Below are positions 1 to 64,000 of a stretch of DNA of 64,000 bases, piece by piece (positions within the stretch are counted from its first letter, which is position 1; each line of letters opens with the position of its first letter). Both the position numbers and the translations under genes were made by a program. The stretch is taken from NCBI RefSeq assembly GCF_002269345.1, contig NZ_CP022889.1, positions 2,638,852-2,702,851 on the forward strand, read 5' to 3'. This stretch comes from Tsuneonella mangrovi. Its GTDB lineage: Bacteria; Pseudomonadota; Alphaproteobacteria; Sphingomonadales; Sphingomonadaceae. The notes under the pieces were generated by a model that was not told the DNA's origin, did not search any database, and was given only the letters and a program-made list of their open reading frames with translations.

Positions 1-260
1 ACTTCCACACGGCCCGCGTCGAGCAGCGAGATGGCGAGGTTCGACGGCGTGCCGCCGAACAAATCGGTGAGGATGATCGCCCCCTGGCCGCTGTCGACCT
101 GTTTGATCGCGTCGGCGATCTCGCGGCGGCGTTGCTCCATATCGTCGTGCGGTCCGATGCAGATCGTCGCGACCGCTTCCTGCGGGCCGACGACGTGCTC
201 CATTGCACTGACGAACTCCTCGGCCAGGTGGCCATGGGTTACCAGGATCATTCCGATCAT
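1..260 (-). CDS. PTS EIIA component, mannose/PTS-Ntr type (3' end outside window)
   Basis: The frame starts with MIGMILVTHGHLAEEF, the usual N-terminus of mannose-family EIIA proteins. The histidine of VTHG (residue 9) is the expected phospho-acceptor. The later FGGTPSNLA segment is also typical of the family. The protein is cytoplasmic and takes phosphate from HPr. In alphaproteobacteria this gene usually follows hprK and rapZ and precedes ptsH, so HPr probably lies just beyond position 1. The role is likely regulatory rather than sugar transport, because no membrane EIIB/EIIC genes are visible. About 86 codons are present and the C-terminus is missing. Confidence 0.9.
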   Translation of the reverse strand, partial: MIGMILVTHGHLAEEFVSAMEHVVGPQEAVATICIGPHDDMEQRRREIADAIKQVDSGQGAIILTDLFGGTPSNLAISLLDAGRVE

Positions 261-336
261 GCGTGTGGCCTGGGTTGCTTCGGTGCTGTCCGTTGGGGCT
301 CACCGAAGTGCGCCCGGTTGGTGCCGATGGGGACCG

Positions 337-1272
337 TCACGGTTGCGGCGTGCCTTCGAGCATGTCGGCCGCGCGCGATCCCAGGTTGCGGTGGATGACA
401 GTGGGCGAAAATCCGTTTTCGCGCAAGGCCTGCGCGATGGCCTCTGCAGTATGGACCGATCGGTGCCGTCCGCCGGTGCAGCCGAACGCGAGGTTGACGT
501 AGGCCTTGCCCTGCGCGGCGTAGAGCGGGAGCAACAGCAGTACGAGATCGCGAATCTTCGTAAATGCCTCTCCCCACGCGGGATCGGCGGCGATGTGCGC
601 GGAAACCTCGGGATCGAGCCCGGTCTTCTCGCGCAGTTCGTCGATCCAGTGCGGATTGTCGAGGAACCGCATATCGAACACCAGGTCCGACAATGGTGGC
701 ATCCCGCGGGCGAAACCGAAGCTCGAAATCGTAACCGACAGGTCGGCCGTCGGAGCCTTGGCGAACCGATCGCGCACTGCCTGTTGCAGGTCGTTGCTGG
801 TCAGCGCCGAGGTATCGATCACCATGTCGGCCCAGCGCCTGAGCGGCGCGAGCAACTCGCGTTCGGCCCGGATCGCTTCGATTACCGGGCGGCCCTGCGC
901 CATCGGGTGCCGCCGCCGGGTCTCGTTGTACCGTCGCTCGAGCTCCGCTCCGCTGCAATCGAGGAACAGCGTGCTGAGCGCGAGGTCGCTGCGTGCATCG
1001 AGCTCCTTCACCCGCTCGATGATGTCGGATGGGACGAACCCTCGCGTACGCGAATCGAACCCGATCGCCAGTTTCGCGTGGCCCTGCTCCTCCGATTCCC
1101 CGCCGATCAGGCGGTCGAGCATTCGGATCGGGAAGTTGTCGATCGCTTCCCATCCCAAGTCCTCGAGCACGCGCAGTGCGGTCGTCTTGCCGGCCCCGGA
1201 CAGGCCGGTGACCAGCATGACCTCCTGGCGAGGTGCTTCGAGTGTCGAATCGGTTCCCATCCCAGGCGGCAT
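337..1272 (-). CDS. rapZ: RapZ/YvcJ-type nucleotide-binding RNase adapter
   Basis: 311 residues, a normal length for the family. The Walker A motif GLSGAGKTT lies near residues 23-31, followed by the family signature LEDLGWEAIDNFP. The C-terminal region carries GCTGGRHRSVHTAEA, the conserved end of RapZ. In Escherichia coli RapZ binds a small RNA and recruits RNase E to control glucosamine-6-phosphate synthase; the alphaproteobacterial role is less certain. It lies 37 bp after hprK and 76 bp before the EIIA gene, in the conserved PTS-Ntr block. I chose the start MPPGMGTDS; a longer upstream frame on the same strand is a frame shadow. Confidence 0.9.
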   Translation of the reverse strand: MPPGMGTDSTLEAPRQEVMLVTGLSGAGKTTALRVLEDLGWEAIDNFPIRMLDRLIGGESEEQGHAKLAIGFDSRTRGFVPSDIIERVKELDARSDLALSTLFLDCSGAELERRYNETRRRHPMAQGRPVIEAIRAERELLAPLRRWADMVIDTSALTSNDLQQAVRDRFAKAPTADLSVTISSFGFARGMPPLSDLVFDMRFLDNPHWIDELREKTGLDPEVSAHIAADPAWGEAFTKIRDLVLLLLPLYAAQGKAYVNLAFGCTGGRHRSVHTAEAIAQALRENGFSPTVIHRNLGSRAADMLEGTPQP

Positions 1273-1309
1273 TCTGATCCAACCCGCTCGGCTTGGGAAG
1301 TCGCGCCGC

Positions 1310-1747
1310 TCAGGCCCGTATACTTAAGGGCAGGCCGTGGAGCGCGAGGGCGTATTCGGCGCGGGCCGCACTGGCGGGGCCGCGCGGATCGAACGCGAGG
1401 CAGGGGATCGCAAGTCCTGCCCGGTCGACCAGATCGGCCTGTTCGACATAGCGCGGTGCATCTTCGGTGAGGTCCAACACCAGCGAGACCTGGCCCGATG
1501 TCGCGGGCAAGGTCACGATCCCGACATTGCGCAGTTCGATCAGTCCGGCGGTGTTCTGTGGAGGGGATGCGATCAGCGCCGCACCGTCTCGCGACAATGC
1601 CACCCCGTCGTCACCCACCAGCTTCGCCCCGCGATCGATCAGCGCGAGCGCGAGGCTCGACTTGCCCGCACCGGGCGGGCCCTCGATCAGCAGCACTCGG
1701 CCGTCGATTGCGACGCCGGTAGCTTGATGAAGGATCGGCGTGCTCAT
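1310..1747 (-). CDS. hprK: Short HPr kinase/phosphorylase (alphaproteobacterial type)
   Basis: 145 residues starting [11 protein letters not shown]. The P-loop GPPGAGKSSLA lies at about residues 24-34, then LVGDDGVALS, which resembles the catalytic strand of HPr kinase. A C-terminal FDPRGPASAARAEYAL segment follows. The protein consists only of the kinase domain; the N-terminal half found in Firmicutes HprK is absent, as is usual in alphaproteobacteria. It would phosphorylate HPr on serine and so tune the PTS-Ntr chain. The ATG overlaps the chvG stop codon by 4 bp (ATGA), so the two are probably translationally coupled. Confidence 0.85.
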   Translation of the reverse strand: MSTPILHQATGVAIDGRVLLIEGPPGAGKSSLALALIDRGAKLVGDDGVALSRDGAALIASPPQNTAGLIELRNVGIVTLPATSGQVSLVLDLTEDAPRYVEQADLVDRAGLAIPCLAFDPRGPASAARAEYALALHGLPLSIRA

Positions 1748-3324
1748 CGCTTGCGTGGGGCCGACGGCAAGTCGAGCACAAGGCATGCGCCTTCGGCCCC
1801 GTCCGCGCGTCCGTGCGCAGAAAGCGTGCCGTCGTGCGCTTCGGCTATGGTCCGCGCGATTGCCAGTCCAAGCCCCGAATGCTGGCCGAAATCTTCCGCT
1901 TCGGGCCGCACCGAATGGAAGCGCCGGAATACTTTCTCGCGCGCTTCCTGGGAGATCCCGGGGCCATGATCGCACACCGTCAGGCGCACCCCGCCTTCGT
2001 CGAAGCGGGTGATCGCCAACTCGATCGGGCTGCCGGGCGGCGAGAACGAGACTGCGTTGTCGAGCAGGTTTTCGATGACCCGTTCGAGGCGCACCGGCTC
2101 GCCCATCACCGAGGCAGGCGATGCGGGCGCTGTGAAGTCGATCGGCCTCCCGGCATTCTGGTCGCGCGCTTCGCGGCTGCCGATGATGTTGCGGGTCAGA
2201 TCGACAAGGTCGATCGGGACGAAAGTCGCACGGCTCAGTTCGGCATCGATCCGGCTCGCTTCGGAGATGTCGGTCACCAGGCGGTCGATCCGACGCACGT
2301 CATGCGCGGCAACCTCCTGGAGCTGCTTGCGCAGTGCAGGGTCTTCGACGGACGGAAGCGATTCCATGGCGCTGCGCAGCGACGCGAGCGGGTTCTTGAT
2401 CTCATGCGCGACGTCGGCGGCGAAATGCTCGACCGCGTCGATCCGCTGCCGCAACGTCCCGGTCATGTCGGCGATCGAGCGCGCAAGTTCGCCGATTTCG
2501 TCGTGGCGCGTGGGCATCCGGGGCACATCGACATCGCGTTCGCGGCCTTGCCGCACGCGCCGGGTTGCGCGTGCGAGCAACCGCAATGGAGTCACGATAG
2601 TTCGTGCGAGGTAGAGCGAGAGAAGGATGGAGATAATGAGCGCCATTCCCACCGCACTGCTGAGCGTCGAGCGCGCTTCACGCACTTCCTGGGTAATGTC
2701 GACCGCGTTGCGGGTTGTAAGCAGGGTCGCGCCGAGCAGGCCGACCGGGGCTGCTGTGTTGATTACCGGGGTTCCGTCGGGCGCTTCGCGCAGCTCGATC
2801 TGGGTGAGGTTTTCCTCTCGTGCCCGCTTCAGCTCGGGCCACGAATCGGCGTTAGGCGTGTCGGGCTCGACATATTCGGGCACCGCCGGGGCACCGACGA
2901 TGGTATCGACCACGCGGTCGAGCCAGCGGGCGAAGCGTTCCTGCCAGGTCTCGTCGGTGGTTTTTTCGAACGCGAACGAAGGCACGTCGAGCGCGAAGCT
3001 GTCGGCCCACAATCGTCCGCGTGCATTGTAAAGCCGCAGCCGCATATGCTGTTCCTTGCCGATCTGGATCAGCAGCGCTTCCTGCCGCTCCCGCGAAGCG
3101 CCGGCGAGCGCTTCGGCGGTGATCTGCGCTTCGATGCGGGCGAGCTTGTAGCGTTCGGCCAGCAGCTGCTTGCGGTACGAATCGAGATAGAAGACCCCGC
3201 CACCAAGCAGCAGCAGCGGCAACAGGTTGATGATCAGGATGCGCGGAGTAAGCGACAGCCGCCGCCCCGGCGTGAACCGGGCGAGGCGCGGTTCGGCCGG
3301 GGCATTGGTGTTGTCGTCAGCCAT
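1744..3324 (-). CDS. chvG: ChvG-type membrane sensor histidine kinase
   Basis: 526 residues from [12 protein letters not shown]. There is a transmembrane segment at about 25-45 ([15 protein letters not shown]), a periplasmic sensor region, and a second membrane segment near 230 ([15 protein letters not shown]). A HAMP region follows, then the H-box [12 protein letters not shown] with its phospho-histidine, the N-box [12 protein letters not shown], and glycine boxes DHGPGI and SGLGLAIA. It is the partner of the ChvI gene just upstream, overlapping it by 8 bp. ChvG/ChvI (BvrS/BvrR, ExoS) systems sense acid or envelope stress in alphaproteobacteria and are coupled with PTS-Ntr and pckA control. 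I used the shorter start; the 47-codon extension has low-complexity shadow composition. Confidence 0.9.
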
Positions 3325-4075
3325 CGGTGAAGCTGTAGCCCGCGCCGTAAAGCGTCTCGATCCCGGCGAATTGCGGGTCGACGACACGGAACTTGCGCCG
3401 CATGCGCTTGATGTGGCTGTCGACCGTGCGGTCGTCGACGAACACGTCGTCGGGGTAGGCGGCATCCATCAACTGGTTGCGGCTCTTGATGACTCCGGGG
3501 CGCGCAGCGAGCGCCTCCAGGATCAGGAACTCCGTGACAGTGAGCGAGACCACCTGGCCATCCCACTTCACCCGGTGCCGCGCCGGATCCATCGACAACC
3601 TGCCGCGCTCGATTACCGGACCGGGCTCGTCCAGTTCGCCGGTCGTGCCGCCATCGCTCGCGCCGTCACCGCGCCGCCGCAGGATCGCGCGGATGCGGGC
3701 GACCAGTAGCCGCAGGCTGAACGGCTTGGCGATATAGTCGTCCGCGCCCATTTCGAGCCCGGCTTCCTCGTCTTCTTCGTCGTCCTTGCTGGTCAGGAAG
3801 ATCACCGGAAGCTCGGAGGATTCGCGCACCCTGCGCAGCAGCTCCATGCCGTCCATGCGCGGCATCTTGATGTCGAAAACCGCGAGGTCGGGCGGGTTCT
3901 CGATCAGTGCGTGCAGCGCGGCCTCGCCGTCCGAATAGACGCGGGTGGCGAACCCTTCGGCCTGGAGCGCGATCGACACGGTGGTGAGGATATTGCGATC
4001 GTCGTCGACCAGCGCGATCGTCTGGCGACCGTCGGTACGGGCCGCTTGCTCTTCAGGCAGTTGATCAGCGTGCAT
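3317..4075 (-). CDS. chvI: ChvI-type OmpR-family response regulator
   Basis: 252 residues. The receiver domain (about 18-135) has acidic residues ALVDDD, phospho-acceptor Asp68 in [11 protein letters not shown], and conserved Lys in FLTSKDD and IAKPF. A C-terminal winged helix follows, ending in the usual [12 protein letters not shown] and LYGAGYSF segments. The start [10 protein letters not shown] fits the family better than the upstream in-frame ATG. The gene is divergent from pckA with about 240 bp between them. In Agrobacterium and Sinorhizobium, ChvI and pckA are neighbours and ChvI influences pckA expression, so regulation across this gap is plausible here. Confidence 0.92.
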
Positions 4076-4241
4076 CGTGGCGGTCCTTCGAAAGCGGCTG
4101 GCCTTCCAGCGGAACGGGTTAGCCAAATCCCGCACCCGAGACAACGCGCCGAGTGTCGCGGCAAAGTCTCGCTTGGGGACTATCAAGCCGCATCGGTTTG
4201 ACGGGAATCACTTGCACGACTAATGGGCCGGTCGAACGGCT

Positions 4242-4259
4242 TGTGCATTCGTATGCACA
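4242..4259 (+). promoter_or_regulatory. LacI-type operator candidate upstream of pckA
   Basis: TGTGCATTCGTATGCACA is an 18-bp palindrome centred on CG; only one symmetric pair, flanking the centre, does not match. An even palindrome with a central CG is typical of LacI-family operators. It lies 60 bp before the pckA TTG. Related words occur at 36142-36159 and 37373-37390 beside a LacI gene. Binding is inferred. Confidence 0.6.
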
Positions 4260-4318
4260 GGCGTAAGTTGGGCGCGCCGCGAGCGCCGCCCTTTTGGTTG
4301 AGACCTTCGGAGAAGAAA

Positions 4319-5923
4319 TTGACGACTTCGCTTGCCATGCCGCTTGCCGCCCAGGGCATCGAGACGACCGCCACGATCAAGGCGAACCTGGGAACCGACG
4401 CACTGATCGACCAGGCGCTCGCCAATGGCGAGGGACGACTCGCGAAACACGGCGCATTGGTGGTCGAGACCGGCCAGCACACTGGACGAAGCGCGAAGGA
4501 CAAGTTCATCGTGCGCGATGCGACGACCGAGGACACGGTCCACTGGGGCAAGGTCAACGTCGAAATGTCGCCCGAGCATTTCGCCAACCTGAAGGCGGAC
4601 TTCTTCGCCGCGCTGGCCGACAAGGACGAACTCTATGTCGCCGACCTGTTCGGCGGTTCGCAGCCCGAATACCGGGTCAACGTGCGGGTGATCAACGAAC
4701 TGGCGTGGCATAACCTGTTCGTCCGCACGCTGCTGGTTCGCCCGACAGTGGCCGAACTGGCCGATTTCGTGCCCGAATACACGATCATCGACCTGCCGAG
4801 CTTCCGCGCCGATCCCGCGCGCCATGGCTGCCGCAGCGAGACGGTGATCGCGGTCAATTTCAGCGAGAAGCTGATCCTGATCGGCGGCACCAAGTATGCC
4901 GGCGAGATGAAAAAGAGCGTGTTCGGCATTCTCAATTACCTGTTGCCGCCGCAGGGCGTGATGCCGATGCACTGCAGCGCCAATATCGGCGCGGACGGAA
5001 AGACCGCAGTGTTCTTCGGATTGTCCGGCACCGGCAAGACCACGCTCTCGGCCGATGCCAGCCGCACGCTGATCGGCGACGACGAGCACGGCTGGTCGGA
5101 TACCGCGGTGTTCAACTTCGAGGGCGGTTGCTACGCCAAGATGATCCGCTTGTCGGAAGAAGCCGAGCCGGAAATCTACGCCACGAGCCGGATGCGCGGC
5201 ACAGTGCTCGAGAACGTAGTGATGGACAAGAACGGCGAACTCGATTTCGATGACGCCTCGCTGGCGGAGAACTCGCGCGGCGCTTACCCGATCGAATTCA
5301 TCCCCAATTCGAGCGCGGACAACCTCGGTCCGGTCCCGTCGAACGTCATCATGCTCACCGCGGACGCGTTCGGCGTGCTGCCGCCCGTCTCGCGGCTGAC
5401 GCCGGACCAGGCGATGTATCACTTCCTGTCGGGCTACACCGCGAAGGTTGCCGGCACCGAGATCGGCGTGACCGAGCCCGAAGCGACCTTCAGCACTTGC
5501 TTCGGCGCGCCGTTCATGCCGCGCCACCCGAGCGTCTACGGGAACCTGCTCAAGGAACGCATCGCCAAGGGCGGTGTGCAGTGCTGGTTGCTCAACACCG
5601 GCTGGACCGGCGGCAAATATGGCGTCGGCAGCCGTATGCCGATCAAGGCGACCCGCGCGCTGCTCAACGCCGCGCTCGACGGCAGCCTCAACGATGTCGA
5701 ATTCCGCAAGGATCCCAATTTCGGGTTCGAAGTGCCGGTCAGCGTTCCCGGTGTCGACAGCGCGATCCTCGATCCGCGTTCGACCTGGGCCGATGCCGAA
5801 GAATACGATCGCACTGCGCAGAAGCTGGTGCAGCTGTTCGTGGACAACTTCCGGCAGTTTGCCGACCATGTCGACCAGGGCGTCCGCGACGCCGCCCCGA
5901 CGGGAGCCGTTGAAACAGCGTGA
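4319..5923 (+). CDS. pckA: ATP-dependent phosphoenolpyruvate carboxykinase
   Basis: 534 residues if the start is TTG at 4319, which has GGAG six bases upstream; the next in-frame ATG is at 4337 with poor spacing. It converts oxaloacetate to phosphoenolpyruvate in the cytoplasm, the first committed step of gluconeogenesis. Visible motifs are the P-loop [22 protein letters not shown] for metal and substrate binding, and the C-terminal [12 protein letters not shown]. Length matches alphaproteobacterial ATP-type enzymes. It is divergent from chvI, and a LacI-type palindrome lies in the leader, so it may answer to both ChvI and a sugar-responsive repressor. The N-terminal extension upstream of the TTG is not supported. 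Confidence 0.95.
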
Positions 5924-5934
5924 TAGACGCTTGG

Positions 5935-5991
5935 GTTTCCCGGGCGTAGAGTTGGAGAGGAGGTCCCCGCCCGGGAAACCGGAGCGGGGAC
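5935..5991 (+). terminator. Two overlapping hairpins after pckA
   Basis: Hairpin 1 pairs 5935-5946 with 5968-5979 (12 perfect pairs, GTTTCCCGGGCG). Hairpin 2 pairs 5963-5970 with 5984-5991 (GTCCCCGC/GCGGGGAC). They share 5968-5970, so both cannot form fully. A purine-rich GGAGAGGAGG sits in the loop of hairpin 1. Only a weak T-rich tail follows (TTTAGTTTG). It is either the pckA terminator or a leader switch for the gene at 6057. Confidence 0.55.
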
Positions 5992-6056
5992 TTTAGTTTG
6001 GTGGGAATGAAGGGGCGGCAAGCCTGTCGCGCCACTTGCAGCTGGAGAAACATGCA

Positions 6057-6377
6057 ATGGATATTTTCGAATCGATCCTGGGCCAGGTGACCGATCATCC
6101 CACAGTAACCAACATGGCCACCAAGCTCGGCATCGATCCGGCGCTGGCGGCCAAGGCTGTCGCAGCTCTGGGCGAAGCGCACCAAATGGAAGGCGATACA
6201 GTCGAGCTGGCATCGGCCAAGACCGGCCTCGACGCCAACATTGTGAACCAGATCGTGCAAGCGATCGGTGGCGAAGGGTCGCTCAGCCAGTTTGCCTCGA
6301 TGCTGGACCAGGACGGCGACGGCAACCCGCTCAACGATATCGCCGGTTTTGCGAGCAAGCTGTTCGGCAAGAGCTGA
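6057..6377 (+). CDS. Small acidic conserved protein, DUF937-like
   Basis: 106 residues beginning MDIFESILGQVTDH. GGAG lies nine bases before this ATG; the earlier ATG at 6052 is out of frame. There is no signal peptide or membrane segment. The helical, Ala/Gly/Leu-rich body ends in LDQDGDGNPLNDIAGFASKLFG, and DQDGDGN resembles a calcium-loop or dockerin-like acidic turn. The layout resembles DUF937/YidB-type proteins, whose function is unknown. It follows pckA at 133 bp, past the paired hairpins, and a small membrane protein follows it. The family placement is tentative. Confidence 0.75.
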   Translation: MDIFESILGQVTDHPTVTNMATKLGIDPALAAKAVAALGEAHQMEGDTVELASAKTGLDANIVNQIVQAIGGEGSLSQFASMLDQDGDGNPLNDIAGFASKLFGKS

Positions 6378-6435
6378 CCGATCGCGCGCCTCGACCCGGT
6401 TTCGCGGGTCTGGCGGCCAAGCTGGTAACGCGTCA

Positions 6436-6639
6436 ATGATGGCAACCGCACTCTCGCTGGCGATGCTGGCCGCGATCGCGCTGGTCGGCGGAGCGATCTT
6501 CCTGTGGAACCGGCCCGGTTATCGCAAGCAGGCGATCCTGATGCTGGTCGCGGCGGCGGTCGCGCTGGTCAATGTCGCAATCTGGACGCTGCCCGACAGG
6601 GAGGGACACTCGCCTGTCGGGCAGCTTGCCGACCGGTAG
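6436..6639 (+). CDS. Small two-helix inner-membrane protein
   Basis: 67 residues from ATG 6436 (a second ATG follows at once). Two hydrophobic helices lie at about 4-24 (ALSLAMLAAIALVGGAIFL) and 33-52 (AILMLVAAAVALVNVAIW), joined by a basic NRPGYRK turn that should face the cytoplasm. The tail is short and acidic/polar. I do not recognise a family. It lies 58 bp after the DUF937-like gene and may share its transcript; it ends convergently with tonB. Confidence 0.6.
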   Translation: MMATALSLAMLAAIALVGGAIFLWNRPGYRKQAILMLVAAAVALVNVAIWTLPDREGHSPVGQLADR

Positions 6640-6676
6640 CTTTCGGGCGCCACCGGGCGGCAGTTTCGGGATTCTA

Positions 6677-7339
6677 TCAGTCGGGCAATTGCCACAGCAC
6701 CGCGCTGGAATAGGTGCCGCTTACTGGCTTGCCATCGCTATCCCTGGCCGGATCGAACCGCGCGCGGCGGGTGACCAGCCCGCAGGTTGCCGCATCGAGT
6801 TCAGCGTATCCGCTCGAGCGGGTGATCGTGCAGTCGGTCACCGAACCGTCGGCCGCAATGTCGAGGCGGAAGCGGGCGACGCCGCTCATGTCGCGGCGGA
6901 TCCAGTTGCCGCGATAGTCGGCATTGGTGACCCATTTGGTGGAATCGTTGCGCGGTCGGGCGGCGACCGGTTCGAACGGCGATTGCTTTGGCCCGATCAC
7001 CGGCCCCAAACCGTCGAGCGGTATCGGCGGCAAAGTTACATTGGTTGAATCGATCGGCGATGTTTTCGCTCCGAGATCGAGCGGCGGGATCGGCGGTTGC
7101 GGCACCGGCGTTTCGATCAGCTGCTCGATCGGGTGTTCCACCTTGGGGCTGGGGGTCGGCTTGGGCGGATCGGTCGGCAAGTCGATGACCGTCTCGCCCT
7201 CAAGCCTGGGGGGCACGGTGAATGTCGTCACGAACGAAAGACCGGTGATCAGCGCATATCCGATCGCTGCGTGCACTGCGACCACGGCGATTGCCACGCC
7301 GGGGCGATCCTTCCAGTTCGCCTGGTTGAGATAGGCCAT
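6677..7339 (-). CDS. tonB: TonB family energy-transducing protein
   Basis: 220 residues from MAYLNQANWKDRPG, preceded by a GGAGAGGAG stretch. One N-terminal membrane anchor (about 13-38, VAIAVVAVHAAIGYALITGLSF) is followed by a proline-rich periplasm-spanning linker (PPKPTPSPK, PVPQPPIPPLDL). The C-terminal TonB domain contains GVARFRLDIAADGSVTDCTI and SSGYAELDAATCG. It would couple the proton-motive force via ExbBD to outer-membrane receptors such as the one at 33.3-36.0 kb. No exbB or exbD is in the window. Several palindromes precede it, so it is probably regulated. Confidence 0.88.
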   Translation of the reverse strand: MAYLNQANWKDRPGVAIAVVAVHAAIGYALITGLSFVTTFTVPPRLEGETVIDLPTDPPKPTPSPKVEHPIEQLIETPVPQPPIPPLDLGAKTSPIDSTNVTLPPIPLDGLGPVIGPKQSPFEPVAARPRNDSTKWVTNADYRGNWIRRDMSGVARFRLDIAADGSVTDCTITRSSGYAELDAATCGLVTRRARFDPARDSDGKPVSGTYSSAVLWQLPD

Positions 7340-7429
7340 GTCCTGCTCCTCTCCTTGCTGCCTCCCGGTGCGAGGCATCCCGGCGAGCGAGGCGGGCCGG
7401 GACGCCAGTCAGGGCGGCTCCCAACGAAG

Positions 7430-7508
7430 AATGTTACATCATAACATTGTCGGTGCAAGCACAATCGCGTTGCGCCGTGCAACGTAAGTCGTTGCCGACG
7501 TAACGTTA
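7430..7508. promoter_or_regulatory. Cluster of three palindromes upstream of tonB
   Basis: AATGTTA-CATCA-TAACATT lies at 7430-7448, CGTTGC-GCCGT-GCAACG at 7468-7484, and the 8-bp palindrome TAACGTTA at 7501-7508. All lie in the 174-bp gap between tonB and the hydrolase gene. tonB reads away from the gap; the hydrolase reads toward it. They are candidate repressor or activator sites for tonB. The regulator is unknown. Confidence 0.45.
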
Positions 7509-7513
7509 TCCGA

Positions 7514-8170
7514 TCAGCGAATCGGGCAGTCGGGCGAAAGGCGGAAGTCGAGGTAGTTGTCGACTGCGGCCATCAGCTCTTCGTTTTCGTTCTCGAAGAA
7601 GTGGTTCGCCCGGGGGATCTCGTCGTGGTGGATCGTGATGTGCTTCTGCGTGCGCAGCTTCTCGACCAGCTTGGTGACGGCAACCGGCTGGACCACGGTG
7701 TCGGCTGCGCCGTGCACGAAGATCCCGCTCGCCGGGCAGGGCGCGAGAAACGAGAAGTCATACATGCTCGCCGGAGCAGAGACCGAGATGAACCCGCGCA
7801 CTTCGGGGCGGCGCATCAGCAGCTGCATGCCGATCAGCGCGCCGAAGCTGACACCCGCAACCCACGTCACTTGCGCTTCGGGGTGGATCGACTGGACCCA
7901 GTCGAGTGCGCTGGCAGCGTCGCTCAGCTCGCCGATACCGTTGTCGAAGCTGCCCTGGCTGCGCCCGACGCCGCGGAAATTGAACCGCAGCGTGGCGAAC
8001 CCGCGGTCGACGAAAGTCTTGTAGAGCCGCTGGACGATCCGGTCGTTCATCGTGCCGCCGCCCTGCGGATGCGGGTGGAGGATCATCGCGACGGGCGCGC
8101 GCGGGCGCGGACCGGGGCTGAAGCGACCTTCGAGGCGGCCTTCGGGGCCGGGGAAAATGACTGTAGGCAT
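7514..8170 (-). CDS. Alpha/beta hydrolase, YsgA/CocE-like small family
   Basis: 218 residues from MPTVIFPGPEG. Visible elements are the oxyanion strand ILHPHPQGGGTMND, the FRGVGRSQG loop, the nucleophile elbow GVSFGALIG (serine at about residue 115), and a late ANHFFENE with the probable catalytic histidine. It is cytoplasmic with no signal peptide. This subfamily is widely conserved in proteobacteria but its substrate is unknown. It is divergent from two cysteine desulfurase genes with 93 bp between them, a pairing that suggests some link with iron-sulfur metabolism but does not prove one. Confidence 0.8.
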   Translation of the reverse strand: MPTVIFPGPEGRLEGRFSPGPRPRAPVAMILHPHPQGGGTMNDRIVQRLYKTFVDRGFATLRFNFRGVGRSQGSFDNGIGELSDAASALDWVQSIHPEAQVTWVAGVSFGALIGMQLLMRRPEVRGFISVSAPASMYDFSFLAPCPASGIFVHGAADTVVQPVAVTKLVEKLRTQKHITIHHDEIPRANHFFENENEELMAAVDNYLDFRLSPDCPIR

Positions 8171-8263
8171 GGCTGGACCTGCTCGAATTGGATACGCGCG
8201 GCCACGCGGGTGGCGCGGCGCGGGGTTGCGGCTATATAGTGTGCCACAGCGAAATCGCAATTG

Positions 8264-9322
8264 ATGTCCACGCCCCGTATCTATCTGGATCATGCTGCCA
8301 CCACACCGCTGCGCCCCGAGGCCCGCGAAGTGATGCTGCGTGGCTTCGACATATGGGCCAATCCGAGCAGCCCTCACGCCGAGGGCCGCAAGGCGAGGGC
8401 CGCGCTGGAAGATGCTCGCGAACGGGTGAAGGCGGCGCTCGGGTGGGACGGCGAGGTGATCTTCACCAGCGGCGCGAGCGAGGCTCTGGCGATCGCCTTG
8501 CAGCGCGCCAGGGTGGAACGCCGTATCGTGAGCGCGGTGGAGCACGACGCGGTATTCCGGGCAGCGCCCGATGCGGAGGTCGCTGCAATGGACGGCTCGC
8601 TGGTTTCCGCGGACAGCCTACAAGAACTGCTATCGACTGGCAGGCCTGCCGTCGTCGCAATTCAGCACGTCAATTCGGAGACGGGAATAATCCAATTGCC
8701 CGGCCGTTATGCGCAAATGGTCCACGATGCCGGAGGTTTGTTGCTGTCCGATTGTTCGCAATCTGCAGGAAAGCATCATCTGCCAGCTTGCGACTTGGCT
8801 GTTGTCTCGGCGCACAAACTTGGCGGGCCGATAGGGATCGGGGCCTTGCTGGTGCGCGATTTCGCGATGCTGCAACCATCCGGTGGACATGAACGCGGAT
8901 ACCGGCAGGGGACGGAGAACCTGCCCGCTGCGCTCGGCTTTGCCGCTGCATTGGAAAATTGTGAAACGGGATATGTCAGGGACAATGCCGCGATATCCGA
9001 CATTCTTTGTGAGTTTGCCGAGGCAGTATGGGATGCAGGCGGCGCAATAGTTGACGGTGATGGAACGACTTCGATGTTCATTCGCGCAATCGCACACCCG
9101 GAAATGAGCGCACAGGCCCAGCTTATCCGTTTGGACGCGATGGGGTTTGCCGTCTCGGCCGGCAGCGCATGTTCATCCGGTACGTTAAAAAGGAGCCGCG
9201 CTCTCGATGCTTTTGGCGTTGCCGATGATGTAGCATCTCGCACGATCCGGGTAAGCGTCGGATGGAATACGACACCTGCCGAACTCAATTCGTTTGCTGA
9301 AGCCTGGCGCAGTCTTTCCTGA
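8264..9322 (+). CDS. NifS-like cysteine desulfurase, first copy
   Basis: 352 residues from ATG 8264. It is a PLP fold-type I aminotransferase class V protein: DHAATTPL at the N-terminus, the PLP lysine in SAHKLGGPIGIGALL, and the active cysteine in SAGSACSSGT. It would take sulfur from cysteine for iron-sulfur cluster assembly. It is followed by a second, different copy and a ferredoxin. Base composition changes inside the gene: the first 300 bases match the GC-rich neighbours, while from about 8600 onward many codons end in A or T. By direct count, 8341-8400 has 41 G/C of 60 and 8941-9000 has 30 of 60. This suggests a recombined or foreign segment. Confidence 0.88.
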   Translation: MSTPRIYLDHAATTPLRPEAREVMLRGFDIWANPSSPHAEGRKARAALEDARERVKAALGWDGEVIFTSGASEALAIALQRARVERRIVSAVEHDAVFRAAPDAEVAAMDGSLVSADSLQELLSTGRPAVVAIQHVNSETGIIQLPGRYAQMVHDAGGLLLSDCSQSAGKHHLPACDLAVVSAHKLGGPIGIGALLVRDFAMLQPSGGHERGYRQGTENLPAALGFAAALENCETGYVRDNAAISDILCEFAEAVWDAGGAIVDGDGTTSMFIRAIAHPEMSAQAQLIRLDAMGFAVSAGSACSSGTLKRSRALDAFGVADDVASRTIRVSVGWNTTPAELNSFAEAWRSLS

Positions 9323-9323
9323 T

Positions 9324-9416
9324 CCGTTCGCCCTGAGCTTGTCGAAGGGCCGTCTTAACTTCGGCCGTCGTCTCAAAAAGTGAAAGGCAGGGCTTCGACA
9401 AGCTCAGCCCAAACGG
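9324..9416. repeat. Inverted pair of the sphingomonad CTTCGACAAGCTCAG repeat
   Basis: CCGTTCGCCCTGAGCTTGTCGAAG at 9324-9347, given here as one 24-base element, is matched in inverse orientation at 9393-9416. The arms share the 15-bp core CTTCGACAAGCTCAG and an outer AACGG; only the four bases between differ. The element is a dispersed intergenic repeat that I recall from many sphingomonad genomes. It fills the 110-bp gap between the two desulfurase genes and could form a long RNA hairpin. Confidence 0.8.
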
Positions 9417-9432
9417 GTAGGTGGCAAGCGGC

Positions 9433-10509
9433 ATGAACTACCTCGACTACCAGGCGACCACTCCGCTCGCGCCCGAGGCGCGCGAGGCGATGTTACGGTG
9501 GCTCGGCGGGCCGGACAGCGACAGCTTCGGCAATCCGCACAGCGCGCACCGGATGGGTCGCATGGCGAAAGCGGCGATCGAATTGGCGCGCGAGCAGGTC
9601 GCTGCGCTGATGCCGCAGGGCGGGCGGGTGATCTTTACCGGCGGGGCGACCGAGGCGCTCAATCTCGCGATCCGCGGGAGGGGCTCGGGCGGTAGCGTCG
9701 CGGTTTCCGCCATCGAACACGCCGCAGTGCTCGATACCGCGCAGGATGCGGGAACGTGCCACGTGCTGGGCGTATCGGCGGACGGGCTGTGCAACGCCGA
9801 TCAGGAGCTTCCCGCCGACACCCGGCTGGTCGCGATAATGCAGGTCAACAACGAGATCGGGACGATCCAGCCGACCGTCGATTGGCAGCGCAAAGCAAGG
9901 GAGGCGGGCGCGCTCTACCTGTGCGACGCGGTGCAGGCCTACGGCAAGATCGCCGTCACCGATGCCGACATGATTGCGATCAGCGCGCACAAGTTCCACG
10001 GCCCCAAGGGCGTCGGTGCGCTATGGGTGCGCGACGGGGTCGATCTGCGGGAGGTCCAGACCGGCGGCGGGCAAGAGTTCGGGCTTCGTTCGGGCACGCT
10101 GAGCCCCGCATTGGTCGCCGGGATGGGCGCTGCTGCACAGGTCGCCGCCGAACGAATCGAGCAGGACGCCGCGCACGTCGAGGCCCTCTGGACCCGCGCA
10201 CGCGAACGCTTCGCGGATTGGACACACAACGGCAGTGCCTCCGAGCGGTGGCACGGCAACCTCAATATCCGCCGCGATGGCCTCGACGTCGCCCGCCTGA
10301 TGAGCGAATGCCGCGAAGTGATGTTCAGCGCGGGATCGGCTTGCGCCAGCGGATCGGGCCGTCCGAGCCATGTGCTCAAGGCGATCGGACTTTCCGACGC
10401 CCAAGCAAAAAGCTCGATCCGGCTGGGATTTGGGCGTTATACGACGCTGGAGGAAATCGACGCAGCCGCCAGCATCCTCAACGCCGCAGCACAGGATCAG
10501 GGTCTCTAG
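9433..10509 (+). CDS. NifS-like cysteine desulfurase, second copy
   Basis: 358 residues from ATG 9433 (a GTG at 9421 is in frame but adds only ASG). Motifs are DYQATTPLAPEA, the PLP lysine in SAHKFHGPKGVGALW, and the active cysteine in SAGSACASGSG. It is a full-length PLP cysteine desulfurase of the NifS/IscS group. It ends one base before the ferredoxin start, so both are surely co-transcribed. It differs from the preceding copy throughout and has uniform high GC, so the pair is an old duplication or two separate acquisitions rather than a recent tandem copy. Confidence 0.9.
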   Translation: MNYLDYQATTPLAPEAREAMLRWLGGPDSDSFGNPHSAHRMGRMAKAAIELAREQVAALMPQGGRVIFTGGATEALNLAIRGRGSGGSVAVSAIEHAAVLDTAQDAGTCHVLGVSADGLCNADQELPADTRLVAIMQVNNEIGTIQPTVDWQRKAREAGALYLCDAVQAYGKIAVTDADMIAISAHKFHGPKGVGALWVRDGVDLREVQTGGGQEFGLRSGTLSPALVAGMGAAAQVAAERIEQDAAHVEALWTRARERFADWTHNGSASERWHGNLNIRRDGLDVARLMSECREVMFSAGSACASGSGRPSHVLKAIGLSDAQAKSSIRLGFGRYTTLEEIDAAASILNAAAQDQGL

Positions 10510-10510
10510 G

Positions 10511-10843
10511 ATGGTCAAAGTCACCTTCGTTACGTCGCAGGGAGACAGGGTCGAAGCCGAAGGCGAGCCGGGCGACGAGTTGCTGCGCGTGGGGCAAGCA
10601 GTCGGAATGCCGCTGGAGGGGACCTGCGAAGGGCAGATGGCGTGCTCCACCTGCCATGTGATCGTCAGCCCCGAATGGTTCGATCGCTTGCCGCCCGCTG
10701 TCGAGGAAGAGGAAGACATGCTCGACCTCGCCGCCGGGGCGGTGCGCACCAGCCGCCTGTCATGCCAGATTGTCCTCAGCGAAGCGCTCGACGGCCTCGA
10801 AGTGCGGATTCCCTCCGACAGCCACGATATGCGGCGAATGTAG
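10511..10843 (+). CDS. fdx: 2Fe-2S ferredoxin, adrenodoxin/ISC type
   Basis: 110 residues. The cluster ligands are Cys39, Cys45, Cys48 and Cys85 (CEGQMACSTC, then SRLSCQ), the spacing of adrenodoxin-like ferredoxins. The acidic EEEEDMLD patch between them is the usual docking surface. It supplies electrons for iron-sulfur cluster assembly or to a cytochrome P450 or hydroxylase. Directly following a cysteine desulfurase favours the assembly role. There is no spare promoter space, since the gene starts one base after the upstream stop codon. Confidence 0.92.
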   Translation: MVKVTFVTSQGDRVEAEGEPGDELLRVGQAVGMPLEGTCEGQMACSTCHVIVSPEWFDRLPPAVEEEEDMLDLAAGAVRTSRLSCQIVLSEALDGLEVRIPSDSHDMRRM

Positions 10844-10888
10844 CCGCCTCGCGCTTGCAAGGCTGGGCGCTTGCGATATGGGAGCCGC

Positions 10889-11275
10889 GTGACGCGGGTC
10901 GCTCCTTTCCTCGCCTGGCTGGCAATCGTAACGACACTGGCGTTCCCCGTCGGCTTCATGCCGATGCGCGCGCCCGACGGCGGCCTTGTGCTGGCGATCT
11001 GCCCCGGAGTGCAGCCCGCTTCGTCGACCACCGACAGCGCGATGATGGGGATGCACGCCGATCGGGGGCATCAGATGCCTGCCAAGGACGGACACAAGGC
11101 GGCAGAGCGGCCGTGCGACTTTTCTTTCGCTGCAGTGGCGCACTTGCCCGATGCAGTGATCGTCCCGCCCGCGCAGGATGTGCCCGAGACGGTCGTTGCG
11201 GCAACGCCCGACGTCCTGACCGGGATATTCCCTTCCGGGCTCCCTCCAGCGACGGGTCCGCCAGCTATTTCCTGA
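10889..11275 (+). CDS. Exported Met/His-rich small protein, possible copper handling
   Basis: 128 residues if translation starts at GTG 10889, which has GGAG five bases upstream; no ATG fits. An N-terminal signal or anchor (about 3-25, VAPFLAWLAIVTTLAFPVGFMP) is followed by ICPGVQP. Then comes a Met/His cluster, MMGMHADRGHQMPAKDGH, and a single late cysteine in ERPCDF. The layout resembles DUF2946-type proteins found beside copper genes. The next gene encodes an outer-membrane-like protein with similar Met/His content, 55 bp away. Copper involvement is inferred from composition only. Confidence 0.6.
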   Translation: MTRVAPFLAWLAIVTTLAFPVGFMPMRAPDGGLVLAICPGVQPASSTTDSAMMGMHADRGHQMPAKDGHKAAERPCDFSFAAVAHLPDAVIVPPAQDVPETVVAATPDVLTGIFPSGLPPATGPPAIS

Positions 11276-11330
11276 CCCGATAGCCGGACCGTCCGGTCCT
11301 TGCTCGACAAGACAATCAGGAAATAATTGA

Positions 11331-12416
11331 ATGAAAACCGCATTTTTGTGTGCGGGCGCCGCGTGCGCGCTCGCCTGTTCGACTTCGGCCGCCGCCCATA
11401 ATTCGGGTGCCGACGACCATGCACCAATCGGCGTGATGGCCGATCATACGCATCACAAGGGAGAGTTCATGCTCTCGTTCCGGGTGATGCACATGGCGAT
11501 GGCCGGCAACCAGATCGGCACCGATGGGGTGAGCGACGATACCATCGCGACGACCATATCCAACCGGTTCGCCGGTATGCCGATGCAGCCGCCGACCTTG
11601 CGGATCGTGCCACAGGCGATGCGCAGCGACATGTACATGTTTGGCGGGATGTATGCTCCATCCGACGCGGTCACGCTGATGGTGATGGGCAGCTACGTCG
11701 AAAAGGAGATGGACCTGCTCACCTACCAGGGCGGCATGGGAACCACACAACTGGGAACCTTCCGCACCAACCCCAAGGCACTTGGCGATACCAAGGTCTC
11801 CGCGTTGTTCCCGTTGGTCAGCCGCTCGGTAGACGATGGCGCGCGGCGCGACCAGGTCACGCTCAAGGCCGGGTTCAGCCTGCCGACCGGCTCGACCACA
11901 GAAGCCGCGACGGTACTAACACCGATGAACACGACCTCTACGATGCGCGCGCCCTATGCCATGCAAGCAGGGACGGGCACTTGGGATCTCGAACCCGCGC
12001 TGACCTACAAGGGATGGCGCGGGAGGATCGGATTTGGCGCGCAAGCGAGCGCGGCGATCCGGCTCGATCGCAACAAGTGGGGCTACGCCTTCGGCGATGT
12101 CTACCAGGGCACCGCGTGGGTCAGCTATCGACCGGCGCGCTGGGTAAGCGTTTCAGGCCGGGTGCTCGGCCGGTCGACCGGCAACGTGCGCGGGATCGAC
12201 CCGGCGATCATGGGCCCGGTGCAGACCGCCAACCCCGATTGGCAGGGCGGCCAACGGGTGGACCTGATTGCCGGGGTCAACCTGCTCGCCACTCGCGGCG
12301 CGCTCGCCGGGCACCGGCTCGGGTTAGAGCTGGGCGCGCCGATTTATCAGGACCTCAAAGGCCCGCAGATGGCGGGCGACTGGCACCTCACGGTTGGCTG
12401 GCAGAAGGCGTATTAG
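11331..12416 (+). CDS. Probable outer-membrane beta-barrel, Met/His-rich
   Basis: 361 residues with a signal peptide (MKTAFLCAGAACALACSTSAAAH). The mature start is rich in His and Met (HNSGADDHAP, ADHTHHKGEF, MHMAMAGNQ, MYMFGGMY). The rest alternates aromatic and small residues in strand-like segments, such as VTLKAGFSLPTG and GRIGFGAQASAAIRL. It ends in a strand LTVGWQKAY with a terminal aromatic residue, as outer-membrane barrels do. I read it as an outer-membrane protein of a metal-linked pair. Its 3' end overlaps the converging mlaA gene by 29 bp. Confidence 0.65.
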   Translation: MKTAFLCAGAACALACSTSAAAHNSGADDHAPIGVMADHTHHKGEFMLSFRVMHMAMAGNQIGTDGVSDDTIATTISNRFAGMPMQPPTLRIVPQAMRSDMYMFGGMYAPSDAVTLMVMGSYVEKEMDLLTYQGGMGTTQLGTFRTNPKALGDTKVSALFPLVSRSVDDGARRDQVTLKAGFSLPTGSTTEAATVLTPMNTTSTMRAPYAMQAGTGTWDLEPALTYKGWRGRIGFGAQASAAIRLDRNKWGYAFGDVYQGTAWVSYRPARWVSVSGRVLGRSTGNVRGIDPAIMGPVQTANPDWQGGQRVDLIAGVNLLATRGALAGHRLGLELGAPIYQDLKGPQMAGDWHLTVGWQKAY

Positions 12417-13428
12417 GTTGGGTCGGTGCCTCGCTGCCGGAAGGCAGCGGGGCGTCGGATTGCGGCTCAGGCACGGATTTGCCGAGGTTCGCCCCGTCTT
12501 CGGCCTTCTTCGCTTTCTTCTTCGACTTCGAATGGAGACCGTCGATCTCGGCCTGACGCTGCTCGAGATAGTACTGCCGCATCGCGATATAGGGATCGGA
12601 CGACTGCCGTATCTCGTTCAGCGTTTTGTCGAACGCCACGCGGTCGTCGATCGAACTGATGACACCGGTCGTTATCGCATAAGCCGGTTTGTTGAACGGC
12701 GAGCCAGCCGCGAGCGGCAGTGCCGCCTTGTCGAGGATATATCCGGCGAGGTCGCGCACCGTAGTCGAGCCGATCAATGGCAGGTAGAAGTATGCACCCG
12801 GCTTGACGCCGTAGAACCCCATCGTGTCGGCAAACCCGTTGTTGCGATGGGGCAGGTGGAACGGCTTGCGCTTGGCGACATCGACCAGCCCGACCAAGCC
12901 GACGGTCGAGTTGATCGCAAACCGCGCAACGGTACCTAGCGCCTTGCCGATCCGGTGCTGGAGCAGGAAATTGACCGCGACGACGGGTTCGCGCAGGTTG
13001 ACCAGCGCATTGTGCAGCCCGTCGCGCATCGGGCCGGGTATGTCGTGGGCATAGACATGGGCGATTGGAGCGACGACCGCACCGTCGACCGCCTGAACCG
13101 CCTGGAATGACTTGATGTTGACCGCCTCGAGCGGATCGCCCGGGCTATGGCGGCTCACGGTCACGATGATCAGGCCGTTGTCGTCGTCGGATGTTGCCTG
13201 GGAGTTCTGAGCAGGTTGACCGGATTGGTCGGCAGGCTTTTCAGTGGCCTGCGTCGCTGCCTGGTCGCCAACACCGGTTGATGTGGTACCTGCGGCTTCG
13301 GCTGGCGGCGCGCTGTCCGCTTGCTGGGTCGGCTGTCCGGCCACGGCTTGCGCAACGGCTGGCTGAGCGATGCGGGGCGCACTCTGGACATCGGCCAGCA
13401 TCATTGCAACGGGCAGGGGCACGAGCAT
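12388..13428 (-). CDS. mlaA: MlaA/VacJ-family phospholipid transport protein without lipobox
   Basis: 346 residues from MLVPLPVAMML, with GGAGG six bases before the ATG. The MlaA domain (about 90-300) has DPLEAVN, FLLQHRIGKA, RFAINSTVGLVGLVDVA and YFYLPLIGSTTVRD. MlaA normally is an outer-membrane lipoprotein that returns misplaced phospholipids to the inner membrane. Here I find no cysteine in the whole protein, so it cannot be lipidated in the usual way. An Ala/Gln/Pro-rich linker of about 70 residues precedes the domain. A lysine run (SKSKKKAKKAED) and a Pro/Ser tail end it. The rest of the mla system is not in the window. Confidence 0.85.
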   Translation of the reverse strand: MLVPLPVAMMLADVQSAPRIAQPAVAQAVAGQPTQQADSAPPAEAAGTTSTGVGDQAATQATEKPADQSGQPAQNSQATSDDDNGLIIVTVSRHSPGDPLEAVNIKSFQAVQAVDGAVVAPIAHVYAHDIPGPMRDGLHNALVNLREPVVAVNFLLQHRIGKALGTVARFAINSTVGLVGLVDVAKRKPFHLPHRNNGFADTMGFYGVKPGAYFYLPLIGSTTVRDLAGYILDKAALPLAAGSPFNKPAYAITTGVISSIDDRVAFDKTLNEIRQSSDPYIAMRQYYLEQRQAEIDGLHSKSKKKAKKAEDGANLGKSVPEPQSDAPLPSGSEAPTQPNTPSASQP

Positions 13429-13628
13429 CCGTATTCCTCCAGGCAACGGACCGATCGGCGCTGCATGTGTCGATATCAATAAACCGAACGCAGTACGCCT
13501 ATCGGAGGTTCCTGCACGACGAAAGTTACAGATTGGTAGGGTGATGGGTGCGTTGTTCGTTCATGCCGTGGGAAAAAGCCGATCATGCGCGTTGAGCCGC
13601 GTGCGTTCGCGGTGATAGGGCGATTGCG

Positions 13629-15917
13629 ATGACCGATACCCTCAATGCCGACAAAGACCCGTTCGACGCAATCGTCGACGCCCCGTTCGATAGCGCGCTG
13701 TCCGAACGCTACCTCGTCTATGCGCTGTCCACGATCACCGCCCGGTCGCTGCCCGATCTGCGCGACGGGCTGAAGCCGGTCCACCGCCGCTTGCTCTGGA
13801 CCATGCGGCAGTTGAAGCTCGATCCCAGCAATACCTTCAAGAAATCCGCCCGCGTGGTCGGTGAAGTGATCGGCAAGTACCACCCGCACGGCGATACCGC
13901 CGCCTACGACGCAATGGTGCGCCTCGCGCAGGATTTCTCGCTCCGTTACCCGTTGGTCGAAGGGCAGGGCAATTTCGGTAATATCGACGGCGATAACGCC
14001 GCCGCCTACCGCTACACCGAAGCGCGGCTGACCAAGACCGCGATGCAGCTGATGGCGGGTCTCGACGAAGGCACCGTCGACTTCATCCCGACCTACAACG
14101 GCGAAGAGGAAGAGCCCGAGCTGATGCCCGGGCTGTTCCCGAACCTGCTCGCCAACGGCGCGAGCGGGATCGCGGTGGGCATGGCGACCAACATCCCCAG
14201 CCACAACGTCGCTGAGATCGTCGATGCCACGCTCGAATTGATCGACAACCCGCATGTCGAACATGCGCGACTGATGGAGCTGTTCCACGGACCGGACCTG
14301 CCGACCGGTGGGCTGATCGTCGACAGCTCCGAAACGATCTCCAACGCCTACGAGACCGGGCGCGGCAGTTTCCGCATTCGCGGGCGGTTCCACGCGGCCG
14401 AGGCCGACAAGGCGGAAGACGCGCAAGCGGGGATCGAGCGGCTCGGCGGCGGGCAATACCAGCTCGTCATCAGCGAGATCCCGTTCCAGGTCGCCAAGGG
14501 CAAGCTGATCGAACAGATCGCCCAGCTGATCGCCGACAAGAAGCTGCCGATCCTCGAAGATGTGCGCGACGAGAGCGACGAGCATATCCGCATCGTGCTG
14601 GTGCCGAAAAACCGCAACGTCGATCCCGAACTGCTCAAGGAATCGCTCTACAAGCTGACCGATCTCGAAACGCGCTTCGGCCTCAACCTCAATGTGCTCG
14701 ACGCCAGTCGCACGCCGATGGTGATGGGGCTCAAGGAACTGCTCGGCCACTGGGTCGCGAGCCAGATCGACATCCTCCAGCGACGCACCCGGCACCGGCT
14801 GGAGCAGATCGCCAAGCGGCTCGAACTGGTCGAAGGCTACATCGTCGCGTTCCTCAACCTTGATCGGGTGATCGAAATCATCCGCACCGAGGACGAGCCC
14901 AAACCGGTGATGATCGCCGAGTTCGCACTGACAGACCGGCAGGCCGAGGCAATCCTCAACATGCGGCTGCGCAGTTTGCGCAAGCTGGAAGAAATGCAGC
15001 TGCGGCAGGAACGCGACGACCTGCTGCAGGAACAGGAAGAGCTGGACAAGCTGCTCGGCTCGCCCGCCCGCCAGCGCACCCGGCTGAAACGCGACCTTGC
15101 GGCGCTACGCAAGGATTACGCCGAGGATACCGCGCTCGGTAAACGGCGCACAACGATTGCCGAGGCATCGCCGACGGTTGAATTCAACCCCGACGCGATG
15201 ATCGAGAAAGCGCCGGTAACGGTGATCCTGTCGCAGCGCGGCTGGATCCGCGGGGCAAGCGGGCACCTGCCGCTCGACCAGGAATGGAAATACAAGGAGG
15301 GCGACGGACCGGCCTTCGTCCTCCACGCGCAAACGACCGACAAGCTGCTGATCGCGGCCGACAACGGCCGGTTCTTTACCCTCGGCGCGGACAAGTTGCC
15401 GGGCGCGCGCGGTTTCGGCGAGCCGGTTCGCGGGATGGTCGACATCGATCCCGAAGCGAACATAGTCGCCGCGCTGGTCCACAAGCCGAAGGGCCAGCTG
15501 CTGCTCGCGGCGACCAACGGCAAGGGCTTTGCGGCGGATACCGACGAGCTGCTGGCAGAGACCCGCAAGGGCCGCCAGGTGGTCAATCTCAAGCCCGGCG
15601 TAAAGCTGTGCGTCGTGCGCGAGATCGCGGGCGAACACGATCACGTCGCAGTGGTCGGCGAAAACCGCAAGCTGGTGGTGTTCAACCTCGAGGAACTGCC
15701 GGTCCTAGCGCGCGGGCAGGGGGTGACGCTGCAGCGCTATCGCGACGGTGGCCTCTCCGATGCGATCAGCTTCAAGCTCGACGATGGCCTCAGCTGGGCA
15801 ATGGGCGGCGAAAGCGGGCGCACGCGGACCGAGGAAAACGTGTGGGAATGGAAGGTCGCTCGCGGTGCCGCAGGCCGCTTGCCTCCGCGCGGTTTCCCCA
15901 AGGACAATCGCTTCTGA
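13629..15917 (+). CDS. parC: DNA topoisomerase IV subunit A
   Basis: 762 residues. The breakage-reunion domain has [11 protein letters not shown], then [14 protein letters not shown] and the catalytic tyrosine (about Tyr129) in [12 protein letters not shown]-terminal beta-pinwheel follows from about 500. With ParE it decatenates sister chromosomes. Length and domain order are normal, and it lacks a GyrA-type C-terminal box, so ParC is preferred over GyrA. The position matching E. coli ParC Ser80 is threonine here (HPHGDT). It stands alone, divergent from mlaA, and ends at a hairpin. Confidence 0.93.
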
Positions 15918-15931
15918 CCGGGCAAGCGAAA

Positions 15932-15961
15932 GGCCGGAAGCGGCATCCCGCTCCCGGCCTG
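15932..15961. terminator. Hairpin between convergent parC and 16002 gene
   Basis: AGGCCGG at 15932-15938 pairs with CCGGCCT at 15955-15961, with an inner AGCGG/CCGCT stem and a CATC loop. It follows the parC stop by 14 bp. There is no long T run, so it may work as a bidirectional or weak terminator. Confidence 0.6.
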
Positions 15962-16001
15962 TTCGGATTGGTCGCAGGCGCCAGTGGTGCCTGGCCAGTG
16001 C

Positions 16002-16538
16002 TTACTGCGCGGCTTCGCTTCCGCTCGCGTCGCTTCCGCCCGCCGAAGCGGCGGCAACCAGCTGCGCCTTGGTGTAGCGGGCGACCAGCGTGCCGCTGGC
16101 ATCTACGGCGAAGAACTGGCGCTTGAGCGCGACCGGGCCTTCGGCGGTTTCGAGCACGATGTCGTCGGCGTCGACCGACTTGATGGTGCCGGCATCCTGG
16201 CCGTCAGCCGACTTGGCGGCTGCACCGACGACCAGTGCGGCATCGCGCTTGGCGGCGGCCTGGGCTTCGATCTGGGCCATCATGTTGTCGAGCTGTTCCT
16301 TGGTGACGGTGATCGTCGGACCCTTGTCGCTCTTGCCGAACGCGCTGGTCGGCAGCGGGGCCTTGTGCGCGCCGGTATCGAGCGTGACGACGCCGCCGGT
16401 AACGCTCTCGACCGTTCCGACAGGGTTGCCGTTGGGACCATAGACGGTCGCTCCGGTGGTGACGTCCTGGGCGTAGGCAACGCCTGGCAGGGCGGCGGTG
16501 GCGAGGGCGGCGGCGACTGCGATCTTGGCAAATTTCAT
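16002..16538 (-). CDS. Exported protein with PRC-barrel-like repeats
   Basis: 178 residues from MKFAKIAVAAALATAA, with a clear signal peptide ending near VAYAQ. Two similar small beta units follow: VYGPNGNPVGTVESVTGGVV at about 24-45 and KSADGQDAGTIKSVDADDIV at about 110-130. Each reads as a strand-turn-strand 'property then GTV/GTI' module, as in PRC-barrel domains. Between them is an acidic/Ala-rich helix (KEQLDNMMAQIEAQAAAK). The tail is Gly/Ser/Ala-rich. It is probably periplasmic; the function is unknown. Sphingomonads often carry such genes. Confidence 0.7.
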   Translation of the reverse strand: MKFAKIAVAAALATAALPGVAYAQDVTTGATVYGPNGNPVGTVESVTGGVVTLDTGAHKAPLPTSAFGKSDKGPTITVTKEQLDNMMAQIEAQAAAKRDAALVVGAAAKSADGQDAGTIKSVDADDIVLETAEGPVALKRQFFAVDASGTLVARYTKAQLVAAASAGGSDASGSEAAQ

Positions 16539-17101
16539 TGAGACGACTCCGTATGACTTCACTTATGGCTTCAACACAAAACCGGCCATCGCAGGCAAAG
16601 CCCGCTCGGACTGGCAAAACTGGGATGCGCACAGAGTACGAGGAACGGAGCCCCACACGGATCTCGCCAGGCGAGAAAGCAATCGCCGGAGCGATCGCAC
16701 GCACGCAATGTCCGGCCCTGCACGAGGACCGAAAGCGCTTTTTCCATTTTTCGACGGGGAAGGCAACCTGTGGGCGCGATAGCGGTGGCCGCCTGAATTT
16801 GCGCTGAAGCCGGGCCACGTGGTCAAGCCGGTGCGATGGGAATGGCGGTTACCCGGGAAAATCGTCCGAAACTTGCCAGTCTGCTAACGACCCGAAAGGA
16901 GACGCTCCTGCGCTCGTAACCCGGTCGTTCCGCCGTGGTCCCACTTGCAATTTTTTTACATTCGACTATATGGAAATTGCTATCGTCGCCTGCGACGGAA
17001 TTCGATTGCCGTTAGAGCGGCCCTTTTTTTCCTTTCATGCAGCATGGCTCCGACACGGGATTCGCCCGTTCGCGGGAAATTTTTGCGCGTGAGGAATTCG
17101 G
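16539..17101. other. Non-coding stretch, 563 bp
   Basis: No convincing gene; the short frames here lack ribosome sites and protein-like composition. Base composition turns AT-rich from about 16945 (ACTTGCAATTTTTTTACATT) and again near 17025 (CCTTTTTTTCCTTTCATG), probably the promoter and leader of the IF-1 gene at 17102. It marks the left edge of a lower-GC stretch that runs to about 20.4 kb. Confidence 0.5.
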
Positions 17102-17368
17102 TTGGCAAAAGAAGAACTCATTATGTTGGAAGGTGAGATCGACGAGATCCTGCCTGATGGTCGCTTCGGCGTAACACTCGACAATGAGCATCGCATAATT
17201 GCCTACACGGCAGGGAAAATGCGCCGTTATCGTATTCGTTCGGTCGTAGGAGACCGTGTGCACGTCGAAATGACGCCTTACGATCTCACAAAGGGTCGGA
17301 TTGTCTTCCGCGAGCGTACGCCAGGGCAAGGGCCCTCCGGCGCACGCAGGCGCGGCTTCAGGCGCTAA
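17102..17368 (+). CDS. infA: Translation initiation factor IF-1, divergent copy with basic tail
   Basis: 88 residues with a TTG start; MAKEE alignment and GAGG seven bases upstream fix it. It is an S1/OB fold: [42 protein letters not shown], then [16 protein letters not shown]. Canonical IF-1 ends near residue 72; this one adds [16 protein letters not shown], a basic Gly/Arg tail. IF-1 blocks the ribosomal A site during initiation. The rare start, the tail and its place next to cold-shock genes suggest a second, stress-linked paralogue rather than the essential copy, which I would expect elsewhere in the genome. Confidence 0.85.
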
Positions 17369-17621
17369 CACTATTGCAAAGGTGGCAGGGGACGCCTGCC
17401 GATCTGAAAAATGTATCAGAAGAATATGGGCAACACTGCATGCCCCAGACCATCTTCGAGCTCCGACGCGGTCCAATTACGAAACGAATTGGCCCATATT
17501 TCCGTCTCTGCCTCGATCCCGATCACCGAACTTCGACGCCTAGTTGCGACGATGGTCGATTGACCACGTACCTCAATCCCCTGGCCATGCCCCAGCATCT
17601 AGCCGACGCAGGAAAACTGAC

Positions 17622-17846
17622 ATGGACCTGAACCTCGAATATGCCGCACACCAGCGTGCCCTCTTTGGCGCCGAGTCCGCGACGAGCCACGACGAACGGA
17701 TCGCGAAACTCGAAAAGGCCTCTCGTATTGCGAATAGAATCAGCGAGTTTCAGCACGGATTGGGCGCTGCAGCGGCCTGCGCCTGGAGCAATGCGCAGTT
17801 CGCCAAATCTGCTGCTCTCAGGGTGGAGTCAAGAACGACTATCTAA
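17622..17846 (+). CDS. Small unknown protein
   Basis: 74 residues from ATG 17622 with AGGAAA six bases upstream. It starts MDLNLEYAAHQRALFGAES and is helical and charged (SHDERIAKLEKASRIANRISEF), ending in an Ala-rich stretch. There is no membrane segment or recognisable domain. It lies between the IF-1 and CspA genes. The good ribosome site and amphipathic pattern favour a real gene; a family is not recognised. The 253 bp before it (17369-17621) hold only doubtful frames. Confidence 0.5.
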   Translation: MDLNLEYAAHQRALFGAESATSHDERIAKLEKASRIANRISEFQHGLGAAAACAWSNAQFAKSAALRVESRTTI

Positions 17847-18037
17847 CCCCAGCCGGACCTGCCATACAGATCTTGCTCTCGTTGAATTTCGACGGGTATC
17901 GACGCTTGGCGAAAAATTGGACCTTTCCGGTTTTCGCGCCTTCAATACGACGAACTCCTTTCAATTGACGACTTGACGCACGAACCCGGCCCGCAATTTC
18001 GCGGTCCGGCTACAAACGTTTCTTGAAAGGAAGCGAA

Positions 18038-18247
18038 ATGACAACCGGTACTGTAAAATTCTTCAATGCTGACAGGGGTTATGGCTTCATCCAGCCTGAC
18101 GACGGTTCCCCCGACAGCTTCGTGCATGTCACTGCCGTGCAGGCGGCAGGCATGACCACTCTTAACAAGGACCAGCGCCTCAATTTCGAGGTCGAGACCG
18201 GCCGAAACGGCAAGGTGAGTGCAGTTAACCTGTCTACCGCCGACTGA
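18038..18247 (+). CDS. Cold-shock protein, CspA family
   Basis: 69 residues: a single five-strand OB fold with RNP1 in GYGFIQPDDG and RNP2 in SFVHVTAV. AGGAA lies five bases before the ATG. It binds single-stranded RNA and DNA and melts RNA structure. The N-terminal MTTGTVKFFNADRGYGFI is the classic Csp opening. The roughly 190-bp leader before it may hold thermal control, as cold-shock mRNAs often do, but I could not identify a structure. A 15-pair hairpin follows the stop codon. Confidence 0.93.
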   Translation: MTTGTVKFFNADRGYGFIQPDDGSPDSFVHVTAVQAAGMTTLNKDQRLNFEVETGRNGKVSAVNLSTAD

Positions 18248-18260
18248 ACGGCCTGCCAGA

Positions 18261-18302
18261 GTCCCTCCTGCGTACTTGTGCGACCCGGTGCGTAGGAGGG
18301 AC
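18261..18302 (+). terminator. 15-pair hairpin after the CspA gene
   Basis: 18261-18275 (GTCCCTCCTGCGTAC) pairs with 18288-18302 (GTGCGTAGGAGGGAC) over all 15 positions if G-U pairs are allowed; the loop is 12 bases. No T run follows, so it may be a processing or stability structure instead of a simple terminator. A separate GGAGG for the next gene follows at 18330. Confidence 0.55.
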
Positions 18303-18341
18303 ACGCAGTCTTGATGAACAAACGTGTTTGGAGGCCAGGAC

Positions 18342-18563
18342 GTGAACCAGACTTTCGAGTTCTACGATGCCCGCGCAAGCGAAGCGGCTCACGAAGCTGA
18401 AGTGGCCACGCTTCAGAACGTCAAGGAGCGGCACCTTCGCGCCGAGAAGTCATGGCGAGAATTGGCGAACCAGGCCCGCAAATTAAAATTAGATCGCGCG
18501 AAGGCCGAATATGAGCGCGCTGCACGCCGTGAAGCAGAAACAGATTTTGGCAGCGAAAATTGA
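18342..18563 (+). CDS. Small charged helical protein
   Basis: 73 residues with a GTG start at 18342, chosen because GGAGG lies seven bases upstream. The sequence (MNQTFEFYDARASEAAHEAE, then KERHLRAEKSWRELANQAR) is strongly amphipathic and probably forms one long helix or coiled coil. There are no cysteines, signal or membrane segment. It lies 94 bp after cspA, past the hairpin. I recall similar tiny proteins near sphingomonad cold-shock genes, but no function is known. Confidence 0.6.
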   Translation: MNQTFEFYDARASEAAHEAEVATLQNVKERHLRAEKSWRELANQARKLKLDRAKAEYERAARREAETDFGSEN

Positions 18564-18848
18564 TCGAGCCCCCAGTGGTCAGTCCGCTTCGTGACCGACG
18601 GAGGTGTTCAACGCTCACCAATATTGCTTAACATGCAATCCTGTAGGGGCCGGCAGCATAGCGGCTATCGTCTTGCGCGGGAGCTGAGCTTGAAAAGGCC
18701 GAGCTATCCTCCTATTTAACCCAAAGCTCTCAGTCGAAATCGACGGTCCCGTGCTTCCCGCATAGTGAAGCCTTTTCCTTCAGTTCCGCCTCTTAGTCGC
18801 AGCTCGTTCAATCCTGACGGGCCGCAATTGCACTGGAAGGAACGACCG

Positions 18849-19100
18849 ATGACCTACTATGGCAGGATCAGGGTTTACGAAGCATCGACCGGCACCGGAA
18901 CTATCGCTCCCGAGCACGGCGGCGCGGTTATCTCATTTCAACAGTTGGCTCGTAGCGGCAGCTCGGGCGCACTGCTGGTGAGCGAGCGATACAGCTACGA
19001 GATCAATAATTCACATCCGGATTTGCGGGCAATTAATTTGAGGCGCGCGCCAGACCTTGACCAGATCAGGAAAGAGCAGGCTCGCAATCAGCGCGGCTGA
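18849..19100 (+). CDS. Degenerate cold-shock-domain protein
   Basis: 83 residues from ATG 18849 with AAGGA upstream. Aligned by eye with the CspA at 18038, GRIRVYEASTGTGTIAPEHG matches GTVKFFNADRGYGFIQPDDG in pattern, and the ending LRAINLR matches VSAVNLS. The aromatic residues of RNP1 (Tyr, Phe) are both threonine here, and RNP2 FVHV is VISF. The C-terminus adds a charged tail (APDLDQIRKEQARNQRG). I read it as a CSD paralogue that has lost the usual nucleic-acid stacking residues. The 285 bp before it contain no gene I can support. Confidence 0.65.
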   Translation: MTYYGRIRVYEASTGTGTIAPEHGGAVISFQQLARSGSSGALLVSERYSYEINNSHPDLRAINLRRAPDLDQIRKEQARNQRG

Positions 19101-19340
19101 TTAGCTGGTGTGACAGCTAGCAGATTTTCGCACGAGTTGGCCGCGCTTCAAATTTCAGATCGGCCAACGCTCGAAGATGTTGTCGCCAATCAACGGCAAA
19201 TCGGACGCGAAATCTGCACCAACTTGGATCGTGTAATGATGGGAAATCTCTGCCAAGTTTAAAGATCGTATCCAATCTAATCGATGCAAAAACCAGTCAT
19301 CAGAAATGCGTTGTAAACCTCTAAGGAACTGGAATTTCTC

Positions 19341-19613
19341 ATGAGCAATGACAAGACTAGTGCCCTAAGAGTATATTCGAGTAAGCGCCCAATTAAACAT
19401 CCTCTTCCACATCATAAGGCAGTTAGACAAGGCGGCATAGTTACGCTGGCCTTCCATGCGCTAGGTAAAGAAGCTGCGATCGCCTTCCTAAACACCGAAA
19501 ATGCCAAGCTTGGTGGTCGTCCCATCGCTTTGGCGACAGAAAGTGCTTCAGGCATGCATCAAGTGGAAAAGGAGTTGGAGCGCTTGTATTGCCGTCGCAC
19601 GACCAGAAAATAG
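19341..19613 (+). CDS. DUF2384-like (MbcA/ParS antitoxin C-domain) protein, orphan
   Basis: 90 residues. The second half, ALGKEAAIAFLNTENAKLGG followed by RPIALATESASGMHQVEKEL, follows the pattern of the MbcA/ParS/Xre toxin-binding domain (an LGGRPxxLATES turn then a helix). The usual N-terminal Xre helix-turn-helix is missing; only a basic lead (KRPIKHPLPHHKAVR) is present. Such antitoxins normally sit beside a RES-domain toxin; I see none here. It is therefore either an orphan antitoxin or a regulator. The 240 bp before it is AT-rich and empty. Confidence 0.55.
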   Translation: MSNDKTSALRVYSSKRPIKHPLPHHKAVRQGGIVTLAFHALGKEAAIAFLNTENAKLGGRPIALATESASGMHQVEKELERLYCRRTTRK

Positions 19614-19626
19614 GGAAATTGGCGGA

Positions 19627-19875
19627 TCATAGCTTGCCGGTCGGTTTGGAATACCCTTGTGTTCGTTCCTGTTCTTGCTGCTCCTCTTGAATTCTTGAAC
19701 CATTGACATCGAGGAGCCAGTGTCCGCTTTCCACCCCAAACGTGACCTGGCTGACAGTCAGCTTGTCACCCAAAACCGGACCAGCCGCTAACGACCCGAT
19801 ACGAGACGCCACGTGATCCGCTTGAAGAGACGCATAGGGGAGGATAACCACGCCCCATGAAGCTCGCGCGACCAC
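19627..19875 (-). CDS. Doubtful small frame, antisense
   Basis: 82 codons from a GTG at 19875; the first residues overlap the opposing gene at 19857. Composition is mildly protein-like (LTVSQVTFGVESGHWLLDVN then a Gln/Glu-rich tail). No clear ribosome site or known domain. It could be a decayed gene. One copy of a short dispersed repeat lies inside it, at 19721-19738, which argues against strong coding constraint. Confidence 0.25.
   Translation of the reverse strand: MVARASWGVVILPYASLQADHVASRIGSLAAGPVLGDKLTVSQVTFGVESGHWLLDVNGSRIQEEQQEQERTQGYSKPTGKL
19721..19738 (+). repeat. Short dispersed repeat, copy 1
   Basis: TGTCCGCTTTCCACCCCA (18 bases). It occurs again in the same orientation at 20402-20419, flanking the exported-protein gene at 19857. 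Confidence 0.7.
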
Positions 19876-20396
19876 TCATTGCTAGCGCTCTGATTGTTCT
19901 GGCTCCCGGAATAATGGCGAACAAATCCAGTCATGCCTCAACGAGCGCCAAGCATGTGATGGAGCGACTCAAGCTTGCAGACGCAGCGGTCTACGCGGAG
20001 AGGCTCTACAATGATCCAGACGAGTGGGGGTTTGTTACTGATCAGATCGCAACCGGGAAGCCCGATTGGCTTCAGGTTGCTTTAGAGCTCAAGCAGTATG
20101 CAGACGGCGGATATTCGGAAGAGCTTACCACCGATTTGGGGCTGGCCCTCTTGAATCGACCGTCCAATGTTTTGAGGTCGCTACAAGATCAAAGGGGACC
20201 AAAGAAGTTCTTGCTATACATCGTGTGCAGCGCGCCTATCCCTTCACCAGGCAAGAACTGGCTTATGCACTACAAGGTGCGAGCCATTGAGGCTGTCGAG
20301 AAAGTTCGTGATGCCGAACTGCAGATTGAAAGAGACGATTGCCTACAGGCACTGCGTAGTATCGACCTATCGCTTCCAGCGGACGCATATGAATAG
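19857..20396 (+). CDS. Exported or membrane-anchored unknown protein
   Basis: 179 residues. The N-terminus MKLARPLIASALIVLAPGIM looks like a signal peptide or anchor, and a Ser/His-rich SSHASTSAKH follows. The body is helical and acidic (RLYNDPDEWGFVTDQIATG, DWLQVALELKQYADGG), with ERDDCLQALRSIDLSLPADA at the end. I do not recognise the family. GC content is lower than the core genes nearby. It is bracketed by two direct copies of an 18-base repeat, which suggests an inserted cassette. Confidence 0.55.
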   Translation: MKLARPLIASALIVLAPGIMANKSSHASTSAKHVMERLKLADAAVYAERLYNDPDEWGFVTDQIATGKPDWLQVALELKQYADGGYSEELTTDLGLALLNRPSNVLRSLQDQRGPKKFLLYIVCSAPIPSPGKNWLMHYKVRAIEAVEKVRDAELQIERDDCLQALRSIDLSLPADAYE

Positions 20397-20401
20397 CCAA
20401 A

Positions 20402-20419
20402 TGTCCGCTTTCCACCCCA
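20402..20419 (+). repeat. Short dispersed repeat, copy 2
   Basis: A second identical copy of TGTCCGCTTTCCACCCCA, six bases after the stop of the exported-protein gene; it is followed by TTCCGGACGTT, which is absent after copy 1. Confidence 0.7.
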
Positions 20420-20465
20420 TTCCGGACGTTCAATCACGCAATTTCTAGGAGGCGAATTGCGCCCC

Positions 20466-21209
20466 CTAGTGTCCGGTCAGTGCGCGCATCCAGCTGAGCC
20501 AGAAACCGTCCTGGTAATATAACCACGATGCAAGCCATTCGTTCGCAAAAACCCAGCAGAAGGCGAAGATCCACGCCGGATGCAGCCTTCCGCGCGTCCG
20601 CAGGTCGTAGGCCGCCACCGCCAGCATCAACAGCAGGGTTCCGGGGTACGTTTCGAAATAGTAGCGCGCCACACCGTCACCCAGCCACTCGTAGAGCGGA
20701 TGATGGAGGATCCGGCTGAACCCCGGCTCGGTAATCGCGATCGACCCCATCAGCATCAGCCGCTTGTGCGTCGCGGGATCGCGGCGCAGCAGGTAGCCTG
20801 CGAACAGCAGCGGTACGCAGCCCAGTACGTTGGTGAACTGGGTACTCATGAATGTCAGGTTTCCCGGATCCGGGTCGGGCATCGCCTCGCGGGACATGAT
20901 CGCAACCATCGGCCCGGTAACGAGCATCAGCGGCAGAATCACCAGCGCCAGCCGCCCGAACCGCTTGTGGGTTTCGATGTTGCCGGTGCGCACCATCGTC
21001 ACTTGCCACACCAGCAACACGAGCCACGAACTGTAGGTTAGTGCATGGACGTGCACGTACCACGGATATTCCAGCGGGTTGAAACTGGCGCGCACCGCCA
21101 TGTCGTAGATGAAGCCGGACGCGATCGCGCCAAAGACGATTGCGGTGCACACAAGCACCGCCTTGCGATCGAGCCGATGGAACAAAGGAAACCGCGGACG
21201 GGTGGCCAT
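20466..21209 (-). CDS. Multi-pass membrane protein of unknown function
   Basis: 247 residues with about six or seven hydrophobic helices (for example AVLVCTAIVFGAIASGFIY, YSSWLVLLVWQVTMV, ALVILPLMLVTGPMVAIM, GTLLLMLAVAAYDL). Conserved-looking histidines sit at helix ends (YVHVHALTYSSW, ETHKRFG, ATHKRLMLMG), a pattern that might bind heme or a metal. This resembles DUF2306-like or cytochrome-like membrane families, but I cannot name one. It stands alone on the minus strand, 91 bp after the holin-like gene that precedes it on the same strand. Confidence 0.6.
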   Translation of the reverse strand: MATRPRFPLFHRLDRKAVLVCTAIVFGAIASGFIYDMAVRASFNPLEYPWYVHVHALTYSSWLVLLVWQVTMVRTGNIETHKRFGRLALVILPLMLVTGPMVAIMSREAMPDPDPGNLTFMSTQFTNVLGCVPLLFAGYLLRRDPATHKRLMLMGSIAITEPGFSRILHHPLYEWLGDGVARYYFETYPGTLLLMLAVAAYDLRTRGRLHPAWIFAFCWVFANEWLASWLYYQDGFWLSWMRALTGH

Positions 21210-21300
21210 GATCGGCTCTCCCTGCTTGTGCGCGGCCCAGATTGTTAGTTCTGCATTTTCCGAGATTTACGTCAAGTGGTAGCTGGTCGATTAGTGTGGG

Positions 21301-21714
21301 CTATTTGTCGGTCCCCTTTGCCTTCCCCCATTGCCGCGCTGCGGTGTAGCCGAGGTAGCCGGTGCCGAAGAGCGCATAGAGTGGCTCGGGCAGGCCGCCG
21401 AGGTAAGCGTTCATTCCGCTGGCGATGTCCTTCGCCGCGGCCGGGTTGAATGCGGCGAGCACGCCCATCGGCAATGCCCACAGGATCATCGCGTACATCA
21501 CGTAGAGGAAGCTGGGGCGGGCGCGGCTGGTCCACGGGTCGTTCGATTGTGCTTCGGCAACGATCGCAGAAAGCCGGGTCTGGATCGTCTGGAGTTCCTG
21601 CGTGCCCTGCAGTTCGATCAGCGCGAGCTTGGCCTTGGCCTGGGCTTCCTTGTCGGGGATGATCTTGTCGATGAGCGAGGAAATCGGGCCGATCAGGGCT
21701 TCGAGAATGGGCAT
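21301..21714 (-). CDS. Holin, three-transmembrane GTA/phage type
   Basis: 137 residues. It starts MPILEALIGPISSLIDKIIP, then a charged helix (KEAQAKAKLALIELQGTQEL), the segment SNDPWTSRARPSFLYVMYAM, and further membrane helices. This is the layout of the 3TM holins of gene transfer agents and related prophages. It would make holes for endolysin release. No capsid, tail or lysin genes are adjacent, so it is an isolated GTA-like or relict gene. Confidence 0.75.
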   Translation of the reverse strand: MPILEALIGPISSLIDKIIPDKEAQAKAKLALIELQGTQELQTIQTRLSAIVAEAQSNDPWTSRARPSFLYVMYAMILWALPMGVLAAFNPAAAKDIASGMNAYLGGLPEPLYALFGTGYLGYTAARQWGKAKGTDK

Positions 21715-21861
21715 GGGGCGCTCCCGCAGAGAGATGATTCGTGCGATTAATTATCCAAATAGGTTCATGTAGGAAAGAAAATGAACCGAAAAGATTGGAG
21801 TTTGACACTTGCGCAGAGCCAGCGCAGAACCGCGCCGAACGAGGGGGAAGCACTCACCGCC

Positions 21862-23643
21862 ATGCGAATTGCCACATGGATCGCCGTTGCCGCGCTGTGC
21901 TTCGCCGCGCCGGTTTTGGCGCAGGATGCCCCTACTGATGCCACTACCGCAAAGCCATCTGCTGCCGACGCCGCGCTGACGAAACTCTATACCGATTACT
22001 GGAAGTGGCAGGTCGCCGACCAGGGCCTGATCGAAAACCCCGACGGCACCACCGAGCAAGGTCCGACGATCCCGTCGGTCACCCCGCTAGCAGAGCGCGC
22101 GCGGGCGGCGAAAGCGAAGGAATACCTCGCACGGCTCGATGCGATCGATCCAGCGCAGCTCTCGCCCGTCCAGCACGACAATGCCGATGTGTTGCGCGCC
22201 CTGCTGCAGGAGCGGATCGGCGAGGCAAAGTTTTCCGAATGGGAGATGCCGTTCAATTCGGATTCGAATTTCTGGACCTACTGGGATTCGTCCGACGGCT
22301 TTCGTACGGTCAAGGAATACGACGACTACATCGCCCGGATGCAGGCGTTGCCGCGCTTCTTCGCGCAGGAAATCGCCAACGCGCGCGCCGGGCTCGCCCG
22401 CGGATTCTCGGTGCCGCAAGTGACGCTCAAGGGCCGCGATGCGAGCCTGGCGGTGTTCGTGGTCGACGATCCGGAGAAGAGTCCGTTCTGGGCCGCTTTC
22501 GATCGGATGCCTGCGCAGTTTTCGGATGCCGACAAGGCACGCCTTGAATCGGAGGGCCGAGCGGCGATAATGGACGACGTCACACCAGCCTACCAAAACC
22601 TGCTGGCGTTCCTGCGCGACGAGTACATTCCCCACGCCCGGACCACGCTCGCCGCCGAAGCGATGCCCGACGGCAAGGCGTATTACCGCCAGCAGATCCG
22701 CCAATACACCACGCTCGACCTGACGCCGGAGCAGATCCACCGGATCGGGCTCGACGAAGTGGCGAGTATCGAAGCAAAGATGCACGGCATCATGGCTGAG
22801 ATGGGCTTCGAAGGGACGATTGCCGAGTTCAACGAGCATTTGCGGAGCGACCCGCAGTACATCGCCAAGACGTCCGACCAATTGATGGGAGTATCGGCCT
22901 ACACCGCGAAGCGGGTCGACGGGCAGATCGCCAACTTCTTCGGGTTCCTGCCGCGCCACCGGTTTACCATCGTGCCGGTGCCGCCTGCGCTCGCGCCGTT
23001 CTATACCTCGGGCCGGGGCGGCTACACCGCGTGCATGATGAACACCTACGACCTGCCGGCTCGCCCGCTGTACAACATTCCCGTGCTGACGATGCACGAA
23101 TGCGAACCGGGGCACAGTTTCCAGATGGCGTTTCAGGCCGAAGTAGGCGGCGATATCCCGCCGTTCCGCCGCAACGTCTATTTCTCCGGCATGGGCGAGG
23201 GCTGGGGGCTCTACAGCGAATATCTCGGCAACGAGATGGGCATCTATCGCACGCCCGAGGAGCGCTTCGGGCAGCTCAGCTATTCGATGTGGCGCGCCGC
23301 GCGGCTGGTGATCGATACCGGCATCCACCACTACGGCTGGAGCCGCGAACAGGCGATCGCCTACCTTGCCGACCGCACCGCGCTCTCGCGCCATGAAGTC
23401 GAAACCGAGGTCGATCGGTACATCTCGTGGCCGGGACAGGCGCTGGCTTACAAGCTGGGCGAGATGACGATCCTGCGGATGCGTGCGAAGGCGGAAAAGG
23501 CGCTTGGAACGAAATTCGATATTCGCAAGTTCCACGATATCGTGCTGTCGCTCGGCTCGGTACCTTTGCCGACGCTCGAAAGACGGGTAAACGCGTTCAT
23601 TGCCGACGGCGGGCAGGGCCTGCCGGGCGTGAAGTACAACTGA
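21862..23643 (+). CDS. DUF885 family exported probable metallopeptidase
   Basis: 593 residues from MRIATWIAVAALCFAAP, with a signal peptide ending near VLAQDAPT. The conserved motif is TMHECEPGHSFQMAF (about residues 412-426), the zinc-binding HExxPGH pattern of DUF885. It is followed by GEGWGLYSEYLG, with the likely third ligand. The protein is otherwise helical. The family is thought to act as periplasmic carboxypeptidases or peptidases; the substrate is unknown. I reject the upstream start at 21781 because it places 27 polar residues before the signal. A LacI gene follows within 10 bp. Confidence 0.85.
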   Translation: MRIATWIAVAALCFAAPVLAQDAPTDATTAKPSAADAALTKLYTDYWKWQVADQGLIENPDGTTEQGPTIPSVTPLAERARAAKAKEYLARLDAIDPAQLSPVQHDNADVLRALLQERIGEAKFSEWEMPFNSDSNFWTYWDSSDGFRTVKEYDDYIARMQALPRFFAQEIANARAGLARGFSVPQVTLKGRDASLAVFVVDDPEKSPFWAAFDRMPAQFSDADKARLESEGRAAIMDDVTPAYQNLLAFLRDEYIPHARTTLAAEAMPDGKAYYRQQIRQYTTLDLTPEQIHRIGLDEVASIEAKMHGIMAEMGFEGTIAEFNEHLRSDPQYIAKTSDQLMGVSAYTAKRVDGQIANFFGFLPRHRFTIVPVPPALAPFYTSGRGGYTACMMNTYDLPARPLYNIPVLTMHECEPGHSFQMAFQAEVGGDIPPFRRNVYFSGMGEGWGLYSEYLGNEMGIYRTPEERFGQLSYSMWRAARLVIDTGIHHYGWSREQAIAYLADRTALSRHEVETEVDRYISWPGQALAYKLGEMTILRMRAKAEKALGTKFDIRKFHDIVLSLGSVPLPTLERRVNAFIADGGQGLPGVKYN

Positions 23644-23650
23644 GGATGTG

Positions 23651-24676
23651 ATGGGGCGGGGCCGGGTAACTTCGATCGACGTTGCGGAAGCGGCAGGCGT
23701 CAGCCAGTCGACCGTCAGCCGTGCGCTTGCCGGTTCGCCCGCGATCACGCCCGAGACACGGATGCGGGTGGAGCAGGCCGCGCGCGACCTAGGTTATCAC
23801 ATCGATGCGCGTGCGGCACGATTGCGTAGCGGGCGGACGGGTACGCTGGCGATCGTGGTCGTCGGGCGCAGCGGCTACGACCCGACGCGGGTGAGCGCCT
23901 TCCACTACGCGCTTCTCGGCAGCACCTGCGCTGCCGCCGCCGATCGCGGGTACCAGTCGCTGGTTTCGTTCCAGTCCGAAGACGAGCACTATTCGTGGAA
24001 TTTCGTCGCCAGCGGTCAGGCCGACGGGCTGGTGGTGATGGGCACGAGCGTCAACCGCGCCGCGTGGGCCGACCTCGAAGAGGCAGGGCCGCAGGGCCCG
24101 TGCGTGTTCTGGGGGGCACCGTTTGACGACGGGCGCTGGGTACGTGCGGAAAATCGCGCCGGCGCGCGGATCGCGGTCGAGCGGTTGCTGGCGGCTGGCT
24201 ATCGGCGGATCGCATTCGTCGGCACGGTCGATGCGATCCACCCGCAGTTCGCCGAACGGTACGCAGGCTATCGCGATGCGCTGGTGGCGGCAGGCTTGGA
24301 ACCGGCCGAGCCGTATCGCGCTGACGGTGACGACCGGGTCGAAGCGGGTCGCAGGGCGGCGGCGGATTTGCTGGCGCAGCGCGATCGACCCGACGGCATC
24401 TTCGCCGCGAACGACGCGCTTGCACTTGGCGTGCTCGAGCAGCTCGGGCGTGACGGAATCATCGTGCCGGACGATGTCGGAGTCGTCGGGTTCGACGGGC
24501 TCGCCGCTGGCGAGCACGCGCATCCCCCGCTCACCACGATCGAGCCGGACTTCGCCGAAGCGGGCAGGGTGCTGGTCGCCCATGTTTGCGGCGATGAAGA
24601 CGAATTGCCCGAAGTGCCGCGCCGGGTGCCGGTGCGGCTGGTCGAGCGCGGCAGCGTACGCCCGGCGAAACGCTAG
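23651..24676 (+). CDS. LacI-family transcriptional regulator
   Basis: 341 residues from ATG 23651 with GAGG five bases upstream. The N-terminal helix-turn-helix VTSIDVAEAAGVSQSTVSRA is the LacI signature, with the ARLRSGRTG hinge after it. The periplasmic-binding-like effector domain runs from about 60 to the end. It starts 7 bp after the DUF885 gene but converges on the halogenase/GH operon and shares its CTAG stop with halogenase B. It may regulate that sugar locus. The effector cannot be read from the sequence. Confidence 0.88.
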   Translation: MGRGRVTSIDVAEAAGVSQSTVSRALAGSPAITPETRMRVEQAARDLGYHIDARAARLRSGRTGTLAIVVVGRSGYDPTRVSAFHYALLGSTCAAAADRGYQSLVSFQSEDEHYSWNFVASGQADGLVVMGTSVNRAAWADLEEAGPQGPCVFWGAPFDDGRWVRAENRAGARIAVERLLAAGYRRIAFVGTVDAIHPQFAERYAGYRDALVAAGLEPAEPYRADGDDRVEAGRRAAADLLAQRDRPDGIFAANDALALGVLEQLGRDGIIVPDDVGVVGFDGLAAGEHAHPPLTTIEPDFAEAGRVLVAHVCGDEDELPEVPRRVPVRLVERGSVRPAKR

Positions 24677-26163
24677 CCGAGCGGGTCGTAGTCCGGGAAA
24701 TTCGTCGCGCACGCTTCGAGCAGCGCGGTAACACCCGCCGGATCGCCATCGGGCACGCCTTCGGGTAGCGGCTGGAACTTCTCGGGCGGCGGAAACGTCC
24801 CGTATCCGGCAAGAAGTGCGTGCCAGCTCATCGCGGGATAGGCCGGCTGCTCTCCATAGGCCTGATAGTTGGCCTGCCCGATATCGCCTTGCGTGAACCA
24901 CGCCGTCATCATCGCCTTGAGGCCGTCGGACAGGTTCTGGTTGACGGCGTTCTCGCGCCAGTAGGGCGTGTCGGTCCGCTGGTTCATCCGGTAATGCGCG
25001 ACGATGTAATCGCGTATTCCGTCATAGCGGGCGGCGGTGCGTTCGTTGAATGCGTCGCGGTGCTGCGCGGTGAACCCGCCGCTTTCGTATGCGTGAATGA
25101 ATTCGAACGCGGTAAACACCACGATATGCAGCGCGGTCGCTTCGAGCGGCTCGATAAACCCTTGGCTGAGCCCGGTGGCGAGGCAATTGCGTGTCCAGCT
25201 GTGCTCGACCCGGCCCACACGCATCTTGAGCACCCGTGCTTCGGCTTCGCTGCCACACGCGGCACGCAGCTCGACCTCGGCCTCGTCGTCGGAAATGTGC
25301 GCTGAGGAATAGACGTATCCATTGCCCACCCGTGTCGTCAGCGGGATCTTCCAGCGCCACCCAGCGCGCATCGCGATGCTTTCGGTCTGCGGAGTAACCG
25401 GGCCATCGTGCGCGGTCGGCATCACCACCGCACGATCGTTGAACAGGTTTTCGGCAAACGGGATGAACCGTGAGCCAAGTGCCTTTTGTGCCAACACCCC
25501 GGCAAAGCCCGAGCAATCGACGAACAGGTCCCCTTCGATCCGTTTGCCGCCCTCGCACACCAGCGCTGCGACGTCGCCATTATCCGCCAGCTCGACGTGC
25601 TCGACCTTGTGCTCGAGGTGCGTGACGCCTTGCGGCACCACCCACTCGCACAGGAATCCGCCGAGCTTGTGGGCATCGAAATGATAGCCATAGCTCGGCG
25701 CGAACGGGAAGTTCGATGCCGGATGCGGCACTTTCCGATCTTCCGCCAGCTTTGCGGCAAGGAACCAGTCGTCGGGCCGGGTCGGCACGTCGAACCCGCG
25801 CCGTGCAAGCGCGCAGGCGTGGGTGAAGCCGGGTTCGGTATGCAGGTCGACCGGGCCGGGGAAAGGGTGGAAATAGCTCTCGAATCCGGGCCGTTCGCTC
25901 CACCCGGTGAAGCGGATGCCGAGCTTGTATGTCGCATCGCAGGCCGCCATCCACTCGCTTTCGGCAATCCCGAGATGGTCGAACATCGCCTTGAGCTGCG
26001 GGGTGGAGCCTTCGCCCACACCGATGATTCCGATCTGCGGGCTCTCAACCAGGGTGACGCTGCCGCCTTTCGGCCCCCAGGCCTGGTGGATAAGGCAAGC
26101 AGTGATCCACCCCGCGCTTCCGCCGCCAAGGATGACGACCCGGGGCGGGGTGGGTTCGCTCAT
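24673..26163 (-). CDS. Tryptophan-halogenase-family flavoprotein B
   Basis: 496 residues. FAD fold: VVILGGGSAGWITA at about 9-22. The halogenase signature GWRWKIPL is present. Lys80 (TYKLGIRF) matches the lysine that carries hypohalite in PrnA (Lys79). The segment matching the PrnA ESTG halide site reads EATA (in IEPLEATALH, about residue 340). It is cytoplasmic with no signal. In Caulobacter- and sphingomonad-like bacteria such genes sit with TonB receptors and glycan enzymes, and their true substrate is unclear. It overlaps the GH97 stop by 4 bp and is the last gene of the operon. Confidence 0.88.
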   Translation of the reverse strand: MSEPTPPRVVILGGGSAGWITACLIHQAWGPKGGSVTLVESPQIGIIGVGEGSTPQLKAMFDHLGIAESEWMAACDATYKLGIRFTGWSERPGFESYFHPFPGPVDLHTEPGFTHACALARRGFDVPTRPDDWFLAAKLAEDRKVPHPASNFPFAPSYGYHFDAHKLGGFLCEWVVPQGVTHLEHKVEHVELADNGDVAALVCEGGKRIEGDLFVDCSGFAGVLAQKALGSRFIPFAENLFNDRAVVMPTAHDGPVTPQTESIAMRAGWRWKIPLTTRVGNGYVYSSAHISDDEAEVELRAACGSEAEARVLKMRVGRVEHSWTRNCLATGLSQGFIEPLEATALHIVVFTAFEFIHAYESGGFTAQHRDAFNERTAARYDGIRDYIVAHYRMNQRTDTPYWRENAVNQNLSDGLKAMMTAWFTQGDIGQANYQAYGEQPAYPAMSWHALLAGYGTFPPPEKFQPLPEGVPDGDPAGVTALLEACATNFPDYDPLG

Positions 26164-28211
26164 TTCTTCGCCGGGACGATCGCCACTGCGTAGCCACCGG
26201 CGGCTGCCATCGGGATCGCCAGCGTGTCGCCCTCCTTCACTGTCCGGGTTTCGATGGCGATGCGGTGCTTGGCATCCTGGCTCCCCAGTCCGTCAGCGCC
26301 ATCGCCGTCGCGCCAGATCTTCGCAGTATAGGTGCGACCGGGATCGAGGAAATCGAGGCTGACGGCAGGGGCGCGGGGCGTCGAATCGGTCACGCCGCCG
26401 ATATACCACGCATCGGAATTTCGGTCCTTGCGGGCGATCACCGCGTATTCGCCGATCTTGCCGTCGAGCAGCAGGCTTTGCGACCAGTCGACCGGGACTT
26501 GCTCGATGAACGCCAGCTCCTTTGGATACTTGGCCAAGTTCTCGATCGTGTCGGCGGCCATCTGCAGCGGCGAATAGATCACCACGTAGTAGGCCAGTTG
26601 GCGCGCGATGGTGGAGGGGATCGGGGTATTGTCGCGCCCGACCAGCGACAGCACGCCCGGGGTGTAATCCATCGGCCCGGAAAGCAGCCGGGTGAACACC
26701 AGCGTCGGCACGTGGCTCGGCGGGTTCTTGGGCACGCCCCACGCGTCGTATTCCGCTCCGCGCGCACCTTCGCGGGCAACGAGGTTGGGGTAGGTGCGGC
26801 GGAGGCCGGTGTCCTTGATCGGCTCGTGCGCATCGATCGAGACGTGGTACTTCGCTGCATCGAGCGCGACAGCGATATGGTGCTGGGCCGAACGCTGGCC
26901 ATCGTGCCATTCGAACACCTCACCCTTGCATGGATCGTGGATGTCCGCGTTGCAGCTGATCAGCCCGCCGGCATCGGCGACATAGCCGGTCTTGACCGCT
27001 TCGATGCCGAGCTTCTGGTCCATCGCGAACGAAGCATCCATCTGCGCTTCGAAATTGGCGATGTTGCCGCCGGTCTCGTCATGCCCGATGATGTGGACGC
27101 CTTTCTTGCGGGCATAATCGGTCACTGCCTTGAGGTCGTAGTCGGGATAAGCCTCGGTAAAGCTGAATTCGCGGCCGTTGCCGAACCAGACGCCGTCCCA
27201 ACCCTTGTTCCAGCCTTCGACCAGCACGCCGCGGAAGCCGTGCTTGGCGGCGAAATCGATATATTCCTTGGTGTGTTCGGTCGTCGCGCCGTGGTTCGGC
27301 CCGCTGTTCCAGGTCCAGTGGTTGAGGTGCATGTCCCACCAGATGCCGATGAACTTTTGAGGGTGGACCCAGCTCACATCGCCGAGCTTGTTGGGTTCAT
27401 TGAGGTTCAATTCGATGTTGCTCTCGAACAGGCCCCTCGGGCTGTCGGCGATAAGTACGGTACGCCACGGGGTGTGGAACGCCCCGGTGCGCACGACCTT
27501 CGCGCCGCGCGACGAGGGTGCCAGCTCGGTGCGGAAGCGCAGCCCGTCGACCCGCCACAGCCGGTAGCCCGAATAGTCGACCAGCGCGGCTTCGTGGAAC
27601 GACAGGTAAGTTCCGTCGGCCAGCTTCATCGTCACCGGCGTATGCACCTGGCTGAGCGCACTGATCGGGGTCTTCGAATAGATGTATTCGTAACGGTTCC
27701 AGTCGCCGCCGGGAATCGACCACGCGGTGCCGTCTTCGGCAAGATTGAACTCGGTCAGTTCCTGCGCAATCCGGGTGACCGGCTTGTTGGCGCGGCCGGG
27801 GAATTCGAGGCGAAACCCGATCCCGTCGTCGAACGCGCGCACGCGCATGGTGAAGCGGCGGTGGTCTGCATCGCCTTGCTCGAATGTAACCGCGAGTTCG
27901 TTGTGGTTGTCGGCGATCCACTGCCGCTCGCCCCACGGCTGCTCCCAGCGAGTGTCGGCGCTATCGGTCGTCTCGCCGACCACCTTGAACCCGCGGCGCA
28001 TCGGATTCTCGTCGGTGAAATCGAAGCCCAACTGCGATTTCAGCAGCACGTGCTTCCCGTCATGATCGACGGTGTAATACGGCACGCCTTCGCCATCGAC
28101 ATCGACCGTCACGACGATCTTGCCATCGGGCGAAGTCACACTCGCGGCATGGGCGACCGAAACGAACAGGAACGAGGCGAGGAACGCCGCGATAAGGCGG
28201 GCAATGGTCAT
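26160..28211 (-). CDS. GH97 alpha-glucosidase (SusB-like), periplasmic
   Basis: 683 residues with a signal peptide (MTIARLIAAFLASFLFVSVA, then HAAS). The N-terminal beta sandwich is followed by a TIM barrel. Conserved stretches are FIGIWWDMHL, GVLVEGWNKGWDG, GHDETGGNIANFE and SIDAHEPIKDTGLRRTYPN, where the glutamates of GWNKG/DETGG and DAHEP are the likely calcium and catalytic residues. The DAHEPIK glutamate favours the inverting alpha-glucosidase branch. It would trim oligosaccharides to glucose in the periplasm. Stop and start overlap the neighbours by 4 bp on both sides. Confidence 0.93.
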   Translation of the reverse strand: MTIARLIAAFLASFLFVSVAHAASVTSPDGKIVVTVDVDGEGVPYYTVDHDGKHVLLKSQLGFDFTDENPMRRGFKVVGETTDSADTRWEQPWGERQWIADNHNELAVTFEQGDADHRRFTMRVRAFDDGIGFRLEFPGRANKPVTRIAQELTEFNLAEDGTAWSIPGGDWNRYEYIYSKTPISALSQVHTPVTMKLADGTYLSFHEAALVDYSGYRLWRVDGLRFRTELAPSSRGAKVVRTGAFHTPWRTVLIADSPRGLFESNIELNLNEPNKLGDVSWVHPQKFIGIWWDMHLNHWTWNSGPNHGATTEHTKEYIDFAAKHGFRGVLVEGWNKGWDGVWFGNGREFSFTEAYPDYDLKAVTDYARKKGVHIIGHDETGGNIANFEAQMDASFAMDQKLGIEAVKTGYVADAGGLISCNADIHDPCKGEVFEWHDGQRSAQHHIAVALDAAKYHVSIDAHEPIKDTGLRRTYPNLVAREGARGAEYDAWGVPKNPPSHVPTLVFTRLLSGPMDYTPGVLSLVGRDNTPIPSTIARQLAYYVVIYSPLQMAADTIENLAKYPKELAFIEQVPVDWSQSLLLDGKIGEYAVIARKDRNSDAWYIGGVTDSTPRAPAVSLDFLDPGRTYTAKIWRDGDGADGLGSQDAKHRIAIETRTVKEGDTLAIPMAAAGGYAVAIVPAKK

Positions 28212-29824
28212 GAGCGGGTCACCAGGGCGGCAAATGCGGGAAGGACGGTTGCGGTCGCGCCGTTGATCGCCGCGATAACCTCGCCGGACGCATCCGCGTC
28301 CGCGATGTCGAGCGACTGGTCGCCGAAGTTGGCCAGCACCCGGACGGTTTCGCCAACCGCCTGGCGCTCGAGGACCAGCAGCTCGCCGTCAGCGCGACAC
28401 TGGCTCACCGATCCATGATGCAGGGCGGGGTAGGCATTGCGCAGTGCGAGCATCGCGCGGGTATGCGCCAGCAGCGAAGCCGGATCGGCGTCCTGCACGT
28501 CGACCGCGCGCCCGGCGTTTTCGGCCCCGACGGGCAGCCATGGGCTGGTCGAGCCGAATCCGGCGTCCGGCGCATCGGCGATCCATGGCATCGGCGTTCG
28601 CGCGCCGTCACGGCTCAACGTCAGCGGCCAGTTGGCGATCGCTTCGGGATCGTGCAACTGCTCGAACGGGATATCGACCTGCGTCAGGCCGAGCTCTTCG
28701 CCCTGGTAGATGATCGCGTTGCCGCGCAGCACCATCAGCAGAAGCGCCTTGAGCCGCGCGAACGGCTCGCGCTGCGCGGGCGAGCACCAACGGCTGAGGG
28801 CGCGTGGTGCGTCGTGGTTCTCGAACGCCCAGCTCGGCCAGCCGATGCCCGGTTCGTCGGGCCATTCGGCCAGCGCCGCGCAGACGAGTTGCGAACTCAG
28901 GCGATCGGCATAGAGGAAGTTGAACCCGTAGGCCGAATTGAGGTGCGTTTCACCAGCGGTGAACGCCTTCATTTCCGCTTCGGCTTCCTGCCCGCCGACT
29001 TCTGCAACCGTGAACACCGCACCGAACTCGTCGGTCAGCGCCCGGATCCGCTCGATGAAGCCGGGAATGCCGGGATGCGATTGGTTGTATTTCTTGAGCT
29101 GGAAATCGAACGGCCGACTGCGCGGCCGATCGCTTGGCGGGGCGGGAGGATTGTCGGTCAGCGCGGGGTCGTGCATCGCGAAGTTGAGTGCGTCGATGCG
29201 GAACCCGTCGACTCCCTTCTCGAGCCAGAACCGCATCACCCCCAGCACGGCGTCCTGCACCGCCGCATTGTGCATGTTGAGTTGCGGTTGGGCGGCGAGG
29301 AAGTTGTGCAGGTAATACTGTCCGCGTCGGGCATCCCACGTCCACGCAGGACCCCCGAACACGGACTGCCAGTTCGACGGCGGCGACCCGTCGGGCTTGG
29401 CATCCGCCCAGACATACCACTCATTCTTGGGACCGGTTCTGTCTGCGCGGCTGGCGGCAAACCACGGATGTTCGTCCGAGGTGTGCGAATAAACTTGGTC
29501 AATCAGCACCTTGAGCCCAAGCTCGTGGGCCCGGGCAATCAAAGCATCGAAGTCCGAAAGGGTTCCGAAAATCGGATCGACATCGCAGTAATCGGCCACG
29601 TCGTAGCCGAAGTCCTTCATCGGACTGGTAAAGAACGGGCTGATCCAGATCGCATCGACCCCGAGCTTTGAGACATAGTCGAGCCGGCTGGTGATTCCGG
29701 GAAGGTCGCCGATCCCGTCGCCGTTCGCGTCCATGAAGCTGCGCGGGTAGATCTGGTAGATCGACGCGCCTTTCCACCACGGCAATGCTGCGCCGGCCTG
29801 ATCGCCAGAGGCAAGGCTTTCCAT
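28208..29824 (-). CDS. GH13 alpha-glucosidase, cytoplasmic type
   Basis: 538 residues from MESLASGDQAGAALPWW; the longer frame upstream overlaps the previous gene. GH13 motifs are DQVYSHTSDEHPW, the nucleophile in GVDGFRIDALNF, the acid/base in FTVAEVGG, and FENHDAPR. The layout matches oligo-1,6-/alpha-glucosidases of subfamily 23. There is no signal peptide, so it probably acts on imported maltose or isomaltose. It follows the secreted GH13 by 5 bp and overlaps GH97 by 4 bp. Confidence 0.92.
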   Translation of the reverse strand: MESLASGDQAGAALPWWKGASIYQIYPRSFMDANGDGIGDLPGITSRLDYVSKLGVDAIWISPFFTSPMKDFGYDVADYCDVDPIFGTLSDFDALIARAHELGLKVLIDQVYSHTSDEHPWFAASRADRTGPKNEWYVWADAKPDGSPPSNWQSVFGGPAWTWDARRGQYYLHNFLAAQPQLNMHNAAVQDAVLGVMRFWLEKGVDGFRIDALNFAMHDPALTDNPPAPPSDRPRSRPFDFQLKKYNQSHPGIPGFIERIRALTDEFGAVFTVAEVGGQEAEAEMKAFTAGETHLNSAYGFNFLYADRLSSQLVCAALAEWPDEPGIGWPSWAFENHDAPRALSRWCSPAQREPFARLKALLLMVLRGNAIIYQGEELGLTQVDIPFEQLHDPEAIANWPLTLSRDGARTPMPWIADAPDAGFGSTSPWLPVGAENAGRAVDVQDADPASLLAHTRAMLALRNAYPALHHGSVSQCRADGELLVLERQAVGETVRVLANFGDQSLDIADADASGEVIAAINGATATVLPAFAALVTRS

Positions 29825-29829
29825 GCGGT

Positions 29830-31710
29830 TCACTCGGTGGTCTCGCTGACCTGGCAGACCGCCCAGCCGAACGCAGGCAGGTCGAACTTCGCGCTGCCCG
29901 GCGCGGATACTTTCGCGGGACACGTGCCCGAGAGAGTATTGAACGTACGCGCGTCGTAGCCGACCACGACGTTCGCGCTGCGCGGTTTGCCAGTCGTATT
30001 GAACGCCAGCACGATTTCGTTCCCGGTCTCGGGATCGAACCGGCTCGCAGCGAAAACGCCGGGGGTCTGTTCGTAGTGGCGGACTTTCTGCAGCCCGAGA
30101 GTCAGCGCGGGGTGTGCACGCCGGAGAGCCGAAAGCTGGGCGATCAGGCGGTAGAGCGGATGGCTTTCGTCGAAGTTGGCGTTGGCTGTTGTAGCATCGG
30201 TGCCGATCAGATTTTCGCTGTTGTAGACAGCCGTTTTCGACGGGAACATGTCCTCGCGCGCCAACTGGTCGCCACCTCCGCCGACAAAGCCTTGCTCGTC
30301 GCCGTAATAGATCACCGGCGCGCCGCGAAGCGTCAGCAGCATAGCGTGCCCCAGCATCACGCGCTTGAGCAGCTCGTCTTGCGAGATGTCGGGCATGTCA
30401 TGCTTGATGAGCGTGGAGAACCGACCCATGTCGTGATTGCCGAGGAACGTGGGCAGGTTGAGCGCCGCTTTCTCGCCGCCCTGGTAGAGCACGTCGCCGT
30501 CGAACATGTGCGCCAGCACCACTGTACCCTGGTTGCGGCCAAGGATGTCGCGCATCGCCGCCTGGAACGCAAAATCGAGCACGGCGGGTAATTTGTCGCG
30601 GCGAGTGTACTGCGCGATGTAGCCGTTATCGGGCACGTCCTTGTAGACCTCGCCGAACATCGTGAAGTTGGGGATGCCGTGCTTGTGCGCGTCGGCCATG
30701 ATCGCGGGCACGAACACCTGCCAGAAGCCGGGATCGACGTGCCGCGCGGTGTCGATACGGAACCCGTCTATCCCGTAATCGTCGATCCACTTTGAGTAGA
30801 TGTCGATCATCCCCTGGCGGACGAACGGGTTCTCGGTGAACAGGTCGTCAAGCCCGGAAAAATCTCCGAACCGGCTGTCTTCGCCGGTGAACGTGCTGTT
30901 GCCGCGGTTGTGGTAGTAGATCGGATTGTTGAGCCAGGCAGGGACCTTGATGTTCTTCTCGTCCGCCGGGACGTACGGCTTGTAAGCCCAGTCGGGATTG
31001 GTCAGGTGCGCGAAGTTCTCGGGCGTCGAGATCGTGTCGCCCATGAAGCCGGGATTGATCGGCTTTCCATCCAATCCGCCTTCCCGCGAATAGGGGAAGT
31101 CGCCGCGGCTGCGATACTTGTAGTCGTTGGCGTCGCCGTCCCGGTAGCGGATTACGTCGGCGGTGTGGTTGGTGATGATGTCCATGTAGACCTTCATCCC
31201 GCGCGCGTGAGCCGCATCGACGAACGCCTTGAAATCAGCCTTGGTGCCGAAGTGGCTGTCGGGCCGGGTGAAGTCGGTCACCCAGTATCCGTGATAGCCG
31301 GCACTTTCGTCACCCGGATTGCCCTGGACCACCTTGTTCTGGAAGATCGGCGCGAACCAGATCGCGGTGATGCCCATATCCTGAAGGTAGGGCAGCTTTT
31401 CGGTCAGCCCCTTCAGGTCGCCGCCGTGGAAGAAACCCTTGCTGGTCGGGTCGTAGCCGGTCTTGAGCCGGCCGCCGGAGAGGCCTCCGCGGTCGTTCGA
31501 AGGATCGCCGTCTTCGAAACGGTCGGGCAACACGAAATAGATCACTTCCTGCGAGGGAACGCGCGCGCGCAGGTCGGCCAGCACCTGCTTCGCATCGTCG
31601 TCGGCGGTGATGCCCGATGCCGGCCCCGATTGCGCGGCGGCGCAGCCGGGCAGGGCGGCAATGGCAAGCGCGAGGGTTGGCAAGGCGCAGGCAGCGAAAC
31701 GGCGGATCAT
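29830..31710 (-). CDS. GH13 alpha-amylase-family enzyme, probable lipoprotein
   Basis: 626 residues. The N-terminus has a signal with LALAIAALPGC; LPGC could be a lipobox, placing it on the outer membrane or periplasmic face. Catalytic parts are YGIDGFRIDTARH (nucleophile), MFGEVYKD (acid/base) and FLGNHDMGRF. Substrate loops include YHGYWVTDF and ITNHTADVI. A C-terminal beta domain ends the protein. It should cut alpha-glucans or cyclodextrin-like sugars outside the inner membrane. Its start overlaps the halogenase A stop by 4 bp. Confidence 0.9.
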   Translation of the reverse strand: MIRRFAACALPTLALAIAALPGCAAAQSGPASGITADDDAKQVLADLRARVPSQEVIYFVLPDRFEDGDPSNDRGGLSGGRLKTGYDPTSKGFFHGGDLKGLTEKLPYLQDMGITAIWFAPIFQNKVVQGNPGDESAGYHGYWVTDFTRPDSHFGTKADFKAFVDAAHARGMKVYMDIITNHTADVIRYRDGDANDYKYRSRGDFPYSREGGLDGKPINPGFMGDTISTPENFAHLTNPDWAYKPYVPADEKNIKVPAWLNNPIYYHNRGNSTFTGEDSRFGDFSGLDDLFTENPFVRQGMIDIYSKWIDDYGIDGFRIDTARHVDPGFWQVFVPAIMADAHKHGIPNFTMFGEVYKDVPDNGYIAQYTRRDKLPAVLDFAFQAAMRDILGRNQGTVVLAHMFDGDVLYQGGEKAALNLPTFLGNHDMGRFSTLIKHDMPDISQDELLKRVMLGHAMLLTLRGAPVIYYGDEQGFVGGGGDQLAREDMFPSKTAVYNSENLIGTDATTANANFDESHPLYRLIAQLSALRRAHPALTLGLQKVRHYEQTPGVFAASRFDPETGNEIVLAFNTTGKPRSANVVVGYDARTFNTLSGTCPAKVSAPGSAKFDLPAFGWAVCQVSETTE

Positions 31711-33221
31711 TGGGTCACTTCTCCGGCACAGCCGAGCATCTGGTTGATGAAGTCGCGATGCGTCGGGATCGCCTGGGCGCGTGTCTTGGTGGATTTGGCA
31801 AGGCTCGCCAGGAACGGCCCGATGTCTTCCCCCGGAACGTTGTCGGCAAGCGGCGAATAGTTGCGCGGCTCAAGGCCCTGTCCGATCATCACCTGTCCCC
31901 AGCTGTCGTCGAGGAACAGCTCATCCTCTTCGCGAACCAGCAATCCGGACTCTGCGAACAGCGCCATTTTCTCGGCAAGTGTCTCGGGGATTTCGATTGC
32001 GCGGCAGTGATCCCAGAACGGCTCGCCTTCACGTGCGTTGGCGACGTAGTGCAGGATCAGGAAATCGCGGATGCGCGCCCATTCACCGTTGGACAGGCGG
32101 TTGAACATCGCCCGTGCTGTGGAGAGGTCTGTCAGGTCGTTGGGCAACAGCTTGAGCAGTCGGTCGAGCGCTGACTGCACCAGGTGAATCGAGGTCGACT
32201 CGAGCGGCTCCATGAACCCGGCGGCGAGCCCCAGCGCAACGCAGTTATGCGACCAGAATTCCCGGCGATGGCCGGTGGTAAAGCGGATCGGGCGCGGATC
32301 GGCAAGAGCCTCGCCCTCGAGATTGGCGAGCAACAGGGTCGACGCTTCGTCGACCGACATGAATTGCGAGCAGAACACGTGGCCGTTACCGGTGCGGTGC
32401 TGCAACGGGATGCGCCATTGCCAACCAGCCGGGCGGGCAAGCGATTGGGTGTAGGGCCGGAACTGCCCGCCGCCGTCGCTCGGAACAGCCACCGCGGTGT
32501 CGCACGGCAGCCAGTGGGTCCAGTCCTCGAACGGAACGCCCAGCGTATCGCCGAGCAAAAGGCTGCGGAACCCGGTGCAATCGATGAACAGCTGTCCGGC
32601 GACGTGGCGATCGCCGTTAAGTTTGAGCGCATTGATATTCCCGCTAGCGGGATCGCGCTCGACCTGTTCGATCATGCCTTCGACGCGGACCACGCCGCGT
32701 TCCTCGGCATAGCCGCGGAGGAGCTTCGCCAACAATGTGGCGTCAAAGTGATAGGCATAAGCCAGTTCGGGCTGGTTCGGCCCATTGGCGCCCTTGGCGA
32801 ACCGTCCGGCACGGGCCGCGGCAACGTTGTAGCTGTATTCGCCATAGTCCCCCGCGACGCCGAGAGAACGCCCCCTCAACCACAACTGACGGAACGGGAT
32901 AAGCCCGACCCCGCGCCCGACATAACCGAAGCTGTGAATGTAGCTCTCGCCAGGTTTCAACCAACCGGCGAACTCAATCCCCAGCTTGAAGCTGGCGTTG
33001 GTCGCCCGCATGAATTCGGCCTGGTCGATCCCTAGCCCGATTATCAGGTTGTGGATCTGCGGGATCGTGGCTTCGCCTACGCCGACCGTGCCAATCGCAT
33101 CGGATTCGACAAGCGTGATCGAAGCCGCCTCGCCGACAAACCTGGAGAGCACGGCAGCAGCCATCCATCCGGCGGTACCACCGCCGGCGACGACTATCTC
33201 AAGAGGAGCGGGCCTGTTCAT
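31707..33221 (-). CDS. Tryptophan-halogenase-family flavoprotein A
   Basis: 504 residues. FAD site VVAGGGTAGWMAA at about 10-22; Lys79 in ASFKLGIEF is the hypohalite-carrying lysine position; signature GWQWRIPL. The halide-site segment reads ESTS (MEPLESTSIH, about residue 340), one residue away from the PrnA ESTG. It lies directly after the TonB receptor and before the amylase. It is clearly homologous to, but different from, halogenase B of the same operon, so the two are not recent copies. No flavin reductase partner is encoded nearby. Confidence 0.88.
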   Translation of the reverse strand: MNRPAPLEIVVAGGGTAGWMAAAVLSRFVGEAASITLVESDAIGTVGVGEATIPQIHNLIIGLGIDQAEFMRATNASFKLGIEFAGWLKPGESYIHSFGYVGRGVGLIPFRQLWLRGRSLGVAGDYGEYSYNVAAARAGRFAKGANGPNQPELAYAYHFDATLLAKLLRGYAEERGVVRVEGMIEQVERDPASGNINALKLNGDRHVAGQLFIDCTGFRSLLLGDTLGVPFEDWTHWLPCDTAVAVPSDGGGQFRPYTQSLARPAGWQWRIPLQHRTGNGHVFCSQFMSVDEASTLLLANLEGEALADPRPIRFTTGHRREFWSHNCVALGLAAGFMEPLESTSIHLVQSALDRLLKLLPNDLTDLSTARAMFNRLSNGEWARIRDFLILHYVANAREGEPFWDHCRAIEIPETLAEKMALFAESGLLVREEDELFLDDSWGQVMIGQGLEPRNYSPLADNVPGEDIGPFLASLAKSTKTRAQAIPTHRDFINQMLGCAGEVTQ

Positions 33222-33243
33222 GACGCAAGTTCAGTGAACCGGT

Positions 33244-33272
33244 GCACCCGACCGGTCAAACCGATCGGGTGC
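33244..33272 (-). terminator. Hairpin between TonB receptor and halogenase A
   Basis: GCACCCGA at 33244-33251 pairs with TCGGGTGC at 33265-33272, with a short inner CGGT/ACCG-like pairing and a CAAA loop. It sits in the 63-bp gap after the receptor stop. There is no T run, so it more likely attenuates or protects the receptor mRNA end than stops transcription fully. Confidence 0.5.
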
Positions 33273-33284
33273 CTCGCCTCATTC

Positions 33285-35999
33285 CTAGAACTTGTAGGTG
33301 AAGCCTGCGACGACGCGGCGACCGTAGGTCTGGTACTTCAACCAAGCGCCCGGGACCTGTTCCCCTCCGACCTGGGCCAGTGTGGCCGAACGCTGGTCGG
33401 TGAGGTTCTGACCCTGGATGTAGAGCGACAGGCCGTGCAGCGTCGAGCTGTCCGGGAAGTCGTAGCCGATCTGAGCATCGTAGACCGTTTCGGGCAGCAC
33501 GTACTGGCGATCGAGACCACCGCTAAACAGCGCGAAGTCGCCGAGGAAGCCGCTGCGATAGCGCATCGAGCCACGCAGGTTGAACCCGCCCTTCTCGTAG
33601 TACGCGGTAAGGCTGCCGACCCACTTGGAGTAACCGGGGATCGCAGTCCTGTTGCCGAGGTAATCGGTCGCCTTCGTTTCAGTGTAGCCTGCACCACCCG
33701 TCAGGCCGAACCCGGAAAGCGCCGGAGTGATCAGCTCGAACGGCAGGGTGCCGGCCACTTCAAGACCCATCAGGTATCCGCCCTTGGTGTTAACCGGGCC
33801 GCTGAACTGGCCGATTGGCGAGGTCGGCACGATACCGGGAGGAGTCGGGTAGGGCGAATAGTCGTAGGCAAAGTCGAAGCCCGACGGATCGATGTACGTC
33901 GTCAGTGTCTTGTAGAACGCCTGGACAGCCAGGTAGCCCTTGTTTCCAAAGTACTTTTCGACATTCATGTCGAATGCCCACGCTTGGTACGGACGAAGCA
34001 ACGGGTTGCCGCCACCACCGACGTAGATCGGGGGGTTGCGCGTCTGGTCGACGCCGAACCCGACAATGTTGTTCATCTGATTGAGGCGCGGACGCATCAT
34101 TTCCTTCGAAACGGCGAAGCGTAGAACCAAGTCGTCCGCGCTGCGGAACGCCACGTTCATGCTCGGCAGGATCATCCAGTAGTTGTCCTTGACGGTCGGA
34201 TTGACTGCCCCGGCCGACGAAGTCGAAGTATGGATCGCCTGGACGCCGAAGTTGCCGGTCACCGAGTTGCCGTTGCCCAGATCGCTGTCGATCTTGGCCA
34301 TCACATAAGGCGTCCACACGTCTTCGGTGACGTCATACGCCTGCGATGCGCCGTACGGGTTCGGCAGGTAGTCCAGCACCCCTTGCGCCACGAGGACGCG
34401 CGGGTCGTAAGCCAGTATCTGTCCGAGGCCGCGATCGAGCGTGACAGGCGCCAGGATCAGGTTGCTGGGGATTGCCGCGGTGTCTGCGCCGTTGGGCGGC
34501 GAGAGGAACGCTTCGTCCTGAGTCAGCGACTTCTGGCGGTAGGTATGGTCGACGCCGATCTTGACCGACTTCACGAACGCGAAATCGATGTCATGCTCGA
34601 GCTCGGCGCGCAGTTCCTTGAGGTCGTCCTTGCTCTTGCGGATCTTGTCGTAGCCGGCCTGAACCGGCGATCCGGACCACCCTTCGACATCGGTCAGCAC
34701 CAGCGCCGAGCTGGCACCGTCGTAAGTCGAAGTGAATTCCGGACCATGATCGGTCATCTGGTAGGTCAGCGTGCCCGTGGGGTTGGCCAGGTTGCGGCCA
34801 AGGCCAGCGGTCGTTTCGAGACGGTCGTCGTGACGATCGGTACGCGACCAGCTGAGGTCGATCATAGCGCGGGTGCCGCTGTCGTTGTCCCACTTGAGGT
34901 TACCGGCAAAAGAATACTGATCAGCCACGCGGTCGTTGGCGTAGTTTTCGATCACAGGCTTGCCGGTCACGGTAGCCGAATCGACGAGCTCAGCAGTGTA
35001 GCCCGGGATCGGACCAGCCGTGTAAGCGGTAACAGTCGAACCGCCCGCGCCGTAGAGGATCGGCATTTCGAAGCCGCGCTGGTCGATCCGGTCGACGAAG
35101 TGCGAGTAGAATCCATCGAGGGTGACCTCGATCGTGTCCGAGGGCTTGTACTGGATGGTTCCATTGACGCCCAGTCTCTTGAGCTTGTCGGATTCGAACC
35201 AGGTTTTGATGCCGCTCATGCCGTACTGGTTGGGGCCATACTGGTCGTAGCCCCAGGCGTTCCAGTCGCGGGTCTGATACGGTTCGTCGGTGTAGGCCGC
35301 CGACAGCGCTACGCCCAGCGTGTCGTCGGCGAACTGGTCGACATAGGTGCCGTAAACGCGGTAGCCGGTGTCGCTGGTTCCCGGCTGGAGCTTCTGGTCG
35401 ACATAAGTGCCGCGTGCGCCGATCGCGAGGATCTTCTTGTTGGCATCGAGCGGGCGAATCGTGCGCAGGTCGATCGAACCGACGAGGCCGCCTGCGGTAC
35501 GGTCTGCTTCGGCGGTCTTGTAGACATCGACGCCGGAAAGGATTTCCGACGGATACTGGTCGAACTCGACCGCACGGCTGTCGTTGGTTGTGGTCTGCTC
35601 GCGACCGTTGAGCGTAGTGGTCGAGAAATCCGGGCCGAAGCCGCGGATCGAGATGATGTTCGCACGACCGGCCGAACGCTGGGCCGAAACGCCGGGCAAG
35701 CGGGCGATCGATTCGCCAATGCCGTTGTCGGGCAGCTTCCCGATGTCTTCGGCACTGACCGATTCAACGACCACGTCGGCGTTCTTCTTCTTGACCGTCG
35801 CGCTGCGCAGCGAGGCTGCGAACCCGGTGACGATGATGACCTGACCTGTATCGACGTCGTTCGCGTCCTGGTTCTGGCTCTGGTCCGTGGTTGCGGTCGT
35901 CGCGTCCTGCGCGGCGGCGATTGCCGGATTGACCGTCAGGCCGGCGACGATGAAGGCGGTTGCACTGATCCCGCCAGCAAGCTTGCTGCGAATTGCCAT
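33285..35999 (-). CDS. TonB-dependent outer-membrane receptor (Caulobacter/oligosaccharide type)
   Basis: 904 residues from MAIRSKLAGGISATAF with a signal peptide ending near AIAAAQ. The TonB box lies in TGQVIIVTGFAASLR. The plug has VSAEDIGKLPDNGIGESIARLPGV and IISIRGFGPDFSTTTLNGRE, written here as two separate stretches. The barrel runs to the end and closes with VVAGFTYKF, a terminal phenylalanine typical of outer-membrane proteins. It heads the halogenase/amylase operon, so maltodextrin or a related alpha-glucan is the likely ligand. It is divergent from a LacI gene. Confidence 0.93.
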   Translation of the reverse strand: MAIRSKLAGGISATAFIVAGLTVNPAIAAAQDATTATTDQSQNQDANDVDTGQVIIVTGFAASLRSATVKKKNADVVVESVSAEDIGKLPDNGIGESIARLPGVSAQRSAGRANIISIRGFGPDFSTTTLNGREQTTTNDSRAVEFDQYPSEILSGVDVYKTAEADRTAGGLVGSIDLRTIRPLDANKKILAIGARGTYVDQKLQPGTSDTGYRVYGTYVDQFADDTLGVALSAAYTDEPYQTRDWNAWGYDQYGPNQYGMSGIKTWFESDKLKRLGVNGTIQYKPSDTIEVTLDGFYSHFVDRIDQRGFEMPILYGAGGSTVTAYTAGPIPGYTAELVDSATVTGKPVIENYANDRVADQYSFAGNLKWDNDSGTRAMIDLSWSRTDRHDDRLETTAGLGRNLANPTGTLTYQMTDHGPEFTSTYDGASSALVLTDVEGWSGSPVQAGYDKIRKSKDDLKELRAELEHDIDFAFVKSVKIGVDHTYRQKSLTQDEAFLSPPNGADTAAIPSNLILAPVTLDRGLGQILAYDPRVLVAQGVLDYLPNPYGASQAYDVTEDVWTPYVMAKIDSDLGNGNSVTGNFGVQAIHTSTSSAGAVNPTVKDNYWMILPSMNVAFRSADDLVLRFAVSKEMMRPRLNQMNNIVGFGVDQTRNPPIYVGGGGNPLLRPYQAWAFDMNVEKYFGNKGYLAVQAFYKTLTTYIDPSGFDFAYDYSPYPTPPGIVPTSPIGQFSGPVNTKGGYLMGLEVAGTLPFELITPALSGFGLTGGAGYTETKATDYLGNRTAIPGYSKWVGSLTAYYEKGGFNLRGSMRYRSGFLGDFALFSGGLDRQYVLPETVYDAQIGYDFPDSSTLHGLSLYIQGQNLTDQRSATLAQVGGEQVPGAWLKYQTYGRRVVAGFTYKF

Positions 36000-36141
36000 G
36001 GTAGTCCCTCTGTTTGCGCCGGGCCGGGGACTTTCCATGTCCCGCTTTCCGGCAGATCCTCATCCTCAGGCAGCTTCCGGACTTTGGCCGGGTCTGCCAT
36101 GCACACACTACGAATAGGGAGGTCGGCGGGCGGGAAGATAG

Positions 36142-36163
36142 ATAGCATACGTATACGCATGCG
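36142..36163. promoter_or_regulatory. LacI-type operator candidate between receptor and LacI gene
   Basis: The word AGCATACGTATACGCATGCG contains the perfect core ATACGTAT, centred on CG at 36150-36151, and CGCATGCG at 36156-36163. Its 18-base core at 36142-36159 agrees with the pckA palindrome at 12 of 18 positions. It lies about 145 bp before the receptor start and 170 bp before the LacI start. Confidence 0.6.
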
Positions 36164-36180
36164 ATGCGCGCGCGGGCGAT

Positions 36181-36210
36181 GTTGCACAAATGTTGCACAA
36201 ATGATGCACC
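36181..36210 (+). repeat. Tandem 11-bp direct repeats
   Basis: GTTGCACAAAT occurs twice head-to-tail at 36181-36191 and 36192-36202, followed by a partial third unit GATGCACC. The 11-base period places each unit on the same face of the helix. It lies between the operator candidate and the LacI start; the binding factor is unknown. Confidence 0.65.
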
Positions 36211-36331
36211 TGCTGGAACTACCCGTCGCAGCATGCCTGCCCGGTTTGTCACCTTGTTCGCCAGGGTTTAGAGACGGGCGTGCGAGATGGCGCGCTTGAC
36301 GCGGTTTGCGCCGTCAGCCTGGAGAGAAAAC

Positions 36332-37369
36332 ATGGGGCGGGCGCCAACGGGAAGGCCGACGAGCTTCGACATCGCCTATCTGGCGGGGGTCTCGCAGCCG
36401 ACTGTCAGCCGGGCGCTGCGTGGCGACCGGGCGGTGAGCCAAGCTACCCGCGAAAAGATCGAGAAAATCGCGCGCGAGCTCAATTACACCGTCGACAAGA
36501 ACGCCAGCTCGCTGCGCTCGCAGCGCTCGAACACGATCGCGCTGCTGTTCTTCGAAGACCCCACGCCCGACGAAAGCATGATCAACCCGTTCTTCCTGGC
36601 GATGCTGGGATCGATCACTCGGGCCTGCGCCAATCGCGGGCTGGATCTGCTGATCTCGTTCCAGCGGATGGAGGATGACTGGCACGTCCAATACCAGGAC
36701 AGCCACCGCGCCGACGGGCTGATCCTGCTCGGATATGGCGACTACACGCTCTACGAGGAACGGCTCGACCAGTTGCACCGCCAGGGAACCCACTTCGCGC
36801 GCTGGGGCTCGGTCTCAAGCGACGACACCGGGGTGACGATCGGTTCGGACAACCACGGTGCCGGGAGAACGGCGGGCGAGCACCTGATCGAACGCGGTCG
36901 CAAGCGGATCGCGTTCCTTGGTCATTCCGACGAACACTACCCGGAATTCGCCGCCCGCTATCAGGGATTATGCGATGCGCTCCGGGCGGCTGGGATCGAG
37001 CCCGACCCCAAACTGTGCCGCGATGCGATCACTACCGAAGCCGCAGGCTATGCCGCCGCGAAGGATTTGATCGGCTCGGGCGCGCAGTTCGACGCGATCT
37101 TTGCCGCGAGCGACCTGATTGCTATCGGCGCGATGCGCGCGCTGGGCGAGGCAGGGCGCTCGATCCCGGGCGACGTAGCGGTGGTCGGGTTCGACGACAT
37201 CCCCGCCGCCAGTTTGACCCGTCCGCCACTCACCACGGTGATGCAGGACGTCAGGGGTGCCGGTGAGCGCCTGGTCGAGACGCTGCTGGCGCAGATCGAG
37301 GAGCGCGACGGACCCGATACGCGATTGCCGACCCGGCTGGTTGTGCGCGACAGTTCGGGCAGCGCCTGA
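36332..37369 (+). CDS. LacI-family regulator of the alpha-glucan locus
   Basis: 345 residues from ATG 36332, preceded by GGAG. The helix-turn-helix FDIAYLAGVSQPTVSRALRG is followed by the hinge ASSLRSQRSN and a sugar-binding-protein-like effector domain with NHGAGRTAGEHLIERG and VVGFDDIPAASL. It is divergent from the TonB receptor and directly upstream of the MFS and GH13 genes, so it is the best candidate to bind the CG-centred palindromes at 36142, 37373 and possibly 4242. The inducer is probably maltose, maltodextrin or glucose. Confidence 0.9.
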   Translation: MGRAPTGRPTSFDIAYLAGVSQPTVSRALRGDRAVSQATREKIEKIARELNYTVDKNASSLRSQRSNTIALLFFEDPTPDESMINPFFLAMLGSITRACANRGLDLLISFQRMEDDWHVQYQDSHRADGLILLGYGDYTLYEERLDQLHRQGTHFARWGSVSSDDTGVTIGSDNHGAGRTAGEHLIERGRKRIAFLGHSDEHYPEFAARYQGLCDALRAAGIEPDPKLCRDAITTEAAGYAAAKDLIGSGAQFDAIFAASDLIAIGAMRALGEAGRSIPGDVAVVGFDDIPAASLTRPPLTTVMQDVRGAGERLVETLLAQIEERDGPDTRLPTRLVVRDSSGSA

Positions 37370-37372
37370 CCC

Positions 37373-37390
37373 GCTACATTCGTATGCGGC
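37373..37390 (+). promoter_or_regulatory. LacI-type operator candidate upstream of MFS gene
   Basis: GCTACATTCGTATGCGGC matches the pckA palindrome at 12 of 18 positions, including the continuous run CATTCGTATGC. It starts 4 bp after the LacI stop and about 90 bp before the MFS start. Confidence 0.5.
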
Positions 37391-37478
37391 TTGTGACCGG
37401 CCCGCTTTGCTGCCAGCCATAGGCAACGAAGAGCGGCGCAAGTCCGTTCAAGTCAACGGGGTGAGAGGAATTCGCGCG

Positions 37479-38996
37479 ATGGAAAAACCGCGCCAGGGCT
37501 TTTGGGGCCTGTGGAACATCAGCTTCGGCTTCTTCGGGATCCAGATCGGGTTCGCGTTGCAGAATGCCAATATGAGTCGGGTCTTCCAGACGCTCGGCGC
37601 GAGCATGGACAGCCTGCCCGCGCTATGGGTCGCTGCACCGCTGACCGGGCTGATCGTGCAACCGATTATCGGCCATATGAGCGACCGGACCTGGACACGG
37701 CTGGGTCGTCGCCGCCCGTATTTCCTGACCGGCGCATTGTTCGCCGCATTCGCGTTGTTCGTGATGCCGCTGGCCCCGCATATCGGCTTACCGCTGGTGT
37801 TTGCCGCGACGATGCTGTGGGTTCTCGATGCCAGCCTCAACATCTCGATGGAGCCTTTTCGTGCATTCGTCGGCGATATGCTGCGTACCGACCAGCACAG
37901 CGCTGGATATGCCGTGCAAACCGCCTTTATCGGCGCGGGCGCGGTGGTCGGATCGATCTTCCCCTGGCTGCTCGAACATCTTGGGGTTGCCAACGTCGCG
38001 TCGGGCGGGGGCCTTCCGGATACCGTGAAGTGGAGTTTCTGGGCGGGCAGCGGTGCGTTGCTATTCGCGGTGCTGTGGACCGTCGTAACCACGAAGGAAT
38101 ACAGCCCGGAAGAGCAGGCAGCGTTTGCCGAGGCTGCGCCTGAAGAGGCGATCGAACAGCCTGTCCGCGCGCTGGCGGCCAAGAGCTATCTGTCGAGTGC
38201 GATGTGGATCGTGCTGGGCGTGATCGTGGCCGGGCTGGTCGATGAACTCGGGTTGCAGAAGGAAGTGTACCTGCTCGGCGGATTGCTCGCGCTCTACGGC
38301 GTACTCAGCGCCATCGCCATCTGGCTTGCGCGGCAGGGCCGCACCAGCGGGATGCTGGCGAGCATCGTCGGCGATTTTTCCGGGATGCCACCGGTGATGA
38401 AGCGGCTTGCGCTGGTCCAGTTTTTCAGCTGGAGCGCGCTGTTCATCATGTGGATCAACACCACTCCGGTAGTGACACAATACGTCTTCGGATCGAGCGA
38501 CACGACCAGCGTTGCCTATAACGACGGGGCGAGTTGGGTGAACGTGCTGTTCACAGTCTACAACGGCGTGGCGGCAGTCGCTGCGCTTGCACTGCTGCCG
38601 TGGCTCAGCCGCAAGTTCGGGCAGGTCACCACGCACTCGATCAGCCTGTCGCTGGGCGCACTAGGCTTTGCAATGTTCTTCTTCGTGCGCAACGCCGATG
38701 TGTTGCTGATCGCCGAGGTCGGCATCGGTATCGCCTGGGCGAGCATCCTCGCGATGCCCTATGCGATCCTGGCCAGCAACCTGCCGCAGGCGAAGCTCGG
38801 CATCTACATGGGCCTGTTCAATATCTTCATCGTGATACCGCAGCTGCTCGTCGCGACGGTGATGGGATCGGTCATGCAGGCTTTCTTCCCCGGCCAGCCG
38901 GTGTGGACGATGCTGTTTGCCGCCGCCAGCTGGCTGATCGCAGCCGTCGCGATGCAGCGAGTTGCAGCCGCGATTCCCGCTCCCTCGAAAGGATAG
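37479..38996 (+). CDS. MFS sugar transporter, SLC45/GPH-like
   Basis: 505 residues with about 12 membrane helices, starting [36 protein letters not shown] is the conserved loop of sucrose/maltose-type (SLC45 and GPH) carriers, and the first half has [15 protein letters not shown] lies nine bases before the ATG. It probably brings maltose or similar oligosaccharides across the inner membrane with protons. A GH13 enzyme gene follows after 4 bp. A LacI-type operator candidate precedes it. Confidence 0.9.
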
Positions 38997-39000
38997 ACCA

Positions 39001-40425
39001 ATGCGCCGCTACGCTGCCGTGATGGGCGCACTCGCGCTTGCCTCCGCCACCGCGGCATGGGCGATGACCAATAAACCTGCCGAACCGGCAGCGGACAGCG
39101 ATTATGCTACCGTCTGGCAGCCCGATCCCTACGTCACGATCAAGCACCCGGACTGGGCGAAGGAAGCGGTGCTCTACCAGATCAACACCCGCCAGTTCAC
39201 GCCCGAGGGCACGTTCCGCGCCGCTGAAGCGCAGCTGCCCCGGCTCAAGGCGCTGGGCGTCAACGTGCTGTGGCTGATGCCGATCAACCCCATCGGGATA
39301 AAGAACCGCAAGGGCACGCTCGGCAGCCCCTATTCGGTGCGCGACTACTACAGCGTCAATCCGGAATTCGGGACCAAGGAAGACTTCAAGCACTTCGTCG
39401 ATGCAGCGCACGCGCAGGGCTTCCACGTGATCCTCGACTGGGTGGCCAACCACACCGCGTGGGATAACCCGATGGCGAGCCAGCATCCCGACTGGTACGA
39501 AAAGGACTGGAAGGGCGATTTCCGGCCGACCCCGTGGCTCGACTGGTCTGACATCATCGACCTCGACTGGTCTAAGCCGGGCGTTCGCGAACACGTGGGC
39601 AAGGCGATGGAAATGTGGGTCCGCGACTACGGAGTCGACGGGTTCCGCGCCGACGTGGCTGGATACGTGCCGATCGACTTCTGGAACAAGGAGCGCGCGC
39701 GGCTCGATGCGATCAAGCCGGTTTTCATGCTCGCCGAGTGGAAGACTCCAGAGATGACTCGCGCGGCGTTCGACGCGGTCTATGCCTGGGAATGGCACCA
39801 CACGATGGTCGATATCGCGCACGGGCGCGCCGATCCCACCGCGCTCTATGGCTACTATGCCGAGGCCGACAGCGCGTGGCCGCGCGAGGCGATGCGCATG
39901 ACCTACATCGCCAACCACGATTCCAACGCGTGGGAAGGCACCCAATACGAGAACTTCGGTGACGCGCTGCCTGCTGCGATTGCGTTCTCGTTCACCGGCG
40001 AAGGCCTGCCAATGATCTACAACGGGCAGGAGGCGTGCAACCACAAGCGGCTGGAGTTCTTCGAGAAAGATCCGATCGACTGGAGTCAGGGCAAGGGTTG
40101 CCAGCTTGGCAGCCTTTTCCACGACCTGATCGCGTTCCGCAAAGCCAACTCGGCGCTTGCCAACAACCCGTGGGGCGGCGAGATGGACAAGCTCGACAAC
40201 GACCATCCGCACCAACTGTTTTCGTGGGTGCGCGAAAGGGACGGCAACAAGGTCATCGGGCTGTTCAATTTCTCGTCCAAGCCGGTCGAAGCGGCGCTGA
40301 CCGATGCCCACGGTGCGGGGCACTACCGCGCATTTCGCACCGGGCAAGAGGTGACGATCGCCAGCGGTTACAAGGTCTTGTTGCCGGCGTGGGGTTACAC
40401 GATACTCGCCGGTCGTGGCGATTGA
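39001..40425 (+). CDS. GH13 alpha-amylase-family enzyme, exported
   Basis: 474 residues from MRRYAAVMGALALASATAAW, a likely signal peptide. Catalytic pieces are the nucleophile in GVDGFRADVAG, the acid/base in FMLAEWKTPE, and IANHDSNAW. DWVANHTAWDN gives the usual early barrel motif. The C-terminal beta domain begins near 400. The short length and lack of extra domains suggest an enzyme acting on small maltodextrins. It is co-transcribed with the transporter (4 bp apart) and complements the two GH13 enzymes on the other strand. Confidence 0.9.
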   Translation: MRRYAAVMGALALASATAAWAMTNKPAEPAADSDYATVWQPDPYVTIKHPDWAKEAVLYQINTRQFTPEGTFRAAEAQLPRLKALGVNVLWLMPINPIGIKNRKGTLGSPYSVRDYYSVNPEFGTKEDFKHFVDAAHAQGFHVILDWVANHTAWDNPMASQHPDWYEKDWKGDFRPTPWLDWSDIIDLDWSKPGVREHVGKAMEMWVRDYGVDGFRADVAGYVPIDFWNKERARLDAIKPVFMLAEWKTPEMTRAAFDAVYAWEWHHTMVDIAHGRADPTALYGYYAEADSAWPREAMRMTYIANHDSNAWEGTQYENFGDALPAAIAFSFTGEGLPMIYNGQEACNHKRLEFFEKDPIDWSQGKGCQLGSLFHDLIAFRKANSALANNPWGGEMDKLDNDHPHQLFSWVRERDGNKVIGLFNFSSKPVEAALTDAHGAGHYRAFRTGQEVTIASGYKVLLPAWGYTILAGRGD

Positions 40426-40528
40426 ATCCCATTGCGGGTCAGTCGGTCAGGTTTCCGCCCGTTTACCTTGCCATCCGCCTTCTCGTGAGGCACTCTGTGT
40501 GCACGCAGATGAATGGAAAGGCAGACCT

Positions 40529-40939
40529 ATGAATGCCAGACATTTCGCAGCGTTGGCGGCATTGGCCGCCGGGGCAATCGGAAGCAGTGCAGCGTCCGCT
40601 CAGGATGCCGCTGAAACCGCTGTGATCCTCTCGGGGACCGGCGCAGCAACCGGCAAAGCTGCCAGTTCGATGGGATCGGCAGCAGGTGGGGCGATGGGCC
40701 GGGCGGCGAACGCGATTGCCGCGGTCAACCGCGCGACGAACCACTCGCAATACCGCACCAGATCGGGCGTCGCTTCAACGCACGTCGGCTACACCGTCGC
40801 AGGTGATGTCGACCCGCTCAAGGGCACCGACGCGGCAACCTACCGGCTGGCAAGCGGTGCTTCGATCAGCGTCAGCGGCGGGCTGCGCCCGTCGGCTTCT
40901 TCGAAATGCACGAAGGATTGCCCTGCTCCGGGGAAATAG
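40529..40939 (+). CDS. Exported small unknown protein
   Basis: 136 residues. A signal peptide (MNARHFAALAALAAGAIGSS, then AASAQ) precedes a Gly/Ala/Ser-rich low-complexity part (GTGAATGKAASSMGSAAGG). A patterned region VGYTVAGDVDPLKGTDAATY and a tail with two cysteines (CTKDC) follow. The final cysteines may form a disulfide in the periplasm. No family is recognised. It is on the strand of the preceding GH13 but 103 bp away, so it is probably a separate unit. Confidence 0.6.
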   Translation: MNARHFAALAALAAGAIGSSAASAQDAAETAVILSGTGAATGKAASSMGSAAGGAMGRAANAIAAVNRATNHSQYRTRSGVASTHVGYTVAGDVDPLKGTDAATYRLASGASISVSGGLRPSASSKCTKDCPAPGK

Positions 40940-40942
40940 CGC

Positions 40943-41212
40943 TCAGGCAGTGACGGCAGCGTTTGCCGAGGTTTGGCCCCGATCGAGCTTCGCCTGCACT
41001 TTCTTCAGCGCGAACATCGGTACCACCACCGAAAGCGCGATCCCTGCGAGCGAGCTCACGCCGAGCCAGATCGCCATCAGCGATCCGCCGGCTTCGTACA
41101 TCGCGTACATCACTGGAGCGGCAAGGATCAGCCCGCGCACTTCGTTGAGCAGCATGGCCACCGCGCCGATCTTCAGCAACGAGCTGAGCAATGTAGAAAG
41201 CAGTCCGGTCAT
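40943..41212 (-). CDS. Small inner-membrane protein
   Basis: 89 residues with two strong hydrophobic helices, at about 8-40 (LLSSLLKIGAVAMLLNEVRG, LILAAPVMYAM) and 45-70 (LMAIWLGVSSLAGIALSVVVP). A basic tail (LKKVQAKLDRGQ) ends the chain. The stop lies 3 bp from the opposing gene. The function is unknown; the simple hairpin topology could fit an accessory membrane factor. Confidence 0.55.
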   Translation of the reverse strand: MTGLLSTLLSSLLKIGAVAMLLNEVRGLILAAPVMYAMYEAGGSLMAIWLGVSSLAGIALSVVVPMFALKKVQAKLDRGQTSANAAVTA

Positions 41213-41297
41213 GCCGCGGGGTATGCCCCGGCAAGGTTGAAATGCTCTTAATAGGGGTTGTGCGAGGGACCCTTGTTCTCAGAGTGTTTGGTCGGCG

Positions 41298-41909
41298 TCA
41301 GCGCCCCCCGATCGGATTGATCGAGCGCCCATCGACCCGCACTTCGTAATGCAAGTGCGGCCCGGTCGAACGCCCGGTCGAACCGACGAGGCCGAGCACC
41401 TGCCCCTGGCTGACGTGTTCGCCGGGATAGACCATCACCCGCGACAGGTGCGCAAAGCGCGTTTCTATCCCCCCGGGATGCATCACGGAAACCGAAAGGC
41501 CGTATCCGCCGCGCCAGTTTGCATACGTGACAACCCCTGACTGCGGAGCAACGACCGGTGATCCCGTCGGGGCAGCCAGATCGACCCCGGTGTGCATCCG
41601 CTGCCCGCCGAGGATCGGATGTTCACGCATGCCGTAGCGGCTGGTGAGGTAGCTTCGCGTCAGAGGCAGCGTGTCCGGCAATGCGCCCGGCGCATCCTCC
41701 TCGGTTGAACCGTCCGCCTTCCTTCTGCTCGATCGCAGGACAACCGGAGCGCCCAATGCGTCACCCGCCTTGCTTACAGTGACCAGCGGATGACCATCGG
41801 CAGGCGGCGGAATATCGCCGTTGTCGATCCAGACTTCCTGTGCATGGGCGGGCACCTGAATTCCGGCCAGGGCAAGTGCCAAGGCAACAACGATGGTCCG
41901 CGCATTCAT
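41298..41909 (-). CDS. M23 family peptidoglycan hydrolase
   Basis: 203 residues with a signal peptide (MNARTIVVALALALAGIQVP). The lysostaphin-like domain has zinc ligands in HTGVDLAAPTGSPV (HxxxD) and HLHYEV (HxH), and SRYGMREHPILGG at its start, the standard M23 layout. It would cut cell-wall peptide bridges in the periplasm. The start overlaps the cpaA stop by 4 bp, so it belongs to the tail of the Tad pilus operon, where it may open the wall for the pilus. Confidence 0.88.
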   Translation of the reverse strand: MNARTIVVALALALAGIQVPAHAQEVWIDNGDIPPPADGHPLVTVSKAGDALGAPVVLRSSRRKADGSTEEDAPGALPDTLPLTRSYLTSRYGMREHPILGGQRMHTGVDLAAPTGSPVVAPQSGVVTYANWRGGYGLSVSVMHPGGIETRFAHLSRVMVYPGEHVSQGQVLGLVGSTGRSTGPHLHYEVRVDGRSINPIGGR

Positions 41910-42364
41910 GACCAGGCGATCGCAAGCAGACCGCCGATGCCGATTGCGACACCGTAGGGCAGCTTGGCAAAGTCTGAGTCGGCCTTGCTCGGTTGGCGGG
42001 GATTGAAACGCCGCCAGACGAGGAATGCCAGCAGCAGCACCAGTCCCGCCACCGAAACACTGACCAACAGCGCGAGCGCACCGCCCAGCGGCAACCACCC
42101 CGCCATCGAGGCGTAGAATTTCGCGTCTCCCGCACCGATCGCACCGACGGCGTTGAGGGCCATTCCGATCGCCAGTGCAATCACGACGTGCAGGGCTGCC
42201 ATGCCGGCTCCTCCCCAACCTGCAGCGATGCCGACTGCCAAAAGACCGACCGCGAGATTGACGATCACCAACCAGTTGGGGATGCGCCTCTCTCGCAGGT
42301 CGGTCCAACATGCGATCGCCACGATCACGACAAGCGCAATCATGAAGGCGATCGCAGGGGTCAT
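41906..42364 (-). CDS. cpaA: Prepilin peptidase CpaA/TadV
   Basis: 152 residues, multi-pass membrane. The two catalytic aspartates of A24 peptidases are in ACWTDLRERRIPNW and GAGDAKFYASMAG (the GxGD motif). It processes Flp pilin and the TadE-type pseudopilins by cutting after the glycine of their leader. Short length without a methyltransferase domain is typical of CpaA/TadV. Confidence 0.9.
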   Translation of the reverse strand: MTPAIAFMIALVVIVAIACWTDLRERRIPNWLVIVNLAVGLLAVGIAAGWGGAGMAALHVVIALAIGMALNAVGAIGAGDAKFYASMAGWLPLGGALALLVSVSVAGLVLLLAFLVWRRFNPRQPSKADSDFAKLPYGVAIGIGGLLAIAWS

Positions 42365-42386
42365 TCGACTCTCCTACCTGTCTCCG

Positions 42387-43205
42387 TCAGTCCTTCAAAT
42401 CGATGCGGATCGGGTAGGCCTGCCTGGCCGGTTCGACTGCCTCGGCCTTGTCCGGCGAGGTCAGCGCAATACGAATCGGATAAGGCGGCGCCGCGCGGCG
42501 GGCATTGGTTCCTGTGCGGATGGCGAACACCGCCGGTCGCGGGGAATAGACCGCAACCGCGTCATCAGGCTTGCTTTCGGTTGGCGTGGTAATGGTCACT
42601 TCACGGCGCGAAACCCTGTGCATGCGCCCTTGCGGTTCGCGCGCTGTAATCCCGTCGGCGAAGTGGACGACGGTCGGTCGCTCGGCGACCGCGACGGCAA
42701 CAGGCGAGGCCTCTGCCGGGGCCTGATCGGCCTGGGCTGCGCGACTTGCCTCGTCAGCCGCTTGCTGCACCGCCAATGCAGCGGGAAGGTCGGACTTGAC
42801 CGACCCGTTGCGCGAATAGAACAGCGCGAGGTTGGCGCGATAGCGATCGTCTTGCGGCGCGAGGGCAACGGCCTTGGTGAAGAACCTCTCGGTCAGGTCG
42901 GTGCGACCAATCCGGCTGTATGCAACCGCCAGCCCGTTGTATGCGGCGGCGGCACTGGCGGGATAGAGGCGCGCAACCATGAACCCGTCGATGGCATCAC
43001 TGGTGCGACCTTCGCTGAGCGCCTTTCGCGCGGCGGCGAGCTGGATCGCGCCGTAGTCGTCGGGCAACGGCTGGTCGATCCTTGGGAGCGCGCTGGCGGT
43101 ATGCCCGCCGAAGCCGAAAATCGACTGGCATCCGCCCAGCGCAGTGGCCGAAACGATGAGGCAACTCGTCATCAGTCCACGGACAATCTTGTTCGAATTC
43201 GACAT
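42387..43205 (-). CDS. tadD: TadD-like TPR lipoprotein
   Basis: 272 residues. The lipobox is ALGGC at the end of the leader. TPR-like helices at about 55-125 include SDAIDGFMVARLYPASAAAA and TERFFTKAVALAPQDDRYRA. The C-terminal half is disordered and Pro/Arg-rich, with a repeated YPIRIAL / YPIRIDLKD ending. TadD is needed for pilus assembly in Aggregatibacter, probably as an adaptor for the secretin. It lies 4 bp after tadC. Confidence 0.8.
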   Translation of the reverse strand: MSNSNKIVRGLMTSCLIVSATALGGCQSIFGFGGHTASALPRIDQPLPDDYGAIQLAAARKALSEGRTSDAIDGFMVARLYPASAAAAYNGLAVAYSRIGRTDLTERFFTKAVALAPQDDRYRANLALFYSRNGSVKSDLPAALAVQQAADEASRAAQADQAPAEASPVAVAVAERPTVVHFADGITAREPQGRMHRVSRREVTITTPTESKPDDAVAVYSPRPAVFAIRTGTNARRAAPPYPIRIALTSPDKAEAVEPARQAYPIRIDLKD

Positions 43206-43209
43206 GGTG

Positions 43210-44193
43210 TTAGCCCCCTATATTCATCAGTGGGAAAATCTTGCGGACCATCAGGACGATAGCCGGCATCATCAGCGTGCCGATCATCGTCGGCAGCATG
43301 CATGCGACCAGCGGGATAGAGATTAGCACTGGCAATCTGTGTGCCTTCTCCTCGGCGCGCATCTGGCGCCTCTCGCGCATCTCGGCAGCATAGACCCGCA
43401 GTGTCGTGGCGACGCTGGTGCCGAGCTTGTCGGACTGGATGATCAGCGTGGTAAACGAGCGGATTTCATCGACCGCCGAGGCATCGGCGAGCTTGCGAAA
43501 CGCCTCGTCGCGCGACGAACCCGCGCGCAATTGCAGCGTGGTGATCGACAGCAGCTCGGCAACCAAGGGGTGCGAACGAACCATCTCGCGGCCAACGCGG
43601 TCCATTGCCGCTTCGAGGCCGAGGCCGGATTCGACACATACCAGCAGCAGGTCGAGGCAATCCGGGAACCCGTTGACGATCGCTTCCCGGCGCCGGTCGG
43701 CCCGCGCGCGAACCCACAGGTTGGGCACGTAAAGCCCCATCGCCGCGAGGATTGAGCCGATCAGGTAAACCTTGAGGAACGAAGGCGGATTGCTGCCAGA
43801 ATAGGCCAGAAGGACGTAAATCAGCGGCAAGGCAAAGACGAGCGCCAGCCGGATCAACGTGTAGTAGCGCGGCGCGTTGGGCGAAGGATATCCTGCCTGG
43901 CGCAGGAGCTGCGTCAGCCGCTCGCTCTTGGTGTCGGTAAGGTTGAGTCCGGCTGCCTCGATCGCCTCGGCCATTCGCGCCCAGGCACTGGCGGATTCGC
44001 GCGTGCGCAGGCTCTCGCCCTGCGTTTGGGTGATCCTGAGATCGCCGGTCTGCAGCTTGTCGAGCTGAGAACGCACAGTAATCCGCCGGTTGGCGAATGA
44101 CAGACCGTACATTGCGCCAGCCACCACGACGGCAAAAATCGCCAGCAGGATCAGCAGCCGGATGGTGGAATTCTGGGCGGCAAGTTCGATCAT
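43210..44193 (-). CDS. tadC: TadC-type inner-membrane pilus platform protein
   Basis: 327 residues from MIELAAQNSTIRLLILLAIF. A T2SSF domain lies at about 160-300 with CVESGLGLEAAMDRVG and IIQSDKLGTSVATTLRVYA, and membrane helices stand at both ends. It forms the inner-membrane base together with TadB. The chosen start lies 2 bp after the tadB stop; the longer upstream start would run into that gene. Confidence 0.9.
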   Translation of the reverse strand: MIELAAQNSTIRLLILLAIFAVVVAGAMYGLSFANRRITVRSQLDKLQTGDLRITQTQGESLRTRESASAWARMAEAIEAAGLNLTDTKSERLTQLLRQAGYPSPNAPRYYTLIRLALVFALPLIYVLLAYSGSNPPSFLKVYLIGSILAAMGLYVPNLWVRARADRRREAIVNGFPDCLDLLLVCVESGLGLEAAMDRVGREMVRSHPLVAELLSITTLQLRAGSSRDEAFRKLADASAVDEIRSFTTLIIQSDKLGTSVATTLRVYAAEMRERRQMRAEEKAHRLPVLISIPLVACMLPTMIGTLMMPAIVLMVRKIFPLMNIGG

Positions 44194-44195
44194 GC

Positions 44196-45197
44196 TCAGA
44201 CCTTGATGTCCACGAGTTTGCGGATCCAGAAGACCCCCACGAAATACCAAACGATCAGCGCGGGCATTCCGAACATGAATATCCAGTCCTGCGCGACGCT
44301 GAGGTAGAATGCCGGGTTGACGAGGAACATGCCCACGAATGTAAGCACCGGCAGCACGGTAAGGATCCAGCCGGTCATGCGGCCTTCCGAACTCAGCGCC
44401 CGAACCTTGAGGTAGAGACTGGCGCGCGCCCGGATCACTTCTGCGAGGTTTTCGATTACTTCGGCGAGATTGCCGCCCGTCTCCGCCTGGACCGACAGCG
44501 AGACCACGAACATCCGGATGTCTTCCAGGTCCCAGCGGTCGGCCATTGCATCGAGCGTGTCGGTCAGCTCAGCGCCGTAGGAAATCTCGTCCGAGACTAG
44601 GCCGAACTCGCTGCCGATCGGATCCTCCATCTCGGTCGTTAGCAGGTTGATCGCTCCGGCCACCGGATGACCCGAGCGGAGCGCTCGCACGAAAATGTCC
44701 AGCGCGATCGGGAACTGCTGTTCCATCCTCTTGCGGCGGCGCTGGGCAATGAAGTTGATGAACATGATCGGGAACCCGACCGCAACGCTGACAGCCAGTA
44801 CGAAACACAGCAGGAATATACCGGGCGACAGCGAAAAACCGGCGATCGAAGCCATCAAAATGAGCACGATGGTGATGAAGCTGGTCCCGACGGCCATCCA
44901 GAATAGCAGCTGGCCGATGGTCAAGGAGGAGGCCGACGCGAACAGCGAGCGTTGCAGCGATTGGAGCATCGCTGCAATCGGTGCGGGAAACTCTTCGAAC
45001 TCTCGCGGTGCGTTCTTGCGCAGCTGGGCGGCGATTTCCCCGCGGTCAGCACCCGCCTTGATCAGTTCGAGCCGCTTGTTGACCGCCGCTACGCGTGAAC
45101 GATTGCGCCACGCAGCTCCCAGGACGACTTGGGACAGGACGAACACCGACGCGAAGATCGCCGCGAGGATACCGATGCGGATAAGCGAGTCGAGCAT
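44196..45197 (-). CDS. tadB: TadB-type inner-membrane pilus platform protein
   Basis: 333 residues. N-terminal anchor ([20 protein letters not shown]), T2SSF domain near 180-310 with [19 protein letters not shown] and [20 protein letters not shown], and C-terminal helices. It pairs with TadC and works with the CpaF ATPase in adding pilin subunits. It starts 1 bp after the cpaF gene ends. The [11 protein letters not shown] segment is the best conserved part. Confidence 0.9.
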
Positions 45198-45198
45198 G

Positions 45199-46578
45199 TC
45201 AGGTGATCTTCAACTCCGGTCTGAACAGTTCGGCTGGCAAGTCGAAGCCGCTTGCGTGGGCGTCCGAGAGCAACTTGGGACGAATGCCGGTAGCCTCGAA
45301 ATGGCCTTCGACCGTGCCGTCATCGGTGCGACCGGTGATGCGGAACTTGAAGATTTCCTGCATCGTGATGGTGTTGCTTTCCATGCCGGTGACTTCGGCC
45401 AGGCTGACCACCTTGCGTCGACCGTCAGACAACCGGGCGACCTGGACCACAACATCGATCGCCGAAGCAATCTGGGAGCGAGCGGATTCGGGCGAAATAT
45501 CGATCCCGCTCATCCCGATCATCTGTTCGATGCGCGACAGGGCATCGCGCGGGGTATTGGCGTGCACAGTGGTCATCGATCCGTCGTGGCCGGTGTTCAT
45601 CGCCTGCAACATGTCGAACGCTTCGCCGGCGCGGACCTCGCCGACGATGATCCGGTCGGGGCGCATGCGCAGGGCGTTCTTGACCAGGTCGCGCTGCGAC
45701 ACCTCACCGCGGCCTTCGATGTTCGCCGGTCGCGTCTCAAGCCGCGCGACGTGCTCTTGCTGGAGCTGGAGCTCAGCCGAGTCCTCGATCGTCACGATTC
45801 GTTCGCGGTGATCGATGAACGAAGACATTGCGTTGAGGAGCGTCGTCTTGCCCGAGCCGGTACCACCCGAAATCAGGACGTTCTTCCGCGCACCGACCAT
45901 CGCCTTCATTACTTCGGCCATCGGGGCCGGGACGCTCGACAATTCGATCAGCCGGTCAATCCCGATGCGCTGCTTGGCAAATTTGCGGATCGAAAGCAGC
46001 GAACCGTCGATCGCCAGCGGTGCGATGATGGCATTGACGCGCGAACCGTCGGCCAAGCGGGCGTCGACGAACGGCGAGGACTCGTCGATCCGGCGCCCCA
46101 CCGCGCTGACGATCTTCTGGATGATGCGTAGCAGGTGCTTTTCATCCTGGAACCGGGTCTCGACCTTCTCGAGCAGGCCGCGCCGTTCGACGAATACCGT
46201 CAAATACCCGTTCACCAGAATGTCGGTAATCGACTCGTCCTTGAGCAATGGCTCCAGCGGGCCAAGCCCGAGCAATTCGTCGAGCACTTCGACAACGAGT
46301 TCGTTGCGCTCCTGGGTGTTGAGCATCTCGCGCCGCTCTTTGAGCAGCTCGAACACGATCTCGCGAATTTCACTTTCGATCTGGGCACGAGTGAACTGGT
46401 CAAGCGCGGCCAGATTGATCTTGTCGAGCAGGGCGCGATGAATTTCGACCTTGAGAGACAGTCGCCGGTCGCTTTCGGCATCCACTGGATGGACAGCCGC
46501 CACCGGCTCATTCGTCGCCTCCGGTTCTGCCGAGGCGGCGTGCATTTCCTTACCAAGCTTGACCGACCACTTGGCCAC
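45199..46578 (-). CDS. cpaF: CpaF/TadA secretion ATPase
   Basis: 459 residues with a GTG start at 46578 that follows the cpaE stop by one base. Motifs are Walker [28 protein letters not shown], Walker B region [19 protein letters not shown], and [18 protein letters not shown]. It powers Flp pilus assembly from the cytoplasm. Length matches TadA of alphaproteobacteria. The first 100 residues are an alpha-helical domain that often contacts TadZ/CpaE. Confidence 0.95.
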
Positions 46579-46579
46579 T

Positions 46580-47773
46580 TCAGTCTGCCTCCCGTCCGCT
46601 CACGATCGAGTTCGCGAGTGCGTCGATGCCGCTGCCAAAGCGGCTCTTGCCGTTGAAATCGAAGAGCAGCATTCCCTGGTCTTGCGCCTCGCGCATGCTG
46701 GTACCTTCGGCCACGAGGCTGGCAGCAACATCGCAGCGTAGGGTATCGGTCACGTCGTCGGTCCCGACCGTGCGGAACAAGTGCCGCTCGAGCCGGTTGA
46801 CGACCAATTCGATCCGTTCGTTGGGGACGTCGATACCGTTGAGCAGCTTGATGCATCGCTTTGCTTGTCGCAGCCCGGAAATGCTCGTGTCAGTGACCAG
46901 CAGGATGCGGTCCGCCGCGTGAACGGTAGACAGTGACCAGTCGGTCCAGGCCGGTGGCAGGTCGATCAGAACGTGATCGGAGAGCGAGCGCACCATGCGC
47001 AGGATCGTCAGCAGGTGATCGACGTCAATCTTGTCGATCGGGATGATCGCTTCAGGAGCAGCAATCACGCCGAATCCGTAGCGAGATTCGGTGATTGCGC
47101 TCTGGATCAGTTCGGCATCGAGGCGAGAGCCGGCGTCGAGGAGGGATTCGATCGTCGCCACCGGTTCAGCCCCGACATAGGAGGCTACATCGCCGCCCTG
47201 AATGTCGAGGTCGACCAGGCACACGCCGCGCGAACCGGTATTGTGCCGCGCTACCGCTTCCGCGAGGTGGGTCACCATCGTGGTGGCTCCCGTCCCGCCG
47301 CTCGCCCGCATGACCGCGACGGTCTTGCCAAGATTTCCGCTCGAGACCGTCTCCGCCTGGCTCGACAGCGCATCGAGAATGCGGGTCGAGAGTTCTTCTG
47401 CCGAAAACGGCAGGTCAACCACATCGCTTACCCCTTGCCGGATCAGCGCGCGCACCAGGGCAACGTCGGCTTCGCGCAACGCAGCGATGATCGCGACCCC
47501 TGCGTGTTCGACACGTGCTGTGGCGAGGCGGCGCAAAGACGCCTCGTTGGCAGCATCGACTTCGAGCACGAGCACTCTTGCTTTGTCGACCACTTCGGCA
47601 GGTAGCGGCGAGTCGGATGCGAGTGGAACCAGGGTCGCCCCATTGAGGCCGCGCAGGTCGCCGCCGTCCTTCAAGGCTTCGATAAAGCCTTCTTCCGCCA
47701 CGATGACGGACCGTCCGGCGTGGCTCACCGTCATGCCTTCGTGGAGCTCGTATGGTGTCTTGTAAGTTCCCAT
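46580..47773 (-). CDS. cpaE: CpaE/TadZ pilus-localisation protein
   Basis: 397 residues from MGTYKTPYELHEGM. An atypical receiver-like domain lies at about 20-130, then a MinD/ParA-like ATPase from about 150. The Walker A equivalent reads RASGGTGATTM: the usual signature lysines of the ParA P-loop are missing, as in TadZ proteins. Further motifs are GVCLVDLDIQGGDVASYVG and LIDLPPAWTDWS. It is thought to place the Tad machine at the cell pole. The upstream frame extension overlaps the tadE-like gene and is rejected. Confidence 0.9.
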   Translation of the reverse strand: MGTYKTPYELHEGMTVSHAGRSVIVAEEGFIEALKDGGDLRGLNGATLVPLASDSPLPAEVVDKARVLVLEVDAANEASLRRLATARVEHAGVAIIAALREADVALVRALIRQGVSDVVDLPFSAEELSTRILDALSSQAETVSSGNLGKTVAVMRASGGTGATTMVTHLAEAVARHNTGSRGVCLVDLDIQGGDVASYVGAEPVATIESLLDAGSRLDAELIQSAITESRYGFGVIAAPEAIIPIDKIDVDHLLTILRMVRSLSDHVLIDLPPAWTDWSLSTVHAADRILLVTDTSISGLRQAKRCIKLLNGIDVPNERIELVVNRLERHLFRTVGTDDVTDTLRCDVAASLVAEGTSMREAQDQGMLLFDFNGKSRFGSGIDALANSIVSGREAD

Positions 47774-47784
47774 AATCCTGTCAC

Positions 47785-48492
47785 TTAATATGATACCTGA
47801 CCGTCGCCATCTTCCATCGTCTGCGAATAGTGGAAGCCGGGAAGAGGTATTCGGCCACCCAACAACAGCATCGCGCGAACGGAGGCACGATTTACGCTCA
47901 CCGTTACGATCGGGGCGGCATCGGACAGCGCAGCGCCACTGTCGTCGACTGCCGGATCGCCTGCGTATCCTAACCCGGATCCACTGTAGGTTATTGTAAC
48001 TTCTCCCGGTTGTAGACTTGGATCTACAACCCGCATCCGCGAGAGAATCCGGTTGAAGCGATTTGTGGCTGTCGCGTCGGGGGTTCCCGTAGTCGGGCAC
48101 GAATTCGCCCCTTGCGTCGTCGGAACACAGGTGCAACTTGCGTCTGATCCCGCGCTGGCCATGGTGCACGTGATCGTACCCAGTGCACTCGCGCAAATGG
48201 TGTCACCCGCTTGGATCGTCTTGTTGACGGTCCCGCCAGAACCGTCCGGCACCGGGCAAGTCAGCCCTTTGCCGGTGAAATCGTAAGAGTTCAGCCCAAC
48301 CGGTACAATTCCCGTGACGACCGCAGTGCGCGTTCCCATCTGCACCGCTTTCTCGAGTCGGTTCATCGACCACATGTAGCGACCGCCGTCGAACACACCG
48401 AATATGAGCAGCAGTGCGGCGGGCAGCACGAGCGCGAATTCGGCTGCGGTCGAGCCACGCTCGCTACGAAGCCAGGAGAACCAGCGGCTCAC
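47785..48492 (-). CDS. TadE/TadG-like minor pilin, cysteine-rich
   Basis: 235 residues. The leader and hydrophobic helix SERGSTAAEFALVLPAALLL contain the G-x-x-x-E pseudopilin pattern with a cut after the glycine. The middle is rich in Thr, Ser and Cys (ICASALGTITCTMASAGSDA, CTCVPTTQG, SCPTTGTP). The start overlaps the preceding tadE stop by 4 bp (ATGA). The disulfide-rich head is larger than in common TadE proteins, which suggests a tip or adhesion role. Confidence 0.8.
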   Translation of the reverse strand: MSRWFSWLRSERGSTAAEFALVLPAALLLIFGVFDGGRYMWSMNRLEKAVQMGTRTAVVTGIVPVGLNSYDFTGKGLTCPVPDGSGGTVNKTIQAGDTICASALGTITCTMASAGSDASCTCVPTTQGANSCPTTGTPDATATNRFNRILSRMRVVDPSLQPGEVTITYSGSGLGYAGDPAVDDSGAALSDAAPIVTVSVNRASVRAMLLLGGRIPLPGFHYSQTMEDGDGQVSY

Positions 48493-49037
48493 AGCCCGAT
48501 CCCCGGCGAAATCGAAACCGCGTTCATCTTAAGGCTGAGCGTTCCGTTGGTCCCGAAAATGCCCGACATCATTGCGCCAAGCGCGTCGAACATCCACGGG
48601 TACTGGACATTGCTCGCGGCGATCTCGATCACCGGGCCTTTCTCGCCGTTGTAGTAAGAGCTGTAGTCTTCGTAGAGGCCGGTGTTGCTGTACTGGCCGC
48701 AATGGAGATAGATCTGCACTTGCGCGTTGGACCAGAACGGCACTTTTGCGGGTGCGTTGGCGTTGGCGATTTGCCCGGTGCGGGTCATCAGCTTGATCTC
48801 ATCGGCAGTCGCCGTCGACATGACCTGGGTATTGCCCTGGCAGAGCTGGTCGAGCGGTAGGCGAGCGGCATAGCGCGATCCGTCGCGCACGGCCTCGGCC
48901 AGCTTGTGCTGGGTCCATACGAAATGGCCAGCTTCCATTCCGCCGAACAACAGGATCAGCATCAGCGGCAGGGTCAGCGCAAATTCGACCGCTGCAGAGC
49001 CGTTGGTCCGGCCAGGGAGGCGCGCCGGCAGCATCAT
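48489..49037 (-). CDS. tadE: TadE-like minor pseudopilin
   Basis: 182 residues. NGSAAVEFALTLPLMLILLF is the typical TadE start (cut after glycine, glutamate at +5). A short periplasmic domain with two cysteines (LDQLCQGN, LHCGQ) follows. Four-base overlaps link it to the genes on both sides. It is needed for pilus assembly with TadF/TadG. Confidence 0.85.
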   Translation of the reverse strand: MMLPARLPGRTNGSAAVEFALTLPLMLILLFGGMEAGHFVWTQHKLAEAVRDGSRYAARLPLDQLCQGNTQVMSTATADEIKLMTRTGQIANANAPAKVPFWSNAQVQIYLHCGQYSNTGLYEDYSSYYNGEKGPVIEIAASNVQYPWMFDALGAMMSGIFGTNGTLSLKMNAVSISPGIGL

Positions 49038-50617
49038 CGCAGGAGCACCGCCTTCTTGCGGCCATAGTACTGGAAGCCCGATTGCCCGGTGCCGCGCTGA
49101 GCCGGCCCCTTTATCTCGGTAAAGAACGGCCGATCGTCCGCAGTCGTATTCACCGGCTGGACCAGGAACAGGTCAACCCATCGAACGATATCGACCGGCT
49201 TCTTGCCCGATAGGTTGGTGCAATCGACCGCTGCGACCGTGAGGATTCGGCGATCCTTCTGCGAGTAGGTCGCGGCAATACCGGGAGGCGATTGGATCGG
49301 CTGCGGGAACGAGCAGTAGTAGTGCATCTTGCCGTTCGAATCGGTCGTCGAACCGACGTACGTCGGCTTTAGCCGATTGGTTTTGTCAGCCAACTCCCAC
49401 TCGTAGACCTCGTATCGCGACAGCTTGCCATCGCCGTTGAGGTCCCAGGAATTTCCGTTCTTGTCCGTGGTGGCGAGGATCGCAGCGGTCGAGGTTCCGT
49501 GAACATCACTAAGCCAGGTGTCGGCGCTCCAGTTTCCGTCGCCGACAACGGTACAGGGCAAGACGGCAGCTCCGAAGCAATCGTCCTTGGGGAAACCCTG
49601 GTCTGCCCGGACTCCCGAAGGAACCTGCAGGCCAGCGGGCGGATCTTGCCAATCGTCATTCTTGAGATTGCCGGTCCGCGCGCAGCTCGAGTCATCGACT
49701 TCCAAAACCTGGGCTTTGCGGGTGTTCTCGGCGGGGCAGAAATTGCCGGACGCATCGCACTTGGCCTTTGGCGGCGGATAAATATCGAACCGCGAATTCA
49801 TCGCATTGCCTTCGGGCGTGCGAAAGCCCGGGTCGCTATCGGGGGCATCGCTGGCGCATCCCCGGAAATCCGAATTGAGGCCGGTCGTCTGGTTCGGATT
49901 GCCAGCGGAGCTGCTGTAGTTGATGTCCAGGAAGCCGAAGTTGCCCGGGGCCCAAGTCGTGGTATCGGTGGTCGTGCTGTTCGGAGTCGACGGACTGGAC
50001 GCCGAATTCGATTTGAAGTGCAGCGTCAGGCCCCTGCCGATGTCAGAATCTGTCGGGAACGAACGATCGGCGGTTCCGGTCGTGGGATTGTTCGGCACGC
50101 AGAACATCAACGGCGGCACGTTGCAGGTTGCGCTTTCGAGCGTCGCCATCGCGCGGCCCCGCGCAACCCCGCCGCTGAACGTGGCCATGACCGGGGTCAG
50201 AGCATAGCGAACCGAACGATCCTCGACCGTGACTTCTACGACGTGCGCCTGAGTCGGGTCCGTGGTTACATTGACCGGGGCGTCGTTCTGGTAGTCTTCG
50301 TAGTATACGAAGGTCAGGCCCGAGGTCGGGATCGCGCGGCCCTTGCCATCGTTCGCGAACCGGGTCTGGTTGTTGACTGCGTTGGCGGCGGCGATCTGCG
50401 AATTGGTGATCGCACTGCTGCTGCCATCGAGCTGCGTTGCGGCTGCAAGGGCAGCCTGGTCGGCCGCGTTCTGGAGCTCGGTGTCGAGCCCCATCATCCG
50501 CCCGTAATCGAAAGCGACCCCGGCCATGACCACAAGCGGGAGGATCGCGATGGCGTAGAGCGTCGATATTGCGCCGCTGTCCTCGCAAGCGAAGGTTGCC
50601 AGCAGTGATCGTCGCAT
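49034..50617 (-). CDS. tadG: TadG-like pilus protein
   Basis: 527 residues. The N-terminal TadE/TadG-like helix (CEDSGAISTLYAIAILPLVV, GVAFDYGRMMGLDTELQNAA) is followed by a large periplasmic part. That part is rich in Asp, Asn, Ser and Thr (SSPSTPNSTTTDTTTW, DLNGDGKLSRYEVYEW). DLNGDGKLSRYE matches an EF-hand calcium loop. It has multiple cysteines. It may anchor the pilus in the envelope. The 3' end overlaps tadE by 4 bp. Confidence 0.85.
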   Translation of the reverse strand: MRRSLLATFACEDSGAISTLYAIAILPLVVMAGVAFDYGRMMGLDTELQNAADQAALAAATQLDGSSSAITNSQIAAANAVNNQTRFANDGKGRAIPTSGLTFVYYEDYQNDAPVNVTTDPTQAHVVEVTVEDRSVRYALTPVMATFSGGVARGRAMATLESATCNVPPLMFCVPNNPTTGTADRSFPTDSDIGRGLTLHFKSNSASSPSTPNSTTTDTTTWAPGNFGFLDINYSSSAGNPNQTTGLNSDFRGCASDAPDSDPGFRTPEGNAMNSRFDIYPPPKAKCDASGNFCPAENTRKAQVLEVDDSSCARTGNLKNDDWQDPPAGLQVPSGVRADQGFPKDDCFGAAVLPCTVVGDGNWSADTWLSDVHGTSTAAILATTDKNGNSWDLNGDGKLSRYEVYEWELADKTNRLKPTYVGSTTDSNGKMHYYCSFPQPIQSPPGIAATYSQKDRRILTVAAVDCTNLSGKKPVDIVRWVDLFLVQPVNTTADDRPFFTEIKGPAQRGTGQSGFQYYGRKKAVLLR

Positions 50618-50638
50618 ATCTCCGCCCTTTGTTGTCCG

Positions 50639-50923
50639 TCAGCCGCCGCCACCGCCGCCGCCGCCAGTGCCACTTGTGCTGCGCACGGCTTCGGGCTGCT
50701 TGACCGCGTCGGTGCGGTAGCGTTCGGCCGCCTGGCCGGCCTTTTCGCCGCTGGTCGGTGGGTTGAGTGTCTCGTATTGCGGGTCGGGATCGACCACCTG
50801 TGCCATCATCGTCTGGCGGTTGGCCTCACCGAAAGTCGACTTGACGGTGCCATAATCCTCCACACAAGCGCCGAGCGCAGGCAGGGCCAGCAGGATCGCG
50901 ATGTGCCGTGGATCAATACGCAT
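50639..50923 (-). CDS. Small pilus lipoprotein with polyglycine tail
   Basis: 94 residues from ATG 50923, where a GGGGG tract lies nine bases upstream; an ATG at 50932 sits too close to that tract. The lipobox is LGAC (IAILLALPALGACVEDYG). A conserved-looking body (FGEANRQTMMAQVVDPDPQY) precedes a C-terminal run of eight glycines encoded by a GCC repeat. The position after cpaC fits a CpaD/RcpB-like part, but identity is unsure. It overlaps cpaC by 11 bp. Confidence 0.75.
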   Translation of the reverse strand: MRIDPRHIAILLALPALGACVEDYGTVKSTFGEANRQTMMAQVVDPDPQYETLNPPTSGEKAGQAAERYRTDAVKQPEAVRSTSGTGGGGGGGG

Positions 50924-52415
50924 AACCGTCATCCCCCTTTTGCGCAGTCTTGCTCGCTTCCGGTTTGGCCGGGGTAAGCTCGCCCGTGTCCGCCTTGGCC
51001 TGCTGAGGAGCCGCCGTGGATGCTGCGCTTGCCTGCGGGCTACCACCCGCGGCTGCCGCCGGCATTGCCCCCGGCTGCGGCGCTAGTTCCTTGGTGCGGT
51101 AGCCGTCGCCCGAGATCAGCACATCTGACGGCTGCGGATCCTCGATCCGGTCGGTCGGCAGGCGCACCTGGTCGGGCCTCAGCGGTGCAACCAGTCTCGG
51201 CGTGACCACGATCAGCAGTTCGGTTTCGCCCTTCTGGAAGCTCGACGAACGGAACAGCGACCCGATGATCGGGATGGATCCGAGGATCGGAAGTTGCTTG
51301 ACGGTGGTCTGGAAGTCCTGCCGCAGCAGGCCCGCGATAGCAAAGCTCTCGCCGTCGCGCAGTTCCACCGTGGTGCTCGCCCGGCGGGTCTGCAGGCCCG
51401 GCACCGTAAGCCCGTTCACCGTGACCGACGCCGATGGATCGATCGAGCTTACTTCGGGCTCTACGATCATGCTGATGACTTTGTCGCTCAACACGGTCGG
51501 AGTGAACGCGAGACTGACGCCGAACGGCTTGAACTGCACGGTGATCCCGTTGTTGCCGCCGGAGCTGGATCCCTGCTGGACCGGGACCGGGAATTCGCCG
51601 CCCGCGAGGAACGAGGCCTTTTCACCCGACAGAGCGACCAAAGTCGGCTCCGCGAGGGTCTTGGCAAGTCCCTTTCTCTCCAGGATGTTGAGCGTGCTGT
51701 CGATGCTGAGCGTTCCGATGTGGAATGCCGTCCCGAAAATCCCGAATGAATCGGAAATCGCCCCCAACGTTGCCGGGCCAGTGCCGGACAAGGCTGCACC
51801 GTCTCCGGCTACCCCGGTAAAGTTGGTGCCGTTGAAGGAGTGGTCGACGCCGAGTTTCTCGCCGATCGTACGGTTGACTTCGGCGAACCTCACTTCGAGC
51901 ATGATCTGCTGGCTCGATCCGACCGAGATCAGGTTGATAACCTTGTCGCCGGCATAGGCCTTGGCGAGCTGGGCGGCGCGCTCCGCCGCTCCCGGGTCGT
52001 TGACAGTGCCGGTCAGCAGCAGGTTGCCGGCGGAAATCCGCGCCTCGATGTGCTGGCCGGGGATGAGATCGGCGACCTGGTTCTCGAAGCCCTCGACATC
52101 CGGGCCGACCTCGATGTCCATCACCGCGATCACGCGGTTGCCCTTGTCGTAGAGCGTAAGGCTGGTGGTCCCGAAGGTCTTGCCGAGTACGTAGACCGAG
52201 CGTTCGGAAATCGGCAGCACATCGGCAATATCGGGATTGCCGATCATCGCGCGCGCGATCGCCCGGTCTGCGGAGACCACCTGGCTCTTGTTGACCGGCA
52301 CTTCGAGCGTCCCCGCGTGGAGGCTGTAGCCTTGGGCCGATGCGGTCGCAGGAGCAACAATCGTCCCGACCGATGCCAGCGCGAAGGCTGCGAATGCTGC
52401 GAAAATGGGTTTCAT
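50913..52415 (-). CDS. cpaC: CpaC/RcpA secretin
   Basis: 500 residues with a signal peptide (MKPIFAAFAAFALASVGTIV). An N-terminal BON-like region and pilus N-domain are followed by the secretin domain from about 240, with FLAGGEFPVPVQQ, VPGLQTRRASTTVELRDGES and FAIAGLLRQDFQTTVKQLPI. The multimer is the outer-membrane pore for the pilus. The C-terminal 60 residues are low-complexity (Ala, Gln, Pro) and probably disordered. It overlaps cpaB by 4 bp. Confidence 0.94.
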   Translation of the reverse strand: MKPIFAAFAAFALASVGTIVAPATASAQGYSLHAGTLEVPVNKSQVVSADRAIARAMIGNPDIADVLPISERSVYVLGKTFGTTSLTLYDKGNRVIAVMDIEVGPDVEGFENQVADLIPGQHIEARISAGNLLLTGTVNDPGAAERAAQLAKAYAGDKVINLISVGSSQQIMLEVRFAEVNRTIGEKLGVDHSFNGTNFTGVAGDGAALSGTGPATLGAISDSFGIFGTAFHIGTLSIDSTLNILERKGLAKTLAEPTLVALSGEKASFLAGGEFPVPVQQGSSSGGNNGITVQFKPFGVSLAFTPTVLSDKVISMIVEPEVSSIDPSASVTVNGLTVPGLQTRRASTTVELRDGESFAIAGLLRQDFQTTVKQLPILGSIPIIGSLFRSSSFQKGETELLIVVTPRLVAPLRPDQVRLPTDRIEDPQPSDVLISGDGYRTKELAPQPGAMPAAAAGGSPQASAASTAAPQQAKADTGELTPAKPEASKTAQKGDDGYAY

Positions 52416-53329
52416 CGCACACCTCCCATCGTGCCGACAGGATAGCTGGTCGGCTCGGTCCCGCGGACTACGGTCATCGCCGGGCCGGTATAGACCGGAA
52501 CGACCGGGCCGTTCATCGGGCCGTTGGCCGCCAGCACCGGAGCGGTGCCTCCGCCTCTGCCACGCCGGGCACCGATCACGATGCGCGGCAGGCCGAGCTG
52601 GCGGCTGGTGATCGTGGTCGGTGCGTCCTTCGCAGCGACGTCGTAAGGTGGATTTTCGATCTTGCGGAGCGTCAGCCGCAACGTTCCGAGGCGCTGGGCG
52701 ATCGCCAGGCGCTGTGCATCGACCGGTGTTACCGCCAGCGTAGCGACGCGGCTGACGCGCGGATTGCCGTCCTTGTCATTGGCGTTCTGGTCCATCGCGA
52801 GGACCTGGACGTTCTGCAGCACCATGTCGGCGCGCTGGTCCTGCGCATCGGCACCGTCGCCATCGATCTGGCGCACCAGCATCACGTCGACCATCGTGCC
52901 CGGGAGAACGAAGCCGCCGACACCGTTTACGGCGTCGACCGGAATGGAGGTGGCGCGCATCCCTTCGGGAAGCAGCGCGGCGAGCGTGGCGCGGCCATCG
53001 GTGCCGCTGACGTTGCTCGCGAGGACGGGTTCGTTGACGACGATCGGGCGCAAGGCCACGCGATTGTCCTTGAGCGCGTCATCGATGGAATTGAATGCTC
53101 CATCCGGAACGGACTGGGCGGGCCAGTTTTGCAGTTTGAGGTTCTGCGGAGTCAGCTTTTCGCCGAATTCGAGCGGCTGCGTGGCCACGACGATCCGCGC
53201 CAGTCGCTGCTGCTCGGCTAATGCCGCTTGCTTTTGCTCGACGCCCGAAAAATACGAATTCGCCAGAACGACGGCGATGAGGCCGACGATCACGGCGATT
53301 GCGAGCAACACGAGATTCCGCCCCTGCAT
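52412..53329 (-). CDS. cpaB: CpaB/RcpC pilus assembly protein
   Basis: 305 residues. One N-terminal anchor (NLVLLAIAVIVGLIAVVLAN), then a SAF-like domain at about 45-115 with ARIVVATQPLEFGEKLTPQN. The CpaB C-terminal region includes GFVLPGTMVDVMLV. It assembles with the secretin in the periplasm. It is the first gene after the flp terminator. Confidence 0.92.
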   Translation of the reverse strand: MQGRNLVLLAIAVIVGLIAVVLANSYFSGVEQKQAALAEQQRLARIVVATQPLEFGEKLTPQNLKLQNWPAQSVPDGAFNSIDDALKDNRVALRPIVVNEPVLASNVSGTDGRATLAALLPEGMRATSIPVDAVNGVGGFVLPGTMVDVMLVRQIDGDGADAQDQRADMVLQNVQVLAMDQNANDKDGNPRVSRVATLAVTPVDAQRLAIAQRLGTLRLTLRKIENPPYDVAAKDAPTTITSRQLGLPRIVIGARRGRGGGTAPVLAANGPMNGPVVPVYTGPAMTVVRGTEPTSYPVGTMGGVR

Positions 53330-53361
53330 GTCCTGATCCCCCGATCAAAATAAAAGGCAGA

Positions 53362-53390
53362 ATCGGCCCCTTCGCGGTGAAGGGGCCGAT
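53362..53390 (-). terminator. Intrinsic terminator between flp pilin and cpaB
   Basis: ATCGGCCCCTTC at 53362-53373 pairs with GAAGGGGCCGAT at 53379-53390, 12 perfect pairs and a 5-base loop. Read on the minus strand, the stem is followed by a T-rich stretch (CTGCCTTTTATTTTGATC). It should cut most transcripts after the abundant pilin while letting some read into cpaB. Confidence 0.85.
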
Positions 53391-53405
53391 CCTGTTTTCA
53401 GGATT

Positions 53406-53624
53406 TTAGCAGGTCGAGCTGGTCGACCAGCTGGTCGCAGTGTTGGTGCTGTTGTTGCACGCAAGCACTTCGTTCGCTGCGCCACCGATGGCGTTGGTCA
53501 CGTTGTTGCCGAGGATCAGCGCGGCAGCGCCGATACCGACACCGACAATCGCGATGATCAACGCATATTCGGCTGCCGAAGCGCCGGACTCGTCAGCGAT
53601 AAAGGTCTTCAGAAAGGTCTTCAT
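53406..53624 (-). CDS. flp: Flp-type major pilin
   Basis: 72 residues. The leader MKTFLKTFIADESG is followed by the mature ASAAEYALIIAIVGVGIG; the cut falls after Gly14, with Glu at +5 and Tyr at +6 as in all Flp pilins. The tail, after the hydrophobic helix, holds Cys56 and the final Cys72 around a Ser/Thr-rich loop (NNSTNTATSWSTSST). It heads the tad cluster, is followed by a strong terminator and is the most likely highly expressed gene of the region. Confidence 0.95.
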   Translation of the reverse strand: MKTFLKTFIADESGASAAEYALIIAIVGVGIGAAALILGNNVTNAIGGAANEVLACNNSTNTATSWSTSSTC

Positions 53625-54066
53625 GGTTTCAATTCCCCTAACAGCGCTTTGGCCAACCGCCACCGCGCAATTCCTGTCCAGGGCCACCAGCTATTGCCGG
53701 ATGGCCAGTCCAAAGGGCTGCATGTGAAGGGACCCGTTATCGTTATCTGCAAGAGATACCGAGACTTGCGTCCCCGTCACTTGCCAGCCCTTCGAAACCG
53801 ATTGCAGTTTCCAAAATCATTCTAACCCGGTCAAATCAAAAGCGTTAGGAAAAAATTAACTCCGGTTTTCTGGCGTTTAGAACTAAACGCGACGAACAGA
53901 GATGGTTAATCCGGTAACCCACTCCAGCAATGATGTCGCAGGACGGGACATGATTCTCGATCTCGGGATCGATCATACGAATCATTGGCTTCGAAGTCGG
54001 TCCGAATCGAATCGCGGTATGAGGTTTGGCTATCGATCGATATCGCCGCGATCTTGGAAGTTTCGT
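53625..54066. promoter_or_regulatory. flp upstream region, 442 bp, with CtrA-like box at 53845-53860
   Basis: No gene is present. At 53845-53860 the sequence TTAG-GAAAAAA-TTAAC has the TTAA-N7-TTAA spacing of CtrA sites with one mismatch in the first half. In Caulobacter pilA is CtrA-activated, so control of flp by CtrA is plausible here. The box lies about 220 bp from the pilin ATG, so a long leader or a second promoter must exist. The region is markedly AT-richer than its surroundings. Confidence 0.5.
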
Positions 54067-55620
54067 TCAGTTTTGTAGCTGGTCCGCAGGACGGGCGGCT
54101 ATCCGATCGTAGAGGACCGAACTTCCCTCGAAACGGATCGGTCGCCAGCCCGGCAAACGCCTCGGTGGGACCGTCCACAAAACCCACAGCATCGAAATCT
54201 GCTCAGGGATGGCGCTCGCTCGCCGCTCAATGTTGCGAGGGCCCTTGCAGGAGTCTGCAATCTGAGAGCCTTCCCGCTGAAACGCACCGGCATCGCGATT
54301 GTGAATGGTCAGGAGTTGCTGTCCGGTAATCGACCACTGATCGTTGGAAAAGGCGTGCCTATTAAGCAGCGCATAGCTGGCAAGATGCGTGCGGCGCTCC
54401 TTCCCCAGCAAAACGAACGATCTACAAGGAAGGACAATTTGGGACACCAGCTCCGAGCCGTAGGGCAAATCTTCGATGACAGCCGTTTCCTTGCTGATGG
54501 TTTCACTCCACATAGCAAAACTGGCGGTGTTCGTCGCTAGCCTGGCGAGCATGAAGGCGATGCCGAATAGGACGAGAACACCCTCAAGTTTGAAGTTTTC
54601 GTCGTCTTCGATGCGGAACGCGCAAAGCGCAAAAATCATGGCACTTGGAATGATACGCATATCAGCAAAATTCGAACCGGCGAGTTTGAGCGGAAGGACA
54701 ACTGCGCACGCTCCCAACGCGATCGCGGCCAAAGTCAGGCCGCGGTCACAAGTAACCTTCTTCGAAAAAGCGGACCAAGCGACCAGAATCAAAATGACGA
54801 CAGCACCGATCTCGTCCCACCTCTGCCAACGATCCTCAAGCACATTGAGCAGAAAATACAATTTGATCGGAAGGAGGAAGAAACCGGAGGCATCGAATGA
54901 CGATCGCACTGTCGCGGCAAGGGTGGCTACCTGTGGGATCAACAAGCATGAAGAAGCCGCAAACGCACGAGCTAAGGTGGCAGTCTTGAAACCGGTCTTC
55001 TTGTATTGGCGTGAGAGCTCGGTCGTTCCCACGACGACGCACAAGACACCCCATGCTGCGAGGTGGCAGATCCAGATAGCGCAACTGATCGCGGCGAAGG
55101 TAAGCCATCGCAAAGCTGGGCGATCGGACAGCCAATCGGAAATCCACGCGGCAGATGCCAATGTTGCAAGGGCAACGCCGAGTGAGAAATTGATGAAGCC
55201 GTAGTTGAATGCTGCACTGTAGCTCAGCGGAATCGCGAACACCGCGAAGGGTGTGATACGGCAATGGGCAATCCGGCTGAGCAGGAGAATTCCCAATACC
55301 TGGAGCGCGATTATCGCCATCACAATGGCCTTAACCGCCGCATGGAGTCCGATTGCTGGCCCGAGGAACTCAACCAGCAGGTCCACCCCCAGGTTCGGTA
55401 CAAGTGCCCACGTGAAGCTGTACCAATGGCTGAGGACAGGATCTCGACCAGCATCCAGTTGGATCATGTATCGCGCCATGTGCCCAGGAATGTCCGTCAA
55501 GGGCGGAATGGTGGGGTAGGCAAGCGGGATTAGAGTCAGCGCAATTAGGAGCGCTGACCAAATGGCAAACTGCTGTTTGCTTTGGTCAGGTCCGAGAAGC
55601 GATGTGATGACCATTTCCAT
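54067..55620 (-). CDS. Multi-membrane protein, possible glycosyltransferase of GT-C type
   Basis: 517 residues from ATG 55620 (a TTG three codons earlier is possible). About ten hydrophobic helices run through residues 15-380, for example AIWSALLIALTLIPLAYPTI and LTFAAISCAIWICHLAAWGV. An early DIPGHMARYMIQLDAGRDP loop could be the acidic catalytic loop of a GT-C enzyme. A soluble C-terminal part of about 130 residues ends it. It follows the O-mannosyltransferase-family gene by 60 bp on the same strand. I recognise no exact family. Confidence 0.6.
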   Translation of the reverse strand: MEMVITSLLGPDQSKQQFAIWSALLIALTLIPLAYPTIPPLTDIPGHMARYMIQLDAGRDPVLSHWYSFTWALVPNLGVDLLVEFLGPAIGLHAAVKAIVMAIIALQVLGILLLSRIAHCRITPFAVFAIPLSYSAAFNYGFINFSLGVALATLASAAWISDWLSDRPALRWLTFAAISCAIWICHLAAWGVLCVVVGTTELSRQYKKTGFKTATLARAFAASSCLLIPQVATLAATVRSSFDASGFFLLPIKLYFLLNVLEDRWQRWDEIGAVVILILVAWSAFSKKVTCDRGLTLAAIALGACAVVLPLKLAGSNFADMRIIPSAMIFALCAFRIEDDENFKLEGVLVLFGIAFMLARLATNTASFAMWSETISKETAVIEDLPYGSELVSQIVLPCRSFVLLGKERRTHLASYALLNRHAFSNDQWSITGQQLLTIHNRDAGAFQREGSQIADSCKGPRNIERRASAIPEQISMLWVLWTVPPRRLPGWRPIRFEGSSVLYDRIAARPADQLQN

Positions 55621-55680
55621 CGCTAGCAATGGAGCGATCGAGATCGTCGAATTTGCACTCGAGCTGAAATCACGGTTGGC

Positions 55681-57045
55681 TCATGGCTGCACGGTGTTCT
55701 TGCGGGCACGCGCACACTTTTGCTCTGCCGGATGGACGAGGCAGTCTTGAGACCACAACATTAGTTCCCAGCCATTTCCGACTGGTCGCCTGTCCCCCAC
55801 CTTGGGGGGATGCACTTCCCAGCCCGGCAACGAGGTGTAGCGCTCTTGCTTGGTCCCAATCGAGGCTGCGGTAATCACGGGATAGAAAAACGCGAATGCC
55901 GCAAGATAGACTGTGAGTAAGCTTGGAATTGCTATGCGACCAATCCGAGGCGGAATTTTTGCGGCGAGTTGTGCAGCGACTGACAATGCAACGATCGACG
56001 ATAGATTGTAGTGATAGAGGAACTGCACAGGCTTGCCGCTGGCAATCCAGAATGCGAACGTGAACAGGTACAGCAGGGCAGGTGCGCCCAGACGCCAGTC
56101 CCGTTTGGCAGGTAAGAGGAACAGACTAATAGCTACCGCCGGGAGCGAGATCAATGTCGCGACCGGGTTCTGGCCCAACACGATCATCATATCCTTCCCG
56201 GTAAAGAACCCGTTGTAAATCCACATCTGACCGCGCCCGATCGGCCAATCCCACCAGTGGGACGCGTAAGGATGGCCGCCGATATACAAGCCGAGCGAGA
56301 AGGTCATCATGCGCTGGAGAGGCAGGATCTCAGCGATCGGAAGTGGATTCTTGTCGATGAAGAATATCGGCAGGAAAGTAAGAAAATAAGTTGCGACCGA
56401 GATACCTCCAAATGCCACCAATAGCTTGATGGCAAGTCGGGGGTCTCGCCAAAAGCGAACGATCGTCGCCAGGCCCATGAACCCGTAAAGCGGCGCTGCG
56501 GTCCACTTTGCCGCCATCGCGCAGCCCATCGCGAACCCTGCGAGGGCGAAGCAGATCAGACGTCGTCGATCATGCATCACTCCATTTACAAAGAATGCCG
56601 AACCGATCCCCGCGAAGCCCAACATATAAGGGTCGAGGATCGCCATGCGAGACGTTGCGAAGTACAGGAAGTTGAAAGCGACGAGCACACCGAAGATCAT
56701 CGTCGACCTGGCAGAAGCGGTTAGCTTGAAATGCGCGCGTTGAAAGGCGAACAGGCCGATCGTGCCAAGGATCAGCGAACCCAACCTGATGCCGCCGAAC
56801 GATTTGCCGAAAAGTATCATCGAGACTGCGATCATTTCCTTGGCGAGCATCGGATGCTCGCGGTTGATCACTTCCTTCCATGCCAGCAGCTTGAGCGCTG
56901 CGTTTACATACCAGGTCTCATCGAAATAGAGGATCTTCGGCAGATAGAGCCGGTTCAGTCCCAGCAGAAAGAACGCCAGACATATGAGCAGGTTAGCGAC
57001 CAGCGGATCGCGGTCGTCCGCGAAGAGCCTGGCAAGACCGCGCAT
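55681..57045 (-). CDS. Protein O-mannosyltransferase (PMT, GT39) family membrane protein
   Basis: 454 residues from MRGLARLFADDRDPL. The first loop has YFDETWYVNAA with the acidic pair expected of GT39, then NREHPMLAKEMIAV, the family HPxLAK motif. About nine to ten helices follow, with no soluble extra domain. Enzymes of this family move mannose from a polyprenyl carrier to Ser/Thr of exported proteins. It ends the run herA, PMT, GT-C-like on the minus strand and lies 2.1 kb from the flp pilin with its Ser/Thr-rich tail. Target proteins are not known. Confidence 0.8.
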   Translation of the reverse strand: MRGLARLFADDRDPLVANLLICLAFFLLGLNRLYLPKILYFDETWYVNAALKLLAWKEVINREHPMLAKEMIAVSMILFGKSFGGIRLGSLILGTIGLFAFQRAHFKLTASARSTMIFGVLVAFNFLYFATSRMAILDPYMLGFAGIGSAFFVNGVMHDRRRLICFALAGFAMGCAMAAKWTAAPLYGFMGLATIVRFWRDPRLAIKLLVAFGGISVATYFLTFLPIFFIDKNPLPIAEILPLQRMMTFSLGLYIGGHPYASHWWDWPIGRGQMWIYNGFFTGKDMMIVLGQNPVATLISLPAVAISLFLLPAKRDWRLGAPALLYLFTFAFWIASGKPVQFLYHYNLSSIVALSVAAQLAAKIPPRIGRIAIPSLLTVYLAAFAFFYPVITAASIGTKQERYTSLPGWEVHPPKVGDRRPVGNGWELMLWSQDCLVHPAEQKCARARKNTVQP

Positions 57046-57050
57046 CGGAC

Positions 57051-58652
57051 CTACCTCTCGCTCTGCCACCGCTTGACGGTTCGCTCGAGCAGGTCGGCCG
57101 TCGCGTGGTCGTGGGTCCAGCGTTCGGAGAAAACCGGATCGTCTGACGCGGGGCGCTTTTCTTCTTCGAGGGTGTCGATCATCACGCGCATCGGGATCGG
57201 AACGCCGTCGCCGGTGATGATGCATTCGCGGTTCTTGAGCGTGCCGACGCTGCCCGCGAAGCTGCGTGCACCCTCGGCCAGCGCGGCCATCAGGTGCTGT
57301 TGGTCGTTCTGGTTGTTGAGCCGCAAGGACATGATCGTGCCGCACTGCGACAGCGCGGTTTCTGAAAGCTCGGACGGGCGCTGGGTAATCATCCCAAGGC
57401 ACACGCCATACTTGCGCCCTTCGCGGCTGATGCGTTCGAGCTGCTTTTCGACCGAGCGGGTCGCTTCGGACTTGAACCGCGGCAGGTAACGATGTGCTTC
57501 CTCGCACACCAGCAACACCGGAGCGCGTGTGTCGCGCGGCGCCCAGATCGCATAGTCGAGGATCAGCCGCGCGAGCGTGGCGACCACGACATTGACGATC
57601 TCGGTCGGCACCCCAGCCAGGTCAACGATCGAGACCGGCTTGCCCTGGTTGGGGATGCGCAGCAGCCCGCCGAGCAGGTTTTCGAGCGATGCATCGGCGT
57701 GTTCGGCGTTGAAGATGAAGTCGTAGCGCCGGTCGCGGAAGAACTGTTCGATCGTGAGGCGCAAGTGGGTGTAGCGGCTGGCATCGCCGATCTTCTCCAG
57801 CTTGCCGGCTTCTTCCTCGAGCGCGCCGGTGAGATCCGCGAGTTGGTACGCCACCGGCGTGTCGGCGGTTATCTTCGACGGATTCATCAAGCTGATGTTC
57901 CGTCGGCGCGCGGCGAGCAGGACTTTGGCCATGATGTTGGCATCGATCGTCCGTTCATCCGCTGTGCCGGTTATGAACGCGTCGCAATGCTCGTCGAAAT
58001 TGAGCGCCCAGTATGGCAGCTTGAGGTTGTCGACATCCCACACTTGCGCGAGGTCGCCGAACGCGTGCGAATATTCGCCGTGCGGGTCGAAAATGATCAC
58101 GTGTCCGGCTTGCGCGCGCTGGACGATCCGGTCGAGCATCAGGGTAACGGTGGTCGACTTACCCGCGCCGCTCGATCCGACGACCGCGAAGTGCCGCCCC
58201 ATCAGCATGTCGAACAGGATCGGCGCTCGCACGTCTTGCGTCGGGAAGACGGTGCCGACCTGGATGTGCGGCTTGTCGGGCGGGGCGAAGATCGTGGCGA
58301 GGTCGGCTTCGCTCGCGAACGAGAGCGGATCGCCCGGCTGCGGATAATGGGTTACGCCGCGCCGGAAAGTGGTGAGCCGACCGCCGGCATCGAGCGGCCC
58401 TTCGCCGATATATTCGAGCTCGCCGACGATCCGAGTGTGATCGTCAGGGGCACTGCGAAGCCCGGTGAGGCTGCCGAAGATGGCGGTGCCGAGGACCTCG
58501 ATCCGCATGATCGCGCCAATCGAAGCGTTCGCTCCGCTATCGGTCCCACTTGCCCGGAATGCTTCGAGCCTGTCCCGCTCGATGCTGCAAAGGGCAACGC
58601 CGCCATCGGTGTCGAGCACCGATCCCAGGATGGTCGAATTGCTTGCGCTCAA
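57051..58652 (-). CDS. HerA-like ATPase/helicase
   Basis: 533 residues using a TTG start at 58652 with GGGGGA about eight bases upstream; no ATG fits. The barrel domain at about 1-120 precedes Walker A (VVGSSGAGKSTTVTLML), then IIFDPHGEYSHAFG, the Walker B-like VLLVCEEAHRYLPRF, and an arginine-rich end. HerA proteins pump DNA with NurA or act with other partners; no nurA is adjacent here. It starts the transcript that includes the PMT gene, 5 bp downstream. A DNA-processing or defence role cannot be told apart from this window. Confidence 0.85.
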   Translation of the reverse strand: MSASNSTILGSVLDTDGGVALCSIERDRLEAFRASGTDSGANASIGAIMRIEVLGTAIFGSLTGLRSAPDDHTRIVGELEYIGEGPLDAGGRLTTFRRGVTHYPQPGDPLSFASEADLATIFAPPDKPHIQVGTVFPTQDVRAPILFDMLMGRHFAVVGSSGAGKSTTVTLMLDRIVQRAQAGHVIIFDPHGEYSHAFGDLAQVWDVDNLKLPYWALNFDEHCDAFITGTADERTIDANIMAKVLLAARRRNISLMNPSKITADTPVAYQLADLTGALEEEAGKLEKIGDASRYTHLRLTIEQFFRDRRYDFIFNAEHADASLENLLGGLLRIPNQGKPVSIVDLAGVPTEIVNVVVATLARLILDYAIWAPRDTRAPVLLVCEEAHRYLPRFKSEATRSVEKQLERISREGRKYGVCLGMITQRPSELSETALSQCGTIMSLRLNNQNDQQHLMAALAEGARSFAGSVGTLKNRECIITGDGVPIPMRVMIDTLEEEKRPASDDPVFSERWTHDHATADLLERTVKRWQSER

Positions 58653-58830
58653 AGTTCCAGTCCCCCATGTCCGGATACCCGGCCGAGCAGATCGCACGGG
58701 CAAATCGGGCTTGCGCCCGTCAAGTCAATTAGAGCCCGATGTTCGAATAAATTGAACCGTCCCGCAAGCACTTGTTCGACAGTGTATCGCTTCGGGCTGG
58801 TATTGGGGCTGCAGGAACCGGGGTCGGTTC

Positions 58831-59556
58831 CTAGCCGGAGATTTCGATTCGGTCGCCTGCCGGATCGTAGCGCACCGTCAGCCCGCTAGCGCGCAGCTTG
58901 GCGAACGAAACGTATGGGGCGTCCTTCGTAAGAGCGCCGAGCTGGGGGAGGGCGTTGTGGCTCGCCTCAGCTGCGCGATCGAGGTCCGCGCGAGCGATCC
59001 ACAACTGAGTGCCGCTGCCCACGCGTAGGCGGACTTTCCCGACGCTGGCCCCGTTCAGGATGAGCGGTTTGCTTACCTCCAGCCTCGCAGGATCGCTGCC
59101 GGGGGTTGCATCGTTCGAGCTGCTCAGGTTGTAGCTGATCGCCATTGGCACCAGCCGGTCTACGGTTCTGGGGGAGGACCGGACTTGTCCGTCGGCTATG
59201 CTGGCGCCCCCGAAATCAGCGAACGCTGCGGCAAATTCATGCCGGATCGTCGACGGTGGCTGACCGTCCAGGCCTGTCGGGACGGTTGAACCCCTTGGAA
59301 GTTGTGCGGACGTTCGCTCGCCATCAGACGTCTGTGCCATCGAATTGATTTGCGGATGTGCCGGAGCAATCGCGGGTTCAATTGCGGGAAGTGCGAAGCG
59401 GACCTGATACGAGGTCAGCCAGGGCGCCTCGAACGAAAAGCTTTGTCCAATCAACCACAAACTAAAGGCAATCGAACCGATGCAGATTGCCGCTGCGCTC
59501 GCTATTTTTGCAAGCGGCGAACGGTTGTTTGGCACTGGCTGAGCAGTCGCCGGCAT
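58831..59556 (-). CDS. Membrane-anchored periplasmic unknown protein
   Basis: 241 residues. One N-terminal helix (IASAAAICIGSIAFSLWLIG) anchors a periplasmic part. The middle is low complexity; the C-terminal 90 residues look folded (KPLILNGASVGKVRLRVGSG, TKDAPYVSFAKLRASGLTVR). The ordered end resembles a small beta domain. It lies about 530 bp from the giant adhesin and is divergent from it, which may be chance. No family is recognised. Confidence 0.55.
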   Translation of the reverse strand: MPATAQPVPNNRSPLAKIASAAAICIGSIAFSLWLIGQSFSFEAPWLTSYQVRFALPAIEPAIAPAHPQINSMAQTSDGERTSAQLPRGSTVPTGLDGQPPSTIRHEFAAAFADFGGASIADGQVRSSPRTVDRLVPMAISYNLSSSNDATPGSDPARLEVSKPLILNGASVGKVRLRVGSGTQLWIARADLDRAAEASHNALPQLGALTKDAPYVSFAKLRASGLTVRYDPAGDRIEISG

Positions 59557-60084
59557 GGCTGAAAAATTCCCGCTTGAGAGTCGTGCTTAAGCGACTCGAA
59601 TATCACGCTTGGAGCATCGCGCGAAGCGTTCGCTTGTTGGAGGTGTCAGCGTGAAACACTTCGATTGCCGAATTTCAGGTCATTTTGGACGTGTCCAGGT
59701 GCGCAAATATTTCTCAATCCGGGCAGAGGCTGAGGCAGGAAATTTGCCGGAGATCTGGTTAACGTTCCCATGTCTCGGATTGAGACAGTGATTGAACGCA
59801 ATTGATTGTATTCAAACGAAACTGCAATTTTCGTGCGCGTTTGGTTAAAGATGTTGCAACCATATGTGTTTCCTGTTCTTCTCCTGTCCAGAACGACTCG
59901 CTGGATAATCTGCTCGTTCCTCAGGGTGGGGGGTGCAGTCCGGCGATAAGAACAAATCGGGCCGCAGGAACGACTTCGAGCATGGATTGCCTGTCGGGCA
60001 AACTGTGATCGGGCCGGTTGGCTGCGTCGATCCTGCTGCCGCAAGGGGCCGCGCCAGGGGCGCGGCATCGAAGGTTGGACGGCT
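59557..60084. other. Upstream region of the giant adhesin, 528 bp
   Basis: No gene I can support; the small frame at 59609 has no ribosome site. A GC-rich hairpin, GCCGCGCC at 60048-60055 with GGCGCGGC at 60059-60066, ends 18 bases before the ATG and could limit ribosome access. AT-rich stretches around 59795-59870 probably contain the promoter. A GTTAAC half-site occurs near 59758. Confidence 0.45.
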
Positions 60085-63000
60085 ATGGATTTCGATAACC
60101 ACGATCGCGGACAGTTCCACGGCGATGACGCATCGCACGGCGCACATTCCGATCAATCGACTCACGCGAATCCCAAAACGCACAACCCGGCTCTGCCTCA
60201 AGCCGATGCGCACCTCCAGGCCAATGGCGCAGCTGATGCCTCAGTTGGTCAGGGAGCGTCACAGGTCCTTACAGCAGACGCCAACAACGTCATCATCCTT
60301 CCCGCGGGGGTCGAACTCGACGCGATCCACGTCGAGGGCCGCGACCTGGTCATCGTGGCCGACGACGGCACGCACTACGTCATCCCCGATGGCGCGATCA
60401 TCGTTCCGCAACTGGTCGTCGATGGCGTATCGGTGCCCCCGCTCAACCTCGCTGCGCTGCTGATCGGGCAAGAACCGCAGCCGGCAGCGGGCGCGCCGCA
60501 GAGTTCGGGTGGCGATTTTGCCGCACCGGTCGGCGACATTCAGGCCGCTTACGGCTTGGGCAACCTGCTCCCTTACACTGAGTTGCAGTTCCCGCAGTAT
60601 CAGCGTGAAGAAATCCTTCCCAACGTTCAGAACAAGCTGCCGGGCGTGATCGTGATTACGCCAGACCAGCCGGCAGGGGCGCAGTCGGCGACCTCGACCG
60701 TCTACGAAGCGGGCCTCGGGGCACCGCATTCGCCTCCCGGTACCGATGCTGCCGCGAACAGCGAAACGACCGTCGGCACGATCGACTATACCTCGCCCGA
60801 CGGGCTTGGCTCGATCTCGCTCAACGGGGTCGATATTACGCAGGTGGGCCAGACATTTACCGGCCAGTACGGTACGCTCACGATCACCAGCATCGCGCCC
60901 GGTGCGATCGGCTATAGCTACACGCTGACCGACAACACGCTCGGGCAGTCGATGGGCGATATGTTCGACGTCGTGGTGACCGACACCAATGGCGACCAGG
61001 CTGCCGCCTCGCTCACGATCAGCATCGTCGACGACGGACCGGTCGCCAATCCGGATACCGATCACGTCGCAGCGGGTACATACGGACCCGAAACCGGCAA
61101 CGTGATGACCGGCGCCGGCACCACCAGCGGGGCTGCTGGTGCCGACCAGCAGGGGGCCGATGGTGCGAAGGTTAGCGGTGCCGATGGGTTCGGCGGAGAC
61201 GGTGTCGTTCAGGGCAACGGCTCGATTGTCGTAACCGGCGAATACGGCACCCTGACGATCGATCCGAACGGCCACTACAGCTATGTCCGTGCCGCTGGGG
61301 GCCCGGGCGGGGTCACGGATACGTTCCACTACACCCTCACCGATGCCGATGGCAGCACTGCCAGTTCGACCTTGACGATCGATATCGGCGACAGTCCAGC
61401 GAGCGTCGTTTCGGTGCCGCTGGTCGGCCCGGGAACGATTGTCGATGAAGCAGGTCTTCCTGCGCGCCCGGGCGGTTCTCCGGGCAGCTCGACCGGCGAC
61501 GGATCGAACATCACCACGGGAACTATCCAAGTCACTGCGCCTGACGGGATCGCTTCGGTGGAAATCAACCACATCGTCGTCACCGGCGCGGGACAGCAGA
61601 TCAACACGCCCGACGGTTACCTGACCATCGTCGATTACAACCCGACCACGGGCCAGATCGACTACCAGTTTACGCTGACCACAAACACCTCGGGCGACAA
61701 CACTTCAGTGTCGTTCGACGTCAAGGTCACCGATACCGATGGTGACAGTGACCAGAAGCCGTTCGTCATTCACATCATCGATGACCATCCGACTGCGGTC
61801 GATGATCCGCTGGTGAGCGTTGCCGAAGACGCTTCCGGCACAGTCGGCGGCAACGTGATGACCAACGATACCCAAGGCGCTGATGGCGCGAAGGTCGTTT
61901 CGGTCAACATCGACGGGGTAGACCATGTGGTCGATCCGAGCACCGGCGTCACCGTCGCGACCCCCGAAGGCACCTACACGATCAATGCCGACGGGACATG
62001 GACTTTCGATCCCAACCCGGGCCAGAACCAGAGCAATGGTCCGATCGACGCGGGGTTCCACTACACCATCCAGGACGGTGACGGCGACCAGTCGACCGCA
62101 ACGCAGCCGATCAACATCACCGACGGTGCCAATCCGATCGGTCCGGCTCTGCAATCGGTCGTCGTCGACGACCAGAACCTTGCAGATGGAAGCACTCCGT
62201 CCGCGACACAGCCGCCGAGCGCGTCGGCCACGTTGGCGTTCACCGCGGGGTCGGATCCGATCACTTCGATCGTGTTCGGCGATACCAGTGGCCTCAACGG
62301 CAATCTGACGTGGACCCGCGTCAACGACACGACGATCGAGGGCCATGACGGCAGCCGTCTCGTTGTCACGCTCACGCTGCAGGTTTCGGGCGACACCGCG
62401 ACAGTAGTGACAACGCTCAACGACAACTACCTGCATCCGGCCGGCGGGGGCGACCAGACGACCGCGATCGGCACAGCGACGGTCGTCGCGACCGACCTTG
62501 ACGGTGACACCGCGACCGGCTCGGTTGCGGTCGGTGTGTCGGACGACTTGCCGACGTTGGCGGTTGGCACTCCGGTGGCGGATTCGGTGCAGGTCGACGA
62601 GACCCACCTCGGCACTTCGAGCGGACTGATCGATTTCTCCGGCCTGTTCACGCCCGACTATCACGCCGACAGCAACGGGACGATCGGCAACTATCAGCTC
62701 GGCATCAGCGCCGACGGGGCCGACACAGGCCTGGTCGATACGGCGACCGGGCAGGCAGTGGTACTGCACATGGTTGGCGGCGTGGTCGAAGGCGTTACCG
62801 CAGGCAGCGGGGACGTCGTGTTCACGCTCACCGTCGATGCCTCCGGCTCGGTCGAGCTGACCCAGCTGCGCGCGATCGTCCACGGCGATACGTCGAGCTA
62901 CAACGAAGCTTCGCCTGCGCTCGATCCCTCGCTCATCACGCTCTCGGCCACCGCGACCGATGGCGATGGCGATTCGGTGACTAACTCGGCGCACATCGGA

Positions 63001-64000
63001 GGGGCGATCAGCTTCCTCGACGATGGCCCGACCGTGCAGGTCGGACTTGTCGACAACGAGTTTGCCACGATGGTGACCCACGATCACCTGACAATCGGCG
63101 CTGCCTTCGACACTGCGAGCGCGAATTATGCCGGGGCTTTCGATACCGTTGCCGCCGGCACCAGTGGCGGTGCCGACGGACTCGCCAGCTCCGCCTGGAG
63201 CTACGCGCTCGCGCTCGACGTTACCAATGGCAGCGCGACCACGCTGACCAGCGACGGGCACGTCATCTATCTCTGGCTGAGCGGCGGGACGGTTATCGGC
63301 TCGACCTCGTCGACCGATCCGACCGACACCTCGGCGCAGGTGTTCGATCTTACGGTGGATTCGACCGGCACGGTCACGCTCCACCAGTATGCCCAGCTCG
63401 ATCATCCGCTGCCGGGCGATACCTCGAATTACCAGTTCCAGACTATCGGCCTTCCGTCCGGACTCGTTTCCCTCGTGGGAACCGACACGGTGACTGACGG
63501 TGATGGTGACACCGCCAGCAGTTCGGCCCATTTCGACCTGGCGCCTTATGTCCAGTTCGCGGACGATGGACCGTCGTCAAGCGATTATGCGGGCGGATCG
63601 TATGTTGAGGGGAGCGGATCGCACGACATTGGCGATGCGGTAACGTTGCTGCACATCTCGGCAGGGGCCGATGGGTTGCAGGGGACCTTGCAGGGGATCG
63701 TGTTCACCAACCAGGGGACGACCGGCGGCACGCTGTCGATCGATGGTTCGGGCGAGCTGATTTATACCGCGCCGGCCGACGTGACCAATCCGGGCGGCGC
63801 TCCGGTGAGCGAGACGTTCAGCTATACGGTGACCGACGGCGACGGGGACAGTGTGACGCACACGGTGACGTTCGACGTGACCGATACCGGCGTGACCAAC
63901 CTGTCGGCGAGCAATGTCTCGGTTGACGAGGACGACATCTCGGGTGCGAACGGCAATCCCGGCGGTCCGGGGGACCTGACCACGCCGGTGCCCGACGGGC
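60085..64000 (+). CDS. Giant T1SS repeat adhesin, LapA-like N-terminus (3' end outside window)
   Basis: From ATG 60085 the frame stays open to the window end (1,305 codons). Residues 1-50 are polar and His/Asp-rich. Residues 62-125 form a compact region with VIILPAGVELDAIHVEGRDL and VIPDGAIIVPQLVVDGVSVP, resembling the retention module of LapA-type adhesins. A PAAG motif follows at residues 133-136 (60481-60492), the kind of di-alanine site LapG proteases cut. After that come VCBS/cadherin-like and T1SS-143-like units ending in DGDGDS/T and DDGPT turns. The protein would be held on the outer membrane and released when LapG is active. Secretion genes must lie outside the window. Confidence 0.85.
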   Translation, partial: MDFDNHDRGQFHGDDASHGAHSDQSTHANPKTHNPALPQADAHLQANGAADASVGQGASQVLTADANNVIILPAGVELDAIHVEGRDLVIVADDGTHYVIPDGAIIVPQLVVDGVSVPPLNLAALLIGQEPQPAAGAPQSSGGDFAAPVGDIQAAYGLGNLLPYTELQFPQYQREEILPNVQNKLPGVIVITPDQPAGAQSATSTVYEAGLGAPHSPPGTDAAANSETTVGTIDYTSPDGLGSISLNGVDITQVGQTFTGQYGTLTITSIAPGAIGYSYTLTDNTLGQSMGDMFDVVVTDTNGDQAAASLTISIVDDGPVANPDTDHVAAGTYGPETGNVMTGAGTTSGAAGADQQGADGAKVSGADGFGGDGVVQGNGSIVVTGEYGTLTIDPNGHYSYVRAAGGPGGVTDTFHYTLTDADGSTASSTLTIDIGDSPASVVSVPLVGPGTIVDEAGLPARPGGSPGSSTGDGSNITTGTIQVTAPDGIASVEINHIVVTGAGQQINTPDGYLTIVDYNPTTGQIDYQFTLTTNTSGDNTSVSFDVKVTDTDGDSDQKPFVIHIIDDHPTAVDDPLVSVAEDASGTVGGNVMTNDTQGADGAKVVSVNIDGVDHVVDPSTGVTVATPEGTYTINADGTWTFDPNPGQNQSNGPIDAGFHYTIQDGDGDQSTATQPINITDGANPIGPALQSVVVDDQNLADGSTPSATQPPSASATLAFTAGSDPITSIVFGDTSGLNGNLTWTRVNDTTIEGHDGSRLVVTLTLQVSGDTATVVTTLNDNYLHPAGGGDQTTAIGTATVVATDLDGDTATGSVAVGVSDDLPTLAVGTPVADSVQVDETHLGTSSGLIDFSGLFTPDYHADSNGTIGNYQLGISADGADTGLVDTATGQAVVLHMVGGVVEGVTAGSGDVVFTLTVDASGSVELTQLRAIVHGDTSSYNEASPALDPSLITLSATATDGDGDSVTNSAHIGGAISFLDDGPTVQVGLVDNEFATMVTHDHLTIGAAFDTASANYAGAFDTVAAGTSGGADGLASSAWSYALALDVTNGSATTLTSDGHVIYLWLSGGTVIGSTSSTDPTDTSAQVFDLTVDSTGTVTLHQYAQLDHPLPGDTSNYQFQTIGLPSGLVSLVGTDTVTDGDGDTASSSAHFDLAPYVQFADDGPSSSDYAGGSYVEGSGSHDIGDAVTLLHISAGADGLQGTLQGIVFTNQGTTGGTLSIDGSGELIYTAPADVTNPGGAPVSETFSYTVTDGDGDSVTHTVTFDVTDTGVTNLSASNVSVDEDDISGANGNPGGPGDLTTPVPDG

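Follow-up and report, generated by a model that had tools for sequence, protein, structure and literature searches.

What are two unlike flavin-dependent halogenase homologues doing in an operon for the use of alpha-glucans? The question is raised by a locus of Tsuneonella mangrovi within the window (the whole stretch of 64,000 nucleotides that was analysed), for which a preliminary description had proposed a sugar-linked or receptor-delivered substrate, as opposed to free tryptophan.

The operon and its two flavoproteins

The profile matches bear out the gene content and order that had been read from the letters alone. A minus-strand operon of six genes (24673-36038) consists of a TonB-dependent receptor of subfamily TIGR01782 (33285..36038, with an alternative start at 35999; 499.7 bits, cut-off 310), halogenase A (HalA; 31707..33221), GH13a (29830..31710; PF00128, 225.7 bits), GH13b (28208..29824, start from the gene caller; PF00128, 392.1 bits), GH97 (26160..28211; PF10566, PF14508 and PF14509 at 323.3, 227.2 and 95.1 bits, respectively) and halogenase B (HalB; 24673..26163). 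GH13a and GH97 have signal-like N-termini, the former read by eye, and the structure model of the receptor (pLDDT 83.5) matches TonB-dependent transporters. The boundaries of the locus, previously drawn from 24673 to 40425, had to be redrawn: the segment from about 36287 to 40425 lies outside the operon and forms a divergent plus-strand group, namely, a LacI-family regulator (36287..37369, start 36287 or 36332; PF00356 and PF13377) that is kept next to the operon in relatives, a GPH-like MFS transporter (37479..38996; PF07690, 63.4 bits, with TIGR01301 below its cut-off) and a third GH13 (39001..40425; PF00128, 112.9 bits). The junctions also differ in part from those first described. The 5-bp gap, between GH13a and GH13b, stands if GH13b starts at the ATG at 29824 (counted from coordinates), but only three of the four reported 4-bp overlaps, all ATGA, are internal to the operon (31707-31710, 28208-28211 and 26160-26163); the fourth (24673-24676) joins halB tail to tail with a second, convergent LacI-family gene on the plus strand (23648..24676; PF00356 and PF13377), and the receptor and halA are 63 bp apart.

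The joint presence of GH13 and GH97 enzymes, a LacI regulator, a transporter and a receptor marks a locus for the utilisation of alpha-glucans (predicted substrate, maltodextrin), and the operon is predicted to import starch-derived sugars. The identical six-gene order recurs in four other loci (L016, L017, L018 and L019), and in L015 it differs by one esterase gene inserted before halB; together with the placement of PF04820 genes near receptors across 40 genomes, described below, this recurrence indicates that the arrangement is not a product of chance.

Both flavoproteins are full-length members of PF04820 (588.5 bits for HalA and 432.9 for HalB, cut-off 21), 34% identical to one another. 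Both contain the GxGxxG, K-L-G lysine, WxWxIP and EPLE motifs; the catalytic Lys and Glu are invariant in 54/54 HalA and 33/33 HalB sequences (one locus counted twice), and WxWxIP is kept throughout. This retention of the signature of working halogenases argues against the notion that HalA and HalB have ceased to halogenate in the cell and have instead taken on a role in connection with sugar uptake, as flavin oxidases, hydroxylases or redox sensors, a scenario that we regard as quite unlikely even though QhpG, a weakly similar flavoprotein, hydroxylates instead of halogenating (PMC7876137).

Among solved structures, the nearest relatives of HalA are 9luq (495 bits; known as a sequence match) and Xcc4156 of Xanthomonas campestris (6y1w, 483 bits); the alignment with BrvH of Brevundimonas BAL3 (6frl, 413 bits) covers nearly all of HalA and runs without gaps across the short loop. 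HalA is the only one of the two that is of the BrvH/Xcc4156 type, whereas HalB is nearer to Trp halogenases, with 292 bits for 5hy5 as against 272 bits for 6frl. In RebH, Y454, Y455, E461 and F465, located on a long loop, anchor the amino and carboxyl groups of Trp (PMC5945002). Such a loop, typical of the free-tryptophan halogenases (RebH, PrnA type), is missing in HalA, as it is in BrvH. The proposal of a receptor-linked substrate in place of free tryptophan accordingly fares well for HalA, the link of which to the receptor holds in different genera and which is devoid of the Trp-anchoring loop. In HalB, the loop region is six residues longer than in HalA. HalA has no N-terminal signal sequence, which, along with the need of the chemistry for reduced FAD, suggests that the enzyme is cytoplasmic.

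Partners of HalA and HalB in alpha-glucan loci

Within these loci, HalA forms a module with the receptor and HalB is part of a separate one, that of the catabolic genes; at the outset, the two had been treated as one puzzle. In all 52 alpha-glucan loci with both genes (the 4.4-kb L115 omitted), no more than 300 bp separate HalA from the receptor, and the pair is intact even where its orientation or its position with respect to the GH genes has changed. HalB, in contrast, adjoins GH97 in 30 of 32 loci, and the genes with which it correlates are GH13b and GH97. Of the 22 loci found by the HalA search, the locus count omits the 14 that do not have the receptor-HalA-GH13a order (three of these, L024, L025 and L033, carry other GH13 genes), and the eight named loci that were kept are, owing to that search, biased to HalA presence; among the 53 loci found via GH13a, 45 contain HalA.

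The patterns of descent tell the same story. Across 41 loci (excluding L026, L107 and L115, which have no near-full GH13a, and L090, a duplicate of L015, all four of which were likewise left out of the trees), the partial distance correlation between receptor and HalA is the highest of 21 gene pairs (0.45, p 0.001, in permutations that treat related loci as exchangeable), and it persists without the window's clade (0.37, p 0.002). For comparison, receptor-LacI stands at -0.13, HalA-GH13a at 0.05, and HalA is weakly correlated with GH97 (0.11, p 0.08) and LacI (0.13, p 0.10); also above zero are receptor-GH13a (0.19, p 0.005), receptor-transporter (0.20, p 0.03) and HalA-GH13b (0.18, p 0.03). 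In tree tests, the results of which cover the operon genes other than GH13a and GH97, the trees of the receptor and HalA concur with one another and contradict those of the other genes, with p values that are optimistic because the clades were picked after identities and trees were known.

Given that HalA follows the receptor gene in inheritance and HalB follows the sugar-cutting genes, HalA would appear to act on the receptor. We tentatively favor, as the leading explanation although one that falls somewhat short of probable, that HalA halogenates the neighbouring receptor before its export, and not the sugar or free tryptophan. Under this proposal, HalA would function as a cytoplasmic flavin-dependent halogenase that attaches bromide or chloride to an aromatic residue of the receptor, predicted to be Trp, prior to export; the target would be a protein rather than a small molecule, and the modification may affect the binding or uptake of alpha-glucans. 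By analogy, and as a guess, HalB could target one of the operon's exported glycoside hydrolases.

Linkage alone might account for some of these patterns. The receptor and HalA genes are adjacent in every locus with both and could simply recombine together, with the halogenase making a diffusible halogenated compound, for example, in defence of the nutrient source, that touches neither the receptor nor its ligand; indeed, LacI and the transporter, which are also neighbours, correlate at 0.38. Other neighbours, however, are uncorrelated, as the values for receptor-LacI and HalA-GH13a attest, the receptor-HalA pair holds together through inversions and moves, and the association is found again with other types of receptor and other sugars, all of which renders this possibility rather improbable. 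A slightly weaker candidate is that HalA targets, by halogenation or otherwise, not the receptor but a different protein encoded in the locus, be it an exported one (for example, GH97) or a regulator (for example, LacI). The attachment of HalB to GH97 and GH13b is in line with a partnership of this kind, but the weak correlations of HalA itself with GH97 and LacI are not.

Halogenases and receptors beyond alpha-glucans

This genome encodes seven full-length PF04820 genes, spread over several different sugar loci: apart from the operon, these genes are found in GH3 (beta-glucan type), galactose-type (DGOK), GH42 and arabinofuranosidase/GH43/fucosidase loci. The idea of a halogenase specific to alpha-glucan was rejected on these grounds and, given the two RTX loci discussed below as well, the special link to maltodextrin that had been suggested is not supported. 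Across 40 genomes of the order, at least 81 of the 93 PF04820 matches have a TIGR01782 match no more than 10 kb away, compared with 3.6 expected under uniform placement given the whole-genome sizes, so the possibility raised in the preliminary description, that a neighbourhood survey would find halogenases at random places, is not borne out. Among the matches listed in these genomes, 54 of 111 TIGR01782 receptors have a PF04820 gene within 10 kb and 57 do not; the search scored no more than 17 candidates per genome, so that the receptor counts are lower bounds, and in two cases the parts of a split receptor match were merged manually ahead of the count. Paired status clusters on the receptor tree. 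The order-wide distance correlation between receptor and halogenase amounts to 0.596 for 43 HalA-type pairs (0.107 upon within-genome shuffling) and 0.695 for 16 HalB-type pairs (0.293), but orthologous loci would be expected to give such values for whichever gene is chosen, and the correlation is not taken here as discriminating.

A different context, limited to two loci (L034 and L053), is that of RTX export, where halogenase relatives are encoded next to HlyC, DUF6445 and a giant RTX protein; in L034, the ABC, HlyD and halogenase genes overlap, and in neither locus did the receptor profile detect a receptor. Linkage to HlyC is not a general rule: HlyC matches are present in 9 of the 40 genomes, and only one such place, compared by eye, adjoins a halogenase. 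For DUF6445, the count includes the 8 of 19 matches that reach at least 195 bits. The idea that SapC is an oxygenase was abandoned, there being no convincing solved relative (best E 0.14) and a structure model with a pLDDT of 53.7, too low to use.

These contexts bear on the main rival of receptor halogenation, which we consider a distinct but lesser possibility, namely, that HalA acts on a small aromatic molecule, such as an aromatic glycoside or indole, that enters via the receptor, with each receptor ligand having its own halogenase, and HalB on a compound freed by the catabolic enzymes. Co-inheritance of HalA and receptor is predicted equally well by this scenario, and BrvH brominates free indole, albeit slowly (PMC5945002). 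Yet there are loci with unchanged glycoside hydrolases that differ in receptor and HalA, a difference for which the glycan thus offers no explanation; the RTX loci are dedicated to export, with no receptor found; and no enzyme of aromatic compound metabolism was noticed in the operon.

Halogenation of the receptor, in turn, would have to be reconciled with the distribution of Trp residues. No Trp column common to halogenase-paired receptors of different sugars was detected either among 21 receptors of several sugars or among the 54 paired and 17 of the 57 unpaired receptors, and, with 56 alpha-glucan receptors included, a universal Trp target is rejected; in one column, W is present in 63% of the paired and 12% of the unpaired receptors, but the window's receptor has Tyr there. 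The favored explanation, therefore, requires receptor-specific sites. In HalA-linked alpha-glucan receptors, W454 and W262 are kept in 49/49 and 48/49 sequences, respectively. Seven alpha-glucan loci have the receptor and no HalA. Both residues are gone from a single lineage, that of L078, L083 and L084, the genomes of which are without PF04820, but retained in L102 (a genome without a PF04820 match), L105, L106 and L110, so these residues may only bind sugar, an equally good explanation that led us to discard them as the modification site.

Precedents and implications

The peptide halogenase MibH, which we take to be the protein in PDB 5uao, is a candidate for an enzyme that works like HalA, with an open active site and a Trp inside a peptide as the substrate, although the target of MibH is a small lantibiotic precursor whereas a protein target of HalA is predicted from the loop comparison. 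The open active site of BrvH, a consequence of the short loop, has been likened to that of MibH, an enzyme for which Trp is a chlorination substrate solely as part of the cognate peptide (PMC5945002, section 24). Like HalA, BrvH has a second halogenase gene adjoining, 42.7% identical (PMC5945002); TonB, maltose and amylase have no occurrences in the text of that paper. QhpG, a flavoprotein monooxygenase with a fold related to that of HalA and HalB, hydroxylates protein Trp in the cytoplasm before translocation (PMC7876137), but it is a peptidyl-Trp dihydroxylase with weak sequence similarity (35.6 and 22.6 bits, against a model cut-off of 240). The Caulobacter TonB receptor CciT needs the cytoplasmic dioxygenase CciO, encoded by an adjacent, co-conserved gene; without CciO, the receptor is nonetheless produced and reaches the outer membrane, and the target of CciO was left open by the authors (PMC11870441). 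The receptor-HalA pair is similarly adjacent and co-conserved (52/52 loci within 300 bp and, order-wide, 54 of the 111 receptors listed) but differs in that CciT-CciO serves iron uptake and CciO belongs to the 2OG/Fe(II) dioxygenases and not to the flavoproteins; HalA being a PF04820 protein, the pair would work like CciT-CciO without being a member of that system. The Caulobacter MalA locus is also alike, as a sugar locus with TonB receptor-driven maltodextrin uptake (cited in PMC1790865, a text in which halogenases do not occur).

In favor of receptor halogenation, then, are the adjacency and joint descent of HalA and receptor, clustering by receptor type, recurrence with several sugars, the RTX loci, the catalytic motifs, and the MibH, QhpG and CciO precedents; against it are the lack of a universal Trp, natural receptors without a halogenase, and the capacity of linkage alone to move neighbours together. 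The balance leaves it a tentative proposal. A far-reaching extension, which we deem possible but doubtful, is that halogenation of exported surface proteins is widespread in Gram-negative bacteria, whereby HalA/HalB-type PF04820 enzymes, with SapC, Cupin_8 and DUF6445 helpers, would modify both TonB sugar receptors and RTX proteins while these are still in the cytoplasm awaiting export, with a dedicated enzyme for the protein of each adjacent gene.

BrvH- and Xcc-type halogenases have been studied as biocatalysts, and the papers on BrvH (PMC5945002) and on the Xanthomonas enzymes, among them Xcc4156 (PMC7336383), describe the native substrates as unknown; the adjacent receptor now offers a candidate target for each. 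Receptor-halogenase pairs may be viewed as partnerships of a receptor with an enzyme that form a class of their own, in parallel with CciT-CciO. Even if the target turns out to be a small molecule, HalA and HalB now look like two separate problems, with different partners. If the receptor is indeed the target, halogenation would become one more modification of outer-membrane proteins in bacteria, and one that could adjust the uptake of sugars.

The operon and its surroundings

A single-contig genome of 2.70 Mb ends with the window. The alpha-glucan operon (24673-36038, minus strand) comprises, in this order, a TonB receptor of the TIGR01782 subfamily (33285-36038; hereafter, the receptor), the halogenase HalA (31707-33221), two GH13 genes (GH13a and GH13b), GH97, and the second halogenase, HalB (24673-26163). 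Beside the operon is a divergent group of genes for LacI, an MFS transporter, and a third GH13 protein, and a second lacI gene is convergent with halB. The receptor and halA are separated by 63 bp, and the junctions inside the operon are three ATGA overlaps and one 5-bp gap. The preliminary description was accurate with respect to this gap but counted four 4-bp overlaps in the operon, the fourth of which is the tail-to-tail overlap of halB with the second lacI. HalA and HalB share 34% identity, and on inspection of the sequences, both contain the motifs of working halogenases. The nearest named loci by HalA similarity come from Sphingomonadales, for example, Tsuneonella litorea (L017).

Two other features of the window are worth recording. 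Type II/Tad-like secretion genes (T2SSE, T2SSF, ParA-like, and Tad; 41298-53624, minus strand) adjoin the alpha-glucan locus, and an open frame of at least 1305 codons with Big_9, cadherin-like, and DUF5801 domains (60085-63999) runs off the contig end.

Halogenases beside receptors, sugar genes, and exported proteins

Survey of 40 genomes of the order, including that of T. mangrovi, bears out the expectation that PF04820 halogenases are not placed at random: at E up to 1e-60, the family was detected in 21 of the 40, and 81 of the 93 matches have a TIGR01782 match no more than 10 kb away, where random placement predicts 3.6. Conversely, 54 of the 111 TIGR01782 receptors are paired, and on a tree of these 54 and 17 of the 57 unpaired ones, paired status is clustered, with 7 changes compared to a shuffled mean of 15.4 (as low in 0 of 500 shuffles). 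In a phylum-wide sample, such PF04820 matches were found in 5 of 80 genomes, one being T. mangrovi itself. Among the open-licence titles and abstract openings listed, a scope outside which most subscription papers fall, there is no description of halogenases paired with a TonB receptor or sugar genes.

The T. mangrovi genome encodes seven full-length PF04820 proteins, plus one partial, weak match, and a halogenase lies no more than about 5 kb from each of its four TIGR01782 receptors above the cut-off. A specific link to maltodextrin, as originally proposed, is not borne out because these halogenases also reside among other sugar genes: SapC, Cupin_8, LacI, MFS, and GH3; SapC with DGOK, PfkB, and aldose epimerase; GH42 and a GH42/GH35-like gene; and arabinofuranosidase, GH43, and fucosidase, this last group having no TIGR01782 receptor closer than 27 kb. 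A second double-halogenase locus of this genome (L011:4213-17005) encompasses a receptor, a HalB-type gene, SapC, Cupin_8, a HalA-type gene, LacI, MFS, and GH3. Across the comparison, 18 of 38 SapC matches have a halogenase no more than 10 kb away. In three genomes, strongly diverged PF04820 copies (211, 348, and 264 bits) adjoin or separate full-scoring ones in tandem arrays (G024:C1:346646-351047, G114:C1:1120284-1126109, and G108:C1:306429-309322, respectively); these copies possibly represent a third type.

For the 12 PF04820 matches that have no TIGR01782 receptor in reach, the surroundings were retrieved in every case, with Pfam run on selected neighbours only. One halogenase adjoins a TonB-type barrel protein, with ABC and HlyD genes also present (L052), another has a TonB receptor two genes upstream (L054), and a third has one about 5.5 kb away (L060). 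RTX proteins are acylated by HlyC-type enzymes in the cytoplasm before export. At L053:8484-19899, also one of the 12, a HalA-type halogenase has HlyC, DUF6445, and a 2717-aa RTX protein as neighbours. At the separately found named locus L034:6433-21465, an ABC exporter and HlyD, the latter overlapping by 4 bp the HalA-type halogenase that follows, are accompanied by DUF6445, HlyC, and a 2477-aa RTX protein; the receptor-profile search of these two loci gave no match. A halogenase is found within 10 kb of strong DUF6445 matches in 7 of 8 cases, with a receptor also near in 5 of the 7. In L065 and L066 (genomes G098 and G094), the alpha-glucan receptor match has a DUF6445 gene upstream, at a distance of 356 and 373 bp, respectively, an arrangement that ties the DUF6445 family to receptor-halogenase loci. 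Alginate_exp outer-membrane barrel genes adjoin HalB-type genes lacking a TIGR01782 receptor (L060:6328-10518 and L061:9149-14269), the former locus also carrying a Na+/H+ exchanger.

Shared descent of HalA and the receptor

Of 149 genomes of the family, 55, including that of T. mangrovi, gave a match to GH13a, and given its use as the query, loci were sampled regardless of halogenases. Together with the window and eight named loci found by HalA similarity, these make 62 usable loci (61 without one duplicate), of which 60 contain the receptor, 54 HalA, and 33 HalB. HalA is within 300 bp of the receptor in all 52 loci with both, the receptor being directly upstream on the same strand in 50, and four loci (L098, L101, L109, and L112) keep the pair together although it is inverted or displaced with respect to the GH13 genes. 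Of 32 loci, none has HalB within 300 bp of the receptor, and 30 have it no more than 1.2 kb from GH97; HalB is absent from all eight HalA-less loci (Fisher p 0.0015, the loci being related by descent). In L107:6188-12436, HalA is open and the receptor and GH13a are each split across more than one frame, which looks like decay.

Among the 41 loci with all seven genes, the highest partial correlation of distances is that between the receptor and HalA (0.45, p 0.001), and it persists without the window's clade (0.37, p 0.002); a second module is made up of LacI, the transporter, GH13b, and GH97. HalB distances correlate with those of GH13b (0.33) and GH97 (0.32), and not with those of the receptor (-0.01). 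Compared with the window, L018 and L019 show 60-80% identity in LacI, the transporter, both GH13, GH97, and HalB, versus 37% in the receptor and 54-57% in HalA; L016 presents the reverse pattern (receptor 62%, HalA 73%; GH97 53%, HalB 51%). The group of the window, L015, L016, and L017 is held by the receptor and HalA trees and rejected by LacI (p 3e-6), the transporter (4e-5), GH13b (0.002), and HalB (6e-5). GH13b and, with weak support, the transporter hold the group of the window, L017, L063, L067, and L068; LacI does not reject it (p 0.65), and the receptor (2e-96) and HalA (1.2e-5) do. Both groups were picked after the data were seen. The simplest reading of these sequence comparisons is that the pair would have been exchanged between lineages. 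The pairing of HalA with the receptor and their shared descent are well supported.

Candidate substrates of HalA

Every one of 54 HalA and 33 HalB sequences, among which one locus is counted twice, retains the catalytic Lys and Glu. The closest relatives of HalB are Trp halogenases, and HalB has six residues more than HalA in the loop region. The solved structures closest to HalA are 9luq, Xcc4156 (6y1w), and BrvH (6frl), the last of which aligns with HalA without gaps across the short-loop region. BrvH brominates indole slowly, free Trp is not a substrate for it, and a short loop stands where the Trp-anchoring loop would be; its authors liken the open site to that of MibH, which acts on Trp inside its peptide (PMC5945002). 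The chief alternative to modification of the receptor, namely, that HalA acts on a small molecule delivered by the receptor, is in our view somewhat less likely.

Two receptor tryptophans bear on the question. All 49 HalA-linked alpha-glucan receptors have W454 (motif LTDPxGWG), and 48 of the 49 have W262 (motif NAWGY); neither was found in the aligned receptors of other sugar loci. Seven loci have a receptor without HalA, requiring at least four changes on the receptor tree, and of the genomes of the eight HalA-less loci, five are devoid of PF04820 matches (E up to 1e-30) and three carry copies elsewhere. Both tryptophans are lost in L078, L083, and L084, the genomes of which lack PF04820; L102, whose genome is likewise devoid of PF04820, retains both, as do L105, L106, and L110. 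Judging from strand and turn lengths in the predicted model (pLDDT 83.5), both would lie on the outer side of the receptor, where they may bind sugar, be targets, or do both. Our tentative preference, held with less than even confidence, is that HalA modifies the receptor itself, before export.
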